A program made the translations under genes and the position numbers. Below the pieces are notes generated by a model. It worked only from the letters and a program-made list of their open reading frames with translations, had not been told where the DNA came from and searched no databases. From Nonomuraea longispora (GTDB lineage Bacteria > Actinomycetota > Actinomycetes > Streptosporangiales > Streptosporangiaceae), in assembly GCF_004348345.1 (NCBI RefSeq), contig NZ_SMJZ01000012.1, forward strand, positions 1 through 64,000: a stretch of 64,000 bases of DNA, read 5' to 3'. Of the stretch, positions 1 through 64,000 are shown piece by piece (within the stretch, counting starts at the first letter, position 1; each line of letters opens with the position of its first letter).

Positions 1-473
1 CCCAGGGACCCTCCGGCCGTCCAGGACGCCAGGCCGATCCGGCCGCCCGGCTTGCAGACCCGCAGCAGCTCGGCCGCGGTGCGCTTCTGGTCGGGCGCGA
101 ACATGGCGCCGAAGGCCGAGAGGACGACGTCGAAGTCCGCGTCCGGCAGCGGGATGTCCTCGATGTCCGCCTCCATGAGCCGCGCGGACACCCGCTCGGC
201 CGCCATGCGGCGTTGAGCGTCCTCCAGCATCGTGGCGGAGAAGTCCAGCCCGGTGACCTGGGCGAAGCGTCGCGCGCAGGCGATGGTCGCGTTGCCGCTG
301 CCGCAGGCGGCGTCGAGCACGCGCTCGCCGGGCCGCACGTCGAGGCGCTCGGCCAGGAGTTCGCTGGCGATGGTGGTGGTTCCGGCGACCGAGGTGTAGT
401 CCCCGGCCGACCACGCGGAACGCTGGTAGTGCTTGAGTGACGAGGAACGGGCGGTCGTAGGGGAGATGGGCAC
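1..473 (-). CDS. Class I SAM-dependent methyltransferase (3' part beyond window)
   Basis: I translated this frame by hand because it has no stop inside the window; 157 complete codons are visible. The N-terminal half is a Rossmann-fold methyltransferase: motif I reads VLDAACGSGNATIA, followed by an acidic end of strand 2 (TGLDFS), an ADIEDIPLPD segment and the post-motif LRVCKPGGRIGLASW typical of UbiE/Methyltransf_11 proteins. The GTG start lies one base after the stop of the upstream DUF2461 gene, so the two are probably translationally coupled. It is the last visible gene of the leftward operon that carries mbtH and asnB, so a tailoring methylation in the same pathway is a plausible role. 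The substrate cannot be read from the sequence. Confidence 0.85.
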   Translation of the reverse strand, partial: MPISPTTARSSSLKHYQRSAWSAGDYTSVAGTTTIASELLAERLDVRPGERVLDAACGSGNATIACARRFAQVTGLDFSATMLEDAQRRMAAERVSARLMEADIEDIPLPDADFDVVLSAFGAMFAPDQKRTAAELLRVCKPGGRIGLASWTAGGSL

Positions 474-474
474 G

Positions 475-1110
475 TCAATCCTCCAATGGCGCGAAGCGGC
501 GCAGCCAGCCGCTCAACGGAGCCGCACGCTCCCACGCCCCCGTGATCAGGCCGGCGGCACCGGGGTTGCCCAGCCAGAGCGACGCCGGCCAGCGCCAGGT
601 GGCCGCGAGGCCGGTGCGACGAAGCAGGGCGATGTGGGGATGGCTCTGCGGATGGCCGCGGGGAGCCTTCTTCAACGTCTCCCCCGAGACGGTGAAGCCC
701 TCGGCCTCCAGGGCCGAGATGATCGTCAACAGCCGCGCGCCCGCGGGACCGGCCGCCGCCGCGCGAAAGCGGCTCAGCCAGACGCCGCGGGCGCGGACGA
801 CACCCACGGAGGCGATCAGCTCCCGGGCCGACACCGACAGGTAGTGGTGCGTTCCGTTTCCGGCGAACTGCACGCCGAGGTGGGTGTGGTACGGGTGCCG
901 GCCGTCCGCGAACCGCGCGTCCTTGCGGAGCCGGAAGATATGCGCCTTCCCGTACTTGTGCTCGAGTTCGGCGGCGAGGGTCCTGGTGGGTTCCAGGACC
1001 GCTCGCCGGTACAGGTCGCGACGGGCGTCCAGGTAACCGGGAGAATTGTCTTGTTCCAGGCCGGTGAAGAAAGTGGCGAGTTCCGGGCTCCAGCCGGCGA
1101 ACGCGGTCAC
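475..1110 (-). CDS. DUF2461 (TIGR02453-like) family protein
   Basis: A 211-residue protein that begins FAGWSPELATFFTGLEQDNS and continues with ARRDLYRRAVLEP, the pattern of the DUF2461 family, whose biochemical function is unknown. The frame stays open further upstream, but I place the start at the GTG where the family similarity begins, because an AAGGGGG ribosome site stands about seven bases before it. The 33 codons further upstream overlap the end of mbtH. It sits between mbtH and a methyltransferase gene, separated by 23 and 1 bases. No signal peptide or membrane segment is seen. Its contribution to the pathway is unknown. Confidence 0.7.
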   Translation of the reverse strand: MTAFAGWSPELATFFTGLEQDNSPGYLDARRDLYRRAVLEPTRTLAAELEHKYGKAHIFRLRKDARFADGRHPYHTHLGVQFAGNGTHHYLSVSARELIASVGVVRARGVWLSRFRAAAAGPAGARLLTIISALEAEGFTVSGETLKKAPRGHPQSHPHIALLRRTGLAATWRWPASLWLGNPGAAGLITGAWERAAPLSGWLRRFAPLED

Positions 1111-1133
1111 CTGGATCCCCCTTTCTCGCTGGT

Positions 1134-1328
1134 TCAGATTTCCGCCGGGGCGGTGCGCAGGCTCAGTGGACGCATATCCGTCCACAGCTCCTGGACGCGG
1201 GAGAGACAAACCTCTTTCGTGCCCTCGGCGCCAACGGGATGCCAGCCGCCCGGAATATCTTGGTCGGCGGGCCAGATAGAGTACTGCTCCTCGTGGTTTC
1301 GCACGACCACAAATGACCTCTCCGGCAT
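1134..1328 (-). CDS. mbtH: MbtH-like NRPS chaperone
   Basis: A 64-residue protein with the complete MbtH signature: [12 protein letters not shown] near residue 12, the central GGWHPVG, then the conserved [14 protein letters not shown]. MbtH proteins bind adenylation domains of nonribosomal peptide synthetases and are often needed for their solubility and activity. The start is the ATG preceded by AAGGAG; an in-frame ATG 12 codons upstream lacks such a site. The only adenylation domain in the window is the A-PCP didomain in the divergent operon, so that is its likely partner. A 92-base gap separates it from the upstream asnB-like gene. Confidence 0.95.
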
Positions 1329-1420
1329 GCGGGACTCCTTAGTGAGTGGGCGCGGTAAATGCATGATGCCATTCTGCGGTGCTGTATGCCATTGACGCCG
1401 TACTGCCAGCGGTACAGCCG

Positions 1421-3256
1421 TCAGGGAAGCCGCACGTCAGGGCGGTAGATATCCAGCCACAGCATGACGTCGAGTACGCGTTCCATGCCGAGCCTGGCCA
1501 GCTTGTCCACCGCCGATGCCTCCTGCCGGGTGGTCGCCTGCAGCCGGCGCCGGTCGGCCAGGGCGAACACCGGATGGTCGGGCCGCCCGAGCAGTTCCCG
1601 GGTCTGCTCCTGCAGCGCTTTGACGTAGGAGGTGGCCTGGGCGGAGGGGTAGGCGCTCTTCACCCGGTCCGCCACGACCGCCGGGAGCCTGTCGCGGACC
1701 GCGCTGCGCAGCAGGCTCTTCTCCCTGCCGTCGTGGTTCTTCATGGACCACGGGGCGTTGTAGACGTACTCCACCAGCCTGTGGTCGCAGAACGGCACCC
1801 GCACCTCCAGCCCCACCGCCATGCTCAGCCGGTCCTTGCGCTCCAGCAGGAAGCGCACGAAGCGGGTCAGGTGCAGGTGGCTCATGACGCGCATGCGATA
1901 TTCCAGGTCGCTCTCGCCGTCCAGCCGGTCCACCCCGCGTACGGCGTCGGCGTAGCAGGCACGCCGGTACTCGTCCAGGTCGAGGGCGGCGCGGACCTCC
2001 GGTTTCAGCCACACGGCGTCCCGGTCGAGCGGGCCCGCGTTGACGGCGATCCAGGGGAACTCGTCCGCCCACCGGATCCGGTCGTCGTGGAACTGGCGGT
2101 AGCCGCCGAAGACCTCGTCGGCCGACTCCCCCGACAGGGCGACCGTGGAGCGCTCGCTGATCGCCTTGAACAGCAGGTACAGGGAGAAGTCCATCTCACC
2201 GAACCCCACAGGCAGGTCGCGGGCCTCGAGCGCCCTGCGGCGCACCTCGGGGTCGGCCAGCGCGGCGTGATCCAGCATGATGTCGCGGTGGTCGGCTCCG
2301 ACGTGGTCGGCCACGGCGCGGACGAACGGCGCGTCGGGTGTGCCGCGCAGGTCGTCGGGCAGGAAGCCGTCTGACTGCCCGACGAAGTCCACGGAGAAGG
2401 TGGGCACGGCCTCGGCGCCGAGGTGCCCAGCGGCCAGGACGGTCAGCGCGCTGGAGTCCAGGCCGCCGGACAGCAGCACGCAGCGGGGGACGTCGGCGAC
2501 CATCTGCCGGCGCACGGTGTCGCCGAGCAGGTCGCCCACGCGGGTGATCGTGGTCTCCAGGTCGTCGGTGTGCGCCCGGGTCTCGAGCCGCCAGTAGACC
2601 CGCTCACGCCGGCCCCGGGCGTCCACGGTGACGACGGTCGCCGGCTCGACCTGCCGCATGCCGTGCCAGACCGCCTGCCGGGGCGTCATGACGAAGGCGA
2701 GCCACTCGCGCAGCCCCTCGGCGTCGACCACGCGCTCCGCCGCCGGGTGCGCCAGGATCGCCTTCGGCTCCGACCCGAACAGCAGGCCGTCCCGCGTGGG
2801 GAGGATGTACAGCGGTTTGACGCCGAGCCGGTCGCGGATCAGCACCAGCCTCTCCTCGCGGGTGTCCCAGATGGCCAGGGCGAACATGCCGTTCAGCCGC
2901 TCGGCCACCCGATCGCCCCAGCGCAGGTAGCCGCGCAGGACGACCTCGGTGTCGCTGGAGGTCCGAAACCGCTCGCCGAGCTTCTCCAGCTCGCCGCGCA
3001 GCTCGGTGAAGTTGTAGACCTCGCCGCTGAAGACCAGGCACACCTCGCCTCCCGGTACGGAGGCGGTCATCGGCTGGGCGCCTCCCTCCAGGTCGATGAC
3101 GGCGAGGCGGCGGTGCCCCAGGGCGGCGTGCGGGGCCGTCCACATGCCTTCCGCGTCGGGTCCGCGGCAGGCCATGGTCCGCGTCATCGCCTCAAGCGTC
3201 GGCCTCTCATGGCTCAGGTCACGCTCGAAGGAGACCCATCCGGTGATTCCACACAT
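1421..3256 (-). CDS. asnB: Asparagine synthase (glutamine-hydrolysing) family protein
   Basis: A 611-residue class II amidotransferase. The mature N-terminus MCGITGW supplies the catalytic Cys2 of the glutaminase domain, and [13 protein letters not shown] follows as in AsnB enzymes. The C-terminal synthetase domain carries the pyrophosphate loop [11 protein letters not shown] and [12 protein letters not shown]. The enzyme would activate a carboxylate with ATP and transfer ammonia from glutamine. In antibiotic clusters AsnB homologues often amidate a pathway intermediate instead of aspartate, so the substrate is uncertain. Four bases separate it from the upstream LLM oxidoreductase gene. It is likely co-expressed with the exporter, the oxidoreductase and mbtH. 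Confidence 0.9.
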
Positions 3257-3260
3257 GCCG

Positions 3261-4346
3261 TTACCTCCCCAGTTCCTGCGGCCACACCGCAGGCAGCACC
3301 TTGTCGACCAGCAGCCGGGCCGCCTCGCCGATGTCGGGGCCCAACGGCGAGCCGAGGTAGAAGTCGTCGAAGCCGAGGGACTGGATGAGCTGCGCCAATG
3401 CTCCCAGCCGCTCGGCGCACGCCTCGGGCGTTCCCGACACGATGAGCCCGTCCAGCAGGTCGTTGGACACGTACTGCGCGGCTTCCGGCAGGGGTTTGCC
3501 GCCGCGCAGCGCCGTGCGCACCATGGCCGCCGACTCCATGTCGAACCCGGCCCGCTCCAGGTCGGGCCAGAGGACCGGGTTGCCGGCGACGATCGCCGCC
3601 TGCCTGCGGGCGAACTCCCTGGCCGCGGCGCCGTCGTTCGACACGCAGCAGTTCAAGCCGTACAGCAGGCGGAACGGCCGGACTTCCCGGGTTCGCCGCG
3701 CCAGCGCCACCACGTCTCGCACGGTCTCGTGATCGCCGGCTTCCAGGGCCGCGTACGACACCGCCGGATAGGTGCTGGTGCAGATCAGCCCGTCCGCGAG
3801 GTCTTCGGCCAGCGCCCTGCTTTTGGGCCCGCCGATGGCCATCAGGATCGGGATCTCCCTGGTCAGGGTGAACGTCAGCTGTGCGATGGCGTCGTCGCGC
3901 CAGCCCAGCCGTTCGCTCAGCAACGGGTAGTCGCGCAACAGCACGATCTCGCCCGCCCACAGCCGCCTGATGAGCCCGATGCACTCGCGCAGCAGGGCGA
4001 GCACGGAACGTTTGGTGAACATGCTCGACACGAGTGAGCCACCGGTCCCGATGCCCATCTGCACCGTATGGCCGGGCGCCACCAGCTCGGCGATGGTGGC
4101 CATCGCGGCGGCGATGTCGATGGGGTTGCGCGACAGTGGGATGGTCACGCCGCTGGCCACGCCCACGTGCCGGCCGGCGGCGATCGCCGACATCAGCACG
4201 TGGGAGTTGCGCGCCAGCATCTGGTCGGGCACCCAGATGGTGCTGAACCCGCTGCTCAGCACCGAGCTGGCGGTCAGGATCTCGTCGGCGGAAACCCACG
4301 GAGCGATCTGGACCCCCGAAGGGCGGATCCCGGAAAGAGTTGTCAT
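3261..4346 (-). CDS. LLM-class flavin (F420 or FMN) dependent oxidoreductase
   Basis: A 361-residue luciferase-like monooxygenase-fold protein. It shows the TIM-barrel pattern of the F420-dependent methylene-tetrahydromethanopterin-reductase group: FSTIWVPDQMLARNS near the N-terminus, GVTIPLSRNPIDIAAAMATI, MGIGTG and a later IPILMAIGGPKSRALAEDLADG. The start is the ATG followed by TTLSGIRPSG; the frame is open upstream but runs antisense-like through the exporter gene. It lies in the leftward operon, 14 bases after the MFS gene and four before asnB. A redox step in the pathway of the MbtH/halogenase region is likely. The sequence does not settle the cofactor; F420 is common in actinomycetes. 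Confidence 0.85.
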   Translation of the reverse strand: MTTLSGIRPSGVQIAPWVSADEILTASSVLSSGFSTIWVPDQMLARNSHVLMSAIAAGRHVGVASGVTIPLSRNPIDIAAAMATIAELVAPGHTVQMGIGTGGSLVSSMFTKRSVLALLRECIGLIRRLWAGEIVLLRDYPLLSERLGWRDDAIAQLTFTLTREIPILMAIGGPKSRALAEDLADGLICTSTYPAVSYAALEAGDHETVRDVVALARRTREVRPFRLLYGLNCCVSNDGAAAREFARRQAAIVAGNPVLWPDLERAGFDMESAAMVRTALRGGKPLPEAAQYVSNDLLDGLIVSGTPEACAERLGALAQLIQSLGFDDFYLGSPLGPDIGEAARLLVDKVLPAVWPQELGR

Positions 4347-4360
4347 GATCGTCCTCTCGG

Positions 4361-5671
4361 TCAGGTGAGCCCGCGCCTCGGTTCCGAGGTGCGGGAGAGG
4401 GTGGCCACGGTCACCACGCCGGCCAGCACCAGGCCGACCGCCACGTAGACCGGCAGTTGCGCCGGACCGCCGCTCAAGGCGTTGACCACCGCGGGGACCA
4501 GGCCCGCCAGGGCGAATCCTCCGTTGATCGACAGGGCCGTCCCCGAGGCGCGGATCGAGGTGGGGAACCGCTCGTTCAGGAAGATGGGCAGCGGCCCGAA
4601 CGCGGCGATGGTCAGCCCGGAGAGCAGCAGCGCCGGCAGCGCCACCATGACGGGGGACGCCACCTCGGCCAGCCACATGTACAGGCAGGGCAGCGCGACC
4701 ATGTTGACCGCGGAGGCGCACAGCAGCACGCGACGCCTGCCGTAGCGCTCGCTGAGATGGCCGCTGAGCGGCGCGAAGACGAAGGCACCGAGGTTGACCC
4801 AGACCAGGATCACACTCACCGTCGCCACGCTCAGCCCGTTGACCACCTGCAGGAAGCTGGGCAGCAGGCCCAGGGTGAGCAGGAAGAAGGTGGCGACGCC
4901 GAAGACCACGGCGATGTTGGCCGCGAGCACCTTCCGGTGCGGTCCCCGGGTGAGCAGCGGAGCCAGCGGGCTCGCCACGCGGTCCGGCTTGGCGCTCCAG
5001 AGCGGGGATTCCTCCACGTACTTCATCACGAGCACGCTGACCAGCACAGGCAGGCCGCCGGCCAGGAACATCACCCGCCAGCCCCACTCGTTGAAGGCTT
5101 CGCCGGGGAAGATCCTGGTCGTGGCGAACAGGGCCAGCGCGGCGAGCAGGCTGCCCAGCGCGGTTCCGCCCCCGCCGACCACCCCGGAGACCAGCCCGCG
5201 CCAGCGAGCCGGCACCGACTCGGTCGCCAGGGTGAGAGTGGATGCGAAGACGCCGCCGACGAACAGGCCCTGGACCAGGCGCAGGAGCAGCAGCAGCAGC
5301 GGGGCGGCGACGCCGATGGCCTGCGCGCCGGGCAGCATTCCCATGAGGGCGGTCACGCAGCCCACCCCGAGCAACGCCACGACCATGGCCCGTTTGCGGC
5401 CGTGCCGGTCGCCGATGACGCCCATCAGCGCGGCGCCGATGGGCCGCATGATCAGCGTCGCGGCCAGCGCGACATAGCTGCCTGCCAGCGCCAACGCGGT
5501 GTTCTCGAGGGGAAAGAACACCGCCGCGATGGCGGGTGCGACGAACACGATCACATAAAGGTCGTACAGGTCAAGGGCAAATCCGATGACGGATGAAACT
5601 GTGGCTCTGAATCCATGCGGTGACCTCGTGGTCGCTTCGGCAAGGACAGCGCTCTCTGCTTTCACCGGCAA
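4361..5671 (-). CDS. MFS transporter (metabolite:H+ symporter-like)
   Basis: A 436-residue membrane protein with about twelve hydrophobic segments. The first helix region contains DLYDLYVIVFVAPAIAAVFFP. The signature GVIGDRHGRKRAMV lies between helices 2 and 3, with a second copy, GHLSERYGRRRVLL, in the C-terminal half. This is the pattern of the MHS subgroup of the major facilitator superfamily (shikimate, proline/betaine and dicarboxylate carriers). It is the first gene of the leftward operon, immediately downstream of the shared promoter region. It could export the product or import a precursor; export is the usual role beside biosynthetic genes. Confidence 0.85.
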   Translation of the reverse strand: MPVKAESAVLAEATTRSPHGFRATVSSVIGFALDLYDLYVIVFVAPAIAAVFFPLENTALALAGSYVALAATLIMRPIGAALMGVIGDRHGRKRAMVVALLGVGCVTALMGMLPGAQAIGVAAPLLLLLLRLVQGLFVGGVFASTLTLATESVPARWRGLVSGVVGGGGTALGSLLAALALFATTRIFPGEAFNEWGWRVMFLAGGLPVLVSVLVMKYVEESPLWSAKPDRVASPLAPLLTRGPHRKVLAANIAVVFGVATFFLLTLGLLPSFLQVVNGLSVATVSVILVWVNLGAFVFAPLSGHLSERYGRRRVLLCASAVNMVALPCLYMWLAEVASPVMVALPALLLSGLTIAAFGPLPIFLNERFPTSIRASGTALSINGGFALAGLVPAVVNALSGGPAQLPVYVAVGLVLAGVVTVATLSRTSEPRRGLT

Positions 5672-5838
5672 TCTCCTTTCACGTCCGGGACGCTAACCAT
5701 CGTGCGTGCCGGGTCGGTGGGTTGACAAATATCGGAAGTCGGCCGACCTTAGTCGGAAGTGAGCGCAGGATTTGCGCCTAATCACATGCCCGCTGTTTAT
5801 CTCGCGCTATTGGCATGCTCAAAAGGAAGTGGTCCCTG
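5672..5838 (+). promoter_or_regulatory. Divergent promoter region with paired TCGGAAGT repeats
   Basis: This region separates the leftward exporter operon from the rightward P450/halogenase operon. It holds two direct copies of TCGGAAGT (5732-5739 and 5753-5760), 21 bases apart, about two helical turns. Between them is the perfect 10-base palindrome GTCGGCCGAC (5738-5747). A TTGACA hexamer at 5722 could serve as a -35 box for the rightward operon, though no convincing -10 box follows at the usual distance. The arrangement suggests an operator for a pathway regulator. The LmbU-family protein and the response regulator encoded in the window are both candidates. Confidence 0.45.
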
Positions 5839-7116
5839 ATGACGGTCAGCGCCGACATCCGATCCCAGAAGGTGCGGGTCGACATGTTCGGGAAGGATTT
5901 CCTGAACAACCCCTATCCCGACTACGTCCGGCTCAGGGAGGAGGAGCCTGTTCATTGGGACAACCGGCTGAACGGATGGGTGATCACCCGGCACAGCGAT
6001 GTGTACGCCGCCCACCTGGACCCCGAGACGTTCTCCTCCCACCGCCTGGGCGCGATGGTCTCCAACAAGGTCGGCCCCACCTCCTCGGACGAGATGAAGA
6101 GGTTCATGGACCTCGCGCCGGAGTGGATGCTCTTCCGCGATCCGCCCGACCACACCCGCATCCGCAGGCTGTTGAACCGCGAGTTCCGCGCGCGGGACAT
6201 GCGCGCGCTGCGCCCCGCGATCGAGGAGATCGCCACGGAGGTCATCCGGCGGGCGGCCGGCAAGGGTGAGTTCGACCTCGTCAAGGACTTCGCGTATCAG
6301 CTTCCCGGACGGGTGCTGGCGACGATGTACGGACTGCCGTCCGCCGAGGGCACCCGCCTGACCGACTGGTGGTACGAGATCCGGCACATGCAGCGGGTCT
6401 TCCTCGGAGCCGACCCCACCCAGGTGGCGCCGTCCGGCAGCCCGACCGCCGAGGCGTTCAGCCAGATGACGCCCTACCTGGCCGAGCTCATCGGGGACAG
6501 GCGAAGCCGGCCCAAGGACGACCTGGTCACCAGGGTGATCGCCATCGCCGAGCGGGGCGAGGAGGAGGCGCTGGGGCTCAGCGAGCAGGAGATGTTCGCG
6601 CACCTGCTGCTGTTGCCGCTGGCGTCCTTCGGCACCACGATGGACCTGATCGGCAACGGGGTCCTCGGCCTGCTCGGCCAGCGTGACCAGTGGGACCTGC
6701 TGAAGGACGAGCCCGAGCTGATCCCCTCCGCGGTGGAGGAGGTGCTGCGTTACGACGCCTCCGTGCAGCTCACGCACCGCCTGGTGACCCGTGACATCGA
6801 GGTGGCCGGACAGCCGATCGCCGGCGGAGAGCTGGTCTACCTCGTCCGCGGCGCGGCCAACCGCGACCCCGAGCGGTGGCCGGCCCCCGACCGGATCGAC
6901 GTGCGGCGCCACGACTCGGGACACGTCGGGTTCGGGGTCGGCATCCACCGCTGCCTCGGCGCCGGGCTGGCGCAGGTGATCACGGCCGCGGCGCTCAAGG
7001 TGCTGACCCAGTGCGTGCCCGGCCTGTCACCCGTGCCCGACCGGCCGCATCGGTGGAAGGCGGACACCCCGCAGTTCCGTGGCCTGGCCGAATTTCCCGT
7101 ACGGGGGGAGCGGTAG
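5839..7116 (+). CDS. Cytochrome P450 (first of two in the operon)
   Basis: A 425-residue bacterial class I P450. The haem-binding loop is FGVGIHRCLG with the cysteine thiolate at about residue 372, and the ExxR motif is EEVLRYD. The oxygen-activating I-helix reads LASFGTTMD: the usual A-G-x-E/D-T-T has lost its acidic residue (Gly in its place), which may mark altered proton delivery. DPPDHTRIRRLLNREF is the conserved C-helix region. I chose the second ATG (MTVSADIRS) because AAGGAAG lies about nine bases upstream. It heads the seven-gene operon and ends two bases before the aldehyde dehydrogenase. Candidate roles are aryl or indole oxidation; the second P450 is the better candidate for carrier-bound hydroxylation. 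Confidence 0.92.
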   Translation: MTVSADIRSQKVRVDMFGKDFLNNPYPDYVRLREEEPVHWDNRLNGWVITRHSDVYAAHLDPETFSSHRLGAMVSNKVGPTSSDEMKRFMDLAPEWMLFRDPPDHTRIRRLLNREFRARDMRALRPAIEEIATEVIRRAAGKGEFDLVKDFAYQLPGRVLATMYGLPSAEGTRLTDWWYEIRHMQRVFLGADPTQVAPSGSPTAEAFSQMTPYLAELIGDRRSRPKDDLVTRVIAIAERGEEEALGLSEQEMFAHLLLLPLASFGTTMDLIGNGVLGLLGQRDQWDLLKDEPELIPSAVEEVLRYDASVQLTHRLVTRDIEVAGQPIAGGELVYLVRGAANRDPERWPAPDRIDVRRHDSGHVGFGVGIHRCLGAGLAQVITAAALKVLTQCVPGLSPVPDRPHRWKADTPQFRGLAEFPVRGER

Positions 7117-7118
7117 CC

Positions 7119-8597
7119 ATGGGGCGGTCCGCGCAGGTCTTTCAGTCACAGTGGATCGACGGGGATTGGCGGCGATCCGACGCGACCGACGGCATCGACG
7201 TGATCGACCCGAGCGACGAGAGCCTGCTGGCCATCGTTCCCGCGGGCACGCTGGTGGACGCGCGCCGGGCCGCCCAGGGAGCACGGGCGGCCCAGCCCCG
7301 ATGGGCGGCGACCCAGCTGAAGGAGCGGATCGCGTTCGTCGAGCGGCTCGCCCGCAGGCTCTCCGAGCGGGCGGACGAGCTGGCCGAGGTCATCATCTCG
7401 GAGGTCGGCGCGCCCGCGACGGTGGCGCGGCAGGCGCAGGTCGGTCTCGCCGTCACGATGACGGCCTCCTTCGCGGATCTGGCGGCCGGATTCGCCTTCG
7501 AGCGGCGGGCGGGAAACTCGCTCGTGCTGCGCGAGCCCGCGGGAGTGGTCGCGGCCATCACCCCGTGGAACGTGCCGCTGCTGCTCACGTTGCAGAAGGT
7601 GGTCCCCGCGCTGCTGGCCGGCTGCACCGTCGTCCACAAGCCCAGCGAGCTGACGCCCCTGCACGCCTATCTGCTCGCCGAGATCACCGCCGAGTGCGGT
7701 CTGCCGCCGGGCGTCTTCAACGTCGTGGTGGGCACCGGCGAGGGCGCCGGGGCCGACCTCGTGCGCAGTCCGGACGTGGACATGGTCTCGCTGACCGGCT
7801 CGGTCCGGGCGGGCCGTCACGTCGCCACGATGGCGGCCAACCGGGTCAAGCGCGTCCATCTGGAGCTGGGCGGCAAGAACGCCAGCGTCTTGCTGGACGA
7901 CGCCGACCTGCGGCAGGGAGTGGCCGCCACCGTGGACCAGATGTGCTTCAACTCGGGGCAGGCGTGCCTGCAGTGGAGCAGGCTGCTGGTGCCCGCCGAC
8001 CGGCATGACGAGGCGGCGGAACTGGCGGCCGGTCTGGTCGGCCGGTACCGCGTGGGTGAGCCGCGCGACCCGCGCACCGACCTCGGTCCGCTCATCACCG
8101 ACCAGGCGCGCGAGCGCGTGCGCGAATACATCAGGGCCGGAGTGGCAGAGGGCGCCCGGCTGCTCGCCGGAGGCGAGGATCCGCCGGAGGGGTACGGGCG
8201 CGGGTACTACGTCCGTCCCACCGTGTTCTCCCATGTGCGGGACACCATGACCATCGCCAAGGAGGAGATCTTCGGCCCGGTGCTGTCGGTCATGCCGTAC
8301 CGGGACGAGGAAGAGGCCGTCCGGATCGCCAACAACACCCCGTACGGCCTGCACGGCGCCGTGTGGTCCGCCGACACCGGCAGGGCGCAGGACTTCGCCA
8401 GGCGGATGCGGGTCGGCCAGGTGGACATCAACGGCGGGCCGTTCAACGTCCTGGCGCCCTTCGGCGGAGTCAAGCAGTCGGGCATCGGCCGTGAATGCGG
8501 CGTGGAGGGGCTGGAGGAGTTCTGCGAGACCAAGTCGCTCCAGCTCCCGGTGGAAGTGGCGGAGCCGGTCGGGCCACGGCTGCGCGCACACGCATAG
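7119..8597 (+). CDS. NAD(P)-dependent aldehyde dehydrogenase
   Basis: A 492-residue member of the aldehyde dehydrogenase superfamily. Visible landmarks are [39 protein letters not shown], the catalytic glutamate segment [12 protein letters not shown], and [12 protein letters not shown] with the nucleophilic cysteine at about residue 283. [13 protein letters not shown] and [13 protein letters not shown] close the fold. It starts two bases after the first P450 and precedes the halogenase by 23 bases. If carrier-bound tryptophan is beta-hydroxylated and cleaved by a retro-aldol step, an indole-3-carbaldehyde would arise, and this enzyme could oxidise it to the acid. That role is inferred from the neighbours only. 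Confidence 0.92.
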
Positions 8598-8620
8598 ACC
8601 GATCCAGAAGGAGTTACCAC

Positions 8621-10219
8621 ATGTCCCACGACAACCGCGTGCGCAACATTGTCATTCTCGGCGGCGGCACGGCCGGCTGGATGACCGCATCCTACCTGAG
8701 TAAGGCATTGCAGCGGACGGTGAAGATCACTGTCCTGGAGGCGCCGACCATCCCGCGCATCGGCGTGGGCGAGGCCACCGTGCCCAATCTGCAGCGTGCC
8801 TTCTTCGACTACCTGGGGATCCCTGAAGACGAGTGGATGCGGGAGTGCAACGCCAGCTTCAAGGTGGCGGTCAAGTTCATCAACTGGCGCACCCCGGGGC
8901 CCAGCTCGCCGACACCCCAGCCACTGGGCGGGCGTACCGACCAGTTCTTCCACCCCTTCGGCCTGCTTCCGTCCGCCGACCAGATCCCGTTGTCGCACTA
9001 CTGGGTGGCCAAGACGCTGAAGGGCGAGACCGACGAGCCGTTCGACTACGCGTGCTTCAAAGAGACGGCGATCATGGACGCCAACCGGGCGCCGCGAGCG
9101 CTCGACGGCACCCCGGCGACCTATTACGCCTGGCATTTCGACGCCCAGAAGGTCGCGAACTTCCTGCGCACGTTCGCGGTGGAGAAGCAGGGCGCCGAGC
9201 ACGTCGAGGATCAGATGACCGAGGTGCTGCGGGATGAGCGCGGGTTCATCACCGCGCTGCGCACCGCCGGCGGGCGGCTGCTGGAGGGCGACCTGTTCAT
9301 CGACTGCTCCGGCTTCCGCGGCCTGCTGATCAACCAGGCGATGGAAGAGCCGTTCATCGACATGAACGACCACCTGCTGTGCGACAGCGCGGTGGCCACC
9401 GCGGTCCCGCACGACGACGCCGAACACGGCGTGGAGCCCTACACCTCCGCCATCGCGATGTCGTCGGGGTGGACGTGGCGGATCCCGATGCTCGGCCGCT
9501 TCGGCACCGGGTACGTGTACTCCAGCCAGTTCGCCACGAAGGATGAGGCGGCCGAGGAGCTCTGCCGGCTGTGGGGCCTGGACCCGGAGAACGCCCCGCT
9601 GAACCACATCCGCTTCCGGGTGGGCCGCAACCGGCGCGCCTGGGTGCGTAACTGCGTGAGCATCGGGCTGGCCTCGTGCTTCCTGGAGCCGCTGGAGTCC
9701 ACCGGGATCTACTTCGTCTACGCGGCCATCCACCAGCTGGCCAAGCACTTCCCCGACCGTACGTTCGACCCTGTGCTGATCGACAGCTTCAATCGCGAGA
9801 TCGAGGAGATGTTCGACGACACCAGGGACTTCATCCAGGCGCACTTCTCCCTGTCGCCGCGCACGGACACGCCGTTCTGGCGGGCGAACAAGGAACTGGA
9901 GCTGGCAGACGGGATCAAGCAGAAGATCGCCATGTACAAGGCGGGTCTTCCGATCAACCTGCCGATCACCGACGAGCGTGGCTACTACGGCAACTTCGAG
10001 GCCGAGTTCCGTAACTTCTGGACCAACGGCAGCTACTACTGCGTCTTCTCCGGCATGGGCCTGCGGCCCGACAAGCCGCTGCCTTCGCTGACGTACAAGC
10101 CCGAGGCCATCGAGGCCGCCGAGACGCTCTTCGCCAACGTCAAGCGCCACCAGAAGGAGCTCGCAACCTCGCTGCCCAGCAACTACGAGTTCCTGCGGCA
10201 CCTGCACGGGGACAGCTGA
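8621..10219 (+). CDS. FAD-dependent tryptophan 7-halogenase, RebH/PrnA type
   Basis: A 532-residue flavin-dependent halogenase. It has the FAD site [13 protein letters not shown], the halogenase motif GWTWRIP and the active-site lysine in NASFK at residue 81, equivalent to RebH Lys79. The catalytic glutamate is in PLESTG at residue 359, equivalent to RebH Glu357. Long stretches such as [13 protein letters not shown] and [10 protein letters not shown] match RebH closely from memory, so regioselective 7-chlorination of free tryptophan is the best guess; 5- and 6-halogenases are less similar. The enzyme uses FADH2, oxygen and chloride. The reductase that supplies FADH2 is encoded next, with a one-base overlap. 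AAGGAG precedes the start by about eight bases. Confidence 0.95.
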
Positions 10220-10773
10220 TGACCGCCGACGAGCTGCGGGTTCTCGACGAACCGATCGCGTCGGCGGGCGAACATCGGGCGCTGATGAGCCGGTTCCCCA
10301 CCGGGGTCGCCGTGGTCACGGCGGCGGACACCGTCGGCCGTCCGCACGGCATGACGTGCTCGTCGGTGGCCAGCGTCACCCTGTGCCCGCCGACGATCCT
10401 GGTGTGCCTGCGGGTGGGGAGCGCCACGCTGCGTGCCGTACACGAAGGCGGCGCTTTCGCGGTGAACCTGCTGGACGCGGAGGCCCGTGCCACGGCGGAG
10501 CTGTTCTCCGGGCCGGTGCCCGACCGGTTCGCCCGGGTGCGCTGGATCAGGTCGCACGCCGGGCTGCCGTGGTTGGTGGATGACGCGCTGGCGATGGCCG
10601 AGTGCCGGCTGAGCAGGGTGATCCCGGACGGTGACCACGAAGTGCTCTTCGGGCGGCTGCTGCGCGTGACCGAGAAGCCGGGGACCCCTCTCCTGTACGG
10701 CATGCGGTCCTACTCGGTGTGGCGGCCGTCATCCCTGGCCGGCTCCGCGGGGATGGAGGACATGAGCGCATGA
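10219..10773 (+). CDS. Flavin reductase (halogenase partner)
   Basis: A 184-residue flavin reductase-like split beta-barrel protein of the HpaC/RebF type. FPTGVAVVTAAD at the N-terminus, MTCSSVASVTLCPPTILVCLR, and FAVNLLDAEARATAELFSG with the following loop are characteristic. These enzymes reduce free FAD or FMN with NADH and release it to a partner oxygenase or halogenase. The start codon overlaps the halogenase stop by one base, and the stop overlaps the start of the adenylation gene by four bases. This placement makes the tryptophan halogenase the obvious client. Confidence 0.93.
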   Translation: MTADELRVLDEPIASAGEHRALMSRFPTGVAVVTAADTVGRPHGMTCSSVASVTLCPPTILVCLRVGSATLRAVHEGGAFAVNLLDAEARATAELFSGPVPDRFARVRWIRSHAGLPWLVDDALAMAECRLSRVIPDGDHEVLFGRLLRVTEKPGTPLLYGMRSYSVWRPSSLAGSAGMEDMSA

Positions 10774-12476
10774 CGACCAATACCGATGTTTCCGAGATGT
10801 TCGCTGCGCTCGACCGGTGGGCGGCCACCCGTCCGTCCGAAACCGCGGTGCACGCGCCTGACGGGACTCTCACCTTCGCGCAGCTCGCCGACCGTACGCG
10901 GACGATCGCGGGAACGCTGGCCGCGCACGGTGCCGGACCCGGCACCCAGGTGGGACTGTGCCTCGGCCGCAGCCACCTGTCGGTCGCCGCGCTGCTGGCC
11001 GTCTGGTGGACGGGGGCGACAGCCGTACCGCTGGACGAGCGGCACCCCGCCGACCGGCTCAGCTTCGTGCTGCGCGACTCCGACACCCACCTGATCCTCG
11101 GTGACGGCGTGCCCGCGGGGGCCGTCCCGCAGCGGTGCCGGGTGCTGCCGTCCGGCGCGTTGTGCGAGCCGAACCCGGCGCCGCGCCGGGCCGACCCGCA
11201 CCCCTCCAGCGTGGCGTACGTCATCTACACCTCGGGCACGACCGGCTGGCCGAAGGGAGTCGAGGTGCCCTACCGGGGGCTGGGGGCCTTCGTCGCCGCG
11301 CTGGGCGAGTTGGACCTGCCCACGGGCGGCACGGGCGTCAACGCGGTGTCCCCGGCCTTCGACGGCTGGCTGTGGTGCGCGCTGCTGTACCTCCGGTACG
11401 GCCAGGGCATGACGATCATCGACACCGACCTGGCCGAGAACGTCGCCGCCGCGGCGCCCGACGTGGTGTGCATGACGCCTTCGCTGCTGCTGGCCTGCGC
11501 GGAGGAGGTCGGAGGGGCCGACGTGCTGGTGGCGGCGGGGGAGCCGCTCCCCGCCGCACTGGCTGCCCGGTTCACCGGCAGGATGCTCAACGTCTACGGG
11601 CCGACGGAGGCGACCATCGCGGCCACCTGCGCCGACACGGCGAGGGGCGACGACGTCACGACCATCGGGCGGCCCCTTCCCGGCTACACCGTCCACATCC
11701 TGGACGCTGATCTGCGGCCCGTTCCCCCCGGCACCCCGGGGGAGCTGTTCATCGGCGGGCCCGGCGTGGCGGCGGGCTACCGCCGCCGTCCGGGGCTGAC
11801 CGCCGAGCGGTTCCTCCCCGACCCGTTCGCCGCCGACGGCAGCCGGCTGTACCGCACGGGCGACCTCGCGCTGGAACGCCCTGACGGCCTGCTGGAGTAC
11901 CGCGGGCGCTGCGACGAGCAGGTGAAGATCCGCGGCTTCCGCGTGGAGCTGTCCGAGGTGGAGCGGGTCGCGGTGCAGACCGACGGCGTGCGCGGCGCCG
12001 CCGCCTACCTGCTGGCCGGCCGGGACGCGCTCGGGCTCGCCGTGGTGGTGGAGTCGGAGGAGTGCCTGGAGGCGGTGCGTACGGCATGCGCCGGGCGGCT
12101 GCCGGCGGCTGTGGTCCCGGCCCAGGTGACGGCGGTCCCGGCGCTGCCCACCACCCCCACGGGCAAGGTGGATCGCGCGGCACTCGCCATGATGACGGCC
12201 GCCACGGCGACCGGCGGACGGTCACCGAGCACGCGTAGCGAGCGTGTGGTCTGCGACGCCTGGAACGATCTGCTGCCGCAGCCGGTGCACGACGTCGACG
12301 CCGACTTCTTCGAGCTGGGCGGCCACTCGCTGCTGGCTGCGCGCGCCGTGGCGGCTCTGCGCAGGTCGACGGGGGTACGGCTCACGGTCAGGCAACTGCT
12401 GGCCAACCCCACGGTGGCGGGTCTCGCCGCCGAGCTGGACCGGCTGGGCTGGGTTCCCGCGGAGGAGGTGTCGTGA
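10770..12476 (+). CDS. Stand-alone NRPS adenylation-peptidyl carrier didomain
   Basis: A 568-residue A-PCP protein with no condensation or thioesterase domain. Core motifs are VIYTSGTTGWPKGVE (A3), NVYGPTEATIAAT (A5), YRTGDLA (A7), the A8 segment RCDEQVKIRGFRVELSEVE, and the lysine of TPTGKVDRAAL (A10). The carrier domain has DADFFELGGHSLLAAR with the phosphopantetheine serine. Aligning by eye to PheA gives a pocket code near D-G-W-C-V-A-V-I-A-K, which starts with the Asp that binds an alpha-amino group. A hydrophobic aromatic substrate such as (chloro)tryptophan is plausible but not proven. Such didomains hold an amino acid for P450 beta-hydroxylation (novobiocin NovH, quinoxaline-acid pathways). 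The thioesterase and second P450 that follow fit this scheme. Confidence 0.93.
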   Translation: MTTNTDVSEMFAALDRWAATRPSETAVHAPDGTLTFAQLADRTRTIAGTLAAHGAGPGTQVGLCLGRSHLSVAALLAVWWTGATAVPLDERHPADRLSFVLRDSDTHLILGDGVPAGAVPQRCRVLPSGALCEPNPAPRRADPHPSSVAYVIYTSGTTGWPKGVEVPYRGLGAFVAALGELDLPTGGTGVNAVSPAFDGWLWCALLYLRYGQGMTIIDTDLAENVAAAAPDVVCMTPSLLLACAEEVGGADVLVAAGEPLPAALAARFTGRMLNVYGPTEATIAATCADTARGDDVTTIGRPLPGYTVHILDADLRPVPPGTPGELFIGGPGVAAGYRRRPGLTAERFLPDPFAADGSRLYRTGDLALERPDGLLEYRGRCDEQVKIRGFRVELSEVERVAVQTDGVRGAAAYLLAGRDALGLAVVVESEECLEAVRTACAGRLPAAVVPAQVTAVPALPTTPTGKVDRAALAMMTAATATGGRSPSTRSERVVCDAWNDLLPQPVHDVDADFFELGGHSLLAARAVAALRRSTGVRLTVRQLLANPTVAGLAAELDRLGWVPAEEVS

Positions 12477-13204
12477 GCGGATCCTGGCTCCTGCCGTTCG
12501 ATGCGGGGCCGCCGCGGCCGGTGACCCTGCTGTGCCTGGCCCCCGCGGGGGCCGGCTGCGGGCAGTACCGTCCGTGGCAGGCCATGGCGGGGCCGGAGGT
12601 CTCCGTCGTCGGGGTCCAGCTTCCCGGCCGGGAGACCCGCTGGGCGGAGCCCCCCGCGACCAGCGTGCACGAGGTCGTCACCGGGGTGCTCGACGAGCTG
12701 ACCGCGCTGCTCAAGCCGGACGACCCGCTGATCGTCTTCGGCCAGAGCTTCGGCGGCCTGCTGGGCTACGAGATCGTCCGCAGGCTGGGGGAGGAGCACG
12801 GGCGCCGGCCCCGCGCGCTCGTCGTGGCCGGCTGCCGCCCACCCCACATGTGGGTCGGCGCCGGCCGGGGCCTGGCCGACGACGACGCCGAGCTGGCCCG
12901 GCTGCTCGACGTGCGCGCCCTGGACGAGAACGACATCGACGAGGACAGCCGCGAGCTGCTGCTCGACGTCCTGCGGCAGGACGCGCGGCTGTCGCTCACC
13001 TACACCCATCACGCGGCGGCCACCCCGGCCACGCTCGAGGCGTGGGGCGGCCAGGCCGACGAGACCGTCACGTCCGGTCATCTCGACGGCTGGCGCGCCT
13101 ACGCGGGAGGCGGGTTCCGCAAACGGATGTTTCCCGGCGGACACTACTTCTGCCTTGAGCGGGCGGGCGACGTGGTCGCCGCGCTGAGGCGGCACTGGAG
13201 CTGA
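12473..13204 (+). CDS. Type II thioesterase
   Basis: A 243-residue alpha/beta hydrolase of the external (type II) thioesterase family. The nucleophile elbow is GQSFGG, LPGRETRWAEPP forms the conserved substrate loop, and the catalytic histidine is in FPGGHYFCLE near the C-terminus. The GTG start overlaps the A-PCP stop by four bases, which implies coupled synthesis. Type II thioesterases usually clear misprimed carriers. In A-PCP/P450 systems a dedicated thioesterase can instead release the beta-hydroxy amino acid from the carrier, and with no other releasing domain in the operon that is the more likely job here. Confidence 0.93.
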   Translation: MSGSWLLPFDAGPPRPVTLLCLAPAGAGCGQYRPWQAMAGPEVSVVGVQLPGRETRWAEPPATSVHEVVTGVLDELTALLKPDDPLIVFGQSFGGLLGYEIVRRLGEEHGRRPRALVVAGCRPPHMWVGAGRGLADDDAELARLLDVRALDENDIDEDSRELLLDVLRQDARLSLTYTHHAAATPATLEAWGGQADETVTSGHLDGWRAYAGGGFRKRMFPGGHYFCLERAGDVVAALRRHWS

Positions 13205-13206
13205 CC

Positions 13207-14394
13207 ATGCAGGTGAATCTCAAAGACCCCGAGCTGTTCGGCCGGGGCAGGTTCTGGCCGGTGCTGGCGTGGCTGAGGCAGCACGACCCGGTGCACTGGC
13301 ACGAGGAGGACGACGGCCCCGGGTTCTGGGCGGTGACCCGCTACCACGACATCGTGGGGGTGTACACCGACCAGAAGTCCTTCAGCTCCCGTTACGGGAT
13401 GCGCCTGGACAGCGACCCCGGAGCGGTGTCGGCCGTCGCCCAGCGCATGCTGATCGTCTCCGATCCGCCCGATCACACCCATCTGAAGAGCGTGCTGGCC
13501 AAGGAGTTCGGCCACGCCGAGGTGCCGCGGCTGCAGGCGCTGGTCGAGCAGGTCGTGCGTGCCGTCGTGCGGGACGCGGTGTCCCGGGGCGAGGTCGAGT
13601 TCCTCGACATGGCCAAGCAGATCCCCAACAACGTGGTGTGCGCGTTGATGGGGATCCCGCGCAGCGAATGGGAGTGGGTGGGCGCGGTGACCACCGAGGC
13701 GTTCGAGGGAGACGACGAGGCGACGCGCGCGGGAGCCCACAGCGAGATCTTCCTCTTCTTCACCGAACTGCTCGCCGAGCGGAGGCGGAACCCGGGTGCC
13801 GACTTCGTCAGCCGCATCGCCGCCGAGCGCCGGACCACCGGCCAGGGCGAGGAGCGGCCGCTCACCGATGAGGAGATCGTGTTCAACTGCAACGGTGTGC
13901 TGGCCGGGGCGAACGAGACCACCCGGTACTCGGCCGCCGGCGGCGTACTGGCGCTCATCGAGCGGCCCGACCAGTGGGAGCTGTTGCGTACGGCGGGACC
14001 GTCGGGCGTGCCGAGCGCCGTGGAGGAGGTCCTGCGGTGGACGGTGCCCGGTGTGCACGCGCTGCGCACCGCCGTCCGGCCCACCAAGATAGGCAACGTG
14101 CGCATCGCGGTCGGGGATCGGGTGACCCTCTGGAACGTCTCGGCCAACAGGGACGAATCAGTGTTCGAGCAGGCCGACCGGTTCCGCGTCGACCGCTCAC
14201 CCAACCGGCACATCACCTTCGGCGCCGGCCGGCACCTGTGCCTGGGCGCCCGGCTGGCCCGCCTGGAGCTGAAGATCTTCTTCGAGGAGCTGATCGGCCA
14301 GGTGAGGCGGATGGAGCTGGCCGGCGAGCCGGTCTACAACGCCTCCAACTTCACCTGGGGCCTGCGGAGCCTGCCGGTACGGCTGGCTCCGTGA
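13207..14394 (+). CDS. Cytochrome P450 (likely aminoacyl-PCP hydroxylase)
   Basis: A 395-residue P450 with an intact I-helix motif LAGANETTRYS, the ExxR motif in AVEEVLRW, and haem loop FGAGRHLCLGARLAR with the thiolate at about residue 345. The N-terminus is short, in line with soluble actinobacterial P450s. It starts two bases after the thioesterase stop. The order A-PCP, thioesterase, P450 matches systems that hydroxylate the beta carbon of a carrier-bound aromatic amino acid (NovI, NikQ and quinoxaline-acid enzymes). By analogy it should act on tryptophanyl or chlorotryptophanyl-S-PCP. The classical I-helix makes it a better candidate for this than the first P450 of the operon. Confidence 0.93.
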   Translation: MQVNLKDPELFGRGRFWPVLAWLRQHDPVHWHEEDDGPGFWAVTRYHDIVGVYTDQKSFSSRYGMRLDSDPGAVSAVAQRMLIVSDPPDHTHLKSVLAKEFGHAEVPRLQALVEQVVRAVVRDAVSRGEVEFLDMAKQIPNNVVCALMGIPRSEWEWVGAVTTEAFEGDDEATRAGAHSEIFLFFTELLAERRRNPGADFVSRIAAERRTTGQGEERPLTDEEIVFNCNGVLAGANETTRYSAAGGVLALIERPDQWELLRTAGPSGVPSAVEEVLRWTVPGVHALRTAVRPTKIGNVRIAVGDRVTLWNVSANRDESVFEQADRFRVDRSPNRHITFGAGRHLCLGARLARLELKIFFEELIGQVRRMELAGEPVYNASNFTWGLRSLPVRLAP

Positions 14395-14395
14395 G

Positions 14396-14431
14396 AACAC
14401 AAGCGCCCGGCGGACGCCGGGCGCTTGTGTT
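14396..14431. terminator. Bidirectional transcription terminator hairpin
   Basis: A perfect 16-bp inverted repeat with a four-base GGAC loop. The arms run from AACACAAGCGCCCGGC to its exact complement and end in a short T run. It lies just after the stop codon of the second P450 and 18 bases before the stop of the convergent DAHP synthase gene. It can therefore end transcription of both operons. Confidence 0.9.
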
Positions 14432-14449
14432 TCCCCTCAACCGGATGGT

Positions 14450-15799
14450 TCATCTCGACTGATACAGGTCCGCTACGGTAAAGGCGAGATCGAGGCACTG
14501 CCGCCTGTTCAGCCGGGGATCACAGGTGGTCTCATAACGCCGGTGCAGATCGCCTTCCGCCAGGTCGTGCTCCCCGCCGACGCATTCGGTCACGTCCTCG
14601 CCGGTGAACTCGATGTGCAGACCCCCCGGATGCGTGCCCAGCGCGCGATGAACGGCGAAGAAGCCGTCGATCTCGTCGATGAGGTCGTCGAAGCACCGGG
14701 TCCTCAACCCGCTGGGGGAGACGAACGTGTTGTGCATGGGGTCGCACACCCACACGACCGGGGAGCCGTGTGCCGACACCGCCTCCACGATCGGGGGAAG
14801 GACGCGCCGGATCGCGTCCGCCCCCATCCTGGTGACGAACATCAGCCGTCCGGGCTCGCGCGCCGGGTTGAGCAGGCGGCTGAGCGTCACCGCGTCGGCG
14901 GGCGTGGTCTGCGGCCCCAGCTTGACGCCGATCGGGTTGCGGATGTGCCGCGCCCACTCGACGTGCGCGCCGTCGAGTTGCCGGGTGCGGTCCCCGATCC
15001 ACAGCAGATGCGCGGACAGGTCGTAGGTTCCGCCGCTGGCGGGGTCCACTCGCGACAGCGCCGCCTCGTAGTCCAACAGCAGCGCCTCGTGGCTGGACCA
15101 GAAGTCCACCGTGTGCACCTGCTCGGGATCCACCCCGCAGGCGTGCATGAATGCCAACGCGCGGTCGATCTCGGTGGCGATCCTCTCGAACCGCCTGCCC
15201 GCCGGGCTGGTGGCCACGAAATCCATGTTCCAGGCGTGGACCTGCCGCAGGGACGCGTCGCCTCCTCTGGTGAAGGCTCGGCACAGGTTCAAGGTGATCG
15301 CGCCGGCGTGGTAGGCCCGCAGGAGCCGGCGGCAGTCCGGCATGCGGGCGTCCGGGCTGAGTTCGAGGCCGTTGACCGCATCGCCGCGATAGGCGGGCAG
15401 GGTGACGTCTCCCCTGGTCTCGGTGGGCTGGGAGTGCGGTTCGGCGAACTGACCGGCCAACCTGCCGATCTTGATGACCGGCACCTGCGCCGCGTACGTG
15501 AGGACCACCGCCACCTGCAGCAGGCATGTCAGCTTGGTGGTGGTGGTGCTCTCGGTCGCCCCGGCGAACGTCTCCGCGCAGTCTCCGCCCTGCAGCACCA
15601 CCGCCTCACCCCGCTGCACGGCAGCGAGGCGGTCCTTCAGCTGGTCGCACTCACCCGGAGTCACCAGCGGAGGCAGCGACCGCAGTTCGGCGATCACCGA
15701 GTCGAAGGCCACCGGGTCCGGCCAGCCGGGCTGCTGGGCAATGGGAAGGCCCCGCCATGTCTCCGAAGAGCTCATGGCGGGGCGGATGTCGACGGTCAT
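14450..15799 (-). CDS. Class II 3-deoxy-7-phosphoheptulonate (DAHP) synthase
   Basis: A 449-residue plant-type (class II) DAHP synthase, which condenses phosphoenolpyruvate with erythrose 4-phosphate to start the shikimate pathway. Landmarks are VLQGGDCAETF, IKIGRLAGQFAEPHS, VDFWSSHEALLLDYE, WIGDRTRQLDGAHVE, PIGVKLGP and VVWVCDPMHNT. The C-terminal metal region ends IEFTGEDVTEC. The ATG overlaps the stop of the LmbU-family gene by four bases. A pathway-located copy raises chorismate supply for tryptophan, in keeping with the halogenase and the adenylation gene in the facing operon. It is not needed for housekeeping, because actinomycetes carry another copy. Confidence 0.95.
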   Translation of the reverse strand: MTVDIRPAMSSSETWRGLPIAQQPGWPDPVAFDSVIAELRSLPPLVTPGECDQLKDRLAAVQRGEAVVLQGGDCAETFAGATESTTTTKLTCLLQVAVVLTYAAQVPVIKIGRLAGQFAEPHSQPTETRGDVTLPAYRGDAVNGLELSPDARMPDCRRLLRAYHAGAITLNLCRAFTRGGDASLRQVHAWNMDFVATSPAGRRFERIATEIDRALAFMHACGVDPEQVHTVDFWSSHEALLLDYEAALSRVDPASGGTYDLSAHLLWIGDRTRQLDGAHVEWARHIRNPIGVKLGPQTTPADAVTLSRLLNPAREPGRLMFVTRMGADAIRRVLPPIVEAVSAHGSPVVWVCDPMHNTFVSPSGLRTRCFDDLIDEIDGFFAVHRALGTHPGGLHIEFTGEDVTECVGGEHDLAEGDLHRRYETTCDPRLNRRQCLDLAFTVADLYQSR

Positions 15800-16560
15800 G
15801 ACATGGAACGCCCGCCGCCGGCCACCAGGAGCGCTTCGCCGGCCTCGGCGGACGCGACGTTGCCGGGTGCGGCGGGCGTCAGGACGATCATCTCGTCGCC
15901 GGCGGGAAGGGCGAGGTTCCTCGTGCGCCGCTCGGGCAGCAGCAACAGATCGGCAACCTGGTCCAGGACCATGGTCATCCATTCGTGCAGGGTGCGCTGG
16001 GCCTCTCCGGCCGCCTGCTGCCAGCGCTCCTCCCTGGAGTGGTCGATGTGCAGCGTGACCGGGGTCTCCTGCGGGCGCACGCGGGCGCCGACACACTTGT
16101 TGCGCAGCTGGTGCCGCAGTTGGTTGCGCGACCACCGGTTCTGCTCCACCCGGTCCAGCCACTCGTCCTGCTCGTCGGGAGCCAGCGACGCCAGCTCCGC
16201 GTGGTGCTGGAAGCTGACCCTGTCACGGCGGCGGTTCATCGGGAAGCGACGCGCGACCCACGCGTAGTTCCGCAGCGTCTGGTAGTTGAGCGACGTGCCG
16301 GCGATGGCCCGCTGGTAGCGATCGGGGAACGACTTCTCACCGTAGTTGAGCCAGTCGCCGAGCCACCACGTCGACGAGTCGGTGATGAGCGCGATCTGCT
16401 TGCCCAGTCGCTCCCAGGAGGCGTACGGCATCGCCTGGGGCAACACCAGCCCGACACGCTTGGTGAGGACCGTGCTCGGCAGGCCGAGCCGGCTCGGGGC
16501 GGCCGGGGATCTGCGGGTCGGCATCGCGGCGGTCGTGCCGTTGTGCTCGTTGTGGTGCAT
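15796..16560 (-). CDS. LmbU-family transcriptional regulator
   Basis: A 254-residue protein of the LmbU/NovE/HrmB type, regulators restricted to actinomycete antibiotic clusters such as lincomycin, aminocoumarins and hormaomycin. The conserved block spans WERLGKQIALITDSSTWWLG, DWLNYGEKSFPDRY, YQTLRNYAWVARRFP, RRRDRVSFQHHAELASL, EQDEWLD and WSRNQLRHQLR, which includes the predicted DNA-binding helix. The start is the ATG preceded by GAGGG. It lies eight bases after the 82-residue gene and overlaps the DAHP synthase gene. LmbU binds palindromic operators, and two palindromes lie in the region upstream of this operon. It probably activates the pathway in this window. Confidence 0.9.
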   Translation of the reverse strand: MHHNEHNGTTAAMPTRRSPAAPSRLGLPSTVLTKRVGLVLPQAMPYASWERLGKQIALITDSSTWWLGDWLNYGEKSFPDRYQRAIAGTSLNYQTLRNYAWVARRFPMNRRRDRVSFQHHAELASLAPDEQDEWLDRVEQNRWSRNQLRHQLRNKCVGARVRPQETPVTLHIDHSREERWQQAAGEAQRTLHEWMTMVLDQVADLLLLPERRTRNLALPAGDEMIVLTPAAPGNVASAEAGEALLVAGGGRSMS

Positions 16561-16568
16561 GGCGTCCC

Positions 16569-16817
16569 TCACGCTGTGTTCCCGTGCATGACCTCGCCGG
16601 CCACCGGCTCCCAGGGGCCGTAGGCGACGGTTATGGAGCGGGCGACCACCTTGGCGTTGGCTGTGCCCATGGCCGCCATCTCGCGGTGCGCGCACTCGGC
16701 CGCTTCCCTGTCCATGCCGAAGTCCTCAACCATGGTCTGCTGCTGGTCGGTGAACATCACGGCGTATTCGAGGTAGCTGCCGATCACTTGATGGGTGGGG
16801 TCCAGAGTTTGCGTCAT
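16569..16817 (-). CDS. 82-residue protein of unknown function
   Basis: A small, probably helical protein with no signal peptide or membrane segment and one cysteine (in EAAECAHREMAAM). I do not recognise a family. The ATG is preceded by GAGGAA, and codon use follows the high-GC pattern of the neighbours. It is the first gene of the operon with the LmbU-family regulator and the DAHP synthase. Two tryptophan-free halves flank a central acidic stretch, and nothing resembles a RiPP leader and core. It could be a small regulatory or accessory protein of the pathway; the evidence is positional only. Confidence 0.6.
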   Translation of the reverse strand: MTQTLDPTHQVIGSYLEYAVMFTDQQQTMVEDFGMDREAAECAHREMAAMGTANAKVVARSITVAYGPWEPVAGEVMHGNTA

Positions 16818-17219
16818 GGTTTCCTCACTTCGTATTGACAAAGGTTTCCGCAGCGTCGGGGCACTGACACTCTCGTCCACCGGCAACCCGGGCCGTACGA
16901 GGGCCGGCGGCCCTCGCCGATGACCGCCCTACCAGGGCATCAGCCTGCCGCTCGGGGCGCGCAGGTCCATCTCGGGACGCGCTCGACGCACGCGTGCCCG
17001 TGGCCGCCTACGCCGATGGACTCTGGTCATCGCATTTCCTTCCATTTCCGGTTATTTCTCGATCAGAATAGAGTCGCGGCAGCGAGGGATCGACGGAATG
17101 GATCACTTGTGCGGCGTGAAGTATTCACGGCGCACTAATGAGCAGCTAACTAGGAATATCGCTCGAAGCGGCCCACGATCTGGCTGTTCAGGTTTCTTCC
17201 CCGTTCCCAAGGAGAGGTC
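16818..17219. promoter_or_regulatory. Divergent control region between LmbU operon and TOMM operon
   Basis: A 402-base gene-free region. It contains a 19-base inverted repeat with 8-bp arms, CGAGGGCC-GGC-GGCCCTCG (16898-16916), about 80 bases before the leftward operon. It also contains the 15-base palindrome CGTGAA-GTA-TTCACG (17115-17129), about 90 bases before the precursor gene. The part from about 17,030 to 17,170 is clearly richer in A and T than its surroundings, as expected for promoters. The first repeat has a GGCCGGCGGCC core that resembles the GC-rich palindromes bound by LmbU-type regulators. No open frame in the region looks coding. Confidence 0.55.
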
Positions 17220-17387
17220 ATGACCGCTTCGGTACTCCCGCGCCCCGACGTCCGGGCAGGACGCCGCTCCACCACGCTCGCCACGTGGACCAGGACGGAC
17301 CTGGAGCCGCCCGCAGCCTGGGCGGCCGACCTCGTCATCGATGACCTGGCCGACCCGGCGCGGCCCGCCTGGCCCACCTACTGCTGA
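17220..17387 (+). CDS. Putative azole-RiPP (TOMM) precursor peptide
   Basis: A 55-residue peptide encoded 11 bases before the cyclodehydratase gene. The ATG is preceded by AAGGAGAGGTC, a strong ribosome site. The N-terminal part (about 1-45) is leader-like, with an acidic stretch AADLVIDDLAD. The peptide ends in ARPAWPTYC, with its only cysteine as the last residue. Cyclodehydratases of this family act on Cys, Ser and Thr, so Cys55 (Tyr-thiazole) and possibly Thr53 (methyloxazole) are the likely targets. No alternative precursor lies nearby. The call rests on position, size, composition and the terminal residues; there is no known homologue I can name. Confidence 0.75.
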   Translation: MTASVLPRPDVRAGRRSTTLATWTRTDLEPPAAWAADLVIDDLADPARPAWPTYC

Positions 17388-17398
17388 GTGAGGCGGCC

Positions 17399-19588
17399 AT
17401 GGTGGTCAAGGCAGACCGACTGTTCCTCGGTTTCAAGCGACACCTCCGGGTGGACCCGGGGCCGGGCGGGGCGGTGTACGTGACCTCCGCGCGCGGCACG
17501 ACCGCCCTGGAAGGAACGCTGGTCCACCGGCTGGCGCCGCTGCTCGACGGCACCCGCACCGTGGCCGAGATCCGCCGGGCGATGGCGCCGTGGGCGTCGG
17601 AAGGCAGACTCGGCCACATGCTGGGGCGCCTCGCGCAGGCGAACCTCGTCGGCTTCCAGACGACCTCCAGGACCGCGGCCGACGCCTACTGGGACCTCGC
17701 CGGCATCGACGGGGCAGGGGCCGGCGCCACGTCCACGTCGGTCGCGGTCATCGGGCTCGCGGGCGCCCAGGCCGCGGCCGATGCCTGCCGGGCCGCCGGG
17801 CTGACCGTCACGCAGGACCAACGACGCGCCGACGCGTTGCTGGTGCTGTGCGCCGACTACCTCGACCCGCGGCTGGCGGAGATCAACGCACAACGGCTGG
17901 CCGACGGAAGGCCCTGGCTGCTGGCCACCGCCTGCGGACCCGACGTCTGGGTAGGCCCGGCCTTCGAGCCGGAGAATGGTCCGTGCTGGGAGTGCCTGGC
18001 GGCGCGGCTGCGCCGACGCCGCACGGGCACGCCGGGCCCGCCCGAGGCGTCGCTGGCCCCGACCCGCGCCCTCGGCATGCACCTGGCGGTCCTGGAGCTG
18101 ACGAAATGGCTGGCCGGCGCGGCAAGCGGGCTCCGCGAGCAGGTGTGGACGCTGGACACGGTGAATCTGGCGCTGTCCTGCCATCCGGTCACGAGCCGCC
18201 CGCAGTGTCCCGCGTGCGGAGACCGCGACACGACGCGCGTGAGCGTGACCCCCTCGCCCACGGCGGCGACGGGCAGCACGCCGGGCAACAGCCATCGCGC
18301 GATGCCGCTGGAAGACGTGTGGGAGCGGTACCGTCACCTGGCCGACCCGGTGACCGGCATCACCGACCCCATCCGGCCCGACCCTCGCAGCCCCCGGTTC
18401 GTCCACTGCTACCTGTCGGGCAGGAACCTCGCGCTCGACGGCGAGGAAGGAGCGGGAGTGCGGCAGTGGAGCGGCGGCAAAGGCCGCACCGACCTGGAGG
18501 CGCGGGTCAGCGCCCTCGGCGAGGCCGTGGAGCGGTACTGCGGCACCCGGCTCGGCGACGAGCAGGTCGTCCGCGGCAGCTTCCACGAACTGCGCGGAGA
18601 CGCCGTCCACCCGGACACCTGCCAGCTGTTCCACCCGCGTCAATATGCCGACCGGGTGCGCTGGAACGCGGGCGCCATGCCGTTCCAGCAGATCCCGGAA
18701 CCCTTCGACGACCGGGCGGTCATCGACTGGACCCCGGTGCGCTCGCTGACGACGGATGCCCAGCGCCTGCTGCCCACCGACCTGCTCTACTTCAACGGCG
18801 GCGCCGGCGTGCCCTCCCTCAGGGCCACCTCCAACGGCAACGCCGCGGGCGCGAGCCTCGCGGACGCGACCGTGCAGGGCTTCCTCGAACTGGTGGAACG
18901 CGACGCGGTGGCGCTGTGGTGGTACAACATGACCCGGCAACCGGTGATCGACCAGGCGTCGTTCGGGGACCCGTTCATCGCCGAGGTCTTCGACGGCTAC
19001 GCGGGTCTCAACCGCGCCCTGTGGCTGCTCGATCTCACCTCCGACCTCGGAGTGCCCGTCGTGGCGGCGATCTCGCGCCGCACCGACAAGCCGGCCCAGG
19101 ACATCATGCTCGGCTTCGGCGCCCACTTCGACGTCCGCATCGCCGTACGGCGGGCGCTCACGGAACTCGGGCAGCTGCTGTCCGCGGTGGTCGACGCCAA
19201 GGCCGACGGCACCGGGTACGCACCGGCCGACGAGCACCTCATGGCGTGGTGGCGCAACGCCACCACGGCGGACCAGCCGTACCTGCTCCCGGACCGGGAC
19301 CGGGCGCCACGACGCCTCACCGACTACCGCGAGGCCGTGCACGGTGACCTGGAAGCCGATCTCGACACCATGCACGCCATCGCCGAGCGGCACGACCTGG
19401 ACGTTCTCCTGCTCGACCAGACCAGGCCCGACGTCGGCATGCCGGTCGTCAAGGTGACCGTGCCCGGCCTGCGGCACTTCTGGGCCCGCTTCGCCCCGGG
19501 CCGGCTGTACGACGTCCCCGTCCGGCTGGGGCGGCTGCGCCGCCCCACCGCCTACCGGGATCTCAACCCCACCCCGCTCTTCCTCTAG
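17399..19588 (+). CDS. Fused TOMM cyclodehydratase (E1-like C domain + YcaO D domain)
   Basis: A 729-residue fusion protein. Residues 1-90 look like the winged-helix peptide-recognition part of E1-like partner proteins (LVHRLAPLLDGTRTVAEIRR). Residues 100-300 form a ThiF/E1-like domain whose zinc-binding cysteines are in CWECLAARL and QCPACGD. From about residue 350 the YcaO domain follows (GKGRTDLEARVSALGEAVERYC, SNGNAAGASLADATVQGFLELVERDAVALWW in parts). The C-terminus ends NPTPLFL, a proline-containing tail as in azole-forming YcaO proteins. The enzyme uses ATP to cyclise Cys/Ser/Thr onto the preceding amide. It lies between the precursor and SagB genes, which completes a minimal TOMM operon. 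Confidence 0.93.
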   Translation: MVVKADRLFLGFKRHLRVDPGPGGAVYVTSARGTTALEGTLVHRLAPLLDGTRTVAEIRRAMAPWASEGRLGHMLGRLAQANLVGFQTTSRTAADAYWDLAGIDGAGAGATSTSVAVIGLAGAQAAADACRAAGLTVTQDQRRADALLVLCADYLDPRLAEINAQRLADGRPWLLATACGPDVWVGPAFEPENGPCWECLAARLRRRRTGTPGPPEASLAPTRALGMHLAVLELTKWLAGAASGLREQVWTLDTVNLALSCHPVTSRPQCPACGDRDTTRVSVTPSPTAATGSTPGNSHRAMPLEDVWERYRHLADPVTGITDPIRPDPRSPRFVHCYLSGRNLALDGEEGAGVRQWSGGKGRTDLEARVSALGEAVERYCGTRLGDEQVVRGSFHELRGDAVHPDTCQLFHPRQYADRVRWNAGAMPFQQIPEPFDDRAVIDWTPVRSLTTDAQRLLPTDLLYFNGGAGVPSLRATSNGNAAGASLADATVQGFLELVERDAVALWWYNMTRQPVIDQASFGDPFIAEVFDGYAGLNRALWLLDLTSDLGVPVVAAISRRTDKPAQDIMLGFGAHFDVRIAVRRALTELGQLLSAVVDAKADGTGYAPADEHLMAWWRNATTADQPYLLPDRDRAPRRLTDYREAVHGDLEADLDTMHAIAERHDLDVLLLDQTRPDVGMPVVKVTVPGLRHFWARFAPGRLYDVPVRLGRLRRPTAYRDLNPTPLFL

Positions 19589-19606
19589 TCGCAGGAGTAA
19601 CCGATC

Positions 19607-21127
19607 ATGGCTGCCGGATTCGGGGACAAGAGACGCGACCTGCACGCGTTGTGGTCCTTTCGCGAGGACGTCCACCTCGAAGCCGCCCCCCACGGCAAGA
19701 CCCTGGTGCTGCACAGCCGCTGGGACGAGATCGAGGTGCCCCATCCGGGGCCGGCGGTGTTCGACGCGCTCCGGCGGATGAGCCTGGGACCGATTCACCT
19801 GGACAACGTCATCAGCGACGAGGCGGACCTGGCCACGCTCCATCGCCTGCTGGACCGCCTCGACCCCCTGGTGGTGCGCTCGTTGGGCGTGGATCGGGAG
19901 CAGCCGATGGTGTCGGTGGTGCCGCTCGTCCAGCGGTCGCGCCTGCGGGTGATCCCCGTGGCCGCCGACGTTCCGGTTCGCCTGTCCAGGTTCGCGGTCA
20001 TCAACACCAACGGCAGGGACTATCGGCTCGAATCACCCCTGGCACTGCATCGGGTGCTCCTGCACACCGCCGAAGCCATGAGCCTGGTCGGTCACCTGAG
20101 GCGGCCGACCAGGCCGGACGCGGTCCGTGACGCTCCACCGTACTTCTCCACCCTCGTCGCGTACCTGGCGGCGGCGGGGATGGTCGTGGGGGCGGAACGC
20201 GACGAGCCGTTTCGTCCGGTGGAGTTCGCCGAGGACACCGACGACGCGCTGATCTCATGGTCGCCGGTCAACCTGCTCTTCCACAGCCGTTCCACGCTGG
20301 GCAGGCACGACCTGGCCTTTGGGGCGACGCATCCGGTGGGGGACAGGCGTGGCATCGAACCCGTGGTCGTGCCGCCCGGAGACACCGGCCTCATCAGGCT
20401 GTACCGGCCCACCTGGGAGGCGCTGGTGGCGGTCGATCCGCCGCTCAGTGCGGCGGTGGAGGCGGCGAACGGGGCGCGCCCGGCCGCGGGACCGCTCACC
20501 GCACGGGAACTCGGCGAGCTGCTGTACCGCGCGGCCAGGGTGCGCTCGGTGAGCGGCCCACCGGGCTCGCCCGAGGAGACCAGCGATCGCCCGTACCTCA
20601 GCGTCGGCTCGCGCTACGAGCTGGAACTGTATGTCGTCGTGGGTGACTGCAACGGAATCTCGCAAGGTGTATACCGCTACGACCCGCTGAGCCACGGGCT
20701 GCGAGCTCTGCCGAGCGAAACACGCGCCGTCGTTGCCGCGCTGGAGAACGCGCGGCTGGTCGCCCAGATGCCTGACCTGCCGCCCGCTCTCGTCGTCATC
20801 ACCGCGCGGTTCCGCCGTCTGTCCTGGAAGTACAACGGGCTCAGTTACGCCATGATCCTGAAAAATGTCGGCATGCTCACCCAGACCCTGTGCCTGGTGG
20901 CTGCCGGACTGAGCCTGGGCGTATACCCGCTGGAATGCGTGGACATCGAACGGTGGGCCGACGCCCTGGGCGCGGACTGGCGGATCGAATCCAGCGTGGG
21001 CGCTCTCGTCCTCGGCAGGAAGCCGCATCCGGGGGACGACGCGGCCGTGACCGGCTGGCACGAAGTGAATGACGCGCACTGGGCCGATCTGGCGCACCGG
21101 TTGATGCCGGATGACGAGACGACCTGA
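19607..21127 (+). CDS. SagB-type FMN-dependent azoline dehydrogenase
   Basis: A 506-residue protein. The N-terminal half (1-290) is a SagB-family helper region without a known catalytic motif. The C-terminal half is a nitroreductase-fold flavoprotein: YLSVGSRYELELYVVVGDC near residue 330, then SWKYNGLSYAMILKNVGMLT and LCLVAAGLSLGVYPLECVD. It would oxidise the azoline made by the cyclodehydratase to the aromatic azole, using FMN. The KYN-Y pattern matches the conserved Lys-Tyr region of BcerB/SagB dehydrogenases. AGGAG precedes the start; the gap from the cyclodehydratase is 18 bases. A terminator-like hairpin follows the stop codon, so the operon probably ends here. Confidence 0.9.
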   Translation: MAAGFGDKRRDLHALWSFREDVHLEAAPHGKTLVLHSRWDEIEVPHPGPAVFDALRRMSLGPIHLDNVISDEADLATLHRLLDRLDPLVVRSLGVDREQPMVSVVPLVQRSRLRVIPVAADVPVRLSRFAVINTNGRDYRLESPLALHRVLLHTAEAMSLVGHLRRPTRPDAVRDAPPYFSTLVAYLAAAGMVVGAERDEPFRPVEFAEDTDDALISWSPVNLLFHSRSTLGRHDLAFGATHPVGDRRGIEPVVVPPGDTGLIRLYRPTWEALVAVDPPLSAAVEAANGARPAAGPLTARELGELLYRAARVRSVSGPPGSPEETSDRPYLSVGSRYELELYVVVGDCNGISQGVYRYDPLSHGLRALPSETRAVVAALENARLVAQMPDLPPALVVITARFRRLSWKYNGLSYAMILKNVGMLTQTLCLVAAGLSLGVYPLECVDIERWADALGADWRIESSVGALVLGRKPHPGDDAAVTGWHEVNDAHWADLAHRLMPDDETT

Positions 21128-21151
21128 ACGGCATTCGACGGCCACCACCGC

Positions 21152-21178
21152 TCACCGCGCGTCCACGGTGCGCGGTGA
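21152..21178 (+). terminator. Terminator-like hairpin after the TOMM operon
   Basis: A 9-bp perfect inverted repeat (TCACCGCGC and its complement) with a nine-base loop, located 25 bases after the SagB stop codon. There is no T run, which is common for actinomycete terminators. Confidence 0.55.
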
Positions 21179-21448
21179 CCCGGGCGACCTTCGACCCGGT
21201 TGAGCGGCCCAATCCGCAGGTCCGGGCCAATGGTGCGACTTTCCTACGGTTGCGTGTTTCGCGAATAATTTTTCGCATGTTCCGGGTGGCGTCGTCGACT
21301 GCCCGGAAACGTTCCTCTGTCGTGCAACCATCAATGAGTGACATAGTTTCAGTGAATTTCGGTAGGTATTTGTGCTCGAAATAGGTAAGGATTAGTGCTG
21401 CGCTGTCACTCTGCTGAAGCCGACGGTGACCTGCCGGAGGGCCCTCAA

Positions 21449-21481
21449 CGCCACGGATGTGCCACGGATGTGCCACGGACG
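21449..21481. repeat. Three 11-base tandem repeats (heptamer [C/T]GCCACG plus 4-base spacer)
   Basis: Three consecutive units read CGCCACGGATG, TGCCACGGATG and TGCCACGGACG. A heptamer repeated with an exact 11-base period is the layout of binding sites for SARP-type antibiotic regulators. No SARP gene is visible in the window, and the repeat is about 530 bases before the sensor-kinase start, so its function is uncertain. Confidence 0.6.
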
Positions 21482-22008
21482 GCGTCCAAGAAATCGCAGT
21501 CGTTCGAACGATTTCGCTGGAATCATCTCACTGTGTATTAAGGCGACCGGTGAGGTGTGGCAAGATGTTCCCGGTGTACCGTCCACGGTTGGCGTGGGGA
21601 TCGGAGGTGGAACCCGATCACGACGAATGCCGAGCTGCTCACCATGGGGTTCCCGTCGCCGAATGTGCCAGAGCCGGTCATGGCCCAGGTCGGAGCAGCC
21701 AGATCGCACGCGGCCATCGTCGTCGGCTCTCAGCACCCGGCCGACCCTTCGTGCCGGCAACTCATTCGCCTGACGAGGGCGGGTCTCGAGGCTCATAGCA
21801 GTCTGTCGCCGCCCGCCCGCGGCGCCGTTGACCCGATCAACGTGCCTTCCGCCGCCGCCGACGGGGTCCGGCGGGAGCTCCGGATCGGCGATGTCCCGTG
21901 CATCGGCACCGGAACGCGGCCTTGTGCCACGGAGAGGCCGCGACGTCACCTTGGCCGATCTGACGATCAGCAAGCTGGCAGGAAGGCGGTCTAGCCGCGA
22001 AGGGGGGC

Positions 22009-24309
22009 ATGGTAGTGGGCCCGCACTTACATGGTCAGGAGCGTGATCGGCTCGCGTCCGCGGAACCGCGGACGCGGCGCGTGGCGTGGGCCGTCACCGC
22101 CACCGTCGCAGTTGGCTATGCCACCAATTCGCTGATCACCGTCGTGGCCGGCGGCCTGCGCGGCGCGGGCCTGCTCGCCTTCCTGTGCTGTCTGGGCGTT
22201 GTCGTATCTCTGCAGCTCGCGCACTACAGCCAGGGCGCGCTCAGCTGGCCGGGCCGGGTCCGCTTCGTCACGCTTCTGGTGCAAGGGCTCGCCACGTTCG
22301 CTCCCGCCGCCTGGGTGGGGCCGCAGTTCGGCGCCGCCGCGGGTTTCCTGGCCGGTTCGATGCTGCTGGTGATCCGAGGCGGCGCGCGGTGGGTGCTCTA
22401 CCTCGCGGTGGGCGCCGCGGTGCTGGTCGCGGCGCTGTTGCAGGGACAGCCGTGGGAGCCGCTCAACCTGGTCTACGCCGTGCACTTCACGCTGCTGACC
22501 GGCCTGATGCTGTACGCCGTCGGGTCGCTGTCGACGATAGCCGCCGAGCTGCGCGACTCCCGCAGCGATCTTGTACGCATGGCGGTCGTGCAGGAACGAT
22601 TGCGGGTCGCCCGTGACCTGCACGACCTGGTGGGACACGACCTTTCCGCGATCACTCTCCGGTACGAGCTGGCGTACCGCCTGCTGCCCGCCGCTCCCGC
22701 GCGGGCCTCCGAGGAGATGCGTCACGTCCTGGATGTGGTACGGCAGGCCACGGTCGGCGCCCAATTCGTTACCGGTGGATACGGCCGGATGTCGCTCGCC
22801 GAGGAGAAGACAGACGCCGCCGCCACCCTGTCCGCCGCCCAGATCGAAGCCGGGATCCGCATCCCCGACGTCACGCTCGCAGGACGCCTGGACGAGGTGA
22901 TGGCGGTCGTACTGCGCGAAGGGATCACCAATGTGCTGCGGCACAGCAAGGCGCAGCAGTGCCAGATCGAGCTGGTCGTCGAGGGCGACACGGTCAGGTT
23001 CCAGGTGGCCAACGACGGAGCGGACGCGGTTCCGGACGACCTCACCGCCCGCGGCGACGGATTGGGCAACCTGACCGCACGCCTGGCGGAGGTCGGCGGA
23101 CGCTTGACAACCAGGAGCGAGGGCGACTGGTTCTACCTGACGGCCGAGGCCCCGGCACGCCACCAGGCCGGGTCGTCCGATCGTCATTCGACGGACGGCT
23201 TTTCGCCGACCGGCTGGACGCGCGAGGCCGGGGTGGCACAACGATGGGGGCCGAAGATGGCGTCCGGCATCGTTGTGGTGGTGCTGGCCGGCTACGCCGT
23301 CACCATGCTGCTCAACATCGTCTGGATGTACTCCGGGGCGGCAGGGGCGCTGGGCGCCGCGGCCTGCGTGGCGATCATGCTCGTCATGCAGCTGCTGCTC
23401 ACCTTCGGGCTGCTGCGCAAGCCTTGGATGCGCTGGGCCGCACTGCTGGTGGAAGCCGCCGCCGCCTTCCTGCCGCTGGCCTGGCTGCACGCCCCCTGGG
23501 GCGGCATGGGCGGGTTCGTGGCGGCGGCCGTGCTGCTCGTGGTGACCGGCATGGTGCGGTGGGTCCTGTATGCCGCCTTGGGGGGTGCCGTGCTGACGCT
23601 GGCGGTGCTGACCGGGACGAGCGTCAGCATGGGCGCCTGGCTCACCATCTCGACGCTGCTCACAGGCCTCGTCGTGTACGGCGTGAGCTGGCTGGTGACC
23701 ATGGTGGCGGAGACGCACGCCGCGCGCAGCGAACTGGCGCACGCCGCCGTCGAGCGGGAACGGCTGCGTATGGCACGCCAGCTGAACGACGTGCTCGTGG
23801 ACGGCCTGTCGCAGGTGGCGCTCAAAGGCGTGCTGGCGTGCCGCCTGCTGGGCACGACTCCCTCCCGAGCGCACACGGAGCTGGAGAGAATCCTGGAGCT
23901 GCTCAGGCGCATGCTGTCCGACGTGCGCCATGTGGCCAGCGACTACCGGAACATCTCCTTCATCGGCGAGGTCGATTCCGCGCGGGCGATCCTGGCCGCG
24001 GCCGGGATCGAGGTCACGGTCGATCTCCGCCTCGGAACCCTGGACAAGAAGACCGACGCCGTGTTGGCGACCGTGCTGCGCGAGGCGGTCACCAACATCC
24101 TGCGGCACAGCACCGCCCGCCGGTGTGTCATCGAGGGAGAGGACGGCCGGTTGACCATCAGGAACGACGGGGTGGAGCTTCCTCCGGGTCCGCGTCCGGT
24201 GCACAGCCAGCATGGTGTGGGCGATCTGGCGCGGCGCCTGGACGGCGTCGGCGGGCGGCTGGAGGCCCTTGTCGAGGACGGGTGGTTCAAGGTGACCGCT
24301 CTCTTGTGA
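22009..24309 (+). CDS. Fused tandem sensor histidine kinase / pseudokinase
   Basis: A 766-residue protein made of two homologous halves of about 385 residues. Each half has five or six membrane segments, a HisKA_3-type dimerisation helix and a GHKL ATPase domain. Half 1 has the phosphoacceptor motif RDLHDLVGHDLS (His205), N-box REGITNVLRHS (Asn308) and G-box GDGLGNL. Half 2 has RQLNDVLVDGLS, so the phosphorylated histidine is replaced by Asn593, while the N-box REAVTNILRHS (Asn696) and a G-like QHGVGDL remain. The two halves could fold on each other as an internal heterodimer in which half 2 phosphorylates His205. A GTG two codons downstream is an alternative start with better spacing to the AGGGGGG ribosome site. 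The response regulator gene follows 69 bases later. Confidence 0.9.
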   Translation: MVVGPHLHGQERDRLASAEPRTRRVAWAVTATVAVGYATNSLITVVAGGLRGAGLLAFLCCLGVVVSLQLAHYSQGALSWPGRVRFVTLLVQGLATFAPAAWVGPQFGAAAGFLAGSMLLVIRGGARWVLYLAVGAAVLVAALLQGQPWEPLNLVYAVHFTLLTGLMLYAVGSLSTIAAELRDSRSDLVRMAVVQERLRVARDLHDLVGHDLSAITLRYELAYRLLPAAPARASEEMRHVLDVVRQATVGAQFVTGGYGRMSLAEEKTDAAATLSAAQIEAGIRIPDVTLAGRLDEVMAVVLREGITNVLRHSKAQQCQIELVVEGDTVRFQVANDGADAVPDDLTARGDGLGNLTARLAEVGGRLTTRSEGDWFYLTAEAPARHQAGSSDRHSTDGFSPTGWTREAGVAQRWGPKMASGIVVVVLAGYAVTMLLNIVWMYSGAAGALGAAACVAIMLVMQLLLTFGLLRKPWMRWAALLVEAAAAFLPLAWLHAPWGGMGGFVAAAVLLVVTGMVRWVLYAALGGAVLTLAVLTGTSVSMGAWLTISTLLTGLVVYGVSWLVTMVAETHAARSELAHAAVERERLRMARQLNDVLVDGLSQVALKGVLACRLLGTTPSRAHTELERILELLRRMLSDVRHVASDYRNISFIGEVDSARAILAAAGIEVTVDLRLGTLDKKTDAVLATVLREAVTNILRHSTARRCVIEGEDGRLTIRNDGVELPPGPRPVHSQHGVGDLARRLDGVGGRLEALVEDGWFKVTALL

Positions 24310-24378
24310 GAGCGGCTGACACGATTGCGATAGTCACTGCAGCTCGGACATGCTGGAAGGTGACGTGCAGGGGGCGGA

Positions 24379-24993
24379 ATGCTGGAGCTGAAGGTCCTGA
24401 TCGCCGAAGACGTGCACATGGTGCGAGGAGCGCTGGCCGCCCTGCTCGCCCTGGAACCCGACATCTCCGTGGTGGCGGAGGTGGACAGCGGTGACATGAT
24501 CGTGCCCACGGCGCTCAGGACAGGTCCCGACGTGGCCGTCATCGACATCGACCTGCCGAGAATGGACGGCCTGACCGCCGCGCAGATCCTGCACGAGAAG
24601 CTGCCGGCCTGCCGTACGCTCATCCTCACCGGGATGGGCCGGCCGGGCACCCTTCGGCGGGCGCTCGCGGTGTCGGTGTCCGGGTTCCTGCTCAAGGACG
24701 CGCCGGCCGACCAGCTCGCCGCCGCCGTCCGGGGAGTCGCGGCCGGGCGCCGCATCGTCGATCCCCAGCTCGCGTTGTCCGCCTGGGACATCGGAGAGAA
24801 CCCACTGTCCGGACGCGAGATCGAGGTTCTGCACCTGGCGTCCAAGGGGGCGGAGGCCGAGGAGATAGCGGCCACGCTCCACCTGTCGGTGGGAACGGTG
24901 CGCAACCACCTGACGAAGATCGTCACGAAGCTGAACGCCCGTAACCGCGTCGACGCCATCAGGATCGCCACCGACGCCGGCTGGATCCACTGA
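24379..24993 (+). CDS. NarL/FixJ-family response regulator
   Basis: A 204-residue two-domain regulator. The receiver domain has the acidic pair AEDVHMV at residues 9-15, the phosphoacceptor Asp56 in VIDIDLPRMDG, the switch threonine in LILTGMG and the lysine in GFLLKDAP. The C-terminal LuxR-type helix-turn-helix reads NPLSGREIEVLHLAS, then EEIAATLHLSVGTVRNHLTKIVTKLNA in pieces. It is the natural partner of the fused sensor kinase upstream. It could control the metabolite genes to the left or the one-carbon operon that begins 160 bases downstream; neither is shown directly. Confidence 0.93.
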   Translation: MLELKVLIAEDVHMVRGALAALLALEPDISVVAEVDSGDMIVPTALRTGPDVAVIDIDLPRMDGLTAAQILHEKLPACRTLILTGMGRPGTLRRALAVSVSGFLLKDAPADQLAAAVRGVAAGRRIVDPQLALSAWDIGENPLSGREIEVLHLASKGAEAEEIAATLHLSVGTVRNHLTKIVTKLNARNRVDAIRIATDAGWIH

Positions 24994-25152
24994 CGACACC
25001 TGAGCCGCCCTGTGGGTCGTCACAATGAACGGCCCCTCAGCGTTGGTGCGCGGGCCTAAGACACGCGTTGAGCGCTCTGGCAGCCTCGATCTCAGCGGTT
25101 GAACGACATTCACCGGCGTCGACGGTGAGCCGTCAGCCAGAGGGAGTTGATC

Positions 25153-25704
25153 GTGGGCTTCGGCGAGCAGCGTGCGGGCGGTGGCGGTTGGCCTCGCCCT
25201 GTAGTTCCCCGGATCGGGGCTCGGCTCAGTTACGGCCTGCACCGTGTCCTCGCCGCCAACCTCCTGTACCGGAGGCTCGCGGCCTGGCTCGAACGCAGGC
25301 GGCCGGCCTACCGGTGGTTCACGCGGGTGGAGCGGGTGGCGAAGGAACAGCTGTACGGATGCCGCATGTGCGGCCAGTGCGCGCTGCCCGACACCGGCTA
25401 CACCTGCCCGATGACCTGCCCGAAGCAGCTGCGCAACGGCCCCTGCGGCGGCGTGGCGGCCGACGGCCGCTGTGAGGTGCATCCCGATCTGGTCTGCGTC
25501 TGGGTGACCGCGATCGAGCGGGGGCAGGCCGCGGGGCACGGTGCCGACCTCGATCTGCTGCAGCGCCCGGTCGATCACCGCGAATGGGACCGCAGCTCGT
25601 GGGTGAACTACTGGCAGGGGCGTGACGACGGGCTGGGGGTGGCGTACAGCGAGGACGATCCCCGCCCGCTGCTGCGACGCGAGCTGGGGTTGAGTCCGCG
25701 ATGA
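25153..25704 (+). CDS. MetV-like zinc/iron-sulfur subunit (methylene-THF reductase C-terminal domain family)
   Basis: A 183-residue protein with the cysteine-rich signature of the methylene-tetrahydrofolate-reductase C-terminal family (PF12225, MetV of acetogens). Key parts are YGCRMCGQCALPDTGYTC, PMTCPKQLRNGPCGG and CEVHPDLVCVW. MetV partners MetF in some bacteria and carries metal or Fe-S centres. I chose the GTG six bases after AGGGAG; a TTG two codons upstream is less likely. The stop overlaps the start of the MetF-like gene by four bases, which supports a two-subunit enzyme. Its electron donor is unknown. Confidence 0.85.
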   Translation: MGFGEQRAGGGGWPRPVVPRIGARLSYGLHRVLAANLLYRRLAAWLERRRPAYRWFTRVERVAKEQLYGCRMCGQCALPDTGYTCPMTCPKQLRNGPCGGVAADGRCEVHPDLVCVWVTAIERGQAAGHGADLDLLQRPVDHREWDRSSWVNYWQGRDDGLGVAYSEDDPRPLLRRELGLSPR

Positions 25705-26663
25705 GCGGGCTGCGTGCCGCGTTCGAAGCCGGCAGGTTCGCCGTCACCGCCGAGATCGGCCCGCCGGGAGGGGCCGACGCGGAGGCGGTCACGCGTAAGG
25801 CGGATCTGCTGCGGGGCTGGGTCGACGCCGCGAACGTCACCGACAACCAGGGGGCGAACGTCCGGATGTCGAGCCTGGCCGGCAGCGTGCTCGTCCAGCG
25901 CGCCGGCGTCGAGCCGGTGATGCAGCTGACCTGCCGCGACCGTAACCGCATGGCCCTGCAGTCGGACCTGCTCGCGGCGGGCGCCCTCGGCATCCCGAAC
26001 GTGCTGCTGCTGACCGGCGACCACCCCCGGTTCGGCGACCATCCCGAGGCCAAGCCGGTCTTCGATCTCGACGGGGTGCAGCTCGTCTGGACCGCGCGCA
26101 CCCTGCGGGACGACGGCGTGCTCATCTCCGGCAAGGCCGTTTCCGCCCGCCCGGCCTGGTTGGTCGGCACGGTGGAGAACCCGTTCGCGCCGCCGCCGAG
26201 GTTCCGGGCCCGCCGGCTGGCCAAGAAGGTGAGCGCGGGCGCGGAGTTCGTCCAGACGCAGTACGTGTTCGACTTCGAGGTGTTCGAGCGCTGGATGGCG
26301 GACCTGTGGGATCTCGGCGTGACCGACCACTGCAAGGTCATCGCCGGCGTCGGCCCCATCCGCTCGCTGCGTGCCCTCGAGTACATGCGCACCGCCGTGC
26401 CCGGCGTGCACGTTCCCGACGAGGTCGACCGGAGATTGCGCGGGGTCCCCGCCGACCGGGTCGCCGAGGAGGGCATCCGGATGTGCGTGGAGGCCGTGCA
26501 GCGGCTCGCCACGATCCCCGGCGTCGCGGGTGTCCACCTCATGGCGCTCGGCTTCGAGCACGGCGTGCCCGACATCCTGCGGCGGGCCGGCATCCCCCGG
26601 CCGCCGGCCGCGCTTCCCGATCACAACCGCCATCCCATGGAGGGCATCGGTCATGCTCGTTGA
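25701..26663 (+). CDS. metF: MetF-like methylenetetrahydrofolate reductase
   Basis: A 320-residue TIM-barrel flavoenzyme. It has TAEIGPPGGADAEAV at the N-terminus, the folate-site region ANVTDNQGANVRMSSLA, MQLTCRDRNRMALQSDLL, VLLLTGDHPRFGDHPEA, and FVQTQYVFDFEVFERWM near the C-terminus. These match MetF-type reductases, which interconvert 5,10-methylene-THF and 5-methyl-THF. The protein is somewhat longer than E. coli MetF and is paired with a MetV-like subunit, so its electron donor may not be NADH alone. It overlaps the next gene by 11 bases. In this operon it would provide the methyl group used by the MetE-like protein. Confidence 0.88.
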   Translation: MSGLRAAFEAGRFAVTAEIGPPGGADAEAVTRKADLLRGWVDAANVTDNQGANVRMSSLAGSVLVQRAGVEPVMQLTCRDRNRMALQSDLLAAGALGIPNVLLLTGDHPRFGDHPEAKPVFDLDGVQLVWTARTLRDDGVLISGKAVSARPAWLVGTVENPFAPPPRFRARRLAKKVSAGAEFVQTQYVFDFEVFERWMADLWDLGVTDHCKVIAGVGPIRSLRALEYMRTAVPGVHVPDEVDRRLRGVPADRVAEEGIRMCVEAVQRLATIPGVAGVHLMALGFEHGVPDILRRAGIPRPPAALPDHNRHPMEGIGHAR

Positions 26664-28143
26664 CTTCCGGCCCCACGCCAAACTCAGCGGTACGAGTCCC
26701 CTGGACCTCATGACCTCGCTGGCGCCTGTCGTCGAGGCGTTGCGAGAGGTCTCCACGGACCTCGGCAAGGTCCGGCTCGTGTGCGACTGGGTCCAGTACA
26801 AGTCGAACTTCCGCGAGGTGGTCGACGTCAGGCCGATCCTGCTGTGCCCGCAACTGAGCGCGGGACCCGGTCCCGCCATCGTGCCCCTGGGTGTCCGGGA
26901 CGACGCCATCGAGATCGCGGTCGACGTACGACGCAGTGCCGGCATGTCCCTTGAGGAGGTCACCGCCGCCCTGCGGCGGCAGCGGGAGAGAGTCCGGGTT
27001 CCGCTGGAGGACTGGGGACCGGGCAGCGGCAGTTGCGTCTGGGAGTTCAACGCCCGCTACTGGAAGGATCTGGGCCTCTGGGAGAAGTCCACCGGCCGAG
27101 GATACGAGCAGGCGCTGCCGGGCGGGGAGAGCGACGCGCACAACCACGACGCCGCGCGGGACGTGATCCGTGACCTCTTCGAGGTCTGGGACGCGCTGGC
27201 CGACGGCGACGCCCTGCCCGAGGAACTCTACGTCGTCGAGCTCGGGGTGGGCAACGGCGGTCAGGCGAAGGTCTTCCTGGACGAGTTCCGCGCCCTCGAC
27301 GCCGAGCACGGGCGTGACTACTACCGGCGCCTGCACTACATGATGTGCGACTACTCCCAGCATGTGCTCGACCTGGCCCGCGAGGCGGTGGGCGAGCACC
27401 GGGCGCGGATCAGCTCGTTCGTGCTGGACGCCACGGCGCCGTGCACCTCGCTCGGCTTCCTGAAGTACAAGGTCTTCCTCGTCTACGTCTCCAACGTCTA
27501 TGACAACCTGCCGACCGACGAGGTCGTCCAGCTGGGCGGGCGGACCTACTGCGTGCAGGTCCGCGCCTACCTCGACGACGCCGGCGTGGCCGGGCTCGCC
27601 GAGTCGGCGGGGGTCACGGTGGACGAGCTGCCGGTCCTGGTGCGCAAGCTGCTGCGGCTCGGGCCGGGGCTGCTGGCCGAGGCTGATCCGGCCCGGTTCG
27701 CCGACGTGGACGCCGCCGTCGCCTTCTGGCGGGCGGTGTGGGACCTGGTCAGGCTGGAGGAGAGGTACGTCCCTTTGGCCGGGCTCGACCTCTACGCCCT
27801 CGCGCCGGAGATGAGCGGGGAGTTGCTGCGGCCGCTGCTCGAATCCGGCGCCGACATCCGCATGCACGTCAACAATGGGGCGGTGGCGAGCTTCGCCGAC
27901 AGCCTGAGACTGCTGCATCCGTTCGGCAGGCTCGTCTGCCATGACCTGTTCGTCACCGACGTGCAGGCGTACCGGACCGACTTCCGGGGCCCCGGCAAGT
28001 ACGAGGGGTCCGTCGTCAACTGGGTGAACGGGCCGCTGCTGGCGCACGTGGGCCGGCGCAACGGCTTCGACGTGCACTACGCGCCCTTCGCGCACCGGGT
28101 GGGCGGCAACATCGTCACGATGACGGCGCAGGTGAGGGACTGA
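26653..28143 (+). CDS. SAM-dependent methyltransferase-like protein (MidA-like fold suggested)
   Basis: A 496-residue protein. The central part contains a nucleotide-binding motif VVELGVGNGGQAKVF followed by HYMMCDYSQHVLDLARE, the layout of a class I SAM methyltransferase, with a later GRLVCHDLFVTDVQ. The spacing recalls the MidA/NDUFAF7 group, but I cannot place it firmly. The N-terminal 150 residues have no family I recognise. The start ATG overlaps the MetF gene by 11 bases, and the stop overlaps the following MetE-like gene by one base. It is the only methyltransferase-like gene within the SAM-cycle operon and so may be the enzyme that uses the SAM made there. Confidence 0.6.
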   Translation: MLVDFRPHAKLSGTSPLDLMTSLAPVVEALREVSTDLGKVRLVCDWVQYKSNFREVVDVRPILLCPQLSAGPGPAIVPLGVRDDAIEIAVDVRRSAGMSLEEVTAALRRQRERVRVPLEDWGPGSGSCVWEFNARYWKDLGLWEKSTGRGYEQALPGGESDAHNHDAARDVIRDLFEVWDALADGDALPEELYVVELGVGNGGQAKVFLDEFRALDAEHGRDYYRRLHYMMCDYSQHVLDLAREAVGEHRARISSFVLDATAPCTSLGFLKYKVFLVYVSNVYDNLPTDEVVQLGGRTYCVQVRAYLDDAGVAGLAESAGVTVDELPVLVRKLLRLGPGLLAEADPARFADVDAAVAFWRAVWDLVRLEERYVPLAGLDLYALAPEMSGELLRPLLESGADIRMHVNNGAVASFADSLRLLHPFGRLVCHDLFVTDVQAYRTDFRGPGKYEGSVVNWVNGPLLAHVGRRNGFDVHYAPFAHRVGGNIVTMTAQVRD

Positions 28144-29216
28144 TGTCCGACCTGATGAGCGGGCTGCCGCTGCTCCCCACCAGTGTCGTCGGCTCCTACC
28201 CCGTCCCGGAGTGGATGGAACGGTTGAAAACCGACTACTACCGCGGCAGGATGAGCTACGCGCAGCTCCGGGACCTGCACGACATGGCGATCAAGGCGGC
28301 GCTCCGGGACCAGGAGCTGGCCGGCATCGACGTCGTGTCGGACGGCGAGCTGCGCCGCGACAACGACATCGACTACTTCCTCGCCAGGATGCCGGGCATC
28401 GACATCCCGCGGACGGCGAAGGACTTCTACTTCGACTACTACGACGCCAGGGTCACCGAGCGGCTGCCGGTCACGGACACGGCGCCGCTGATGCTGGCCG
28501 ACGACTTCTCCTTCACCGCCGAGCAGACCTCGGACCCGGTCAAGTTCTCCTTCACCGGGCCGTTCTCACTGTCGCGGCGGGTGCGGAACGAGGCGTACGA
28601 CGACCCCGACGAGCTCGTGACGGCGATCGCGCGCGTGCTCAACGCCGAGGCGCGCGCCCTGGCCGCGCGCGGTGCGCGGCTGCTGCAGATCGACGAACCC
28701 TTCCTGGCCGGCTACCCCGGCGAGGTGAAGACGGCGATCAAAGCCGTCAACCTCGTCACCGAGGGCGTCGACGTCACCTGGGCGCTGCACGTCTGTTACG
28801 GCAACCGCTACGCGCGCCCCTCGTGGGAGGGACACTACGACTTCCTGTTTCCCGCCGTGCTCGACGCCGAGGTGGACCAGCTCGTCCTGGAGTTCGCGCG
28901 CAAGGGCTACGCGGATCTGCCGGTGATCGACAAGTTCGGCTGGGACCGCACGATCGGGCTCGGCGTCATCGACGTCAAGTCCTCCGACGTGGAAACCCCG
29001 GAGGCGGTGGCGTCCAGGATTCGCAGCGCGCTCGGCCTGGTCCCGGCCGAACGGCTGGTCATCAACCCCGACTGCGGGCTGCGTAACATCTCCGCGCCTG
29101 TCGCCAGGGCCAAGCTCGCGGCCATGGTCGCCGGAGCGGCCGCCGTGCGGTCCGAGCTGACCGGCGCCCACCCCCTGAGCCCGCTCAACCCATCGCACGA
29201 GGAGCCTGCGCAATGA
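28143..29216 (+). CDS. MetE C-terminal-domain methyltransferase (core methionine synthase type)
   Basis: A 357-residue zinc-dependent methyltransferase that corresponds to only the catalytic half of MetE. The N-terminus [14 protein letters not shown] is typical. Zinc ligands are expected in HVCYGN (His and Cys) and NPDCGLRN (Cys), with the glutamate in QIDEPFLAG. Such short MetE homologues transfer methyl groups from methyl-folate or methyl-donor proteins to homocysteine. It lies between the methyltransferase-like gene and metK with one- and four-base overlaps, so methionine formation for immediate conversion to SAM is likely. A second, more divergent member of the family is encoded near 44 kb. 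Confidence 0.85.
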
Positions 29217-30442
29217 CCGACGACGACTACGTGTTCACCTCCGAGTCCGTGACCGAGGGCCATCCGGACAAGATCGCCGACGCGATCTCCGACGCCGTGC
29301 TGGACGCGGCCCTGACTCTCGACCCCTACTCCCGGGTCGCCTGCGAGACCCTGATCACCACCGGCATGGTCGTCCTGGCAGGGGAGATCACCACGCCGAA
29401 GCTGCTCGACTACACGCAGATCGTCCGGGACACCGTCAACAGGATCGGCTACGACGACGGCGCCTACGGTTTCGACGGTCACTCGTGTGCCGTCCTCGTG
29501 GCGCTCGACAAGCAGTCACCCGACATCGCGCAGGGCGTCGACCTGGCGCACGAGCATCGCAGCGACCGCTTGGGCGACGAGTTCGACCGCGCGGGGGCAG
29601 GGGACCAGGGCATGATGTTCGGCTACGCCACCGAAGAGACGCCCGAGCTCATGCCGATGCCGATCGCGCTGGCGCACCGCCTGTCGCGCAGGATGGCCGC
29701 CGTGCGCAGGGACGGGACGCTCGGCTACCTGCGCCCGGACGGCAAGACCCAGGTTTCGGTCCGCTACCAGGGTGACATCCCGGTCGCCGTGGAGCAGGTG
29801 CTGATCTCGACCCAGCACGCCGAGGAGGCCACGCTGGAGCGGATCCGCGAGGACCTCTGGCGGCACGTCGTCATCCCGGAGCTGCCGGCCGAGCTGTACG
29901 ACGCCGACGCGCTCCACCGCAGCCTGCTGGTCAACCCCACCGGCAGGTTCGTGATCGGCGGCCCGATGGGTGACGCCGGCCTCACCGGACGCAAGATCAT
30001 CGTGGACACCTATGGGGGATTCGCCCGGCACGGCGGTGGCGCCTTCTCCGGCAAGGACCCCTCCAAGGTCGACAGGTCCGCCGCCTACGCGGCGCGTCAC
30101 GTCGCCAAGAACGTGGTCGCCGCCGGCCTCGCCCGCCGGGTGGAGGTGCAGGTCGCGTACGCCATCGGCGTGGCCAGGCCGGTCTCGGTGCTCGTCGAGA
30201 CGTTCGGCACCGAGCGGGTGAGCCGGTCGCTGATCCGAACCCTGGTGGCCGAGCACTTCGACCTGCGCCCCGCCGCGTTCCGCGAGTATCTCGGGCTGCA
30301 CAGCCCCATCTACGGTCCGACCGCCGCCTACGGACACTTCGGGCGTACGGACCTCGACCTGCCGTGGGAGCGCACCGATCTGGCCGACGCGCTCCGCCGG
30401 GAGGCCGCGCTGTCCGCCGACACCGTCCCCGCCACGCTGTGA
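29213..30442 (+). CDS. metK: S-adenosylmethionine synthetase
   Basis: A 409-residue enzyme that makes SAM from methionine and ATP. The N-terminal [38 protein letters not shown] and the phosphate loop [20 protein letters not shown] are all intact, as is the middle region [19 protein letters not shown]. The length is normal for the family. The start overlaps the MetE-like stop by four bases, and the stop overlaps the GTG of purU. A metK copy within this operon, rather than a housekeeping location alone, points to a dedicated SAM supply; I cannot tell whether a second copy exists elsewhere. Confidence 0.96.
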
Positions 30443-31305
30443 CCGGAACGGCGCCCGACGTCGGCCGGCTGGTCGTGTCCTGCACCGACCGGCCGGGCAT
30501 CGTCGCCTGCGTCTCGTCGTTCCTGTACCGGCGTGGAGCCAACATCGTGCAGTCCGACCAGGACTCCACCGGGCCCGCGGGCGGCCGGTTCTTCCTGCGC
30601 GTCGTGTTCCACCTGCCCGGACTGGACAAGGAGCTGCCCCGGCTGGAGCGCGAGTTCCGGGAGGAGGTCGCGGCCCGGCTCGGCGCGGACTTCCGTTTCC
30701 GCGTCGCCTCCGCGCCGACCCGGGTGGCGCTCTTCGTGTCGCGGTACGACCACTGCCTGCTGGATCTGCTCTGGCGGGCCCGCCGGGGTGAGCTGCCCAT
30801 CGAGGTGTGCCAGGTGGTCTCCAACCATCCGGACCTCGCCGGCGAGGTGGCCTCTTTCGGGGTGCCGTTCGAGCACGTCCCGGTGACCAGGGCGACCAAA
30901 CCGGAGGCCGAGCGGCGCCAGCTCGACCTCCTGCGGGACCGGGTCGACCTGCTCGTGCTGGCCCGCTACATGCAGGTCCTCTCGGGCGACTTCCTGGACC
31001 GGATCGGCGTACCGGTGATCAACATCCACCATTCCTTCCTGCCCGCGTTCGCCGGCGCCGGGCCGTACGAACGGGCGAAGGAACGCGGCGTGAAGCTCAT
31101 CGGGGCGAGCGCGCACTACGCCACCGAGGAGCTCGACGAGGGACCGATCATCGAGCAGGACGTCGTACGGGTGTCGCACCGCGCGAGCGTGCGGGAGCTG
31201 ACGCGGCGCGGCGCGGACATCGAGCGGACCGTGCTGGCGCGAGCCGTGGCCTGGCACTGCGAGGACCGCGTCCTGGTGAACGGCCGCACCACGATCGTCT
31301 TCTGA
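30439..31305 (+). CDS. purU: Formyltetrahydrofolate deformylase
   Basis: A 288-residue PurU-type enzyme that hydrolyses 10-formyl-THF to formate and THF. The N-terminal ACT-like part reads [20 protein letters not shown] and [11 protein letters not shown]. The formyltransferase-like catalytic part has [52 protein letters not shown] (the HxSxLPxF motif) and a conserved aspartate in [14 protein letters not shown] chose the GTG that overlaps the metK stop (GTGA). In the operon it would return folate to the THF pool and balance one-carbon flow. Confidence 0.93.
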
Positions 31306-32319
<1,014 letters not shown>

Positions 32320-32397
32320 GCGGCGGTGCCGCGTTTCCCCGGCCGCGTATTCTTGTCGTGGCGCACCCTGTGTGCGCGAAGTGCGAGGAGATGCGGC

Positions 32398-33300
32398 ATG
32401 CGAAGCATCGGATACATCGGCGTGCGGTCCGCGTCGGGGGAGGATTGGCTGGGCTTCGGCCCGCGCGTCTTCGGCTTCGAGGCCTACCGGCTGCCGGACG
32501 GCACGGTCCGGGTGCGCTGGTGCGACCGGTCCCACCGCCTCGCGATCCACCCGGGCGACTCCGACCGGCTGCTCTACCTCGGCTGGGAGATCGGCGCCGA
32601 GGAGTCATTGGAGGGCGTCGCGGCCCACCTGACCGCCGCCGGGTTCGAGGTGACGGAGGGCTCGGCGCGGCTGGCGGCCGAGCGCTCCGTGGAGCGGCTC
32701 GTCTTCTTCGACGACCCCTTCGGCCTGCGGCACGAGTTCTTCGTCGGCCAGGAGGAGACGGCGGGCTCCTACCAGGGCTGGCGGCCGACGTCGCGGACGG
32801 TCACCGGCGCGCTCGGTCTGGGCTTCGTCGTGCTGCGGCTGCCGGACCTCCAGCGGGGGCTCGACTTCTACGCCGGCGTGATGGGCATGAAGGTGTCCGA
32901 CGCGATCAACCTCGGCGCGCATCTCGGCGAGATGTGGTTCCTCCGGTGCAATCCTCGCCACCACAGCATCGCCCTGCTCGAAGGGGGCGACGACCTCCGG
33001 CTCGAACACCTGATGATCGAGGTGACGACGCTGGAGGAGGTGGAGATCGCCTGGGATCTGGCCAGGAGGGAGATGGACGCCTTCGTCAGCCCCGGACGCC
33101 GGCTGTCGGACAACATGTTCCTGTTCCGGGTCCACACCTCGACCGGCTTCAATGTCTGTTACGGGTGGGGTGCGACCCCGGTCGACGACGACGAGAGCTG
33201 GATCCCGCGTTACATCGACTCGTCGACCGGCGCCGGCATCGTCTACTCCGCCGCAGCCGTCGTGACGGCGGGCGATCCTTCCCCCGAGGTCAAGCACTGA
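32398..33300 (+). CDS. Two-domain VOC protein of the extradiol dioxygenase fold, metal ligands altered
   Basis: A 300-residue protein with two vicinal-oxygen-chelate domains like BphC-type extradiol dioxygenases. The second domain keeps RCNPRHHSIAL (His188/189) and LEHLMIEV (His204, a metal ligand). The first metal histidine is Phe143 in GLGFVVL, where family members read GLGHVVL. The signature near the C-terminus reads TSTGFNVCYGWG, so the ligand glutamate is Cys254 and the upstream His, Tyr and Pro of the signature are also changed. Two of three iron ligands therefore seem lost. The start has GAGGAG seven bases upstream. It follows adenosine kinase by 78 bases and converges with the pucR-like gene (11-base overlap). 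It may bind a ligand or catalyse a metal-free reaction. Confidence 0.8.
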   Translation: MRSIGYIGVRSASGEDWLGFGPRVFGFEAYRLPDGTVRVRWCDRSHRLAIHPGDSDRLLYLGWEIGAEESLEGVAAHLTAAGFEVTEGSARLAAERSVERLVFFDDPFGLRHEFFVGQEETAGSYQGWRPTSRTVTGALGLGFVVLRLPDLQRGLDFYAGVMGMKVSDAINLGAHLGEMWFLRCNPRHHSIALLEGGDDLRLEHLMIEVTTLEEVEIAWDLARREMDAFVSPGRRLSDNMFLFRVHTSTGFNVCYGWGATPVDDDESWIPRYIDSSTGAGIVYSAAAVVTAGDPSPEVKH

Positions 33301-34624
33301 CGTCGAGGGCGTCGATGATCTCCAGAGCCACCTGCGCGGCGAGGCGGTCGCGATAGCTGTTCAGGTCCAGTCCGGTGATCTCCTCGATCCGGTGGATGCG
33401 GTAGGTGACCGTGTTGGGATGCACGTGCAGCAGCTTCGACGCCCGTTGCGGGCTGTTGTTCTCCCGGAAGTAGCACATCAGCGTGGCGATGAACTCCGAG
33501 TGGTGCTTCCTCTCGTGGCGCAGCACCTCGCCGAGGATGTCCGTGGCGAACTCGCGCAGGGTCTCGATGTCGGGCACCTGGAGCAGCAGGCGGCCGATGC
33601 CCAGCTTGTCGAAGGCGACCACGGCGCCGCGCTGGCCAAGCCGCCGGATCACCTCGGTGGTCCGGCGCGCCTCCTCGTACGAGCGGGCGATGTGCGCCGG
33701 TTCGCGGAACGCGCCGCCGACGCCGATGGACACGCCGACATCGGGGAACAGCGCTCCGAGGCGTTGCACGCACAGGGTGCCGAGCTGCTCGGCCCTGGTG
33801 GTCGAGCCCGGGGTGGTGTTCTCGGTCAGCACCACGACCACCTCGTCCGTTCGGACGGAGGTGATCGCGTCAGGGGACTGGGCGACGAACAGGCGCGCGG
33901 TCGCGCCCGCGGCGCGTTCGGCGACCAGGGCGCTGCGCTGGGTGTCGCCCGCGGGCGGTTCGAGGATGATCGACAGGACGCGGTGGTCGCGCTCGGTGTC
34001 GTAGCCGAGATGCTGCGCCCAGCGGACGACCTCGTCGTTGTCCCGGCCGGACCCGGACAGCAGCCCTTCGACGAGGTCGTCACGGACCTGGCTGGCCGCT
34101 GAGAAGATGACGCGCTCGCGGGCCAGGATCACCCCGCAGATCGTCGCGGCATGCTCGGCGATCATCAGGTCGATGTCCTCGCCCTGGTCAGGGGCCGCCC
34201 CGACGAGCGAGACGAGATAGGCGGGCACGGTGCCGCCGACCAGGATCGGGGCCACGACGCGGGCCCGGCCGCGCGCCGGGTCCGGCAGCCGGAGCGGGTG
34301 GCGGGACTTGCCGGCGTTGGCGAGCATGTGCGCCAGCCGTGGATGGATCAGATGGTCGTGGACGTACTGGATGGCGCTTTCGTAGCTCTCGCCGGGCGAG
34401 GCCGCGGCGAGGATGCCCATCTTCTGGCTGATGACGGCCACCGTCACGTCGGTCCGGTGGGCGACGAGATGGGCGACCGTGCCGATGTCGGCGTCCTGGA
34501 GAGCCAGGCCGGACAGGTGGCGGTAGATCTCCACCAGGTCGCGGAGCGTCCGGTTTTCCTGGCTGATCGCGGTGGAACCGCTGGTGACACTGGTCAGGCC
34601 GGTGAACTGTGACTCTGCGGCCAT
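33290..34624 (-). CDS. PucR/CdaR-family transcriptional regulator
   Basis: A 444-residue regulator. The C-terminal PucR-type helix-turn-helix covers MCYFRENNSPQRASKLLHVH and NTVTYRIHRIEEITGLDL. The middle part (about 180-330) has the GGDEF-like fold of the family (VSIGVGGAFREPAHIARSYEEARRT). The N-terminal third is a GAF-like sensor region. PucR regulators control purine, amino-acid and aromatic catabolism. It is divergent from the ABC importer operon across 393 bases, so that importer is its most likely target. It is the only complete transcription factor gene in the catabolic block. Confidence 0.92.
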   Translation of the reverse strand: MAAESQFTGLTSVTSGSTAISQENRTLRDLVEIYRHLSGLALQDADIGTVAHLVAHRTDVTVAVISQKMGILAAASPGESYESAIQYVHDHLIHPRLAHMLANAGKSRHPLRLPDPARGRARVVAPILVGGTVPAYLVSLVGAAPDQGEDIDLMIAEHAATICGVILARERVIFSAASQVRDDLVEGLLSGSGRDNDEVVRWAQHLGYDTERDHRVLSIILEPPAGDTQRSALVAERAAGATARLFVAQSPDAITSVRTDEVVVVLTENTTPGSTTRAEQLGTLCVQRLGALFPDVGVSIGVGGAFREPAHIARSYEEARRTTEVIRRLGQRGAVVAFDKLGIGRLLLQVPDIETLREFATDILGEVLRHERKHHSEFIATLMCYFRENNSPQRASKLLHVHPNTVTYRIHRIEEITGLDLNSYRDRLAAQVALEIIDALDVSA

Positions 34625-35017
34625 GAGCGAATCCTAAGGTCGAACGCCGGGGTTGCCATGTGTGTGACGACAAAGAGTACGTGCCCATGCTGTGTTGTGG
34701 CCCACAGTGCTACCTCCTCCTGTCGGCTATACGTGATAACTGGCCTGTGCCCGCCGCCATCCGAGCGTGACGGCATTTCGGGTGGTCACCGCCTTGTGAC
34801 GGTGTCCGGTAACGATCCCGAAACCGCCCATTTACGCAAGGGCTCCCTCTTGACGCCCACGTAGCCGCAGGGCAGCATTGCGTTTACAACTATTGCACAT
34901 TTTGTCCCATTATCGGACAACGGCGCGGTGAATGCATGTGACAAGAACGGACCCTGCGAGTGTCTCGCCCGGCTCCAGCACAGTCTTCGTTCCGCGCAGT
35001 GCTGGACGGAGGTGGCG
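34625..35017. promoter_or_regulatory. Divergent control region between pucR-like gene and ABC importer
   Basis: A 393-base gene-free region, locally poorer in G and C. It holds the inverted repeat TTGTCC-n7-GGACAA (34,902-34,920), whose right part is the 11-base motif TTATCGGACAA shared with three other promoters of the block. The frame of the first permease stays open into this region, but no ribosome site supports an earlier start. Confidence 0.55.
34910..34920. promoter_or_regulatory. Operator candidate TTATCGGACAA, copy 1
   Basis: An 11-base imperfect palindrome located about 100 bases before the first permease start. Its form (TTrTCnGAyAA) is close to the TnGTnnnACnA-type sites of GntR/FadR-family regulators. 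The other copies are at 52,239, 58,304 and 61,125. Confidence 0.55.
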
Positions 35018-35965
35018 GTGAGCGCAGGCATGGTAGTGCGCCGGCTCGGCGGCGGTCTGCTGGTCTTGTGGCTGGTTTCGATACTCACCTTCCTGCTGGT
35101 GCAGCTGATTCCCGGCGACGTCGCCGAGGTGATCGCGGGTGAGAACGCCACGGTGGCCGAAGTGGCCAGGATCCGCGCCGAGCTCGGCCTGGACAAGCCC
35201 GTCCTGGAGCAGTACGTCAGCTGGTTCTCCGGCGTGCTGCAAGGAGATCTCGGCAACTCGCTGTTCAGCAACCGGCCGGTCTCCTCGACGATCATCGAGG
35301 CGGCGCCGCCGACCGTGATCATCACCCTGATGGCGATGGCTGTCGCGGTCGTGATCGGCGTGACGGCCGGGATCATCGCGGGCCTGACCCAGGGCAGCTG
35401 GATCGACCGGGCCGTGTCGGCCCTGGCCACGCTCGGCATCGCGATGCCCAGCTTCTGGCTGGCGATGGTGCTCGTATCGCTGTTCGCCCTGGCCAACCCC
35501 TGGCTACCGGCGACCGGATACGTCGACATCAGGGAGGGCTTCGGGGTGTGGCTCTCCCACGTGATCCTCCCGGCCACGTCACTCGGCCTGGCCACCTCGG
35601 CGGAACTCGCCAGACACACCCGCGGCTGCGTCGCCGACGTGCTCACCCGCCCGTACGTACGCACGGCACGGGCCCGGGGCGCGTCGGGACCCTGGCTGGT
35701 CCGCAGGCACATCCTGCGCAACGCGGCCATCCCTGTCGTGACAGTACTCGGCCTGCAGACCGGACGACTGCTCGGGGGCGTCATCGTGGTGGAGGCCGTG
35801 TTCGGCATCTCCGGCCTCGGCTCCTTGGCCATCAACTCGGTGCTGCAACGGAACTACCCGATGATCCAGGGCTACGTCCTGTTCAGCGCCGTGGTCGTGG
35901 TGGCGATCAACCTCATCGTGGACCTGGCCTACGGCTGGATCAACCCGAAGGTGCGCACGGCATGA
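35018..35965 (+). CDS. Dipeptide/oligopeptide ABC transporter permease (DppB type)
   Basis: A 315-residue membrane protein with the N-terminal helix GGLLVLWLVSILTFLLVQLIPGD and five further membrane segments. The ABC loop region YVRTARARGASGPWLVRRHI resembles the EAA motif of peptide permeases, and LLGGVIVVEAVFGISGLG is typical of the DppB group. The start is a GTG with GGAGG six bases upstream; the upstream in-frame ATG would add a cysteine-rich stretch unlike the family. The stop overlaps the next permease gene by four bases. Confidence 0.92.
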   Translation: MSAGMVVRRLGGGLLVLWLVSILTFLLVQLIPGDVAEVIAGENATVAEVARIRAELGLDKPVLEQYVSWFSGVLQGDLGNSLFSNRPVSSTIIEAAPPTVIITLMAMAVAVVIGVTAGIIAGLTQGSWIDRAVSALATLGIAMPSFWLAMVLVSLFALANPWLPATGYVDIREGFGVWLSHVILPATSLGLATSAELARHTRGCVADVLTRPYVRTARARGASGPWLVRRHILRNAAIPVVTVLGLQTGRLLGGVIVVEAVFGISGLGSLAINSVLQRNYPMIQGYVLFSAVVVVAINLIVDLAYGWINPKVRTA

Positions 35966-36840
35966 CCACCACGACTCCCACCGCCGCCGCCCCCAAGAGC
36001 TCGCGCCCCGCGCGGCACGTCGTCCTGACGATTCTGCGCCGGCCGGCCAGCGCGATCGCCGTCGCCTTCATCGTCCTCCTCGTCTTCCTGGCGATCGCCG
36101 GTCCCTTCGTCTCCCCGCATGACCCGGAGGCGCAGAACCTCGGCAACAGGTTCGCCGAGCTCAGCTGGACGCACCTGCTCGGCACCGACGAGTTCGGGCG
36201 CGATGTCGCGAGCCGGATCATCCAGGCCTCGCGCATCGCCGTCATCGCCCCGCTCATCTCGGTGGGCGTGGCGCTGCTCATCGGCCTGCCGCTCGGGCTG
36301 TGGGCCGGCCTGCGCCGCGGTGTCGTCGACGCCGTCGCGGGCCGGCTGGCCGACACGATCCTCAGCCTCCCGGCGCTGGTCGGGGCGCTGGCCATCGTCG
36401 CGGTGCTCGGCCCGGGGCTGGTCAACGCCATGCTCGCGGTCGGCATCATTTTCGCGCCCGGCCTGTTCAGAGTCGTACGCGGCGCGACGCTGGCCGTCGC
36501 GGAGGAGACCTTCGTCGACTCGGCGGTGGCCATCGGCTCGTCCACCCGGCGCACCCTGTGGGTGCACATCCTGCCCAACATCGCCGCTCCGCTGCTGGTT
36601 CAGGTCACGATCCTGATGGGCGTCGCGCTCCTGGCCGAGGCCAGCCTGAGCTTCATCGGCCTGGGCGTCCAGCCGCCCGACGCCAGCTGGGGCTCGATGC
36701 TCAAATCCGCGTACACCAACCAGTTCCACTCGCCCTTCTCGGTGGTGCCGCCCGGAATCGCGATGGTGCTGACCGTGCTCGCGTTCAACACGATCGGTGA
36801 CTCGATCCGTGACGCCGTCGGAGTCAGGAGGCGGACATGA
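35962..36840 (+). CDS. Dipeptide/oligopeptide ABC transporter permease (DppC type)
   Basis: A 292-residue permease. The N-terminal helix is followed by the conserved PFVSPHDPEAQNLGNRF and HLLGTDEFGRDVASRII, diagnostic for DppC-type proteins. The EAA-like loop reads TFVDSAVAIGSSTRRTLWVHILPN. ASLSFIGLGVQPPDASWGSML near the C-terminus is also conserved. It pairs with the preceding permease to form the membrane channel. Its first and last codons overlap both neighbours by four bases. Confidence 0.93.
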   Translation: MTTTTPTAAAPKSSRPARHVVLTILRRPASAIAVAFIVLLVFLAIAGPFVSPHDPEAQNLGNRFAELSWTHLLGTDEFGRDVASRIIQASRIAVIAPLISVGVALLIGLPLGLWAGLRRGVVDAVAGRLADTILSLPALVGALAIVAVLGPGLVNAMLAVGIIFAPGLFRVVRGATLAVAEETFVDSAVAIGSSTRRTLWVHILPNIAAPLLVQVTILMGVALLAEASLSFIGLGVQPPDASWGSMLKSAYTNQFHSPFSVVPPGIAMVLTVLAFNTIGDSIRDAVGVRRRT

Positions 36841-37868
36841 CAGCAGGACCGGGACAGCGAAGCGACGCCGCCGAGCCGTTGCTGTCCGTCGAGGGCCTCA
36901 CCATCGATCTGCCCGGCGGCGTCGGGCAGCCGGGGCTGGTCGAGGACGTCACCTTCGAGGTACGCAGAGGGCAGGCGGTCGCGCTGATCGGCGAGTCCGG
37001 CTGCGGAAAGTCGCTGACCTCCATGGCGATCCTGGGCCTGCTGCCCGCGGCCGTCCGGGTCGCGGCGGGCTCGATCCGCTTCGACGGGGTCGACCTGCTC
37101 ACCTGCAGGCGGCGGGAGCTCCGCCGGATCCGGGGCGGGCCGGTCGGCATGGTGTTCCAGGAGCCGATGAGCAGCCTCAACCCGACGATGACCGTCGGCG
37201 ACCAGATCGCCGAGGTGCGCCGGCTGCATCTGGGCGAGCGGCGGTCGGTGGCGCTCAAGCAGGCAGGACAGCTGCTGAGCCGGGTGGGCATCCCGAACGC
37301 CGAACGCAGGCTCGGGTCCTACCCGCACGAGATGAGCGGCGGCATGCAGCAACGCGTCATGATCGCGGCCGCCATCGCCTGTGACCCGAAGCTGCTGATC
37401 GCCGACGAGCCGACCACCGCCCTGGACGTCACGATCCAGGCCGAGATCCTGGAGCTGCTGCGCGATCTGCGGCGCGACCTCGATCTGGCCGTCCTGCTGG
37501 TCACCCACGATCTCGGCGTGGTCGCGGACTTCTGCGACGACGTGGTCGTCATGTACGCCGGTCACATGGCCGAACGGACCCCCGTCGACCGGCTCTTCTA
37601 CGAGCCGCGGCACCCGTACTCCAGCGCGCTGCTCGCCGCCGTGCCGCAGGCGGGCCGGGCCAGGACCAGCCTGACGGTCATCCCGGGCAGGGTCCCGTCC
37701 GCGGGGCAGTTCCCCGGCGGCTGCCGGTTCGAGCCCCGCTGCGAGCACAGCGTCGACGACGTCTGCCGGCGACCACAGGCCGACACGACCATCGGCGACG
37801 GTCGCCGCACCCGCTGCGGGCGCGTCGCCTCCGGTGACCTGACTCTGAAGGGGACCGTCCGTGGCTGA
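36837..37868 (+). CDS. Peptide ABC transporter ATP-binding protein (DppD type)
   Basis: A 343-residue ATPase with Walker A GESGCGKS, the signature [12 protein letters not shown], Walker [13 protein letters not shown] and the H-loop VTHDLG. The C-terminal oligopeptide-binding extension has [13 protein letters not shown], the cysteine-containing tail typical of the family. It overlaps the permease gene by four bases and the second ATPase gene by eight. Confidence 0.94.
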
Positions 37869-38883
37869 GGATCATGTGGTCTTGCGCGTGCGCGGCCTGA
37901 CCAAGTCGTTCCCGCTGCGCCGCAGCATGCTGGGCCGTACGCTGGAGAGCGTCCGCGCCGTCGACGGAGTCGACCTGGAGGTACGGGCCGGCACCACGGT
38001 CGGCATCGTGGGCGAGTCCGGATCGGGCAAGACGACGGTGGGCCGGCTGATGGCCCGGCTGCTCAAGCCCGACCAGGGCACGGTCGAGGTGGAGGGCAAG
38101 GACGTCAGCAGGGCACGCGGCAGCGAGCTCAAGGAGATGCGCGGCCGGCTCCAGGTCATCTTCCAGGATCCGTACGGCGCGCTCGACCCGACCAAGACGA
38201 TCGGCCACGCCGTTGCCGAGCCACTCCTGGTCCACGGCAAGATCGGCCGGGGCGAGATGCGCGAGCGCGCCGCCCAACTGCTCGGCCGGGCCACCCTCGA
38301 TCCGGCGTTCGTCGACAGGTATCCGGACGAGTTGTCGGGCGGGCAGCGGCAGCGGGTCTGCATCGCCCGCGCGCTGGCGCTCTCCCCGAGCGTCCTCGTC
38401 GCCGACGAGCCGACCTCCGCGCTGGACCTGTCCACCCGCTCGGAGATCCTCAACCTGCTGCTGTCGATCCAGCAGGACACCGGGCAGGCGATGGTCCTCG
38501 TGTCCCACGACTTCGCCACGGTCAGGCACCTGTCGCACCGGATCGCGGTGATGTACCTGGGCCGGATCGTCGAGGAAGGCACCGCGGAGCAGGTCGCGAC
38601 CGACCCGCGACACCCGTACACCAAGGCGCTGCTGTCGGCGGTGCCCGTGCCCGACCCGGAGGCGCAGCGGTCGCGGCGCCGCACCGTGCTCAGCGGCGAG
38701 CTGCCCGATCCGGCGAACCCCCCGACGGGCTGCCGCTTCCGCACCCGCTGCCCGGTCGCCCAGGACGACTGCGCGCACCAGGATCCGCCGCTGCTGCGGA
38801 TCGGCGCCCAGCACAGCGCGGCCTGTGTCCTGCACCAGCCGGCCGTCGCGCCGGTCACCGAGCCCCAGGAGACATCGCGATGA
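37861..38883 (+). CDS. Peptide ABC transporter ATP-binding protein (DppF type)
   Basis: A 340-residue ATPase with Walker A GESGSGKTTVG, signature LSGGQRQRVCIA, Walker B VLVADEPTSALD and the C-terminal FRTRCPVAQDDC tail. It completes the importer with the two permeases and the first ATPase. The matching solute-binding lipoprotein is encoded six genes downstream, with enzyme genes in between. The GTG start overlaps the preceding gene by eight bases. Confidence 0.94.
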   Translation: MAEDHVVLRVRGLTKSFPLRRSMLGRTLESVRAVDGVDLEVRAGTTVGIVGESGSGKTTVGRLMARLLKPDQGTVEVEGKDVSRARGSELKEMRGRLQVIFQDPYGALDPTKTIGHAVAEPLLVHGKIGRGEMRERAAQLLGRATLDPAFVDRYPDELSGGQRQRVCIARALALSPSVLVADEPTSALDLSTRSEILNLLLSIQQDTGQAMVLVSHDFATVRHLSHRIAVMYLGRIVEEGTAEQVATDPRHPYTKALLSAVPVPDPEAQRSRRRTVLSGELPDPANPPTGCRFRTRCPVAQDDCAHQDPPLLRIGAQHSAACVLHQPAVAPVTEPQETSR

Positions 38884-41258
38884 GCACCTCCGAGCAACGG
38901 CCGGGAACTCTCCAAGGGATCCGCGTCGTCGACTTCGGTCACCACGTCGCCGGGCCGCTGGCCGCGGTCATGCTCGCCGACCAGGGAGCCGACGTCGTGC
39001 ACGTCGACCGTCCTGGCGTCACACCCCCGGCCAACGACGCGTTCTTCAACCGGGGCAAGCGGCGCATCAGCCTTGACCTGAAGGACGCGGCGGACCTCGG
39101 CGTCGCCCGCGAGCTCGTCCGGCGGGCCGACGTCCTCATCGAGAACTTCCGGCCAGGGGTGATGGACCGGCTCGGGCTCGGCTGGGGGGAGCTGCGCGCC
39201 GCCAACCCCCGGCTCGTCTACTGCTCGCTGCCGGGTTTCGCGGCCGACGATCCGCGCGCCGGAGTCCCCGGCTGGGAGGGCGTCATCGCGGCCGCCACCG
39301 GCAACTGCCGGATCCGGGCCGGTCACGCGCCGGACGGCTGGGACGACACCCGGCCGACCTACACCGCGATTCCCGTGGCGTCCAACTTCGCGGCGTTCTG
39401 CGGCGCCTTCGCGATCGTGGCGAGCCTGACCTCCCGGCAGCGCACCGGGCGTGGCGACCGGGTCGAGGTCCCGCTGTTCGACGCGATGTTCGAGGCCATC
39501 GGGGGGAGCGGCGCCTACCCGGTCGCGCAGGGGCTGCCGCCGGAGCGGGCGATCAGCTCCAACGGCAGCGGCACGTACCGCTGCGCCGACGGCAGGTACG
39601 TGCAGTTCAACCCGATCGGCGCGACGCCCCGCTTCCTCGCCTGGTTCCTCGACGCGGCCGGGGTGACGGCCTGGGTGGGTGAGGGCCTGACCGACCGCGC
39701 CAGGCTGGATCGCGACCCGGAGCTGCGCCGGCTGCTGCACGACCGGCTCACCGCGCTGTTCCTGACCCGCCCGGCGGGGGAGTGGGAGGAGCTCGCCGGC
39801 GTGGCGGGCGTCCCGCTCGCCGCCGTCCGGACGCTCGCCGAATGGCTGGAGAACGACCACGCGCTCGCCTCCGGACAGGTCGTCGTGGTCGACGATCCTG
39901 AGCTGGGCGCGACGGCGATGCCCGGCTCGGCGGTGTGGCTGTCCGCCACCTCCGCGCTGCCCGGCAGGCCCCGGCACCTGCCCGACGCGGACCGTGCCGA
40001 GATCCTCGCCGAGCTCGCGTCGCCCGCCGACGTGTCCCCCGCTCGCCCGCCGCGCGTCGAGGCTGATCCGGTCGCGCTGCCCTACGCGGGGCGGCGGGTC
40101 GTCGACCTCACCCAGATCCTGGCCGGGCCGAGCGCGGGACGGATCCTGGTCGAGTTCGGGGCCGACGTCGTGAAGATCAACTCGCCGCAGCGGCGCGTCG
40201 GCGCGCACGGTTTCGTCAACCGCGGCAAGCGGACGGTCCTCGTGGACGTGAAGTCCAGCCAGGGCCAGCAGGTCCTCTGGCGGCTCATCGACGAAGCCGA
40301 CGTCCTGACCCACAACTTCCCCGAGCGGACCGCCGAACGCTACGGCCTGGGCTACGAGCACGTACGGGCCCGCCGCCCGGACATCGTCTACGTCTCCGTC
40401 AGCTGTTACGGCTACGGCGGGCCATGGGCGGACCGCCGGGGGTACGAGACCCAGGGCCAGGCGGCGACCGGGATCATGACGCGGGCGGGCGGCGACGGCC
40501 GACCGGCCGTGCTGGGCCCGTACAACCTTCTGGACTACGGCACCGGCGCCATGGCCGCCTTCGCCGCGGCGGTGGGCATCTATCACCGCGAGCTGACCGG
40601 GGCCGGCCAGCAGGTGCGCACCTCACTCACCCAGACGGGCGGCTACCAGCAGGCGAGTTTCGCGGTGCGCCCGCTTCCGGCCGTCACACCAGGCGGGAAC
40701 GTTCCCAGGGATGATCGCGCGGCCGAGCCGAGCGGGCCGGCGGCTCTCGGGCTCGGCGCGTGGCACCGGTTCTACCAGGCGGCCGATCGATGGTTCTTCC
40801 TCGGGGCGGCCCGGCGGTCCCTGCCGGTGCTCCGCGAGGTTCCCGGCCTGGAGGAGGCGCTGTCCGGCCTCGACGGGTCCGATGACGACGCGGTGGCAGC
40901 GGCCCTGGAAACCGCCTTCCGTACCGCCACCGCCCGCGAGTGGACCGGCCGCCTCACCGAGGCGGGGCTGGGCGCGCATCCGGTCACGACCCTCGCGGAG
41001 TTGATGACCGACCCGTGGGCCCGGTCCAAGGGGCTCACCGTCACCCAGATCTCCGAGGAGGTCGGCGAGGTGGTGATGCCGGGCATCGCCATCCGGGTGC
41101 ACGGCAACCCGCCACGCCTGGGCCATCCGGTACGCCGGCCCGGCGCCGACGCCTACGAGGTGCTGGACCGGATCGGGCTCGCCGGCTCGGCCGAGACGCT
41201 GGAACAGGCCTGGGCCGTGCAGATGTCCGCGTTGCCCGCGGGCTGGGACCACTTCTGA
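38880..41258 (+). CDS. Duplicated family III (CaiB/BaiF) CoA-transferase
   Basis: A 792-residue protein with two complete family III CoA-transferase domains in one chain (about 1-385 and 395-792). Each begins with the CoA-binding pattern: RVVDFGHHVAGPLAAVMLAD then GADVVHVDRPG in half 1, and RVVDLTQILAGPSAGRILVE then GADVVKINSPQ in half 2. The catalytic aspartate of the family lies in a GYD motif. Here half 1 reads GWE (Glu133) and half 2 reads GYE (Glu523), so both sites carry glutamate. Family III enzymes are dimers of interlocked chains, so the fusion may fold as one such unit. It follows the importer genes with a four-base overlap and probably activates the imported acid. Confidence 0.9.
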   Translation: MSTSEQRPGTLQGIRVVDFGHHVAGPLAAVMLADQGADVVHVDRPGVTPPANDAFFNRGKRRISLDLKDAADLGVARELVRRADVLIENFRPGVMDRLGLGWGELRAANPRLVYCSLPGFAADDPRAGVPGWEGVIAAATGNCRIRAGHAPDGWDDTRPTYTAIPVASNFAAFCGAFAIVASLTSRQRTGRGDRVEVPLFDAMFEAIGGSGAYPVAQGLPPERAISSNGSGTYRCADGRYVQFNPIGATPRFLAWFLDAAGVTAWVGEGLTDRARLDRDPELRRLLHDRLTALFLTRPAGEWEELAGVAGVPLAAVRTLAEWLENDHALASGQVVVVDDPELGATAMPGSAVWLSATSALPGRPRHLPDADRAEILAELASPADVSPARPPRVEADPVALPYAGRRVVDLTQILAGPSAGRILVEFGADVVKINSPQRRVGAHGFVNRGKRTVLVDVKSSQGQQVLWRLIDEADVLTHNFPERTAERYGLGYEHVRARRPDIVYVSVSCYGYGGPWADRRGYETQGQAATGIMTRAGGDGRPAVLGPYNLLDYGTGAMAAFAAAVGIYHRELTGAGQQVRTSLTQTGGYQQASFAVRPLPAVTPGGNVPRDDRAAEPSGPAALGLGAWHRFYQAADRWFFLGAARRSLPVLREVPGLEEALSGLDGSDDDAVAAALETAFRTATAREWTGRLTEAGLGAHPVTTLAELMTDPWARSKGLTVTQISEEVGEVVMPGIAIRVHGNPPRLGHPVRRPGADAYEVLDRIGLAGSAETLEQAWAVQMSALPAGWDHF

Positions 41259-41352
41259 CGCAGGACATCTCCACCGTGACGAGCAAGCAACAGCACATCC
41301 CCGGCCCGCTGAGCGGGACCCGCCGCGATCAGCGGCACTGACAGGAGGACTG

Positions 41353-42603
41353 ATGAGCGACGACCAGGCCACCCGGTGCGACCTGTTGATCAAGGGCGGC
41401 CGGGTCCTGGACCCCGGGCAGGGGCTTGACGGCGTCATGGACATCGCCGTGACCGGCGGCCGGGTCACGGCGGTGCTGGAGGACATCCCAGCGGACTCGG
41501 CGCGCCGGGTGATCGACGCGAGCGGCTCCGGGCGCTACGTCGTCCCCGGCCTGATCGACATCCACACCCACGTCGCCCGCGGGGCGATCACCCCCGGCGT
41601 GGGCATGGAAGGCTGCGACCCCGACGACATCGGCGTGCGGTCGGGAGTCACCACGCTGGTCGACGCCGGATCCGTCGGTGTCGCCAACATCGGCGTCTTC
41701 TCCGCCTACATCCAGCCGAACGCCAGGACGCGGGTCATCCCGTACCTGAACATCGGCAGCTACGCGCACACCATGCCCACCATGATCGACGTCAACGACC
41801 TGGCCGAGATCGACACGGTCGCGATCGCCAGGTGCGTCGCCGCCAATCCTGGGCTGGTCCAGGGGATCAAGCTGCGGCTGGTCGGACCGCTGGTCGCCAC
41901 GCACGGCAAGGACATCGTGTCCGCGACCAAGGCGGTGGCCAGGGAGCACGGGGTCCCGCTGATGGTGCACATCGGCGACCTGTCCGCGCGGCGGCGGCCT
42001 GATCCCCACCTGCTCGAACCGGCCACCCGCTTCGCCATCGAACAGCTCGACGCGGGCGACATCCTCACCCATCTGTGCACGCCGAACCACGGTGGCGTGA
42101 TGGACGCGACGGACCGGATGATGCCCGCCCTGCTCGCCGCCCGGGAGCGCGGCATCACCCTGGACTCGGCGCTGGGCAGGGGGAACTTCGGCTACCGGGT
42201 CGCGAGCGAGCAACGCGCGCTCGGTCTCCTCCCCGACACCATCAGCAGTGACCTGACGGCGGCGGGCGAGACCTTTCACTCCCTGCTGGAGTGCATGGCG
42301 AAGTTCATGGCCGTGGGCTACACCCTGTCCGAGGTGGTCCGGATGACCACGGCGAACGCGGCGCGGGCGATCCGCGCCGAGCATGAGCTCGGCGCGGTCG
42401 CGGTCGGCCGGGAAGCCGACCTGACGGTGCTCGACCTGGTCGAGGGCGACTTCGAGTTCGTCGACACCGAGCAGGAGGTCTTCCACGGCGGCTTCGGCCT
42501 GCGGCCGGTGCAGACCGTACGGGCCGGCGCGCTGATCGCGCCCGGCTGGGGGACGCACCCGTGGGGCTGGCTGCCGGCGCCGCGTTCCGGGGCGGCGTCA
42601 TGA
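41353..42603 (+). CDS. Amidohydrolase / dihydroorotase-like metalloenzyme
   Basis: A 416-residue member of the amidohydrolase superfamily. The first metal site is GLIDIHTHVARG. A candidate carboxylated lysine is in QGIKLRL, later histidines are in MVHIGD and ILTHLCTPNHGG, and the catalytic aspartate is in ISSDLTA. The protein resembles the EF_0837-type deacetylase/amidohydrolase group. It would hydrolyse a cyclic or linear amide. AGGAGG lies before the ATG. The stop overlaps the start of the NHL-repeat gene by four bases. Confidence 0.88.
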   Translation: MSDDQATRCDLLIKGGRVLDPGQGLDGVMDIAVTGGRVTAVLEDIPADSARRVIDASGSGRYVVPGLIDIHTHVARGAITPGVGMEGCDPDDIGVRSGVTTLVDAGSVGVANIGVFSAYIQPNARTRVIPYLNIGSYAHTMPTMIDVNDLAEIDTVAIARCVAANPGLVQGIKLRLVGPLVATHGKDIVSATKAVAREHGVPLMVHIGDLSARRRPDPHLLEPATRFAIEQLDAGDILTHLCTPNHGGVMDATDRMMPALLAARERGITLDSALGRGNFGYRVASEQRALGLLPDTISSDLTAAGETFHSLLECMAKFMAVGYTLSEVVRMTTANAARAIRAEHELGAVAVGREADLTVLDLVEGDFEFVDTEQEVFHGGFGLRPVQTVRAGALIAPGWGTHPWGWLPAPRSGAAS

Positions 42604-43652
42604 CGGCGGTGGTGCGCGGGCGCGGGCGCCGGTTCGAGGTCGACGGTGACTGGGAGCGGCTGCCGGACGGCCTCCACCATGCGGACGTGGCCGCGGTGGA
42701 CGTCGACGCCGCCGACCGCGTCTACCTGTTCACCCGCTTCGACGGCCAGGTCATCGTGTACGAGCGCGACGGCGCCTTCGTCCGCAGCTGGGGAAAAGGC
42801 CTGTTCACCACGCCGCACGGGCTGACCGTCGGGCCGGACGGCGGCGTCTACTGCGTCGACGCGGGCGACCACACGGTCCGCAAGTTCACCCCCGAGGGCG
42901 ACCTGCTCATGACGCTGGGCACGGCCGGCGTGGCGTCGGACACCGGGTTCGCATCCGGCCGTCCGGTGCGCGTGCACAGCGTCGAGGGCGTCCGGTACGC
43001 GGGCGGGCCGTTCAACCGGCCCACCAACCTGGCCGTCGCCCCGGACGGCGACCTTTACGTGAGCGACGGGTACGGGAACAGCCGGGTGCACAGGTTCACC
43101 GCGTCCGGTGACCTGGTCGGCTCCTGGGGCGAGCCCGGCACCGGCCCCGGGCAGTTCCATCTGCCGCACTGCCTGGACATCGCGGCGGACGGGCGGGTGT
43201 TCGTCGGCGACCGGGAGAACGACCGGATCCAGATCTTCGCCCCCGACGGCCGCTTCATCGAGGAGTGGACGGACGTCCGGCGCCCGTGCGACCTCACCAT
43301 CGCCCCGGACGGCTCGGTGTACGTCGTCGAACTGTGGCGGCCGGAGGGCAAGCGGTCCTTCGTGCACGGCGAGGCGGAGCAGGACCAGCCCGCCCGGCTG
43401 ACCGTGCTGGACCCGCACGGCCGCGTTTCCGAGCGGTGGGGGGACTCCACGACGGATCGGACGGCGGCCGGAAATTTCATCGCACCGCACGGGATCGCCC
43501 TGGACTCCCACGGTGACCTGTACGTCGCGGAGGTGACGTACAGCTTCGCCATCAGGCCCGGCTGGGTCGCGCAGTCGAGCGCCCGGCACCAACTGCAGAA
43601 GTTCCTGCGCGTCGGCGCGGGAGAAGACATCGTGGCTAGGAGACTCGCATGA
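42600..43652 (+). CDS. NHL-repeat beta-propeller protein
   Basis: A 350-residue protein with at least four NHL-type repeats. Examples are PHGLTVGPDGGVYCVDAGDH, PTNLAVAPDGDLYVSDGYGN, CLDIAADGRVFVGDRENDRI and PHGIALDSHGDLYVAEVTYS. The fold resembles peptidyl-alpha-hydroxyglycine amidating lyase and SMP-30 lactonases. No signal peptide is present, so it is probably cytoplasmic. It could be a lactonase or a lyase of the pathway, or a scaffold. The start overlaps the amidohydrolase gene and the stop overlaps the MetE-like gene, each by four bases. Confidence 0.85.
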   Translation: MTAVVRGRGRRFEVDGDWERLPDGLHHADVAAVDVDAADRVYLFTRFDGQVIVYERDGAFVRSWGKGLFTTPHGLTVGPDGGVYCVDAGDHTVRKFTPEGDLLMTLGTAGVASDTGFASGRPVRVHSVEGVRYAGGPFNRPTNLAVAPDGDLYVSDGYGNSRVHRFTASGDLVGSWGEPGTGPGQFHLPHCLDIAADGRVFVGDRENDRIQIFAPDGRFIEEWTDVRRPCDLTIAPDGSVYVVELWRPEGKRSFVHGEAEQDQPARLTVLDPHGRVSERWGDSTTDRTAAGNFIAPHGIALDSHGDLYVAEVTYSFAIRPGWVAQSSARHQLQKFLRVGAGEDIVARRLA

Positions 43653-44845
43653 GGCGCGAAAACCGGATCCTCACCTCGCACGGCGGCAACCTGCCGCGTC
43701 CCAGGGACCTGGACGAGCTGATCGCCCAGGGCGACCGGGAGGCCGTCGACGCGCGCCTGCCGGGCGCGGTGGCCGAGGTCGTCGCCCGTCAGATCGAGTG
43801 CGGCATCGACACGGTCAACGACGGCGAGTACGTCAAGGCCGCGAACATGGCCGGCTACAGCGGCTACATCCACGCCCGGGTGACCGGCTGGGAGACGCTG
43901 CCCATCGACCCGAGTGTCCCGCCGAAGCGCGAGTACGTCGCTGCGCGTGACAAGGCGGACTTCCCGGGCACCTACGCCTCCGGCCTGTGGCTGTCGGGAT
44001 CCGGTGGGCCGGTCAGGCCCGGCTTCGCGACCCCCGGCGCCGTACCGAAGATGCCGACGTCGGCCCGGGTGTGCACCTCGCCGATCACGTACGTCGGCCA
44101 GGACGCCATCGCCGCCGACATCGCGGCGATGAAGACGGCCGTCGAGGGCAAGGAGGTGGACGGCTTCATCGCCGCGCTGGGGCCGCTCAGCCTGGGCGCG
44201 GGCGCGCGGAACGAGCACTACGCGAGCGAGGGAGAGTACATGTTCGCCGTCGCCGAGGCGCTGCGCGAGGAGTATCGGGCGGTCACCGATGCCGGACTGG
44301 TGCTGCAGATCGACGAGCCCGAGTTCGCGACCACCTGGCAGTTCCACCCTTCGTGGACGGTCGAGGAACTGCGCCGCTACCTCGAGTTCGCGGTCGAGGT
44401 GATCAACCACAGCATCGACGGGCTGCCCGCCGAGCAGATCCGGATGCACACCTGCTGGGGCAGCGGTCACCGGCCGCACACGCACGACATCGGCCTCGAA
44501 CACATCGCGGATCTGCTGATCAAGGTCAACACACAGGCTTACGCCATCGAGTCCGGAAATGTTCGGCACGCACATGAGTGGCGGGTGTGGGAGGACGTCA
44601 AACTGCCCGAAGGCAAGATCCTGGTGCCCGGCGTGGTCAGCCACGCCACCGACCTGGTCGAGCATCCGGAACTGGTCGCCGAACGGCTGACGAACTTCGC
44701 CAGTGTGGTGGGCAAGGAGAACCTGCAGGCGGGGACCGACTGCGGAATCGGATCGCGTGTGGGCCATGAGGAGATCGTGTGGGCGAAGCTCGCCGCGCTG
44801 TCCGAAGGCGCCGCGATCGCCGGCAGGCGCTTGTGGGCCGCCTAG
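43649..44845 (+). CDS. MetE/epoxyalkane-CoM-transferase-like zinc enzyme
   Basis: A 398-residue protein of the cobalamin-independent methionine synthase II group. Zinc ligands are expected in RMHTCWGS (His-x-Cys) and TDCGIGSR (Cys), and the carboxylate is in LQIDEPEFAT. It differs from the MetE-like protein near 28 kb at the N-terminus (LTSHGGNLPRPRDLDELI). The family includes methyl transferases and epoxyalkane:coenzyme M transferases, which activate thiols with zinc. In a catabolic operon, methyl removal or thiol conjugation of the substrate is possible. The reaction is not settled. Confidence 0.8.
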   Translation: MRRENRILTSHGGNLPRPRDLDELIAQGDREAVDARLPGAVAEVVARQIECGIDTVNDGEYVKAANMAGYSGYIHARVTGWETLPIDPSVPPKREYVAARDKADFPGTYASGLWLSGSGGPVRPGFATPGAVPKMPTSARVCTSPITYVGQDAIAADIAAMKTAVEGKEVDGFIAALGPLSLGAGARNEHYASEGEYMFAVAEALREEYRAVTDAGLVLQIDEPEFATTWQFHPSWTVEELRRYLEFAVEVINHSIDGLPAEQIRMHTCWGSGHRPHTHDIGLEHIADLLIKVNTQAYAIESGNVRHAHEWRVWEDVKLPEGKILVPGVVSHATDLVEHPELVAERLTNFASVVGKENLQAGTDCGIGSRVGHEEIVWAKLAALSEGAAIAGRRLWAA

Positions 44846-44931
44846 CCCGCGGCTCAAAACGGAGGACCTGGTGGGGGCGGGTCACCAGTCAAACCAGCCA
44901 AGCTCGCTTCTGAAATATGGAGGCAAAAGCC

Positions 44932-46464
44932 GTGAAACGAGCAGCAGTCAAATCGGCCAGCGTGGTCCTCGCCACCGGTCTCGCCCTGTCCGGCTGTGGC
45001 GCCGGGACGACCGACCAGCCGTCGTCTGCCGGCGCTCCCGACGGTGCGGCCGTCCTGCGCTGGGCCGTGCCGGGCAATCCCACCTCCTTCGACCCCCGTA
45101 AGGCCGCCCCGCTTGACCCTGTGTTCCTCGACGTGGTCTACGAGAGCCTGATCGGCCGGAGCATGGCCGGTGAGATCGAGCCAGGTCTGGCGACGGAGTG
45201 GACGTTCTCGGACGACAACAAGGTGATCACGCTCCAGCTGCGCGAGGGGGTGAAGTTCCACAACGGTGAGGACTTCAACGCCGAGGCCGCCAAGGCGTCG
45301 CTGGAGGCGTTCAGGAAGAGCGGCAACCTCGCGTCGGCGCTGTCGATCCTCGACAAGGTGGAAGCGGTCAGCCCGACCGAGCTGAAACTGACGTTCTCCG
45401 AGCCTGCCGGTTACATGATCAGCGTGCTCGCCGGTGAGGCCGGCATCGTGGTCGCGCCCGGTGCGCTCGACGATCCGGGTCTCCCGTCCAAGCCGGTCGG
45501 CACCGGAGCGTTCGAGCTCAGCTCGCTGGAGGAGGGAAAGGTCTCCTTCAAGAAGTTCGAGGACTACTGGAACGCCGCCGAGACGGCCATCGGTGGCGTG
45601 GAGATGACCGCCTACTCCGACGAGACGACCCGGCTGCGTGCGGTGAAGTCGGGGCAGGCCGACGGCACCTCGATCAAGCCGGACCAGATCGAGGAGTCCG
45701 AGGCGGCGGGCATGACGGTGGTCAAGGCCCCCAACACCACCTTCAACGGGATCCTGCTGAACACCAGTAAGCCGGAGCTCAAGAACCCGAAGGTCAGGCA
45801 GGCGCTGCTGTACGCCATCGATCGTGAGTCGCTCAACAAGAACCTGTTCGAGAACACCTGTGTCGGCGTGGTGCAGCCGTTCCAGGAGGGCTTCTGGGCG
45901 AACGTGCCCGAGCTGAACGACGTGTCCTCCTATTACGACCCGGAGAAGGCCAAGCAGCTCCTGGCCGAGGCCGGCTTCCCGGACGGCATGGGGCTGACGC
46001 TGGAGGTCGGCCCCAACACGTCGTACCAGGTGCTGGCCCAGGCGCTGCAGGCACAGCTGAAGGAGGTGGGCATCAAGGCCACGATCAAGGTGCTGGAGTT
46101 CCAGCAGATGATCAGCGTCCGCCGGACCGGCAAGTTCACCGCCACAGTGGCGCTGGTGCAGGCCGGGCGGCCCGACCCGACCCAGTTCGTCCAGGACTTC
46201 TACATGAAGGGCGGCTCGTACAACCCGGGCGCCTTCTCGCTTGACGGCGTCGGCGAGCTGCTGGCGAAGGCGCGGGCCAGCGAGGACGTCGAGGAACGTA
46301 AGGCGCCGATGCAGGAGATCATCAAGAAGGTCGTGGAGGCCGGGCCGCCGGTGATTCCGGTGTGCGGCGTGACCTACGTGGCGGCCTACCGCAAGGGAGT
46401 GACCGGACTCGACGTGCCGGTGATCGGCGACTATGACTTCGCCTCGGTGAAGATCAGCAAATAA
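44932..46464 (+). CDS. Peptide ABC transporter solute-binding lipoprotein
   Basis: A 510-residue family 5 extracellular solute-binding protein. The N-terminus has a signal peptide with lipobox LSGCGAG (cysteine at about residue 22), which anchors it to the outer face of the membrane. RWAVPGNPTSFDPRKAAPLD, LREGVKFHNGEDFNAE and LLYAIDRESLNKNLF are family landmarks. I chose GTG as start, eight bases after GGAGG; an in-frame ATG five codons upstream overlaps that ribosome site. It is the substrate receptor for the importer encoded at 35-39 kb. The pocket cannot be interpreted by eye, so the ligand may be a peptide or another small amide. Confidence 0.93.
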   Translation: MKRAAVKSASVVLATGLALSGCGAGTTDQPSSAGAPDGAAVLRWAVPGNPTSFDPRKAAPLDPVFLDVVYESLIGRSMAGEIEPGLATEWTFSDDNKVITLQLREGVKFHNGEDFNAEAAKASLEAFRKSGNLASALSILDKVEAVSPTELKLTFSEPAGYMISVLAGEAGIVVAPGALDDPGLPSKPVGTGAFELSSLEEGKVSFKKFEDYWNAAETAIGGVEMTAYSDETTRLRAVKSGQADGTSIKPDQIEESEAAGMTVVKAPNTTFNGILLNTSKPELKNPKVRQALLYAIDRESLNKNLFENTCVGVVQPFQEGFWANVPELNDVSSYYDPEKAKQLLAEAGFPDGMGLTLEVGPNTSYQVLAQALQAQLKEVGIKATIKVLEFQQMISVRRTGKFTATVALVQAGRPDPTQFVQDFYMKGGSYNPGAFSLDGVGELLAKARASEDVEERKAPMQEIIKKVVEAGPPVIPVCGVTYVAAYRKGVTGLDVPVIGDYDFASVKISK

Positions 46465-46480
46465 CGCAGAAAGGAAGCCC

Positions 46481-47368
46481 ATGCGGCTCAACGACAAGGT
46501 GGCCATCGTCACCGGATCAGGGCGTGGCCTCGGCCGCGCGTACGCCGAGGCGCTGGGCGCGGCCGGTGCCGCCGTGGTGGTCAACGACATCGACGCCGAC
46601 GTCGCCAAGGAGACCGTCGAGGCGATCACCGCGGCCGGAGGTCGTGCCGTCGCCGAGGTGTGCGCGGTCGGCCCCACGGAGTCGGCCGACGCGCTGGTGC
46701 GGCGGGCGGTCTCCGAGTTCGGCCGCCTGGACGTGATGTGCACGAACGCCGGCGCGTTGCGTGACCGGACCCTGGCCAAGGTCACGGACGAGGAGTTCGA
46801 CCTCGTGGTGGACAGCCACGTACGTGGCACCTTCACCTGCGGTCGCGCCGCGGTGCGCCAGTTCCGGGAGCAGGGCGGCGGTGGCCGGCTGATCCTGGTC
46901 GGCTCACCGGCCGGTCAGTACGGCAGCTTCGGGCAGACGGCGTACGCCGCGTCCAAGGCCGCCATCATCAGCATGGTCCGGGTGTGGTCGATCGAGACGG
47001 CGAAGCTGGGCGTGACCGTGAACGCGATCGTGCCCACCGCGCTGACCAGGATGGCCGCGACCATCCCGGCGCTGACCGAGGTCGTCGCCTCGGTCGAGGC
47101 CGGCGGGCCGGTCCCGGCCGACCTGCGCCGGCGCGGCATCGGCAAGGTCGAGGACGTGGCGCCGCTCGTCGTCTACCTGGCCTCGGACGAGTCGGCCGGC
47201 GTCACCGGGCAGTACATCGGGTTCGGTGGCGACCGGTTCGCGATCTGGGCGCATCCCAAGGAGGCGTTCGTCACGCATCGCGACGGTGGGTGGAGCGCGG
47301 AGCAACTCGCCGCCGACTTCGCCGGGTTCTCGGAGCATCTGCAGAGCCACACCCCGCCGCCGAAGTGA
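46481..47368 (+). CDS. SDR-family oxidoreductase
   Basis: A 295-residue short-chain dehydrogenase. The cofactor site is VTGSGRGLGRAYAE, the acidic NDIDADVA after strand 2 suggests NAD rather than NADP, NAGA is intact, and the active site is YAASKAAII with the catalytic Tyr-Lys. A C-terminal extension of about 40 residues (FAIWAHPKEAFVTHRDGGW) resembles the MaoC-like or HSD17B4-type SDR group that acts on acyl-CoA. It may oxidise a hydroxyacyl intermediate. It is the last gene of the importer operon. Confidence 0.9.
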   Translation: MRLNDKVAIVTGSGRGLGRAYAEALGAAGAAVVVNDIDADVAKETVEAITAAGGRAVAEVCAVGPTESADALVRRAVSEFGRLDVMCTNAGALRDRTLAKVTDEEFDLVVDSHVRGTFTCGRAAVRQFREQGGGGRLILVGSPAGQYGSFGQTAYAASKAAIISMVRVWSIETAKLGVTVNAIVPTALTRMAATIPALTEVVASVEAGGPVPADLRRRGIGKVEDVAPLVVYLASDESAGVTGQYIGFGGDRFAIWAHPKEAFVTHRDGGWSAEQLAADFAGFSEHLQSHTPPPK

Positions 47369-47434
47369 CCGGCGAGGGCCGCCCCGGCCGGTGCTGGGGT
47401 GGCTCGGCTCGGTCAGCGCGGACGCCGTACGCGC

Positions 47435-48241
47435 TCAGCCGAAGTAGAACGCGTGCGCGGCCAGTGAGATCCGGCGGCGCAGTTCGGCGTCGGGCACGAG
47501 GTGGGCGAAGGAGTCCACGGCGTCGCGGTAGGTGACCTGGCGGCGGGCGCCGACGAACGGGGCGTCGCTGCCCCAGAAGACGTGCTCCGGCCCGGCGGCC
47601 TCGATCAGGGTCGCCGCGTGGCCGGCCAGGGTGTCCGGGCCGACGCCGAAGCGGTAGCCCGCGGACAGCTTCACCCACACCCTGCCGGTGCCGAGGGCCC
47701 GCAGCAGCGCCGCGCCGCCGGCTCCGGCGTAGCCGGATTCCCGGTCCGGATCGCCGAAGTGGTCGACGACGACCTTCACCCCGGAGGCGGTCAGCCGGTC
47801 GAGCACCGGCGGCAACCGGTCGCCCTCGATGTTCACCTCGACGTGCCAGTCGAGGTCCGCGATCCGGAACAGCAGCCGCCGGTACGCCGGGTCGGTGAGA
47901 TCCGGCAGGTCCGCGAGCCGCCGCCACTGGAACCGGACGCCCACCACGCCGTCCGCCTTCATCCGTTCCAGGACGTACCGATCGGTGGTGGGGTCGACGA
48001 TGACGGTCCCGCGCAGCCGCCCGTGCTCGCGCAACGCGTCGATCGTGTAGTCGTTCAGGTCCCCGAGCAGGCTCATCGCGGAGACCACGCCGTAGCCGAC
48101 GCCGTGCTCATCCATCATCGACAGGAACGTCTCCGCCGCCAGCTCGCCCTCGGGCCGGGTCCACGCCCGCGCCGCGAGAGGCAGCGCGCGGGTGAACAGG
48201 TGGACGTGAGTGTCCACGAGAGGCACGCGGCCGCCTGTCAT
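47435..48241 (-). CDS. Amidohydrolase (TIM-barrel, PF04909 type), 268 residues
   Basis: A metal-dependent hydrolase of the amidohydrolase_2 family. The N-terminal metal site is LVDTHVHLF, VVVDHFGDPD contributes a histidine, and VFWGSDAPFVG carries the catalytic aspartate. Members include lactone hydrolases and decarboxylases of aromatic catabolism such as gamma-resorcylate decarboxylase. The start overlaps the previous amidohydrolase stop by four bases. It is the last gene of the leftward operon. Confidence 0.85.
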   Translation of the reverse strand: MTGGRVPLVDTHVHLFTRALPLAARAWTRPEGELAAETFLSMMDEHGVGYGVVSAMSLLGDLNDYTIDALREHGRLRGTVIVDPTTDRYVLERMKADGVVGVRFQWRRLADLPDLTDPAYRRLLFRIADLDWHVEVNIEGDRLPPVLDRLTASGVKVVVDHFGDPDRESGYAGAGGAALLRALGTGRVWVKLSAGYRFGVGPDTLAGHAATLIEAAGPEHVFWGSDAPFVGARRQVTYRDAVDSFAHLVPDAELRRRISLAAHAFYFG

Positions 48242-49104
48242 GGTGTTCCGACGCGGTAGAGCGAGGCCGACGTGCCGCCCAGGACCAGGGCGGCGTCCCG
48301 GTCGGACAGGCCGGAGACCGACTCGCGGGCCATCCGGACCATGTCCGCGTACGCGCCGGGGGTCTGGGTGACGTCCGACCCCCACAGCACCCGCTCGGCG
48401 CCGAACCGGGAGACCAGCCATTCGACCACGACCGACGGCTTGATCCCCGCCGTGACGATCCGGGCGAAGTTGAGCGTCGTCACCTTGACCAGGACCTGCG
48501 GCCGGTCGGCCAGCGCGAGCAGCCCGTCGGCCCCCGGGTAGGGGGCGGCGCGGTCCGTCTCGACGCTCGCGATGTGATCGACGACGACCGGCGTGCCGGG
48601 GAACTCGCGGGTCACCGCGGCGAGCGCCCGCAGGCTCTCGTCGCGGTTCCAGCGGTAGATGTGCAGGCACATCGACAGCCCGAGCTCGCTCGCCTGCCGC
48701 CACACCCGGCGGGCCTCCGCGCCGGCGAACCACTCGGTGCCGGGCGTGCCGCCGTGCTGGTTCCCGCCCGGCGAGGTGAGGCGGACGGCCACGGCACCGC
48801 GCCTCGCCCAGTGGCGCACTCTCTCCGCCGCGTCCGGCGCCCGCGCGTCGAGCACGCACATGGCGGCGAGCCGGTCAGGGTACCGAGCCGCCGAGTCCAC
48901 CACGTAGCTGTTGTCGTAGCCGTACACGTGCGCGCGCTGGACGGCGATCGCGCCCGACAGCCCGTGCTCCCGCAGCGCGGCGAGCAGCCGCTCCGCGGTC
49001 ATCGGGTCGTTCCGTACGGCCTCGCTGACCGTGCCGCCGGGCGGGTCGAACGGGTAGGCCGGGTCGTCGGTCACCAGGTGCGCGTGGGCGTCGATCAGGG
49101 TCAT
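48238..49104 (-). CDS. Amidohydrolase (TIM-barrel, PF04909 type), 288 residues
   Basis: A second amidohydrolase_2 protein. The metal site is LIDAHAHLVTD, the conserved histidine is in VVVDHIASVE, and VLWGSDVTQTPG holds the catalytic aspartate. The two neighbouring amidohydrolases share an overall plan but are clearly diverged. They may act in sequence or as a heteromer. The start ATG overlaps the stop of the lipocalin-like gene. Confidence 0.85.
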   Translation of the reverse strand: MTLIDAHAHLVTDDPAYPFDPPGGTVSEAVRNDPMTAERLLAALREHGLSGAIAVQRAHVYGYDNSYVVDSAARYPDRLAAMCVLDARAPDAAERVRHWARRGAVAVRLTSPGGNQHGGTPGTEWFAGAEARRVWRQASELGLSMCLHIYRWNRDESLRALAAVTREFPGTPVVVDHIASVETDRAAPYPGADGLLALADRPQVLVKVTTLNFARIVTAGIKPSVVVEWLVSRFGAERVLWGSDVTQTPGAYADMVRMARESVSGLSDRDAALVLGGTSASLYRVGTP

Positions 49105-49511
49105 CGGATGCGTTCCCAGGTGAGGATGGGGGTGGGCGGCCGGCCGGGGGTTCGCTCGGCGCGCAGGATCAGCCGGTCCCCGTCCACGACGGCGAGGCGG
49201 ACCAGCTCGGCGCCGATCCAGTTGGGGTAGATGGCGGCCTCCACCTGGTGGGTGACGCGGTCGCCGGCCCATTCGTAGCGTCCGGCGTACGCGCCGTAGG
49301 TCCGTACGGCGGCGAGCTTCTCCGCGTCGGTGGCCCAGCGCCAGTTGTCCGACCTCAGGGGCGGACGGTCGCCGGCCATGTACTGCACCGACATGTGGCC
49401 GTCGGGCCCGTAGATGAGCAGGCCGAGCGGCTTGTCCCCGAGGGGGCGCGCGCCGTCGTCGGGCTCCCCCTCCATCACGTAGTCGACCAGCCGCCAGCTA
49501 CCGACGATCAT
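49101..49511 (-). CDS. Lipocalin-like domain protein
   Basis: A 136-residue protein that begins IVGSWRLVDYVMEGEPDD and continues with GLLIYGPDGHMSVQYMAGDR, the pattern of the bacterial lipocalin-like family (PF13924). The family forms small beta-barrels that bind hydrophobic ligands. No signal peptide is present. The start overlaps the HpcH/HpaI aldolase stop by four bases. It could carry or isomerise an intermediate of the pathway. Confidence 0.8.
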   Translation of the reverse strand: MIVGSWRLVDYVMEGEPDDGARPLGDKPLGLLIYGPDGHMSVQYMAGDRPPLRSDNWRWATDAEKLAAVRTYGAYAGRYEWAGDRVTHQVEAAIYPNWIGAELVRLAVVDGDRLILRAERTPGRPPTPILTWERIR

Positions 49512-50275
49512 GAATTGCCGCCGATCTGGTCCCGGAACGCCTGCGCCATCGAATGGGCCGTGCGGGCGAGCATGGTGGCGTCGTTGCCCATGATGAGGAA
49601 CTGGTGGCCGAGGGCCGCGGTCCGGACGGCCGAAGGAGCGTCCACGCAGGCCGCGCCGCAGGGCTTGCCCGCAGCCGCGGCGGCGGTCCGCGCCCGGTCG
49701 AGCGACTCCTTGACCACGAAGTCGTTCACGCGGACCCCGAGGGAGACGGACAGGTCGCCGGCGCCCAGGAACACCGCGTCGATCCCCGGCACCGCGAGGA
49801 TGCCGGCGGCGGCGTCTATGGCGTCCGGGCTCTCCAACTGGGGGATGCAGACGACGTCCTCGTTGCCGACCCGGACGTACTCGTCCCGGGGCGTCAGCCC
49901 CCATCGGCCCGCGCGGCTGGTTCCGCCCGCGCCCCGCCGGCCGAGGGGCGGGAAGCGGGTGGCCGCGACCACCCGTTCGGCGTCGGCCACCGAGTCGACG
50001 TGGGGGACCAGGATGCCCCGCGCGCCGGCGTCGAGGACCCGCTGGATGGTCGAGCCCTGGTGATCGGGCACGCGGACCAGGGGGTCGACGCCGTAGGCCG
50101 TGGCGAGGCTGATCATCCGGGCCGCGAGGGTGAGATCGAGCGGGGAGTGTTCGAGATCGATGACCACGAAGTCGAATCCGGCGCCGGCCATGATGTCGAC
50201 GCTCTCGGTGGTCGCCAGCTTGATCCAGGTGCCCAGCCGTGGCGCCCGCGCGGAGGCGTTCGCGAAGAAGGTCAT
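49508..50275 (-). CDS. HpcH/HpaI-family class II aldolase
   Basis: A 255-residue member of the HpcH/HpaI aldolase family. The landmarks are TWIKLATTESVDIMAGAGF, VIDLEHSPLDLTLAARMI, PLVRVPDHQGSTIQRVLDAG, GILVPHVDSVADAERVV, the metal-site glutamate in IPQLESPDAI and VFLGAGDLSVSLG. These enzymes cleave 4-hydroxy-2-oxo acids to pyruvate and an aldehyde, often as the last step of meta-cleavage pathways. An aldehyde dehydrogenase for the product is encoded near 58 kb. The stop overlaps the lipocalin-like gene. Confidence 0.92.
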   Translation of the reverse strand: MTFFANASARAPRLGTWIKLATTESVDIMAGAGFDFVVIDLEHSPLDLTLAARMISLATAYGVDPLVRVPDHQGSTIQRVLDAGARGILVPHVDSVADAERVVAATRFPPLGRRGAGGTSRAGRWGLTPRDEYVRVGNEDVVCIPQLESPDAIDAAAGILAVPGIDAVFLGAGDLSVSLGVRVNDFVVKESLDRARTAAAAAGKPCGAACVDAPSAVRTAALGHQFLIMGNDATMLARTAHSMAQAFRDQIGGNS

Positions 50276-51237
50276 GCCGTCGTGATGTGCTCGGGGGCGG
50301 GGTACTCATCGGCGTTGAGCACCCATCCGGCCTTGGCGGAGAAGTCCGCGCGCGGTGGGCTGAAGATGTCGATGAGCAGGTGGTCGCCCTCGCCGACCGC
50401 CTGACTGGTGTGCACGGTGGGCGGTGGGATGATCGCGACGGCGGGGCTGCCGACGGCCGCGTGCTCGTCGGCGTGCCACTGCGAGCGCTTCGACGTCCAG
50501 GGCGTCCGGACGTGATGGATGTAGTCGCCGGCGACGGTCAGCGAGCACTGCTCGAAGTCGTCGTGGTGATGGGGGGAGAGCCGGTCGGGATTGCGAGGGC
50601 CGTTCCTGGGGTCGCCGAAGTTGACCATGAACGCGCTGGACCGGAAGATACGGCCGAACCGGCCGCGCTCCAGCGGGAAGTCGGCGTTCCGGTAGACGCG
50701 CAGGCGGTGTCCGGCGGGCGGGTCGGGCCACGGCTCCAGCAGGGCCACGCGCGGATGGGGCTCTGCGTACGCCGAGGCGTTGCCGCAGCGCGCGAGGAGG
50801 TCGGTGGTCCTGACGTCGAACAGGCGGACCAGGTCGGCGTCGCCGTGGGCGCTGAGGTGGCTGTCGCCGGGCGGCACGATGACCACGCCGCGCCCGGTCA
50901 CCTCCTGGCTCTCGTTGCCGGCCGTCACGTCGATCGTGGTGTCGTCGTGGGGCAGGACGATGACGTACTCCTCCCGCTGCGCGCTCGCGTCGCGGCGCAG
51001 CGTGTCACCGGCGACCAGGCGGGTGAAGGCGAGCACGAAGTTCTGGGCGCGCACGTACCAGGTCCTGCTGCCGAGGTCCGTGACCTCGTCCGGCGGCAGC
51101 GTCAGGAACTCGTAGGTGGCGAGCGCCGCGATGGGGGCGTTCGGATCCGTCGTGGTCGTGGTCGTGGTCGTCGTCGTGGTCGTCGTCGTGGTCGCGGTCG
51201 TGCTGAGGGCCGCACGAGGATCGTCGGGGCTGTACAT
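50272..51237 (-). CDS. Cupin-fold protein with poly-threonine tract
   Basis: A 321-residue, probably bicupin, protein. The C-terminal cupin has PHHHDDFEQCSLTVAGDYIHH and IIPPPTVHTSQAV, which provide likely metal-binding histidines and glutamate. The N-terminal cupin (about 85-135) ends in PPGDSHLSAHG. Residues 13-30 are an almost unbroken run of threonines encoded by mixed ACG and ACC codons. The tract is not typical of cupins and may be a linker or a repeat expansion. The protein could be a dioxygenase or isomerase. It overlaps the aldolase gene by four bases. Confidence 0.8.
   Translation of the reverse strand: MYSPDDPRAALSTTATTTTTTTTTTTTTTTDPNAPIAALATYEFLTLPPDEVTDLGSRTWYVRAQNFVLAFTRLVAGDTLRRDASAQREEYVIVLPHDDTTIDVTAGNESQEVTGRGVVIVPPGDSHLSAHGDADLVRLFDVRTTDLLARCGNASAYAEPHPRVALLEPWPDPPAGHRLRVYRNADFPLERGRFGRIFRSSAFMVNFGDPRNGPRNPDRLSPHHHDDFEQCSLTVAGDYIHHVRTPWTSKRSQWHADEHAAVGSPAVAIIPPPTVHTSQAVGEGDHLLIDIFSPPRADFSAKAGWVLNADEYPAPEHITTA
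51148..51201 (-). repeat. ACG/ACC simple-sequence tract encoding poly-Thr
   Basis: Eighteen codons that read threonine with one alanine, built from irregular alternation of ACG and ACC. The irregular codon mix argues against recent slippage of a single unit. It lies in the cupin gene. Confidence 0.85.
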
Positions 51238-51254
51238 GTGATTCGTCCTTACGG

Positions 51255-52145
51255 TCAGTCGTCCAGGCCGAGCAGGTACGACGGGTTGACGCGGACCATC
51301 TGCCGCAGGTCCTTCTCGGGTAGCCCGAGATCCAGCAGGGCGGACCCGACCCGGACGAAGGAGTCGACGGGCATCGGGCGGCCGACCTGGCCCAGGTCGG
51401 AGGCGAGCACGGTGTGCTCAGGCCCGATCCGTTCGATCCAGTCCATCAGCATTTCCGGGCCGCCGCGCGCCTGGGCGACCTCGGAGTCGTACATGCTGGT
51501 CTCGTGCTCGATGTAGGCGCCGAGTTCGATGAAGTCCCTGCACTGTGCGGGGTCGGAGCCGATCACGAAGTTCGGATGGCTGACCACCAGTCTCCGGACT
51601 CCCGTGTCGCGCGCGGCGGTGAAGACCTCCCGGATGTCGTCGGGGGCCATGTGCCCGGCGGAGAGCAGCGCCCCCGACTCGGCGATGACCTCGATGACCT
51701 GGCCGACCTCGGGGATGAGCGCGCCGTCCGGGCCGCGGACGTCGACCTGGGTCGTGGTCAGCGGGATCGTCGGCTTGGGGAAGCCACCGCCGGACTTGTG
51801 GTGTGCGACGTGCGCGCTGGAAGAGATGGTGGGGAACCAGACGCATCGTCCGCCCATCCGCAGGCACATCTCCACCGCGTGCGGGTTGATGCCGCCGACC
51901 TGGTTGTTCAGCGCGATGCCGCCGTAGACGGCGGTGCTCACGCCGGCCAGGCGGTCGCCCATCGCGAGGAGGTCCATCACCGTGTTGTGGTGATGCGACT
52001 TCGCCAGGAAGGCGCGCATGCCCAGCCGCTCGCCGTCCTTGGCGGCCTGGACGTGGTCGAACGCGCGTGGCAGCGGGTTGGGCCCGGAGTGGCAGTGCAG
52101 GTCGACGAGGCCGTGCAGGACTCGCTCGACAGCGGGTCGGGTCAT
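51255..52145 (-). CDS. DUF6282-like TIM-barrel hydrolase
   Basis: A 296-residue protein that resembles the amidohydrolase superfamily. The N-terminal metal-type motif is LVDLHCHSGPNPLPRAFDH, KSHHHNTVMDLL follows, VVSHPNF gives a further histidine, and HTVLASDLGQ the aspartate. I match it to the DUF6282 group, whose function is unknown. It heads the leftward six-gene operon and lies divergent from a CoA-transferase subunit gene across a region with a shared operator motif. Confidence 0.75.
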   Translation of the reverse strand: MTRPAVERVLHGLVDLHCHSGPNPLPRAFDHVQAAKDGERLGMRAFLAKSHHHNTVMDLLAMGDRLAGVSTAVYGGIALNNQVGGINPHAVEMCLRMGGRCVWFPTISSSAHVAHHKSGGGFPKPTIPLTTTQVDVRGPDGALIPEVGQVIEVIAESGALLSAGHMAPDDIREVFTAARDTGVRRLVVSHPNFVIGSDPAQCRDFIELGAYIEHETSMYDSEVAQARGGPEMLMDWIERIGPEHTVLASDLGQVGRPMPVDSFVRVGSALLDLGLPEKDLRQMVRVNPSYLLGLDD

Positions 52146-52338
52146 CGTTGTTCCTCCTGCGCGGTAGCCACCGGCCAGGGCGCGATGACCCTTGACAGAA
52201 ACACCGCCACGATAGCATTGTTACAAATTACGGACTTACTGTACGATAAATGCGACTCGCTGCTCTGACAAGTACTTGTCGCGGCGAGATGTCCAGAGCG
52301 ACGAGCTGCGCTGTCGCTCGAACCCGATTGGGGGCCAC
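52146..52338. promoter_or_regulatory. Divergent promoter with shared operator motif and perfect palindrome
   Basis: The region separates the leftward amidohydrolase/aldolase operon from the rightward CoA-transferase operon. It includes operator copy 2 (CTGTACGATAA, 52,239-52,249) in the context ACAAATTACGGACTTA. Downstream is the perfect 14-base palindrome GACAAGTACTTGTC (52,267-52,280). The part around 52,210-52,260 is AT-rich, as expected for promoters. Confidence 0.6.
52239..52249. promoter_or_regulatory. Operator candidate CTGTACGATAA, copy 2
   Basis: It matches the complement of the consensus (TTGTCCGATAA) at nine of eleven positions. The flanking bases on the left (CAAATTACGGACT) also match the copy at 61,125, which makes chance similarity less likely. 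Confidence 0.5.
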
Positions 52339-53133
52339 GTGCCGGAGGCGACCTACACCTGGGCGGAGATGATGGCGATCTCCATCTCGCACGAGATGGC
52401 CGACGGTGCCTTCGGCTCCGTGGGCGCCGCATCGCACATTCCCGCCGCCGGGCTGCGCCTGGCGCAGCTCACGCACGCGCCCAACCTGTCCTTCTTCTGT
52501 GGGGGCAGCGGCGCGATGAACCCGAAGATCCAGAGGTTGACCGAGTCCTCGGCCGACTACCGCAACCTCGTGACCAGCGAATACCACTTCAGCCTCGACG
52601 ACGTCGTGGACTTCGAGACCGCGATGCGCTTCGACTTCGCGTTCCTCGGCGGCATGCAGATCGACAAGCACGGCAACCTGAACATGGCCATGATCGGCGA
52701 CTGGCACAAGCCGAAGGTGCGCGGCCCTGGCACCATCGGCCTGATCTTCCTCGGCGGCTTCAGGACCAGCTACATCTACACCCAGCACCACACACCGAAG
52801 ATCTTCGTCGACAAGGTCGACTTCGTCAGTGGCGGCGGCTGGCTCGACGGCGGCGACGCCCGCTCCAAGGTCTTCCGCCCCGAGTCCGACGGCCCCCGGC
52901 GGGTGTTCACCCCCTTGGGCGTGTTCGACTTCGAGCCGGAGAGCAAGCGGATGCGCCTGATCAAGGTCCACCCGTGGAGCAGCGTCGAGAAGATCCAGGC
53001 GGCGACCGGATTCGAGCTGCTGGTCGCCGACGACGTGCAGACCGTCGGCGCCCCCGGCGACGAGGAGCTCACCCTGCTCCGGACCCAGGTCGATCGGGAT
53101 GGTGTGCTGCGCCGCTACCCCGCCGTGGTTTGA
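52339..53133 (+). CDS. CoA-transferase family I subunit B (IpdB/GctB-like)
   Basis: A 264-residue protein. PNLSFFCGGSGAMNPKIQRL, the region around NLVTSEYHFSLDD, and FLGGMQIDKHGNLNMAMIGDW are typical of the beta subunit of family I CoA-transferases. The group contains true transferases (GctB) and the ring-opening hydrolase IpdB of steroid catabolism. GTG is the start, with GGGGG five bases upstream. The alpha-type partner is three genes downstream (56 kb). Whether the pair transfers CoA or hydrolyses a C-C bond is not decided by what I can see. Confidence 0.88.
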   Translation: MPEATYTWAEMMAISISHEMADGAFGSVGAASHIPAAGLRLAQLTHAPNLSFFCGGSGAMNPKIQRLTESSADYRNLVTSEYHFSLDDVVDFETAMRFDFAFLGGMQIDKHGNLNMAMIGDWHKPKVRGPGTIGLIFLGGFRTSYIYTQHHTPKIFVDKVDFVSGGGWLDGGDARSKVFRPESDGPRRVFTPLGVFDFEPESKRMRLIKVHPWSSVEKIQAATGFELLVADDVQTVGAPGDEELTLLRTQVDRDGVLRRYPAVV

Positions 53134-53139
53134 GCGCTC

Positions 53140-53988
53140 ATGAGCTTTCACGATCGGTTCGTCGTCGCCGACGGCTGCACCACCCACTATCTGGAAGCCG
53201 GGGACGGTCCTCCGCTGATCCTCCTGCACGGCGGCGAGTACGGCGCCTCCGCCCGGCTCGCCTGGGAGAACTGCGTCCCGGCGCTGGCCGAGCACCATCG
53301 CGTGCTGGCGCTCGACTTCGTCGGCTTCGGGCACAGCGACAAGCTCCGCGACTTCGGCGGCCAGCGCCGGCTCATGCTGCGGCAGGTCGCCGGCGTGCTG
53401 CGCACCCTGCGCATCGACTCGGCCGACTTCATCGGCACCTCGCTCAGCGGGCGGATGCTGCTCGACGTCGCCAACCGGCCGTCACCCCAGTGGCCGATCC
53501 GCTCGATGGTCGTGGTGGGCACCGGACTGGCCGCCCCGGTGGCGGAGGCCCGCGCCGTACTGGAGGACTTCGACGGCACACTCGACGGCCTGCGCCCGTC
53601 GATGGACGTGCTCTTCCACGACCCGCGCTGGAAGCACAGCGAGGACTACCTGCGCCGCCGCCATGAGTACTGCATGGTCCCGGGCGCGTGGGAGACCGCC
53701 GCGGCGGGCAGCCTGCGCGCGCCGGGACGTGACAGCGGCGAACGACGGCCGCATGTGCGCCCGCCCGCCCGCGACTACGGGCGCGTCGCCGTGCCCACCC
53801 TCCTCGTCCGCGGCCGGTACGACCGGCTGGTGCCGCCGCTGACCTGGCAGGAACTGGCGGCACAGATCCCTGACGTGCGGACCGAGACGATCGACGGCAG
53901 CGGTCACTATCCGCAGATCGAGCGCTCGGCCGAGTTCGTCGAGGTGGCGCTCGGGTTCCTCGCGCGAACGAAGAAGGCGGAGGCGTGA
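53140..53988 (+). CDS. Alpha/beta hydrolase, 282 residues
   Basis: An alpha/beta hydrolase with the oxyanion strand LILLHGGEYG, nucleophile elbow GTSLSGR, acid in RGRYDRLVPP and catalytic histidine in GSGHYPQIE. The overall plan resembles meta-cleavage-product hydrolases and enol-lactonases. It begins six bases after the CoA-transferase subunit. It may act on a ring-cleavage product, but esters are also possible. Confidence 0.88.
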   Translation: MSFHDRFVVADGCTTHYLEAGDGPPLILLHGGEYGASARLAWENCVPALAEHHRVLALDFVGFGHSDKLRDFGGQRRLMLRQVAGVLRTLRIDSADFIGTSLSGRMLLDVANRPSPQWPIRSMVVVGTGLAAPVAEARAVLEDFDGTLDGLRPSMDVLFHDPRWKHSEDYLRRRHEYCMVPGAWETAAAGSLRAPGRDSGERRPHVRPPARDYGRVAVPTLLVRGRYDRLVPPLTWQELAAQIPDVRTETIDGSGHYPQIERSAEFVEVALGFLARTKKAEA

Positions 53989-54770
53989 TGGGCGACGTAT
54001 ACCTGGAGTCCGGCGGCGAGGACGGCCCCGCGGTGCTCTTCCTGCACGGCTCCGGCGCGTCCGGAGCCGTCTGGAGACCGGCGCTGGACCGGCTCCGCGA
54101 GCGCGGCACCCGATGCCGGTGGCTGGTCACCGACCTGCCGGGGCACGGCCGCTCCGGCCATCGTCAGGACTACTCGCCCGAGGGCTACGCCGACCCGGTG
54201 GCCGACGCGGTGGCCGCCGCACTGACCGGCGTCCAGGGCCCGGTGACCGTCGTGGGCCACTCGCTCGGCGGGATGATCGGGATGACCCTCGCGGACCGGA
54301 CTCGCGGCATCACGGTCGGCTCCCTGGCGGTGGTCGCGATGAAGGTCGCCTGGACGGGGGAGGAGCTGGCCCGGCGGGCCGCGACGGCCGAGCGGCCGGT
54401 CCGGGTCTTCCCCGGCGAGGAGCAGGCGCGCGAGCTGTTCGGGCGGGTGTCCGGGATGACCGGGCCCGCGTTCACCGACGAGGATCGCGCCACCGGGGTC
54501 ACGGCCCGCGACGGCGGCTACGGGCTCTCCGGCGATCCGGGCATCGCCAAGGCCGGCCCGGCCACCGGTCCTGAGCTGGCCGCCCGCATGGGCCGGGTGA
54601 CCTGCCCGGTCGAGCTGGCCTGCGGTGACCGCGATCCCGGCATCGACCCGGCGGACATGGCCGAGGTGCTCGGGCACCCGGTGACAGTGCTGCCCGGCGT
54701 GGGGCACAACGTCCACATCGAGCGCCCCGACCTCATCGCCGACCTGGTCGAGCGGGCACTCGGCCGCTGA
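53988..54770 (+). CDS. Alpha/beta hydrolase, 260 residues
   Basis: A second alpha/beta hydrolase with VLFLHGSGASGAVW, nucleophile elbow VGHSLGGMIG, acid in CGDRDPGIDPADM and histidine in LPGVGHNVHIE. I chose the ATG with GGAGG four bases upstream; a GTG one codon earlier also overlaps the previous stop. The catalytic triad is complete. Substrate unknown. Confidence 0.87.
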   Translation: MGDVYLESGGEDGPAVLFLHGSGASGAVWRPALDRLRERGTRCRWLVTDLPGHGRSGHRQDYSPEGYADPVADAVAAALTGVQGPVTVVGHSLGGMIGMTLADRTRGITVGSLAVVAMKVAWTGEELARRAATAERPVRVFPGEEQARELFGRVSGMTGPAFTDEDRATGVTARDGGYGLSGDPGIAKAGPATGPELAARMGRVTCPVELACGDRDPGIDPADMAEVLGHPVTVLPGVGHNVHIERPDLIADLVERALGR

Positions 54771-54790
54771 CGACCGACGAACGGACACGC

Positions 54791-56374
54791 ATGCGAATCG
54801 AGAACCTGCTGCGGCAGAACGCGGTACGACGAGGCCCGCTGCCCGCAGTCATCTGCGACCAGGCCCAGCTGTCCTGGGCCGAGCTGGACATCGAGACCAA
54901 CCGGCTGGCCAACGCGCTGATCGGGCTCGGATACCGCGCGCAGGAGAGGATCGCGCTGGTGATGTCCAACTGCCATCACATCGTGACGGCCTTCCACGGC
55001 GCGTGGAAGGCCAACCTCGTCACCGTGGGGATCAACACCCGGCTGACCGCCCCCGAGATCGCCCGTATCCTCACCCACTCGGGCGCGTCCGCGATCATCT
55101 GTGACACCCCCGCCGCGGTCGAGGCGGCCAGGCAGGTGCCGGGCATCCGCGGCATCCACACCGTCGGCCTGGGCGACGACGAGCAAGGATCGTTCACGCA
55201 CCTGGTCGCCTCCGGTGACCCGGGCGAGGTGCCGGAGAAGGGCACGGGCGACGAGCTGCGCTCGCTGCGCTACACCAGCGGCACCACCGGCGCGTCCAAG
55301 GGCTGCATGGCCACGCACGACCAGCAGCTCGCCAGCACGGCCAACTACCTGTGCGAGGTCAACGTGCCGCGCGGCGGCCCGACCTGGATCTCGGTGCCGC
55401 TGACGCTGGGGGTCGGCGCGTCCTTCGTGACGACCACCGCCTACCTCGGCGTCCCGCTGCTGCTGCGCAGGCGCTTCGACCCGGCCGCGTTCGTCGACGA
55501 CATCGACAGGTTCGGGGTCGAGCACGCCTTCCTGGTGCCGACCATGCTGGTCGACCTGGTGCGGGCGCTGCCCGAGCTCGACCTCACGCGCGCGAGCGCG
55601 CTCGAACTGGTCGGGTACGGCGGCGCGTCGGTGTCGTGGAGCCTGATCCGGTCCCTGGCCGAGGCGCTGGACCTGGAGTTCTACCACGCGTTCGGGGCGA
55701 CGGAGGCGGGGGGTTTCGTGGCGTTGCTCACCCCGGACGACCACCGTAACTTCCTGCGCACCGATGCCACCTCCATCGTCCCGGTGGGCCGGCCGGCCGC
55801 GTTCGCCGAGGTCAAGATCTTCGACGCCGAGGATCGCGAGGTGGCCGTACGGGAGACCGGGGAGATGCGGATCCGGGCGGCCAGCGTGTTCTCCGGCTAC
55901 TGGAGCCAGCCGGAGGTGACCCGAGCGGTGCTCAAGGACGGCTGGCTCCGGCTCGGCGACATGGCCTGGCGGGACGAGCGCGGCTACATCTACCTGGCCG
56001 ACCGGGCGCAGGGCGTCATCCGGTCGGGGGCGCAGAACGTGTATGCCGGTGAGGTCGAGGCGGTGCTGCAGGCCTGCCCCGGCGTGGCCCGCGCCGCGGT
56101 GATCGGCGTGCCGCACGAGCGGTTCGGCGAGTCGGTCAAGGCGCTGGTGCGGCGGGCGCCGGATGCGGCGCTGACGGAGCAGCAGGTCCTCGACTACTGC
56201 GCCGAACGGCTGGCCGGATACAAGCGGCCACGCGAGGTGGAGTTCGTGACCGACCTGCCGGTCGACGAGGGCGGCAAGATCAGGAGGGCCGAGCTGAAGC
56301 GCGTCACCGGGACGCGGCTGCTCGGCGAGGTGACGACCGGCGGCGACGCCGCGGCGAAGGAGTTCAGGCGATGA
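54791..56374 (+). CDS. AMP-forming acyl-CoA synthetase
   Basis: A 527-residue member of the ANL adenylation superfamily. The ATP-binding loop is RYTSGTTGASKGCMA, then YHAFGATEAGGF, RLGDMAWRDERGYIYLADR and the catalytic lysine in GGKIRRAELK at the C-terminus. No carrier domain is present. It would activate a carboxylic acid as a CoA thioester for the CoA-dependent steps that follow. The stop overlaps the start of the CoA-transferase subunit A gene by four bases. Confidence 0.92.
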   Translation: MRIENLLRQNAVRRGPLPAVICDQAQLSWAELDIETNRLANALIGLGYRAQERIALVMSNCHHIVTAFHGAWKANLVTVGINTRLTAPEIARILTHSGASAIICDTPAAVEAARQVPGIRGIHTVGLGDDEQGSFTHLVASGDPGEVPEKGTGDELRSLRYTSGTTGASKGCMATHDQQLASTANYLCEVNVPRGGPTWISVPLTLGVGASFVTTTAYLGVPLLLRRRFDPAAFVDDIDRFGVEHAFLVPTMLVDLVRALPELDLTRASALELVGYGGASVSWSLIRSLAEALDLEFYHAFGATEAGGFVALLTPDDHRNFLRTDATSIVPVGRPAAFAEVKIFDAEDREVAVRETGEMRIRAASVFSGYWSQPEVTRAVLKDGWLRLGDMAWRDERGYIYLADRAQGVIRSGAQNVYAGEVEAVLQACPGVARAAVIGVPHERFGESVKALVRRAPDAALTEQQVLDYCAERLAGYKRPREVEFVTDLPVDEGGKIRRAELKRVTGTRLLGEVTTGGDAAAKEFRR

Positions 56375-57252
56375 GCGCGAACAAGGTGACGACCCCCGAG
56401 GAGGCGGTCGCCGGCATCCCCGACGGAGCCACGATCGCGCTGGGCGGCGTGCACTCCCACAACGGCCCGATGGCGCTGGTGAACGCGCTGATCCGGCGCG
56501 GGGTCAGGGACCTGGAGCTGATCCCGACGCCGAGCGCGGGTGCGCCCGTGGACATGCTCATCGCCGCCGGCTGTGTCAAACGGCTGCACGTGTCCTATGT
56601 CGGGCTGGAGTTCCTCGGCATGGCGCCGAACTACCGCCGGGCCGCGGAGAGCCAGTCGATCGAGATCGTCGAGGGGGATGAGGCGTACATCGTCTACGGC
56701 TTCCGCGCCGGCGCCAGCATGCTGCCGTTCCTGCCGCTTCCCCCGCTGTACGAGGGCACCGACCTGCCCAAGGTCAACAAGAACGTCCGGACGACGACCG
56801 ATCCGTACACCGGACGTACCGTGACCACGATTCCCGCGCTGCGGGCGGACTACGGGCTGTTCCACGCGCAGGTCACCGACCGGAAGGGCAACGCGCAGAT
56901 CTTCGGCCAGCGGCGGTTCGAGGACGTGATGGCGAAGGCGAGCGACCACGTCATCATCAGCTCGGACGAGATCCTGGACGAGTACGCTCCGGCCCCCGAC
57001 CCGCGCCTGGTGTCCATCCCCGGCGCGATCGTGGACATCGTCGCCCACGCGCCCTACGGTTCCCATCCGCTGTCCTCCCCGGGACACTACGCCTACGACC
57101 GGCAGCGGCTGGTGGAGTACCGGGATCTCGCCGCCCAGGACCGGACCAAGGAGTACCTGGACGAGCACGTGTTCGGGGTCGAGGACCACCAGGAATATCT
57201 GGACAAAGTGGGCGCCCGGCGTCTGCTGGGTCTCCAGCAGACGTTCCGCTGA
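56371..57252 (+). CDS. CoA-transferase family I subunit A (IpdA/GctA-like)
   Basis: A 293-residue protein with GIPDGATIALGGVHSHNGPM, the GAPVDMLIAAGCVKRLHVSYVG region, GASMLPFLPLPPLYEGTD and PGAIVDIVAHAPYGSHP, as in IpdA/GctA alpha subunits. It pairs with the beta subunit encoded at 52-53 kb; three genes lie between them. The longer alpha subunit with HPLSSPGHYAYD near its end recalls the IpdA hydrolase branch. It is the last gene of its operon and converges with the aldo-keto reductase gene. Confidence 0.88.
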   Translation: MSANKVTTPEEAVAGIPDGATIALGGVHSHNGPMALVNALIRRGVRDLELIPTPSAGAPVDMLIAAGCVKRLHVSYVGLEFLGMAPNYRRAAESQSIEIVEGDEAYIVYGFRAGASMLPFLPLPPLYEGTDLPKVNKNVRTTTDPYTGRTVTTIPALRADYGLFHAQVTDRKGNAQIFGQRRFEDVMAKASDHVIISSDEILDEYAPAPDPRLVSIPGAIVDIVAHAPYGSHPLSSPGHYAYDRQRLVEYRDLAAQDRTKEYLDEHVFGVEDHQEYLDKVGARRLLGLQQTFR

Positions 57253-57283
57253 GCGGGGCCGGCGCGGGTCCCGGGCCCGGGGC

Positions 57284-58285
57284 CTACCAGGAGTAGGCCT
57301 CCGGCGCGGGGCCCGGGCCGGGGAAGATGGCGTCGAGGCGGTCGAGCGTCTTGTCGTCCAGGGTCACCTCGAAGGCGTGGGTGGAGGCGTCGAGCTGGGC
57401 CAGGGTGCGCGGCCCGATGATCGGCGCGGTCACGCCGGGACGGCCCAGCAGCCAGGCCATCGCGACGTCGGCGGGGCTTTCGCCGAGCTCGTCGCACAGG
57501 TCCTCGAAGGCCTGGACGGCGGCGCGGTGCCGGTCCAGCTTGACCAGTCGCTTGCCTCGGTGGGTGGCCACGTTGGCGCCGGGCAGCGGGGCGCCCATCC
57601 GGTTCTCCCGCTCCTTGCGCAGGATCCCGCCGAGCAGGCCGGCGTCGAGCGGCGACCACGGCATCATGCCGACGCCGTAGTGCGCGCAGGCGGGCAGGAC
57701 TTCCAGCTCGGCGGTGCGTTCGAGCAGGTTGTAGATGGTCTGCTCGCTGACGAGGCCCGGGTGACCGCGCCGGGCGGCGGCTTCCTGCCCGGCGGCGATG
57801 TGCCAGCCGGCGTGGTTCGAGGACCCGACGTAGACGATCTTGCCCTGGGTCTTGAGGACGTCCATCGCCTCCCAGATCTCCTCCCACGGGGTCGATCGGT
57901 CGATGTGGTGCATCTGGTAGATGTCGATGTAGTCCGTGTTCAGCCGCCGTAGCGACGCCTCGCAGGCACGCCTGATGTGCAGCGCGGACAGGCCGGCGTC
58001 GTTCGGCCAGGCGGACATGCGGCCGTACAGCTTGGTGCTGAGCACCGTGCGTTCGCGGCGGCCCCCGCCGGTGGACAGCCACCGGCCGATGATCTGCTCG
58101 GTCAGTCCTTCGCCGAACTGCCAGCCGTACACGTCGGACGTGTCGATCAGGTTGATCCCCAGCTCGTGGGCGCGATCCATGATCTGGAACGCGTCCTCCT
58201 CAGTGGTCTGGGTGCCGAAGTTGTCCGTGCCGAGCACCAGACGGCTGACGGTGAGACCGCTGCGACCGAGATGGGTGAACTCCAC
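57284..58285 (-). CDS. Aldo-keto reductase
   Basis: A 333-residue NADPH-dependent reductase of the YghZ/Tas-like group. The chosen start gives the family's typical N-terminus, VEFTHLGRSGLTVSRLVLG. The GTG has GGAG five bases upstream, and the ATG six codons earlier would put part of the ribosome site inside the gene. The tetrad is visible: Asp and Tyr in LIDTSDVYGW, Lys in VLSTKLYG, His in YQMHHIDRS. It is transcribed away from the aldehyde dehydrogenase; a shared operator lies just upstream of its start. Confidence 0.9.
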   Translation of the reverse strand: MEFTHLGRSGLTVSRLVLGTDNFGTQTTEEDAFQIMDRAHELGINLIDTSDVYGWQFGEGLTEQIIGRWLSTGGGRRERTVLSTKLYGRMSAWPNDAGLSALHIRRACEASLRRLNTDYIDIYQMHHIDRSTPWEEIWEAMDVLKTQGKIVYVGSSNHAGWHIAAGQEAAARRGHPGLVSEQTIYNLLERTAELEVLPACAHYGVGMMPWSPLDAGLLGGILRKERENRMGAPLPGANVATHRGKRLVKLDRHRAAVQAFEDLCDELGESPADVAMAWLLGRPGVTAPIIGPRTLAQLDASTHAFEVTLDDKTLDRLDAIFPGPGPAPEAYSW

Positions 58286-58303
58286 GAGATCTCCAAATTC
58301 CAT

Positions 58304-58314
58304 TTATCGGACGA
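58304..58314. promoter_or_regulatory. Operator candidate TTATCGGACGA, copy 3
   Basis: The motif lies 19 bases before the aldo-keto reductase start in the divergent promoter region shared with the aldehyde dehydrogenase gene. Its right flank (ATGAGTCCTATATTTGAATTT) is, on the other strand, similar to the left flank of the copy at 61,125. Confidence 0.55.
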
Positions 58315-58450
58315 TGAGTCCTATATTTGAATTTATGATGGTAGCGTTCCGGTGCAGACGAGGTAAAGAGCGCTGGTCCGGCAGGCAGTCACGGTTCTGG
58401 CCGCATGTGTACCGGGGCCATGGCACAGATCTGCCCAAGGAGATTCCTCG

Positions 58451-59953
58451 ATGAGCACCAACCTGTCCGAGCACATCGCCGTCGCGGAGTTGCCGGCGGA
58501 GCACAGCTTCGCCGGAGGGGCGCTCCGCGGTGGCGGAGGAGCGGTCTTCCCGACCTGTCATCCGGGTGACGGCTCGCTGATCGCACAGGTCGAGGCGGCC
58601 ACGGCCGGGTTCGTCGACGAAGCCGTCGCGGGCGCGGTCGCGGCTCAGCCTGCCTGGGCGCGCACCTCTCCGCACGAACGCGGGCGGATCCTGCGCACGG
58701 CCGCCGACCTGATCGAGGCGCGGGCCGCACGACTCGTCCACCTGATCGCGCTGGACAACGGCAAGACGCCGGCGGAGGCGCGTGGCGACGTCTTCGTGGC
58801 GGCGGCCCACCTGCGTGCCGCGGCGGGGTGGGCCGCCACCCTTGAAGGCGGCACCCTGCCGGCGGACGGCTCCACGCTGCGGATGACCTTCCGGGAGCCG
58901 GTGGGGGTGGTGGCGGCGGTCATCCCGTTCAACACCACGTTCATGTTCGCGGCGCAGAAGGCCGGCCCGGCGCTGGCGGCGGGCAACGCGATCGTGATCA
59001 AGTCCCCTGAGCTCAGCCCGCTGGCGGCGCCCGTGTTCGCCGAGATCCTCTCGGCTGCCGGACTCCCCGGCGGCCTCGTTCAGGTGCTCCAGGGCGCGGG
59101 AGAGGTCGGCCGTCGGCTGGTCGAGCATCCCGGGGTGAACATGGTGTCGTTCACCGGCAGCACCGCGGTCGGCCGGCAGGTGATGGCCTCGGCGGCGGAC
59201 GGGATGAAACGCGTGCTGCTGGAACTCGGCGGCAAGTCCGCGAACATCGTCTACGCCGACGCGGACCTGGACGCCGCCCTGCACGCCACGGTCGGCGGCA
59301 TCTTCCGCAACGCCGGGCAGCGATGTTTCTCCGGCTCCCGGCTCCTGGTCGAGGAGCCGATCGCGGACGCGTTCGTCGAGCAGGTCGCCGACGTGGCGCG
59401 CTCGATCAGGGTCGGCGACCCGTTCGCGCCGGACACCCAGCTGGGCGCGCTGATCTCGGTCGGCGAGGCCGACAGGGTCCGCGCGATGATCGACACGGCG
59501 GTGGAGCAGGGAGCGCGCGTCCTGGCGGGCGGCGGTCGGCCGCCCGGCGTCCATCCCGGCGGCGCGTTCGTCGCGCCGACCGTGCTGGAGATCCCCTCCG
59601 GGCTGTCGCGCGTGCCCGCCATCGTGTACGACGAGGTCTTCGGGCCGGTGCTCACGGTCCAGCGGTTCAGCGGCGCGGAGCAGGCCGTCACGCTCGCCAA
59701 CGACTCGCCCTTCGGCCTGGTGGGCGGCTGCTGGACCCGTGAACTGGACCGGGCGCTGACGACCGCCAGAGCGGTGCGATCGGGCTGTTTCTGGATCAAC
59801 TCGTACGGGGCACTGGCGCTGGACGCCCCCATCGGCGGCGTCGGCCTGTCAGGTGTCGGCCGCGAGCTCGGCCGGGTGGGGCACGAGGCCTACACGGAGC
59901 TCAAGACGGTGATCGTGGACACCGCCGCGGCCGACGCGCCCCGCTGGTACTGA
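58451..59953 (+). CDS. NAD(P)-dependent aldehyde dehydrogenase
   Basis: A 500-residue aldehyde dehydrogenase with VAAVIPFNTTFMFA, KSPELSPLAAPVF, SFTGSTAVGRQV, the glutamate region LLELGGKSANIVY, and RNAGQRCFSGSR with the catalytic cysteine at about residue 292. DEVFGPVLTVQRF completes the pattern. It may oxidise the aldehyde released by the HpcH/HpaI-type aldolase. The alcohol dehydrogenase gene follows after 27 bases. Confidence 0.93.
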   Translation: MSTNLSEHIAVAELPAEHSFAGGALRGGGGAVFPTCHPGDGSLIAQVEAATAGFVDEAVAGAVAAQPAWARTSPHERGRILRTAADLIEARAARLVHLIALDNGKTPAEARGDVFVAAAHLRAAAGWAATLEGGTLPADGSTLRMTFREPVGVVAAVIPFNTTFMFAAQKAGPALAAGNAIVIKSPELSPLAAPVFAEILSAAGLPGGLVQVLQGAGEVGRRLVEHPGVNMVSFTGSTAVGRQVMASAADGMKRVLLELGGKSANIVYADADLDAALHATVGGIFRNAGQRCFSGSRLLVEEPIADAFVEQVADVARSIRVGDPFAPDTQLGALISVGEADRVRAMIDTAVEQGARVLAGGGRPPGVHPGGAFVAPTVLEIPSGLSRVPAIVYDEVFGPVLTVQRFSGAEQAVTLANDSPFGLVGGCWTRELDRALTTARAVRSGCFWINSYGALALDAPIGGVGLSGVGRELGRVGHEAYTELKTVIVDTAAADAPRWY

Positions 59954-59980
59954 CCTTCAGCCCGACCCCAGGAGTGATCC

Positions 59981-61066
59981 ATGCACGAGCACTACCGAGG
60001 CGCCGTCGTACGGGAGGCGCACGGGCCACTGAGCTTCGAGGACATCCCGCTGCGGGACCTGACCGGTGACGAGGCGCTGATCAGGGTGACCGCCTGCGGG
60101 CTGTGCCACAGCGACGTGCACTTCATGCACGGCACGTCGGGAACGGACTTCCCCTACCTGGTCGGCCATGAGGTGGCCGGCGTCGTCGAGGCTCTGGGGC
60201 CGGACGCGACGGGCGTCGCGCCGGGTGAGAGCGTCGTCGTCGCGCCGATGGTGGCCTGCCGGGACTGCAAGCACTGCCGTTCGGGACGGCCGGAGGCGTG
60301 CGCGTCGAAGCTGCCGCGCCGGCCGGAGGTCACCCTCGGCGACGGCGCCGCCGCGACTCCGGTGCTCGGCGTCGGCGGCCTGGCCGAACGGGTCATCGTC
60401 CCCGCCCGGCAGGCGATCGCGATCGACCCGCGGGTGCCGCCGCCCATCGCCGCGCTGCTCGGCTGCGGCGTGCCCAGCGGCTTCGGCGCGGCCGTCAACA
60501 CCGCGGAGACCGGGCCGGTCGACGACGTGGTGGTCATCGGCTGCGGTGGCGTGGGGATCGCGGCCATCGCCGGGGCCGCGTACGCGCGGGCGCGGCGGAT
60601 CATCGCGATCGACACCAATCCCGGCAAACTCGCCGTCGCCGAACGGTTCGGCGCCACCCACCTCATCGACGCGTCCCAGGAGGGCCCCGGCGACCGCGTC
60701 CGCGGGTTGACCGACGGCCTGGGCGCGGACGTCGTCCTGGACGCGGTCGGCGGGCCCGCGACCTTCGCGACGGCCGACGGCCTGCGGGCCCCCGGCTCGC
60801 GCCTGGTGATCGTCGGCGCCCCCGAGCAGGGGGACGTGGCCGAGGTGCCGCTGCGACGGCTGTTCCTGACGGGAGGGTCGATCAGGGTCTCCATCTGGGG
60901 AGACTGCGTCGCGGCACGGGACCTGCCGCTGCTCGCGAACCTTTATCTGGAGGGCCGGCTGCCGCTGGACGAGTACGTCTCGGGGACGTTCGAGCTCGCC
61001 GACGCGCAGAAGGGTTACGACCGGCTGCTGGCAGGAGAGGCGCTGCGCAGCGTGGTCGTTCCCTGA
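59981..61066 (+). CDS. Zinc-dependent alcohol dehydrogenase (MDR)
   Basis: A 361-residue medium-chain dehydrogenase. The catalytic zinc site is TACGLCHSDVHFMHG and GHEVAGVVEALG. The structural zinc has four cysteines in CRDCKHCRSGRPEAC. The cofactor site is VVIGCGGVGIAAIAGA followed by IIAIDTNP, where the aspartate favours NAD. It would interconvert an alcohol and an aldehyde, in line with the adjacent aldehyde dehydrogenase. Confidence 0.92.
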   Translation: MHEHYRGAVVREAHGPLSFEDIPLRDLTGDEALIRVTACGLCHSDVHFMHGTSGTDFPYLVGHEVAGVVEALGPDATGVAPGESVVVAPMVACRDCKHCRSGRPEACASKLPRRPEVTLGDGAAATPVLGVGGLAERVIVPARQAIAIDPRVPPPIAALLGCGVPSGFGAAVNTAETGPVDDVVVIGCGGVGIAAIAGAAYARARRIIAIDTNPGKLAVAERFGATHLIDASQEGPGDRVRGLTDGLGADVVLDAVGGPATFATADGLRAPGSRLVIVGAPEQGDVAEVPLRRLFLTGGSIRVSIWGDCVAARDLPLLANLYLEGRLPLDEYVSGTFELADAQKGYDRLLAGEALRSVVVP

Positions 61067-61124
61067 GGTCGTGGTTGACAAGTTGACATCCACGGCCGGA
61101 CAATCAATTCAAATTCCGGACTAC

Positions 61125-61135
61125 TTGTCCGATAA
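61125..61135. promoter_or_regulatory. Operator candidate TTGTCCGATAA, copy 4
   Basis: An exact complement of copy 1. It lies 22 bases before the VOC gene start, in the context CGGACTACTTGTCCG, itself a 5-bp inverted repeat. Its position suggests that it overlaps the promoter of the rightward VOC/hydrolase/monooxygenase operon. Confidence 0.55.
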
Positions 61136-61156
61136 TTGACACACACTGAGGATCAG

Positions 61157-61660
61157 ATGATGGCGACAGCCGATCTCCGCGCACCGCGCTCGCTCAACCA
61201 CATCGCCTATCCGACGTGGGACTCCCAAGCCACGCACGACTTCTACACCGAGGTCCTCAAGTGCGAGCTGCTCACCGCGATCCAGCTGGACGAGGTGCCT
61301 TCCAACGGAGCCCGCACGCCCTACCTGCACACCTTCTTCGGGCTCGGCGACGGCAGCGCCATCGCCTTCTTCGAGGTCGACGACATGCCCAACCCCGGAC
61401 CCGACTCGGTGCCCTCATGGGTGCGGCACATCGCGCTCAACGTCGACTCCATGGAGGAGCTCCACGAGTGGAAGGCGCACTTCGCGGCCAAGGGCGTGGA
61501 GACGGTGGGCATCGTCGACCATGACGGGGTCTGGGAGTCGCTGTACCTCTTCGACCCGAACGGGATCCGGGTCGAGCTGACGTTCCAGACCCGCCCTCTC
61601 GACGACGCCGACGCGCGCGCGGGCGCCGAGACGCTGCGGAAGTGGACCGCGCGCGGGTAG
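61157..61660 (+). CDS. VOC-family protein (glyoxalase-like)
   Basis: A 167-residue single-module VOC protein. It begins with SLNHIAYPTWDSQATHDFYTEV, where a metal histidine is expected, and has AIAFFEVDD, WVRHIALNVDSMEEL and YLFDPNGIRVELTF, whose glutamate completes a metal site. Unlike the VOC protein near 33 kb, its ligand residues look intact. The start is an ATG with GAGGA four bases upstream; the next ATG one codon later is equally possible. It could be a dioxygenase, isomerase or epimerase. Confidence 0.85.
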   Translation: MMATADLRAPRSLNHIAYPTWDSQATHDFYTEVLKCELLTAIQLDEVPSNGARTPYLHTFFGLGDGSAIAFFEVDDMPNPGPDSVPSWVRHIALNVDSMEELHEWKAHFAAKGVETVGIVDHDGVWESLYLFDPNGIRVELTFQTRPLDDADARAGAETLRKWTARG

Positions 61661-61715
61661 CGCACGGCCCGCCGATCCCACCCCTGCCTCATCCGCGCTG
61701 ATCAGGAGCCGCCCC

Positions 61716-62861
61716 GTGCTGTCCCGCGAACTACTCCCCATACCGATGACGCCTGGTGGACGCCTGGACATCAACTCCGGCGTCGCCCGGATGAGCGGGA
61801 AGATCTGGGCCACCCTCTGGAAGAACGATCTGCGGTCGCCGTCGACCGCCGTGCTGATCGTGCACCCGGCGTCCAACTTCATCGGTCACTACGCCCTGGA
61901 AGAGCTCGCAGCACGGGGGGTGGCCGCGGTCGGGCTCGCCACGCGTTACGTCGGCAACGACTCCGCGCTCATCATGGAGAACTGCCTCCTGGACATCGGC
62001 GCGGCGATCCGCCACCTTCGCGAGCTGGGCTATCAGCGGGTCGTCCTGGTCGGAAACTCCGGCGGCGGCGGGCTCGCCGCGCTCTATCAGGCGCAGGCGG
62101 AGAACCCCACCATCACCCACACCCCGGCCGGCGACCCCGTCGACCTGGCCGGGACCGGGCTCATCCCGGCTGACAAGATCGTCATGGCCATGGCGCACCC
62201 CGGCCGTGCGGTCGTCTACACCGAAGGGCTCGACCCGGCCATCACCGACGAGCAGCGGCCCTTCGACCGGGACGCCTCGCTCGACATGTTCGATCCTGCC
62301 AACGGCCCGGCCTACGGCGAGGAGTTCGTCGAGCGTTACCGCCTCGCCCAGATCGACCGCAACCGCCGGATCACCGCCTGGGCGAGCGAGCAGATAGAAG
62401 CGCTGCGCGGGTACGTCCGCGAGTCGGCGGGGGAGAAGGTGGCCCCCGACGACCTCCCCTTCGTCGTGCACGGCACGGCAGCCGACCCGCGCTTCCTGGA
62501 CCTGACCCTCGACCCGTCCGACCGGCGGGCCGGCACCCTGTGGGGCAGCCCCTGGGCGGCCAACTTCCGGCCGGCGTCGCTGGGCCACCTCACCAGCCTG
62601 CGGTCCTGGCTGAGCCAGTGGAGCTACGACCACAGCCGGGCCAACGCCTACGTCGCCCTCCCAGAGGTGCAGGCGCCGGTCATGGTCATCTACGGATCAG
62701 CCGACTGCGCGGCCTTCCCCAGCCACGCCCGCACCATGTACGAGGCCGTCGCGCACGACAGGCGCGAGCTGGTCGAGATCAAGGGCGCGGACCACTACTT
62801 CCAGGGCCGCCCCGATCTGGCCAGGATCATGTGCGACCACATCGCCGAGTGGAGCAAGTGA
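61716..62861 (+). CDS. Alpha/beta hydrolase, 381 residues
   Basis: A larger alpha/beta hydrolase. VLIVHPASNFIGHYALEEL is the oxyanion region, GNSGGGGLAAL the nucleophile elbow, YGSADCAAFPSHA the acid region and GADHYFQGRPD carries the histidine. A long insertion between residues 130 and 280 covers the active site. GTG is the start with AGGAG upstream. The stop overlaps the start of the flavin monooxygenase by one base, so the two steps may be linked. Confidence 0.85.
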   Translation: MLSRELLPIPMTPGGRLDINSGVARMSGKIWATLWKNDLRSPSTAVLIVHPASNFIGHYALEELAARGVAAVGLATRYVGNDSALIMENCLLDIGAAIRHLRELGYQRVVLVGNSGGGGLAALYQAQAENPTITHTPAGDPVDLAGTGLIPADKIVMAMAHPGRAVVYTEGLDPAITDEQRPFDRDASLDMFDPANGPAYGEEFVERYRLAQIDRNRRITAWASEQIEALRGYVRESAGEKVAPDDLPFVVHGTAADPRFLDLTLDPSDRRAGTLWGSPWAANFRPASLGHLTSLRSWLSQWSYDHSRANAYVALPEVQAPVMVIYGSADCAAFPSHARTMYEAVAHDRRELVEIKGADHYFQGRPDLARIMCDHIAEWSK

Positions 62862-64000
62862 TGGGCATCCTCGACGTTGCCGTGGTCGGCGCAGGCCCGG
62901 TCGGGCTCACCGCGGCCCTCGCCCTGGCCAGGCGCGGCGCGTCCGTCACCGTCTTCGAGCAGGCCGACCGGCTCAGCACCGAGTGGCGGGCCTCGACCTT
63001 CCACCCGCCGACGATCGAGATCGCCCGCGACCTCGGCGTCGTCTCCACGATGCTGGAGGCCGGCATCGTCGCGCGGAAGTACCAGGTGCACGATCGCCGC
63101 GACGGCCTGATCGCGGAGTTCGACTTCGGCATGCTCGCCGACGAGACCGCCTATCCCTTCAGATTGCAGCTCGAACAGTACAAGTACACACAAATCATCA
63201 AGGATGCGATCAACGCATGCCCCGCCCCTGTCGACGTACGGCTGGCCACGGGTGTGACGGACGTGAGCCAGGACGAGGACGGCGCGGTGCTGAGCACCGC
63301 CTCGGGAGAGCGGGTCGCGGCCCGCTGGGTCCTCGCCGCCGACGGCGCGCGCAGCACCGTCCGCAAGGCGCTCGGAAGCTCGTTCGAGGGGCTCACCTAC
63401 GAGCACCGCTACCTGGTGCTGAGCATCGACTATCCGGTGGAGACACTGCTGCCGGGCATCTGTGACGTCAACTACATCGCCGACCCGGTGGAACACCTGC
63501 TGATCCTCCGGGTGCCGGACGTCTGGCGGATCGTCGTCTCGGTGCCGCCGCACGTCACCACCGATGAGGCCCTCTCCGACCGGTACGTCGCGGACCGGCT
63601 GCGGGGCGTCTTCGGCGACCATCCCGAGTTGCCGCTGCGCGAACGGAAGATCTACTCCGTGCACCAGCGGGTGGCCGACACCTTTCGCAAGGACAGGGTG
63701 CTGCTGCTCGGCGACGCGGCGCATGTCAACAGCCCGATGGGCGGCATGGGCCTCAACGGCGGCATTCACGACGCCTTCGACCTGTCCATCCAGCTCAGCG
63801 CGGTGCTCCGCGGCGAGGCCGGCGCCGACGTGCTGGACGCCTGGGCGCACCGCAGGCGCAAGGCCGCCGTCGAGGCGGTGCAGGAGCTCACGCACCGCAC
63901 GACCACGGCCATGGCGGAGCAGGACGAGTCGGAGCGGCGCAAGTTCCAGCTGCGGATGTCGGAGATCGTGGCCGATCCGCTGCGGGCGCACGACTGGATG
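62861..64000 (+). CDS. FAD-dependent aromatic monooxygenase (PHBH fold), 3' end beyond window
   Basis: The first 380 codons of a class A flavoprotein monooxygenase. The FAD site is VAVVGAGPVGLTAALALARRG, with FEQ after strand 2. The DG motif is VLAADGARSTVRKALG, and the GD motif is VLLLGDAAHVNSPMGGMGLN. These enzymes hydroxylate aromatic rings with NAD(P)H and oxygen, as in hydroxybenzoate or hydroxyphenylpropionate catabolism. Its place beside VOC and hydrolase genes supports ring hydroxylation as an early step of the pathway. Confidence 0.92.
   Translation, partial: MGILDVAVVGAGPVGLTAALALARRGASVTVFEQADRLSTEWRASTFHPPTIEIARDLGVVSTMLEAGIVARKYQVHDRRDGLIAEFDFGMLADETAYPFRLQLEQYKYTQIIKDAINACPAPVDVRLATGVTDVSQDEDGAVLSTASGERVAARWVLAADGARSTVRKALGSSFEGLTYEHRYLVLSIDYPVETLLPGICDVNYIADPVEHLLILRVPDVWRIVVSVPPHVTTDEALSDRYVADRLRGVFGDHPELPLRERKIYSVHQRVADTFRKDRVLLLGDAAHVNSPMGGMGLNGGIHDAFDLSIQLSAVLRGEAGADVLDAWAHRRRKAAVEAVQELTHRTTTAMAEQDESERRKFQLRMSEIVADPLRAHDWM

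Follow-up and report, generated by a model that had tools for sequence, protein, structure and literature searches.

Positions 1 to 64,000 of contig NZ_SMJZ01000012.1 of Nonomuraea longispora (hereafter the window) carry, side by side, a gene set predicted to process chlorotryptophan and a small set for a predicted azole-containing ribosomal peptide (RiPP), which raises the question of whether the two build one molecule, act independently or are connected in some other way. The initial annotation had weighed the first two options and made no mention of a regulatory coupling.

Gene content of the locus

The A-PCP didomain, thioesterase (TE), two P450s, LmbU-family regulator and DAHP synthase of the initial annotation were all recovered in place (Table 1), together with the precursor/fused YcaO/SagB set diverging from the LmbU operon (17220-21127, + strand). 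Further genes were found on both flanks, namely an AsnB-type amidotransferase, an LLM enzyme and an MFS transporter to the left of P450a, all on the minus strand, and a twin histidine kinase and a response regulator to the right of SagB; an 82-aa ORF, a 33-aa ORF and a palindrome lie between LmbU and the precursor. As in the initial annotation, no condensation domain came to light: none of the window proteins run through Pfam, a set comprising all but most small and a few late ORFs, matched PF00668. Rfam at gathering scores gave no match within positions 1-26000.

Table 1. Features of the locus, with positions in the window.
Feature	Position	Strand	Basis or remark
AsnB-type amidotransferase, N-terminal Cys (MCG)	1421..3256	-	Pfam, NCBIfam, PDB
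LLM-class (F420-type) oxidoreductase	3261..4352	-	PF00296
MFS transporter	4361..5671	-	Pfam
Cytochrome P450a	5839..7116	+	Pfam, NCBIfam, PDB
Aldehyde dehydrogenase (ALDH)	7113..8597	+	PF00171
Tryptophan halogenase, Thal-like	8621..10219	+	Pfam, PDB
Flavin reductase	10219..10773	+	PF01613
A-PCP didomain	10770..12476	+	Pfam
Thioesterase (TE)	12473..13204	+	PF00975
Cytochrome P450b	13207..14394	+	P450 beside A-PCP retained in tambromycin-type loci
Class II DAHP synthase	14450..15820	-	no counterpart at same place in N. endophytica
LmbU-family regulator	15796..16563	-	NF038070, 221.5 bits vs cut-off 125
p82, 82-aa protein	16569..16817	-	kept in N. endophytica
Micropeptide, 33-aa ORF	16929..17030	-	C-terminal motif D..R[AT]PSGxxLP[YW]
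Palindrome GTGCGGCGTGAAGTATTCACGGCGCAC, candidate response-regulator operator	17109..17135	.	motif scans
RiPP precursor, 55 aa, C-terminus RPAWPTYC	17220..17387	+	relatives in other genomes
Fused leader-binding/YcaO cyclodehydratase	17399..19588	+	TIGR03882 + TIGR03604
SagB/ThcOx-type azoline dehydrogenase	19607..21127	+	profile match
Fused twin histidine kinase, second unit without phospho-acceptor His	22009..24309	+	
NarL-type response regulator	24379..24993	+	

Apart from the DAHP synthase, gene content and order recur in N. endophytica (G015, also L050) with identities of 74-91% (55% for the precursor), which indicates that the grouping is more than chance. Both genomes also have a DUF2461 gene beyond asnB, so that the neighbourhood may have been inherited in place. 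The one-carbon genes from 25147 onward were rejected as part of the cluster, the match of the MetE-like protein in N. endophytica being only 31%.

A probable tambromycin-type chloroindole gene set

The halogenase was present, although its description as RebH-like did not hold: its best PDB match was the tryptophan 6-halogenase Thal (978 bits), which outscored RebH (about 854 bits) and so speaks against a Trp-7 enzyme. Halogenases of the Thal kind work on free tryptophan. The pocket letters of the A-PCP, with positions set by motif, are taken to be DGWCVAVIAK. AsnB matched the hydroxyamidotransferase 7ylz (683 bits over residues 1-609), and the closest solved structures for the LLM enzyme were methylene-H4MPT reductases.

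Among the best 80 of 100 confirmed halogenase loci, some of which end at contig edges, A-PCP, TE and P450b occurred together in 21, and 16 of these also had ALDH. In Streptomyces H27-S2 and S. virginiae, both reported to carry tambromycin clusters (PMC12451607, PMC13273461), this sub-set lies directly next to NRPS genes that encode three condensation domains. The tambromycin loci and the window have in common the Thal-like halogenase, the flavin reductase, an A-PCP with near-identical pocket letters, TE, P450b and ALDH, whereas no NRPS was found in the window, where AsnB, LLM, MFS, P450a and LmbU are added. The chloroindole half thus resembles a tambromycin-type building-block sub-set in use without its NRPS; searches of the open-licence literature yielded nothing on chloroindole in Nonomuraea and two papers that name LmbU together with this genus.

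In the route that we propose, the Thal-like halogenase would form 6-chlorotryptophan, which would be loaded by the A-PCP, beta-hydroxylated by P450b and freed by TE; a retro-aldol cleavage, for which no clustered enzyme was found, would then release an aldehyde to be converted by ALDH into the acid that AsnB would amidate. P450a and the LLM enzyme may tailor the product and MFS may export it. We infer from the gene content a product of the 6-chloroindole-3-carboxamide type.

The last step could also go differently, with AsnB acting as a TsnB9-type hydroxyamidotransferase and the product being a hydroxamate. This agrees with 7ylz being the best solved relative of AsnB and with the presence of an AurF-family gene elsewhere in the genome (contig C45), and has a precedent in a TsnB9-type enzyme reported to convert benzoic acid to the corresponding hydroxamate (PMC13418202). 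However, in contrast to the TsnB-type cassette, no AurF-type amide oxygenase (TsnB7) was seen among the scanned cluster proteins, and AsnB relatives (53-54%) occur in four Thal-type loci (L052, L053, L055 and L056). Thienodolin is a carboxamide. According to the title of a 2014 article by Milbredt, a tryptophan 6-halogenase and an amidotransferase take part in its biosynthesis. The same pair is predicted from sequence in the window, which likewise argues for an amide, even if the window differs in its A-PCP, TE, P450b and ALDH route and in that no carbon-sulfur chemistry was identified there. We regard the hydroxamate as improbable.

Distribution of the predicted azole-peptide cassette

The fused YcaO protein matched LynD, TruD and MusD with 442-438 bits and, at the level of genes, precursor, cyclodehydratase and dehydrogenase together correspond to a linear azol(in)e RiPP set in the window. 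A fused leader-binding/YcaO enzyme and a SagB/ThcOx dehydrogenase are features shared with those systems; the differences are a very short tail (WPTYC), a leader that by our own reading is related to the nitrile-hydratase type in relatives, and the attachment of a twin kinase and a regulator. Reading of the genes identified no exporter, protease or immunity gene in the cassette, the MFS transporter of the window belonging to the chloroindole part.

We compared 28 YcaO loci, 13 from Nonomuraea genomes with full-length matches (a second copy in G047 was omitted) and 15 from outside the genus, picked from about 54 matches below 1e-100 and not strictly by rank. A kinase match was present in 25 of the 28 and a response-regulator match (at least 50%) in 24, with the proviso that paralogues at other sites in the genus match at up to 65%, so that a match of 50-65% beside YcaO is by itself no proof of orthology. 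Across 54 Nonomuraea genomes, response regulators matching at 76% or more occurred in the same six as YcaO matches of at least 57%, and in no others. The second unit of the twin kinase had lost its His in six of eleven proteins examined. Between G003 and G185, which belong to different genera, conservation spans LysR to the response regulator and stops at LysR on that side. Among the papers listed by searches of the open-licence literature, no title or opening of an abstract described a YcaO cassette tied to a histidine kinase or an autoinducer; for YcaO and azoles in Nonomuraea, one paper was listed, on a thiopeptide.

The initial annotation had suggested that a chloroindole acid might be joined to the azole peptide; alternatively AsnB, and perhaps the halogenase, might modify that peptide. 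Both sets are adjacent in N. endophytica too, a third such genome is hinted at by the entries P0002 and P0004 (Nonomuraea sp. NPDC049419), and the precursors of the window and of N. endophytica carry Trp ahead of the core Pro, where P0002 has Phe instead. In addition, in Actinopolyspora L124, another of the 80 halogenase loci, a distantly related YcaO/SagB set lies some 5-8 kb away from the Thal-type halogenase, which makes halogenated azole peptides as such possible, and in G024 an AsnB relative (51%) adjoins a thiopeptide-type YcaO set. Against these observations, the chloroindole genes were present in only two of the 28 YcaO loci (the window and N. endophytica), AsnB was absent from the other 26, the kind of halogenase acts on free tryptophan, and no condensation domain or other enzyme that could join the halves was found among the scanned proteins. 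Given the rare co-occurrence and the lack of a joining enzyme, a hybrid molecule is disfavoured; we consider one molecule or shared enzymes very unlikely, and it is the L124 and G024 results that keep this chance from being smaller still.

A serious possibility is that two pathways, kept side by side by common descent, work independently, one leading to a chloroindole amide and the other to an azole RiPP that is itself an end product (for instance an antibiotic) and has its own two-component regulator. In 26 of the 28 loci the cassette had no chloroindole genes beside it, the pattern that the initial annotation had named as speaking against a hybrid; conversely, this YcaO was missing from 20 of the 21 A-PCP, TE and P450b loci, its one occurrence in the best 80 of 100 halogenase loci being N. 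endophytica itself. Two-component regulators are, moreover, common beside RiPP genes. The two sets are hence better seen as separate than as a hybrid, as the alternative in the initial annotation had it, but "independent" is probably too weak a description, in view of the promoter region described below; that no exporter, protease or immunity gene was identified in the cassette also tells against an independent end product.

Palindrome, divergent regulators and a possible coupling

Allowing at most two mismatches, 14 of 20 loci have a palindrome of the type TGTGAA-N3-TTCACA ahead of the precursor gene; at that limit it was absent from G210, G086, G133, G285, G074 and G137. The consensus was drawn up by visual inspection of ten loci that form part of those later scanned, of which G210 itself fails the limit; outside these ten it was found in G138, G195 and G179 (at most one mismatch) and in G071, G131 and G109 (at most two). 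With at most one mismatch it occurred at 20 places in 169 loci, against 0.6 expected, and all lay upstream of a YcaO; because the scanned loci overlap and hits repeat, these correspond to 11 distinct sites in 10 genomes. Scanning the window with the palindrome's own letters gave a single hit, which is therefore not independent proof, and no second palindrome was found near the chloroindole promoters, including that between MFS and P450a. The palindrome is a candidate operator of the response regulator, as judged from its sequence and position.

The gene diverging from the precursor encodes a regulator in 13 of the 20 loci (a raw count) and none in seven; ten of the 13 have the palindrome. Five families recur: LmbU (2), LysR (4), AraC (2), SARP (4) and a ParB-like protein (1), the last, in G109, being named by reading with only weak HTH hits in Pfam. 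Both this recurrence and the cassette-specific palindrome between precursor and LmbU operon argue against independent pathways. In the window, LmbU stands behind two unannotated small genes as seen from the precursor. The motif of the 33-aa micropeptide also occurs in the cassettes of G015, G003, G013, G185 and G091, retrieved with a regular expression built from these same sequences. For the 82-aa protein p82 three database clusters were found, one holding the window protein and the others from two named Nonomuraea. It gave one weak sub-threshold Pfam hit; its five AlphaFold models varied in quality, with mean pLDDT values from 38 to 76, and nothing in the PDB matched significantly. The sequence CGCCGGCG, which we take to be the LmbU target, had 22 matches in the window, of which not one falls between MFS and P450a or between LmbU and the precursor.

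Since precursor and LmbU operon diverge from one stretch that holds the cassette-specific palindrome, and since the cassette occurs elsewhere without chloroindole genes and beside varied regulators, it is more probably a switch for its neighbours than one half of a hybrid molecule. The account that we tentatively prefer, while giving it somewhat less than an even chance, is that the two sets are coupled by regulation and not by chemistry, the azole-peptide cassette switching on the chloroindole pathway; it builds on the observed gene content, order and conservation, whereas the structure of the peptide, its signalling, the binding of the operator and the product are predicted. Thr and Cys at the ...WPTYC end of the precursor would become azoles through YcaO and SagB, the twin kinase would sense the resulting peptide, and the response regulator would bind the palindrome that separates the precursor from the micropeptide-p82-LmbU-DAHP synthase genes and raise both. 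LmbU would then activate the chloroindole operons; control of the enzymes must in this scheme run via LmbU, because no palindrome lies near the MFS/P450a promoter. Counted against a switch were the YcaO/SagB set of L124, the AsnB relative beside the thiopeptide-type set of G024, the shared DUF2461 gene, the stretch between MFS and P450a with neither palindrome nor LmbU target, the six loci in which the palindrome was not found, the seven with no divergent regulator, and the fact that no exporter or protease for a secreted signal was identified in the cassette.

The arrangement resembles agr and nisin autoinduction in that a variable modified peptide, its modifying enzyme, a membrane kinase and a regulator share one cassette, in the common palindrome, a candidate operator, that precedes the peptide gene, and in the linkage of kinase and response regulator to the peptide genes across relatives. 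It differs in the azole chemistry, the fused twin kinase, the divergent output regulator of varying family and in that no exporter was identified in the cassette, and sensing is here a prediction. It is conceivable, if rather doubtful, that actinomycetes possess an agr-like signalling system based on ribosomal azole peptides. Such a plug-in would consist of a very small and variable precursor, YcaO (in most cases accompanied by SagB), a twin kinase whose second half is often degenerate, a response regulator and the TGTGAA-N3-TTCACA operator; its output regulator would be swapped from family to family and would here switch on a tambromycin-type chloroindole pathway. If this is true, some minimal azole-RiPP sets without exporters or proteases would serve as switches instead of making end products, one could tell from the linked regulator and operator which adjoining pathway a cassette controls, and the cassettes would offer a route to wake silent clusters.

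Gene content and the chloroindole side

Every gene listed in the initial annotation was found in the window, but the set was incomplete on both flanks: AsnB, LLM and MFS genes extend it on the left, and the right side adds a response regulator preceded by the twin kinase, a protein of 766 aa that contains two histidine-kinase units (Table). One-carbon and catabolic genes start at position 25147, and the cluster end was set after the response regulator because the MetE-like protein finds a best match of only 31% in Nonomuraea endophytica DSM 45385. On the opposite side, a DUF2461 gene beyond asnB is common to the window and N. endophytica (74%), so the composite of chloroindole genes and azole cassette (precursor, fused YcaO, SagB, kinase and response regulator) may simply be inherited in place there. 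The 9.16 Mb genome also carries a second YcaO gene (L002, contig C125).

Table. Coordinates of features in the window and in compared loci (G, genome; L, locus)
Feature	Location	Coordinates	Strand
p82, 82-aa protein	window	16569-16817	-
Micropeptide, 33-aa ORF	window	16929-17030	-
Palindrome, TGTGAA-N3-TTCACA type, candidate operator	window	17109-17135	
Twin histidine kinase	window	22009-24309	
Response regulator	window	24379-24993	
One-carbon set outside the cluster: MTHFR C-terminal domain, MetE-like, SAM synthetase, formyltransferase, PfkB kinase	window	25147-33300	
Sulfate-activation and sulfotransferase genes	L043	9937-14442	
A-PCP, ALDH, flavin reductase and 39% halogenase, about 20 kb from the G013 cassette	L041	5675-19205	
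Thal-type halogenase, flavin reductase, decarboxylase-like gene, YcaO/SagB set of another family	L124	9058-20667	

The halogenase, initially called RebH-like, is indeed a halogenase, although its nearest type is the Trp 6-halogenase Thal (978 bits) rather than RebH (about 854). Among 80 named halogenase loci, the best 80 of 100, A-PCP (at least 50%), TE (40%) and P450b (55%) occur together in 21, with ALDH in 16 of these. The A-domain pocket, its letters picked by motif, reads DGWCVAVIAK in the window, DGWSVAVIAK in 13 loci and DGWSFAVIAK in Streptomyces H27-S2 (L078), which together with S. virginiae (L128) belongs to the 21. Tambromycin contains a chlorinated indole carboxylate. Two papers report tambromycin clusters for these two organisms (PMC12451607, PMC13273461), and a third deals with tambromycin in other strains (PMC8466323). 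In H27-S2, NRPS genes directly follow the P450b gene and three condensation domains lie in a stretch of about 16 kb; L128 also has three, spread over about 17 kb, whereas no such domain was found among the window proteins scanned, in agreement with the initial description of the region.

AsnB is a full-length relative of the hydroxyamidotransferase 7ylz and has relatives at 53-54% in four other Thal-type loci. The title of Milbredt 2014, as cited in PMC12087186, indicates that thienodolin formation likewise involves an amidotransferase together with a Trp 6-halogenase. We infer a product of the 6-chloroindole-3-carboxamide type, a hydroxamate being a possible alternative. In G024 (L047/L171, contig C47) a 51% AsnB relative directly adjoins genes of thiopeptide type, among them one that matches a pyridine synthase, and AsnB-type enzymes thus also accompany azole RiPPs.

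The azole cassette and its kinase

Across 28 YcaO loci (13 from Nonomuraea, 15 from other genera), 24 have a response regulator of at least 50% and 25 a kinase match; G138, one of the misses, is interrupted by a contig end. Among 54 Nonomuraea genomes, a response regulator of at least 76% occurs in six, exactly those with a YcaO of at least 57%, and the next paralogues reach up to 65%. The first phospho-acceptor His is kept in all 11 kinases and the second lost in six, the window's among them. G071 has two separate kinase genes at this place. In 10/10 comparisons, conservation is lower in the first sensor half than in the kinase half that belongs to it, which is usual for kinases, and this divergence alone is no evidence of a peptide signal.

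The precursor ends in RPAWPTYC in the window, in RPAWPTFTG in N. endophytica and in RPAFPTYCAA in the database relative P0002; those of further cassettes end in ALPSYTG (G013), PWSYCG (G003), AMPSFG (G021) and AKWTYCG (G185 and G091). By our reading, several relatives carry a putative leader of nitrile-hydratase type (DWRFAELVMRxW), while others keep little beyond an I-E/D-D-L motif. SagB has no match in 8 of the 28 loci, one being G178, whose peptide might therefore remain at the azoline stage. Sulfate-activation and sulfotransferase genes adjoin the cassette in G003 and G013 (L043 and the matching part of L040); both cores contain Tyr, and peptide sulfation is one thought. Nonomuraea also has a second YcaO group (about 45%; L048 in G039, L049 in G007). 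Its neighbours are precursors of nitrile-hydratase type, ABC genes, two pairs of kinase and response regulator, and a LanM-like protein of about 1050 aa; the group is possibly an azole-lanthipeptide hybrid family.

Divergent regulators and a shared palindrome

A regulator diverges from the precursor in 13 of 20 loci (raw count): LmbU in two, behind the micropeptide and p82; LysR in four, behind the micropeptide; SARP/BTAD in four; AraC in two; and a ParB-like protein in one. The seven other loci have a CoA-ligase-type operon (G138, G086), a kinase (G071) or no regulator identified at the divergent place (G037, G195, G074, G137); in G037 a LuxR-type regulator adjoins SagB. G003 and G185 belong to different genera; what they share spans the stretch from the response regulator to LysR and ends beyond LysR, the G003 contig bounding the comparison 60 bases past the response regulator. 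Between G021 (L044) and G178 (L146), also of different genera, conservation extends from AraC through the response regulator into GMC-type oxidoreductase genes. In these pairs the divergent regulator therefore travels with the cassette.

From LmbU to the precursor, the order in the window is p82, micropeptide and palindrome, the last at a distance of 85 bases from where the precursor starts and of 79 bases from the start of the micropeptide. The micropeptide C-terminus D..R[AT]PSGxxLP[YW] occurs in the cassettes of the window, N. endophytica, G003, G013, G185 and G091 and nowhere else among 169 loci scanned with a pattern drawn from some of these six positives. With at most one mismatch to a consensus read by eye from ten loci, the palindrome gave 20 hits in the 169 loci, where 10 simulations gave a mean expectation of 0.6. 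Every hit fell within a YcaO locus, and together they represent 11 distinct sites from 10 genomes. With up to two mismatches and within 900 bases upstream of YcaO it was found in 12/18 loci, and at two mismatches also in the window and N. endophytica, making 14/20. It lies between precursor and divergent regulator in 10 of the 13 regulator-bearing loci, where it may be bound as an operator.

Relation between the two sides

Co-occurrence of halogenase and YcaO across genomes, initially proposed as a check on a joint pathway, did not bear one out as a rule: the chloroindole genes accompany the cassette in only 2/28 YcaO loci, and the cassette YcaO is absent from 20 of the 21 halogenase loci having A-PCP, TE and P450b. 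The two sides are thus separable, and a pair of unrelated neighbouring pathways, one of them making the azole peptide as its final product, is nearly as likely as the signal-input reading given below. p82, encoded ahead of LmbU, has three database clusters, namely that of the window itself and two from named Nonomuraea; P0004 from this search and the precursor relative P0002, apparently of one genome, suggest a third composite. One further halogenase locus, L124 of Actinopolyspora biskrensis, has a distant YcaO/SagB set close to the halogenase (Table) and, judged from its genes, is a candidate for a halogenated azole peptide.

In the reading that we prefer, which connects the two sides, the azole set, with its predicted azole formation and sensing, would be the signal-input cassette of the locus, and LmbU would serve as the output regulator of that cassette in the window.
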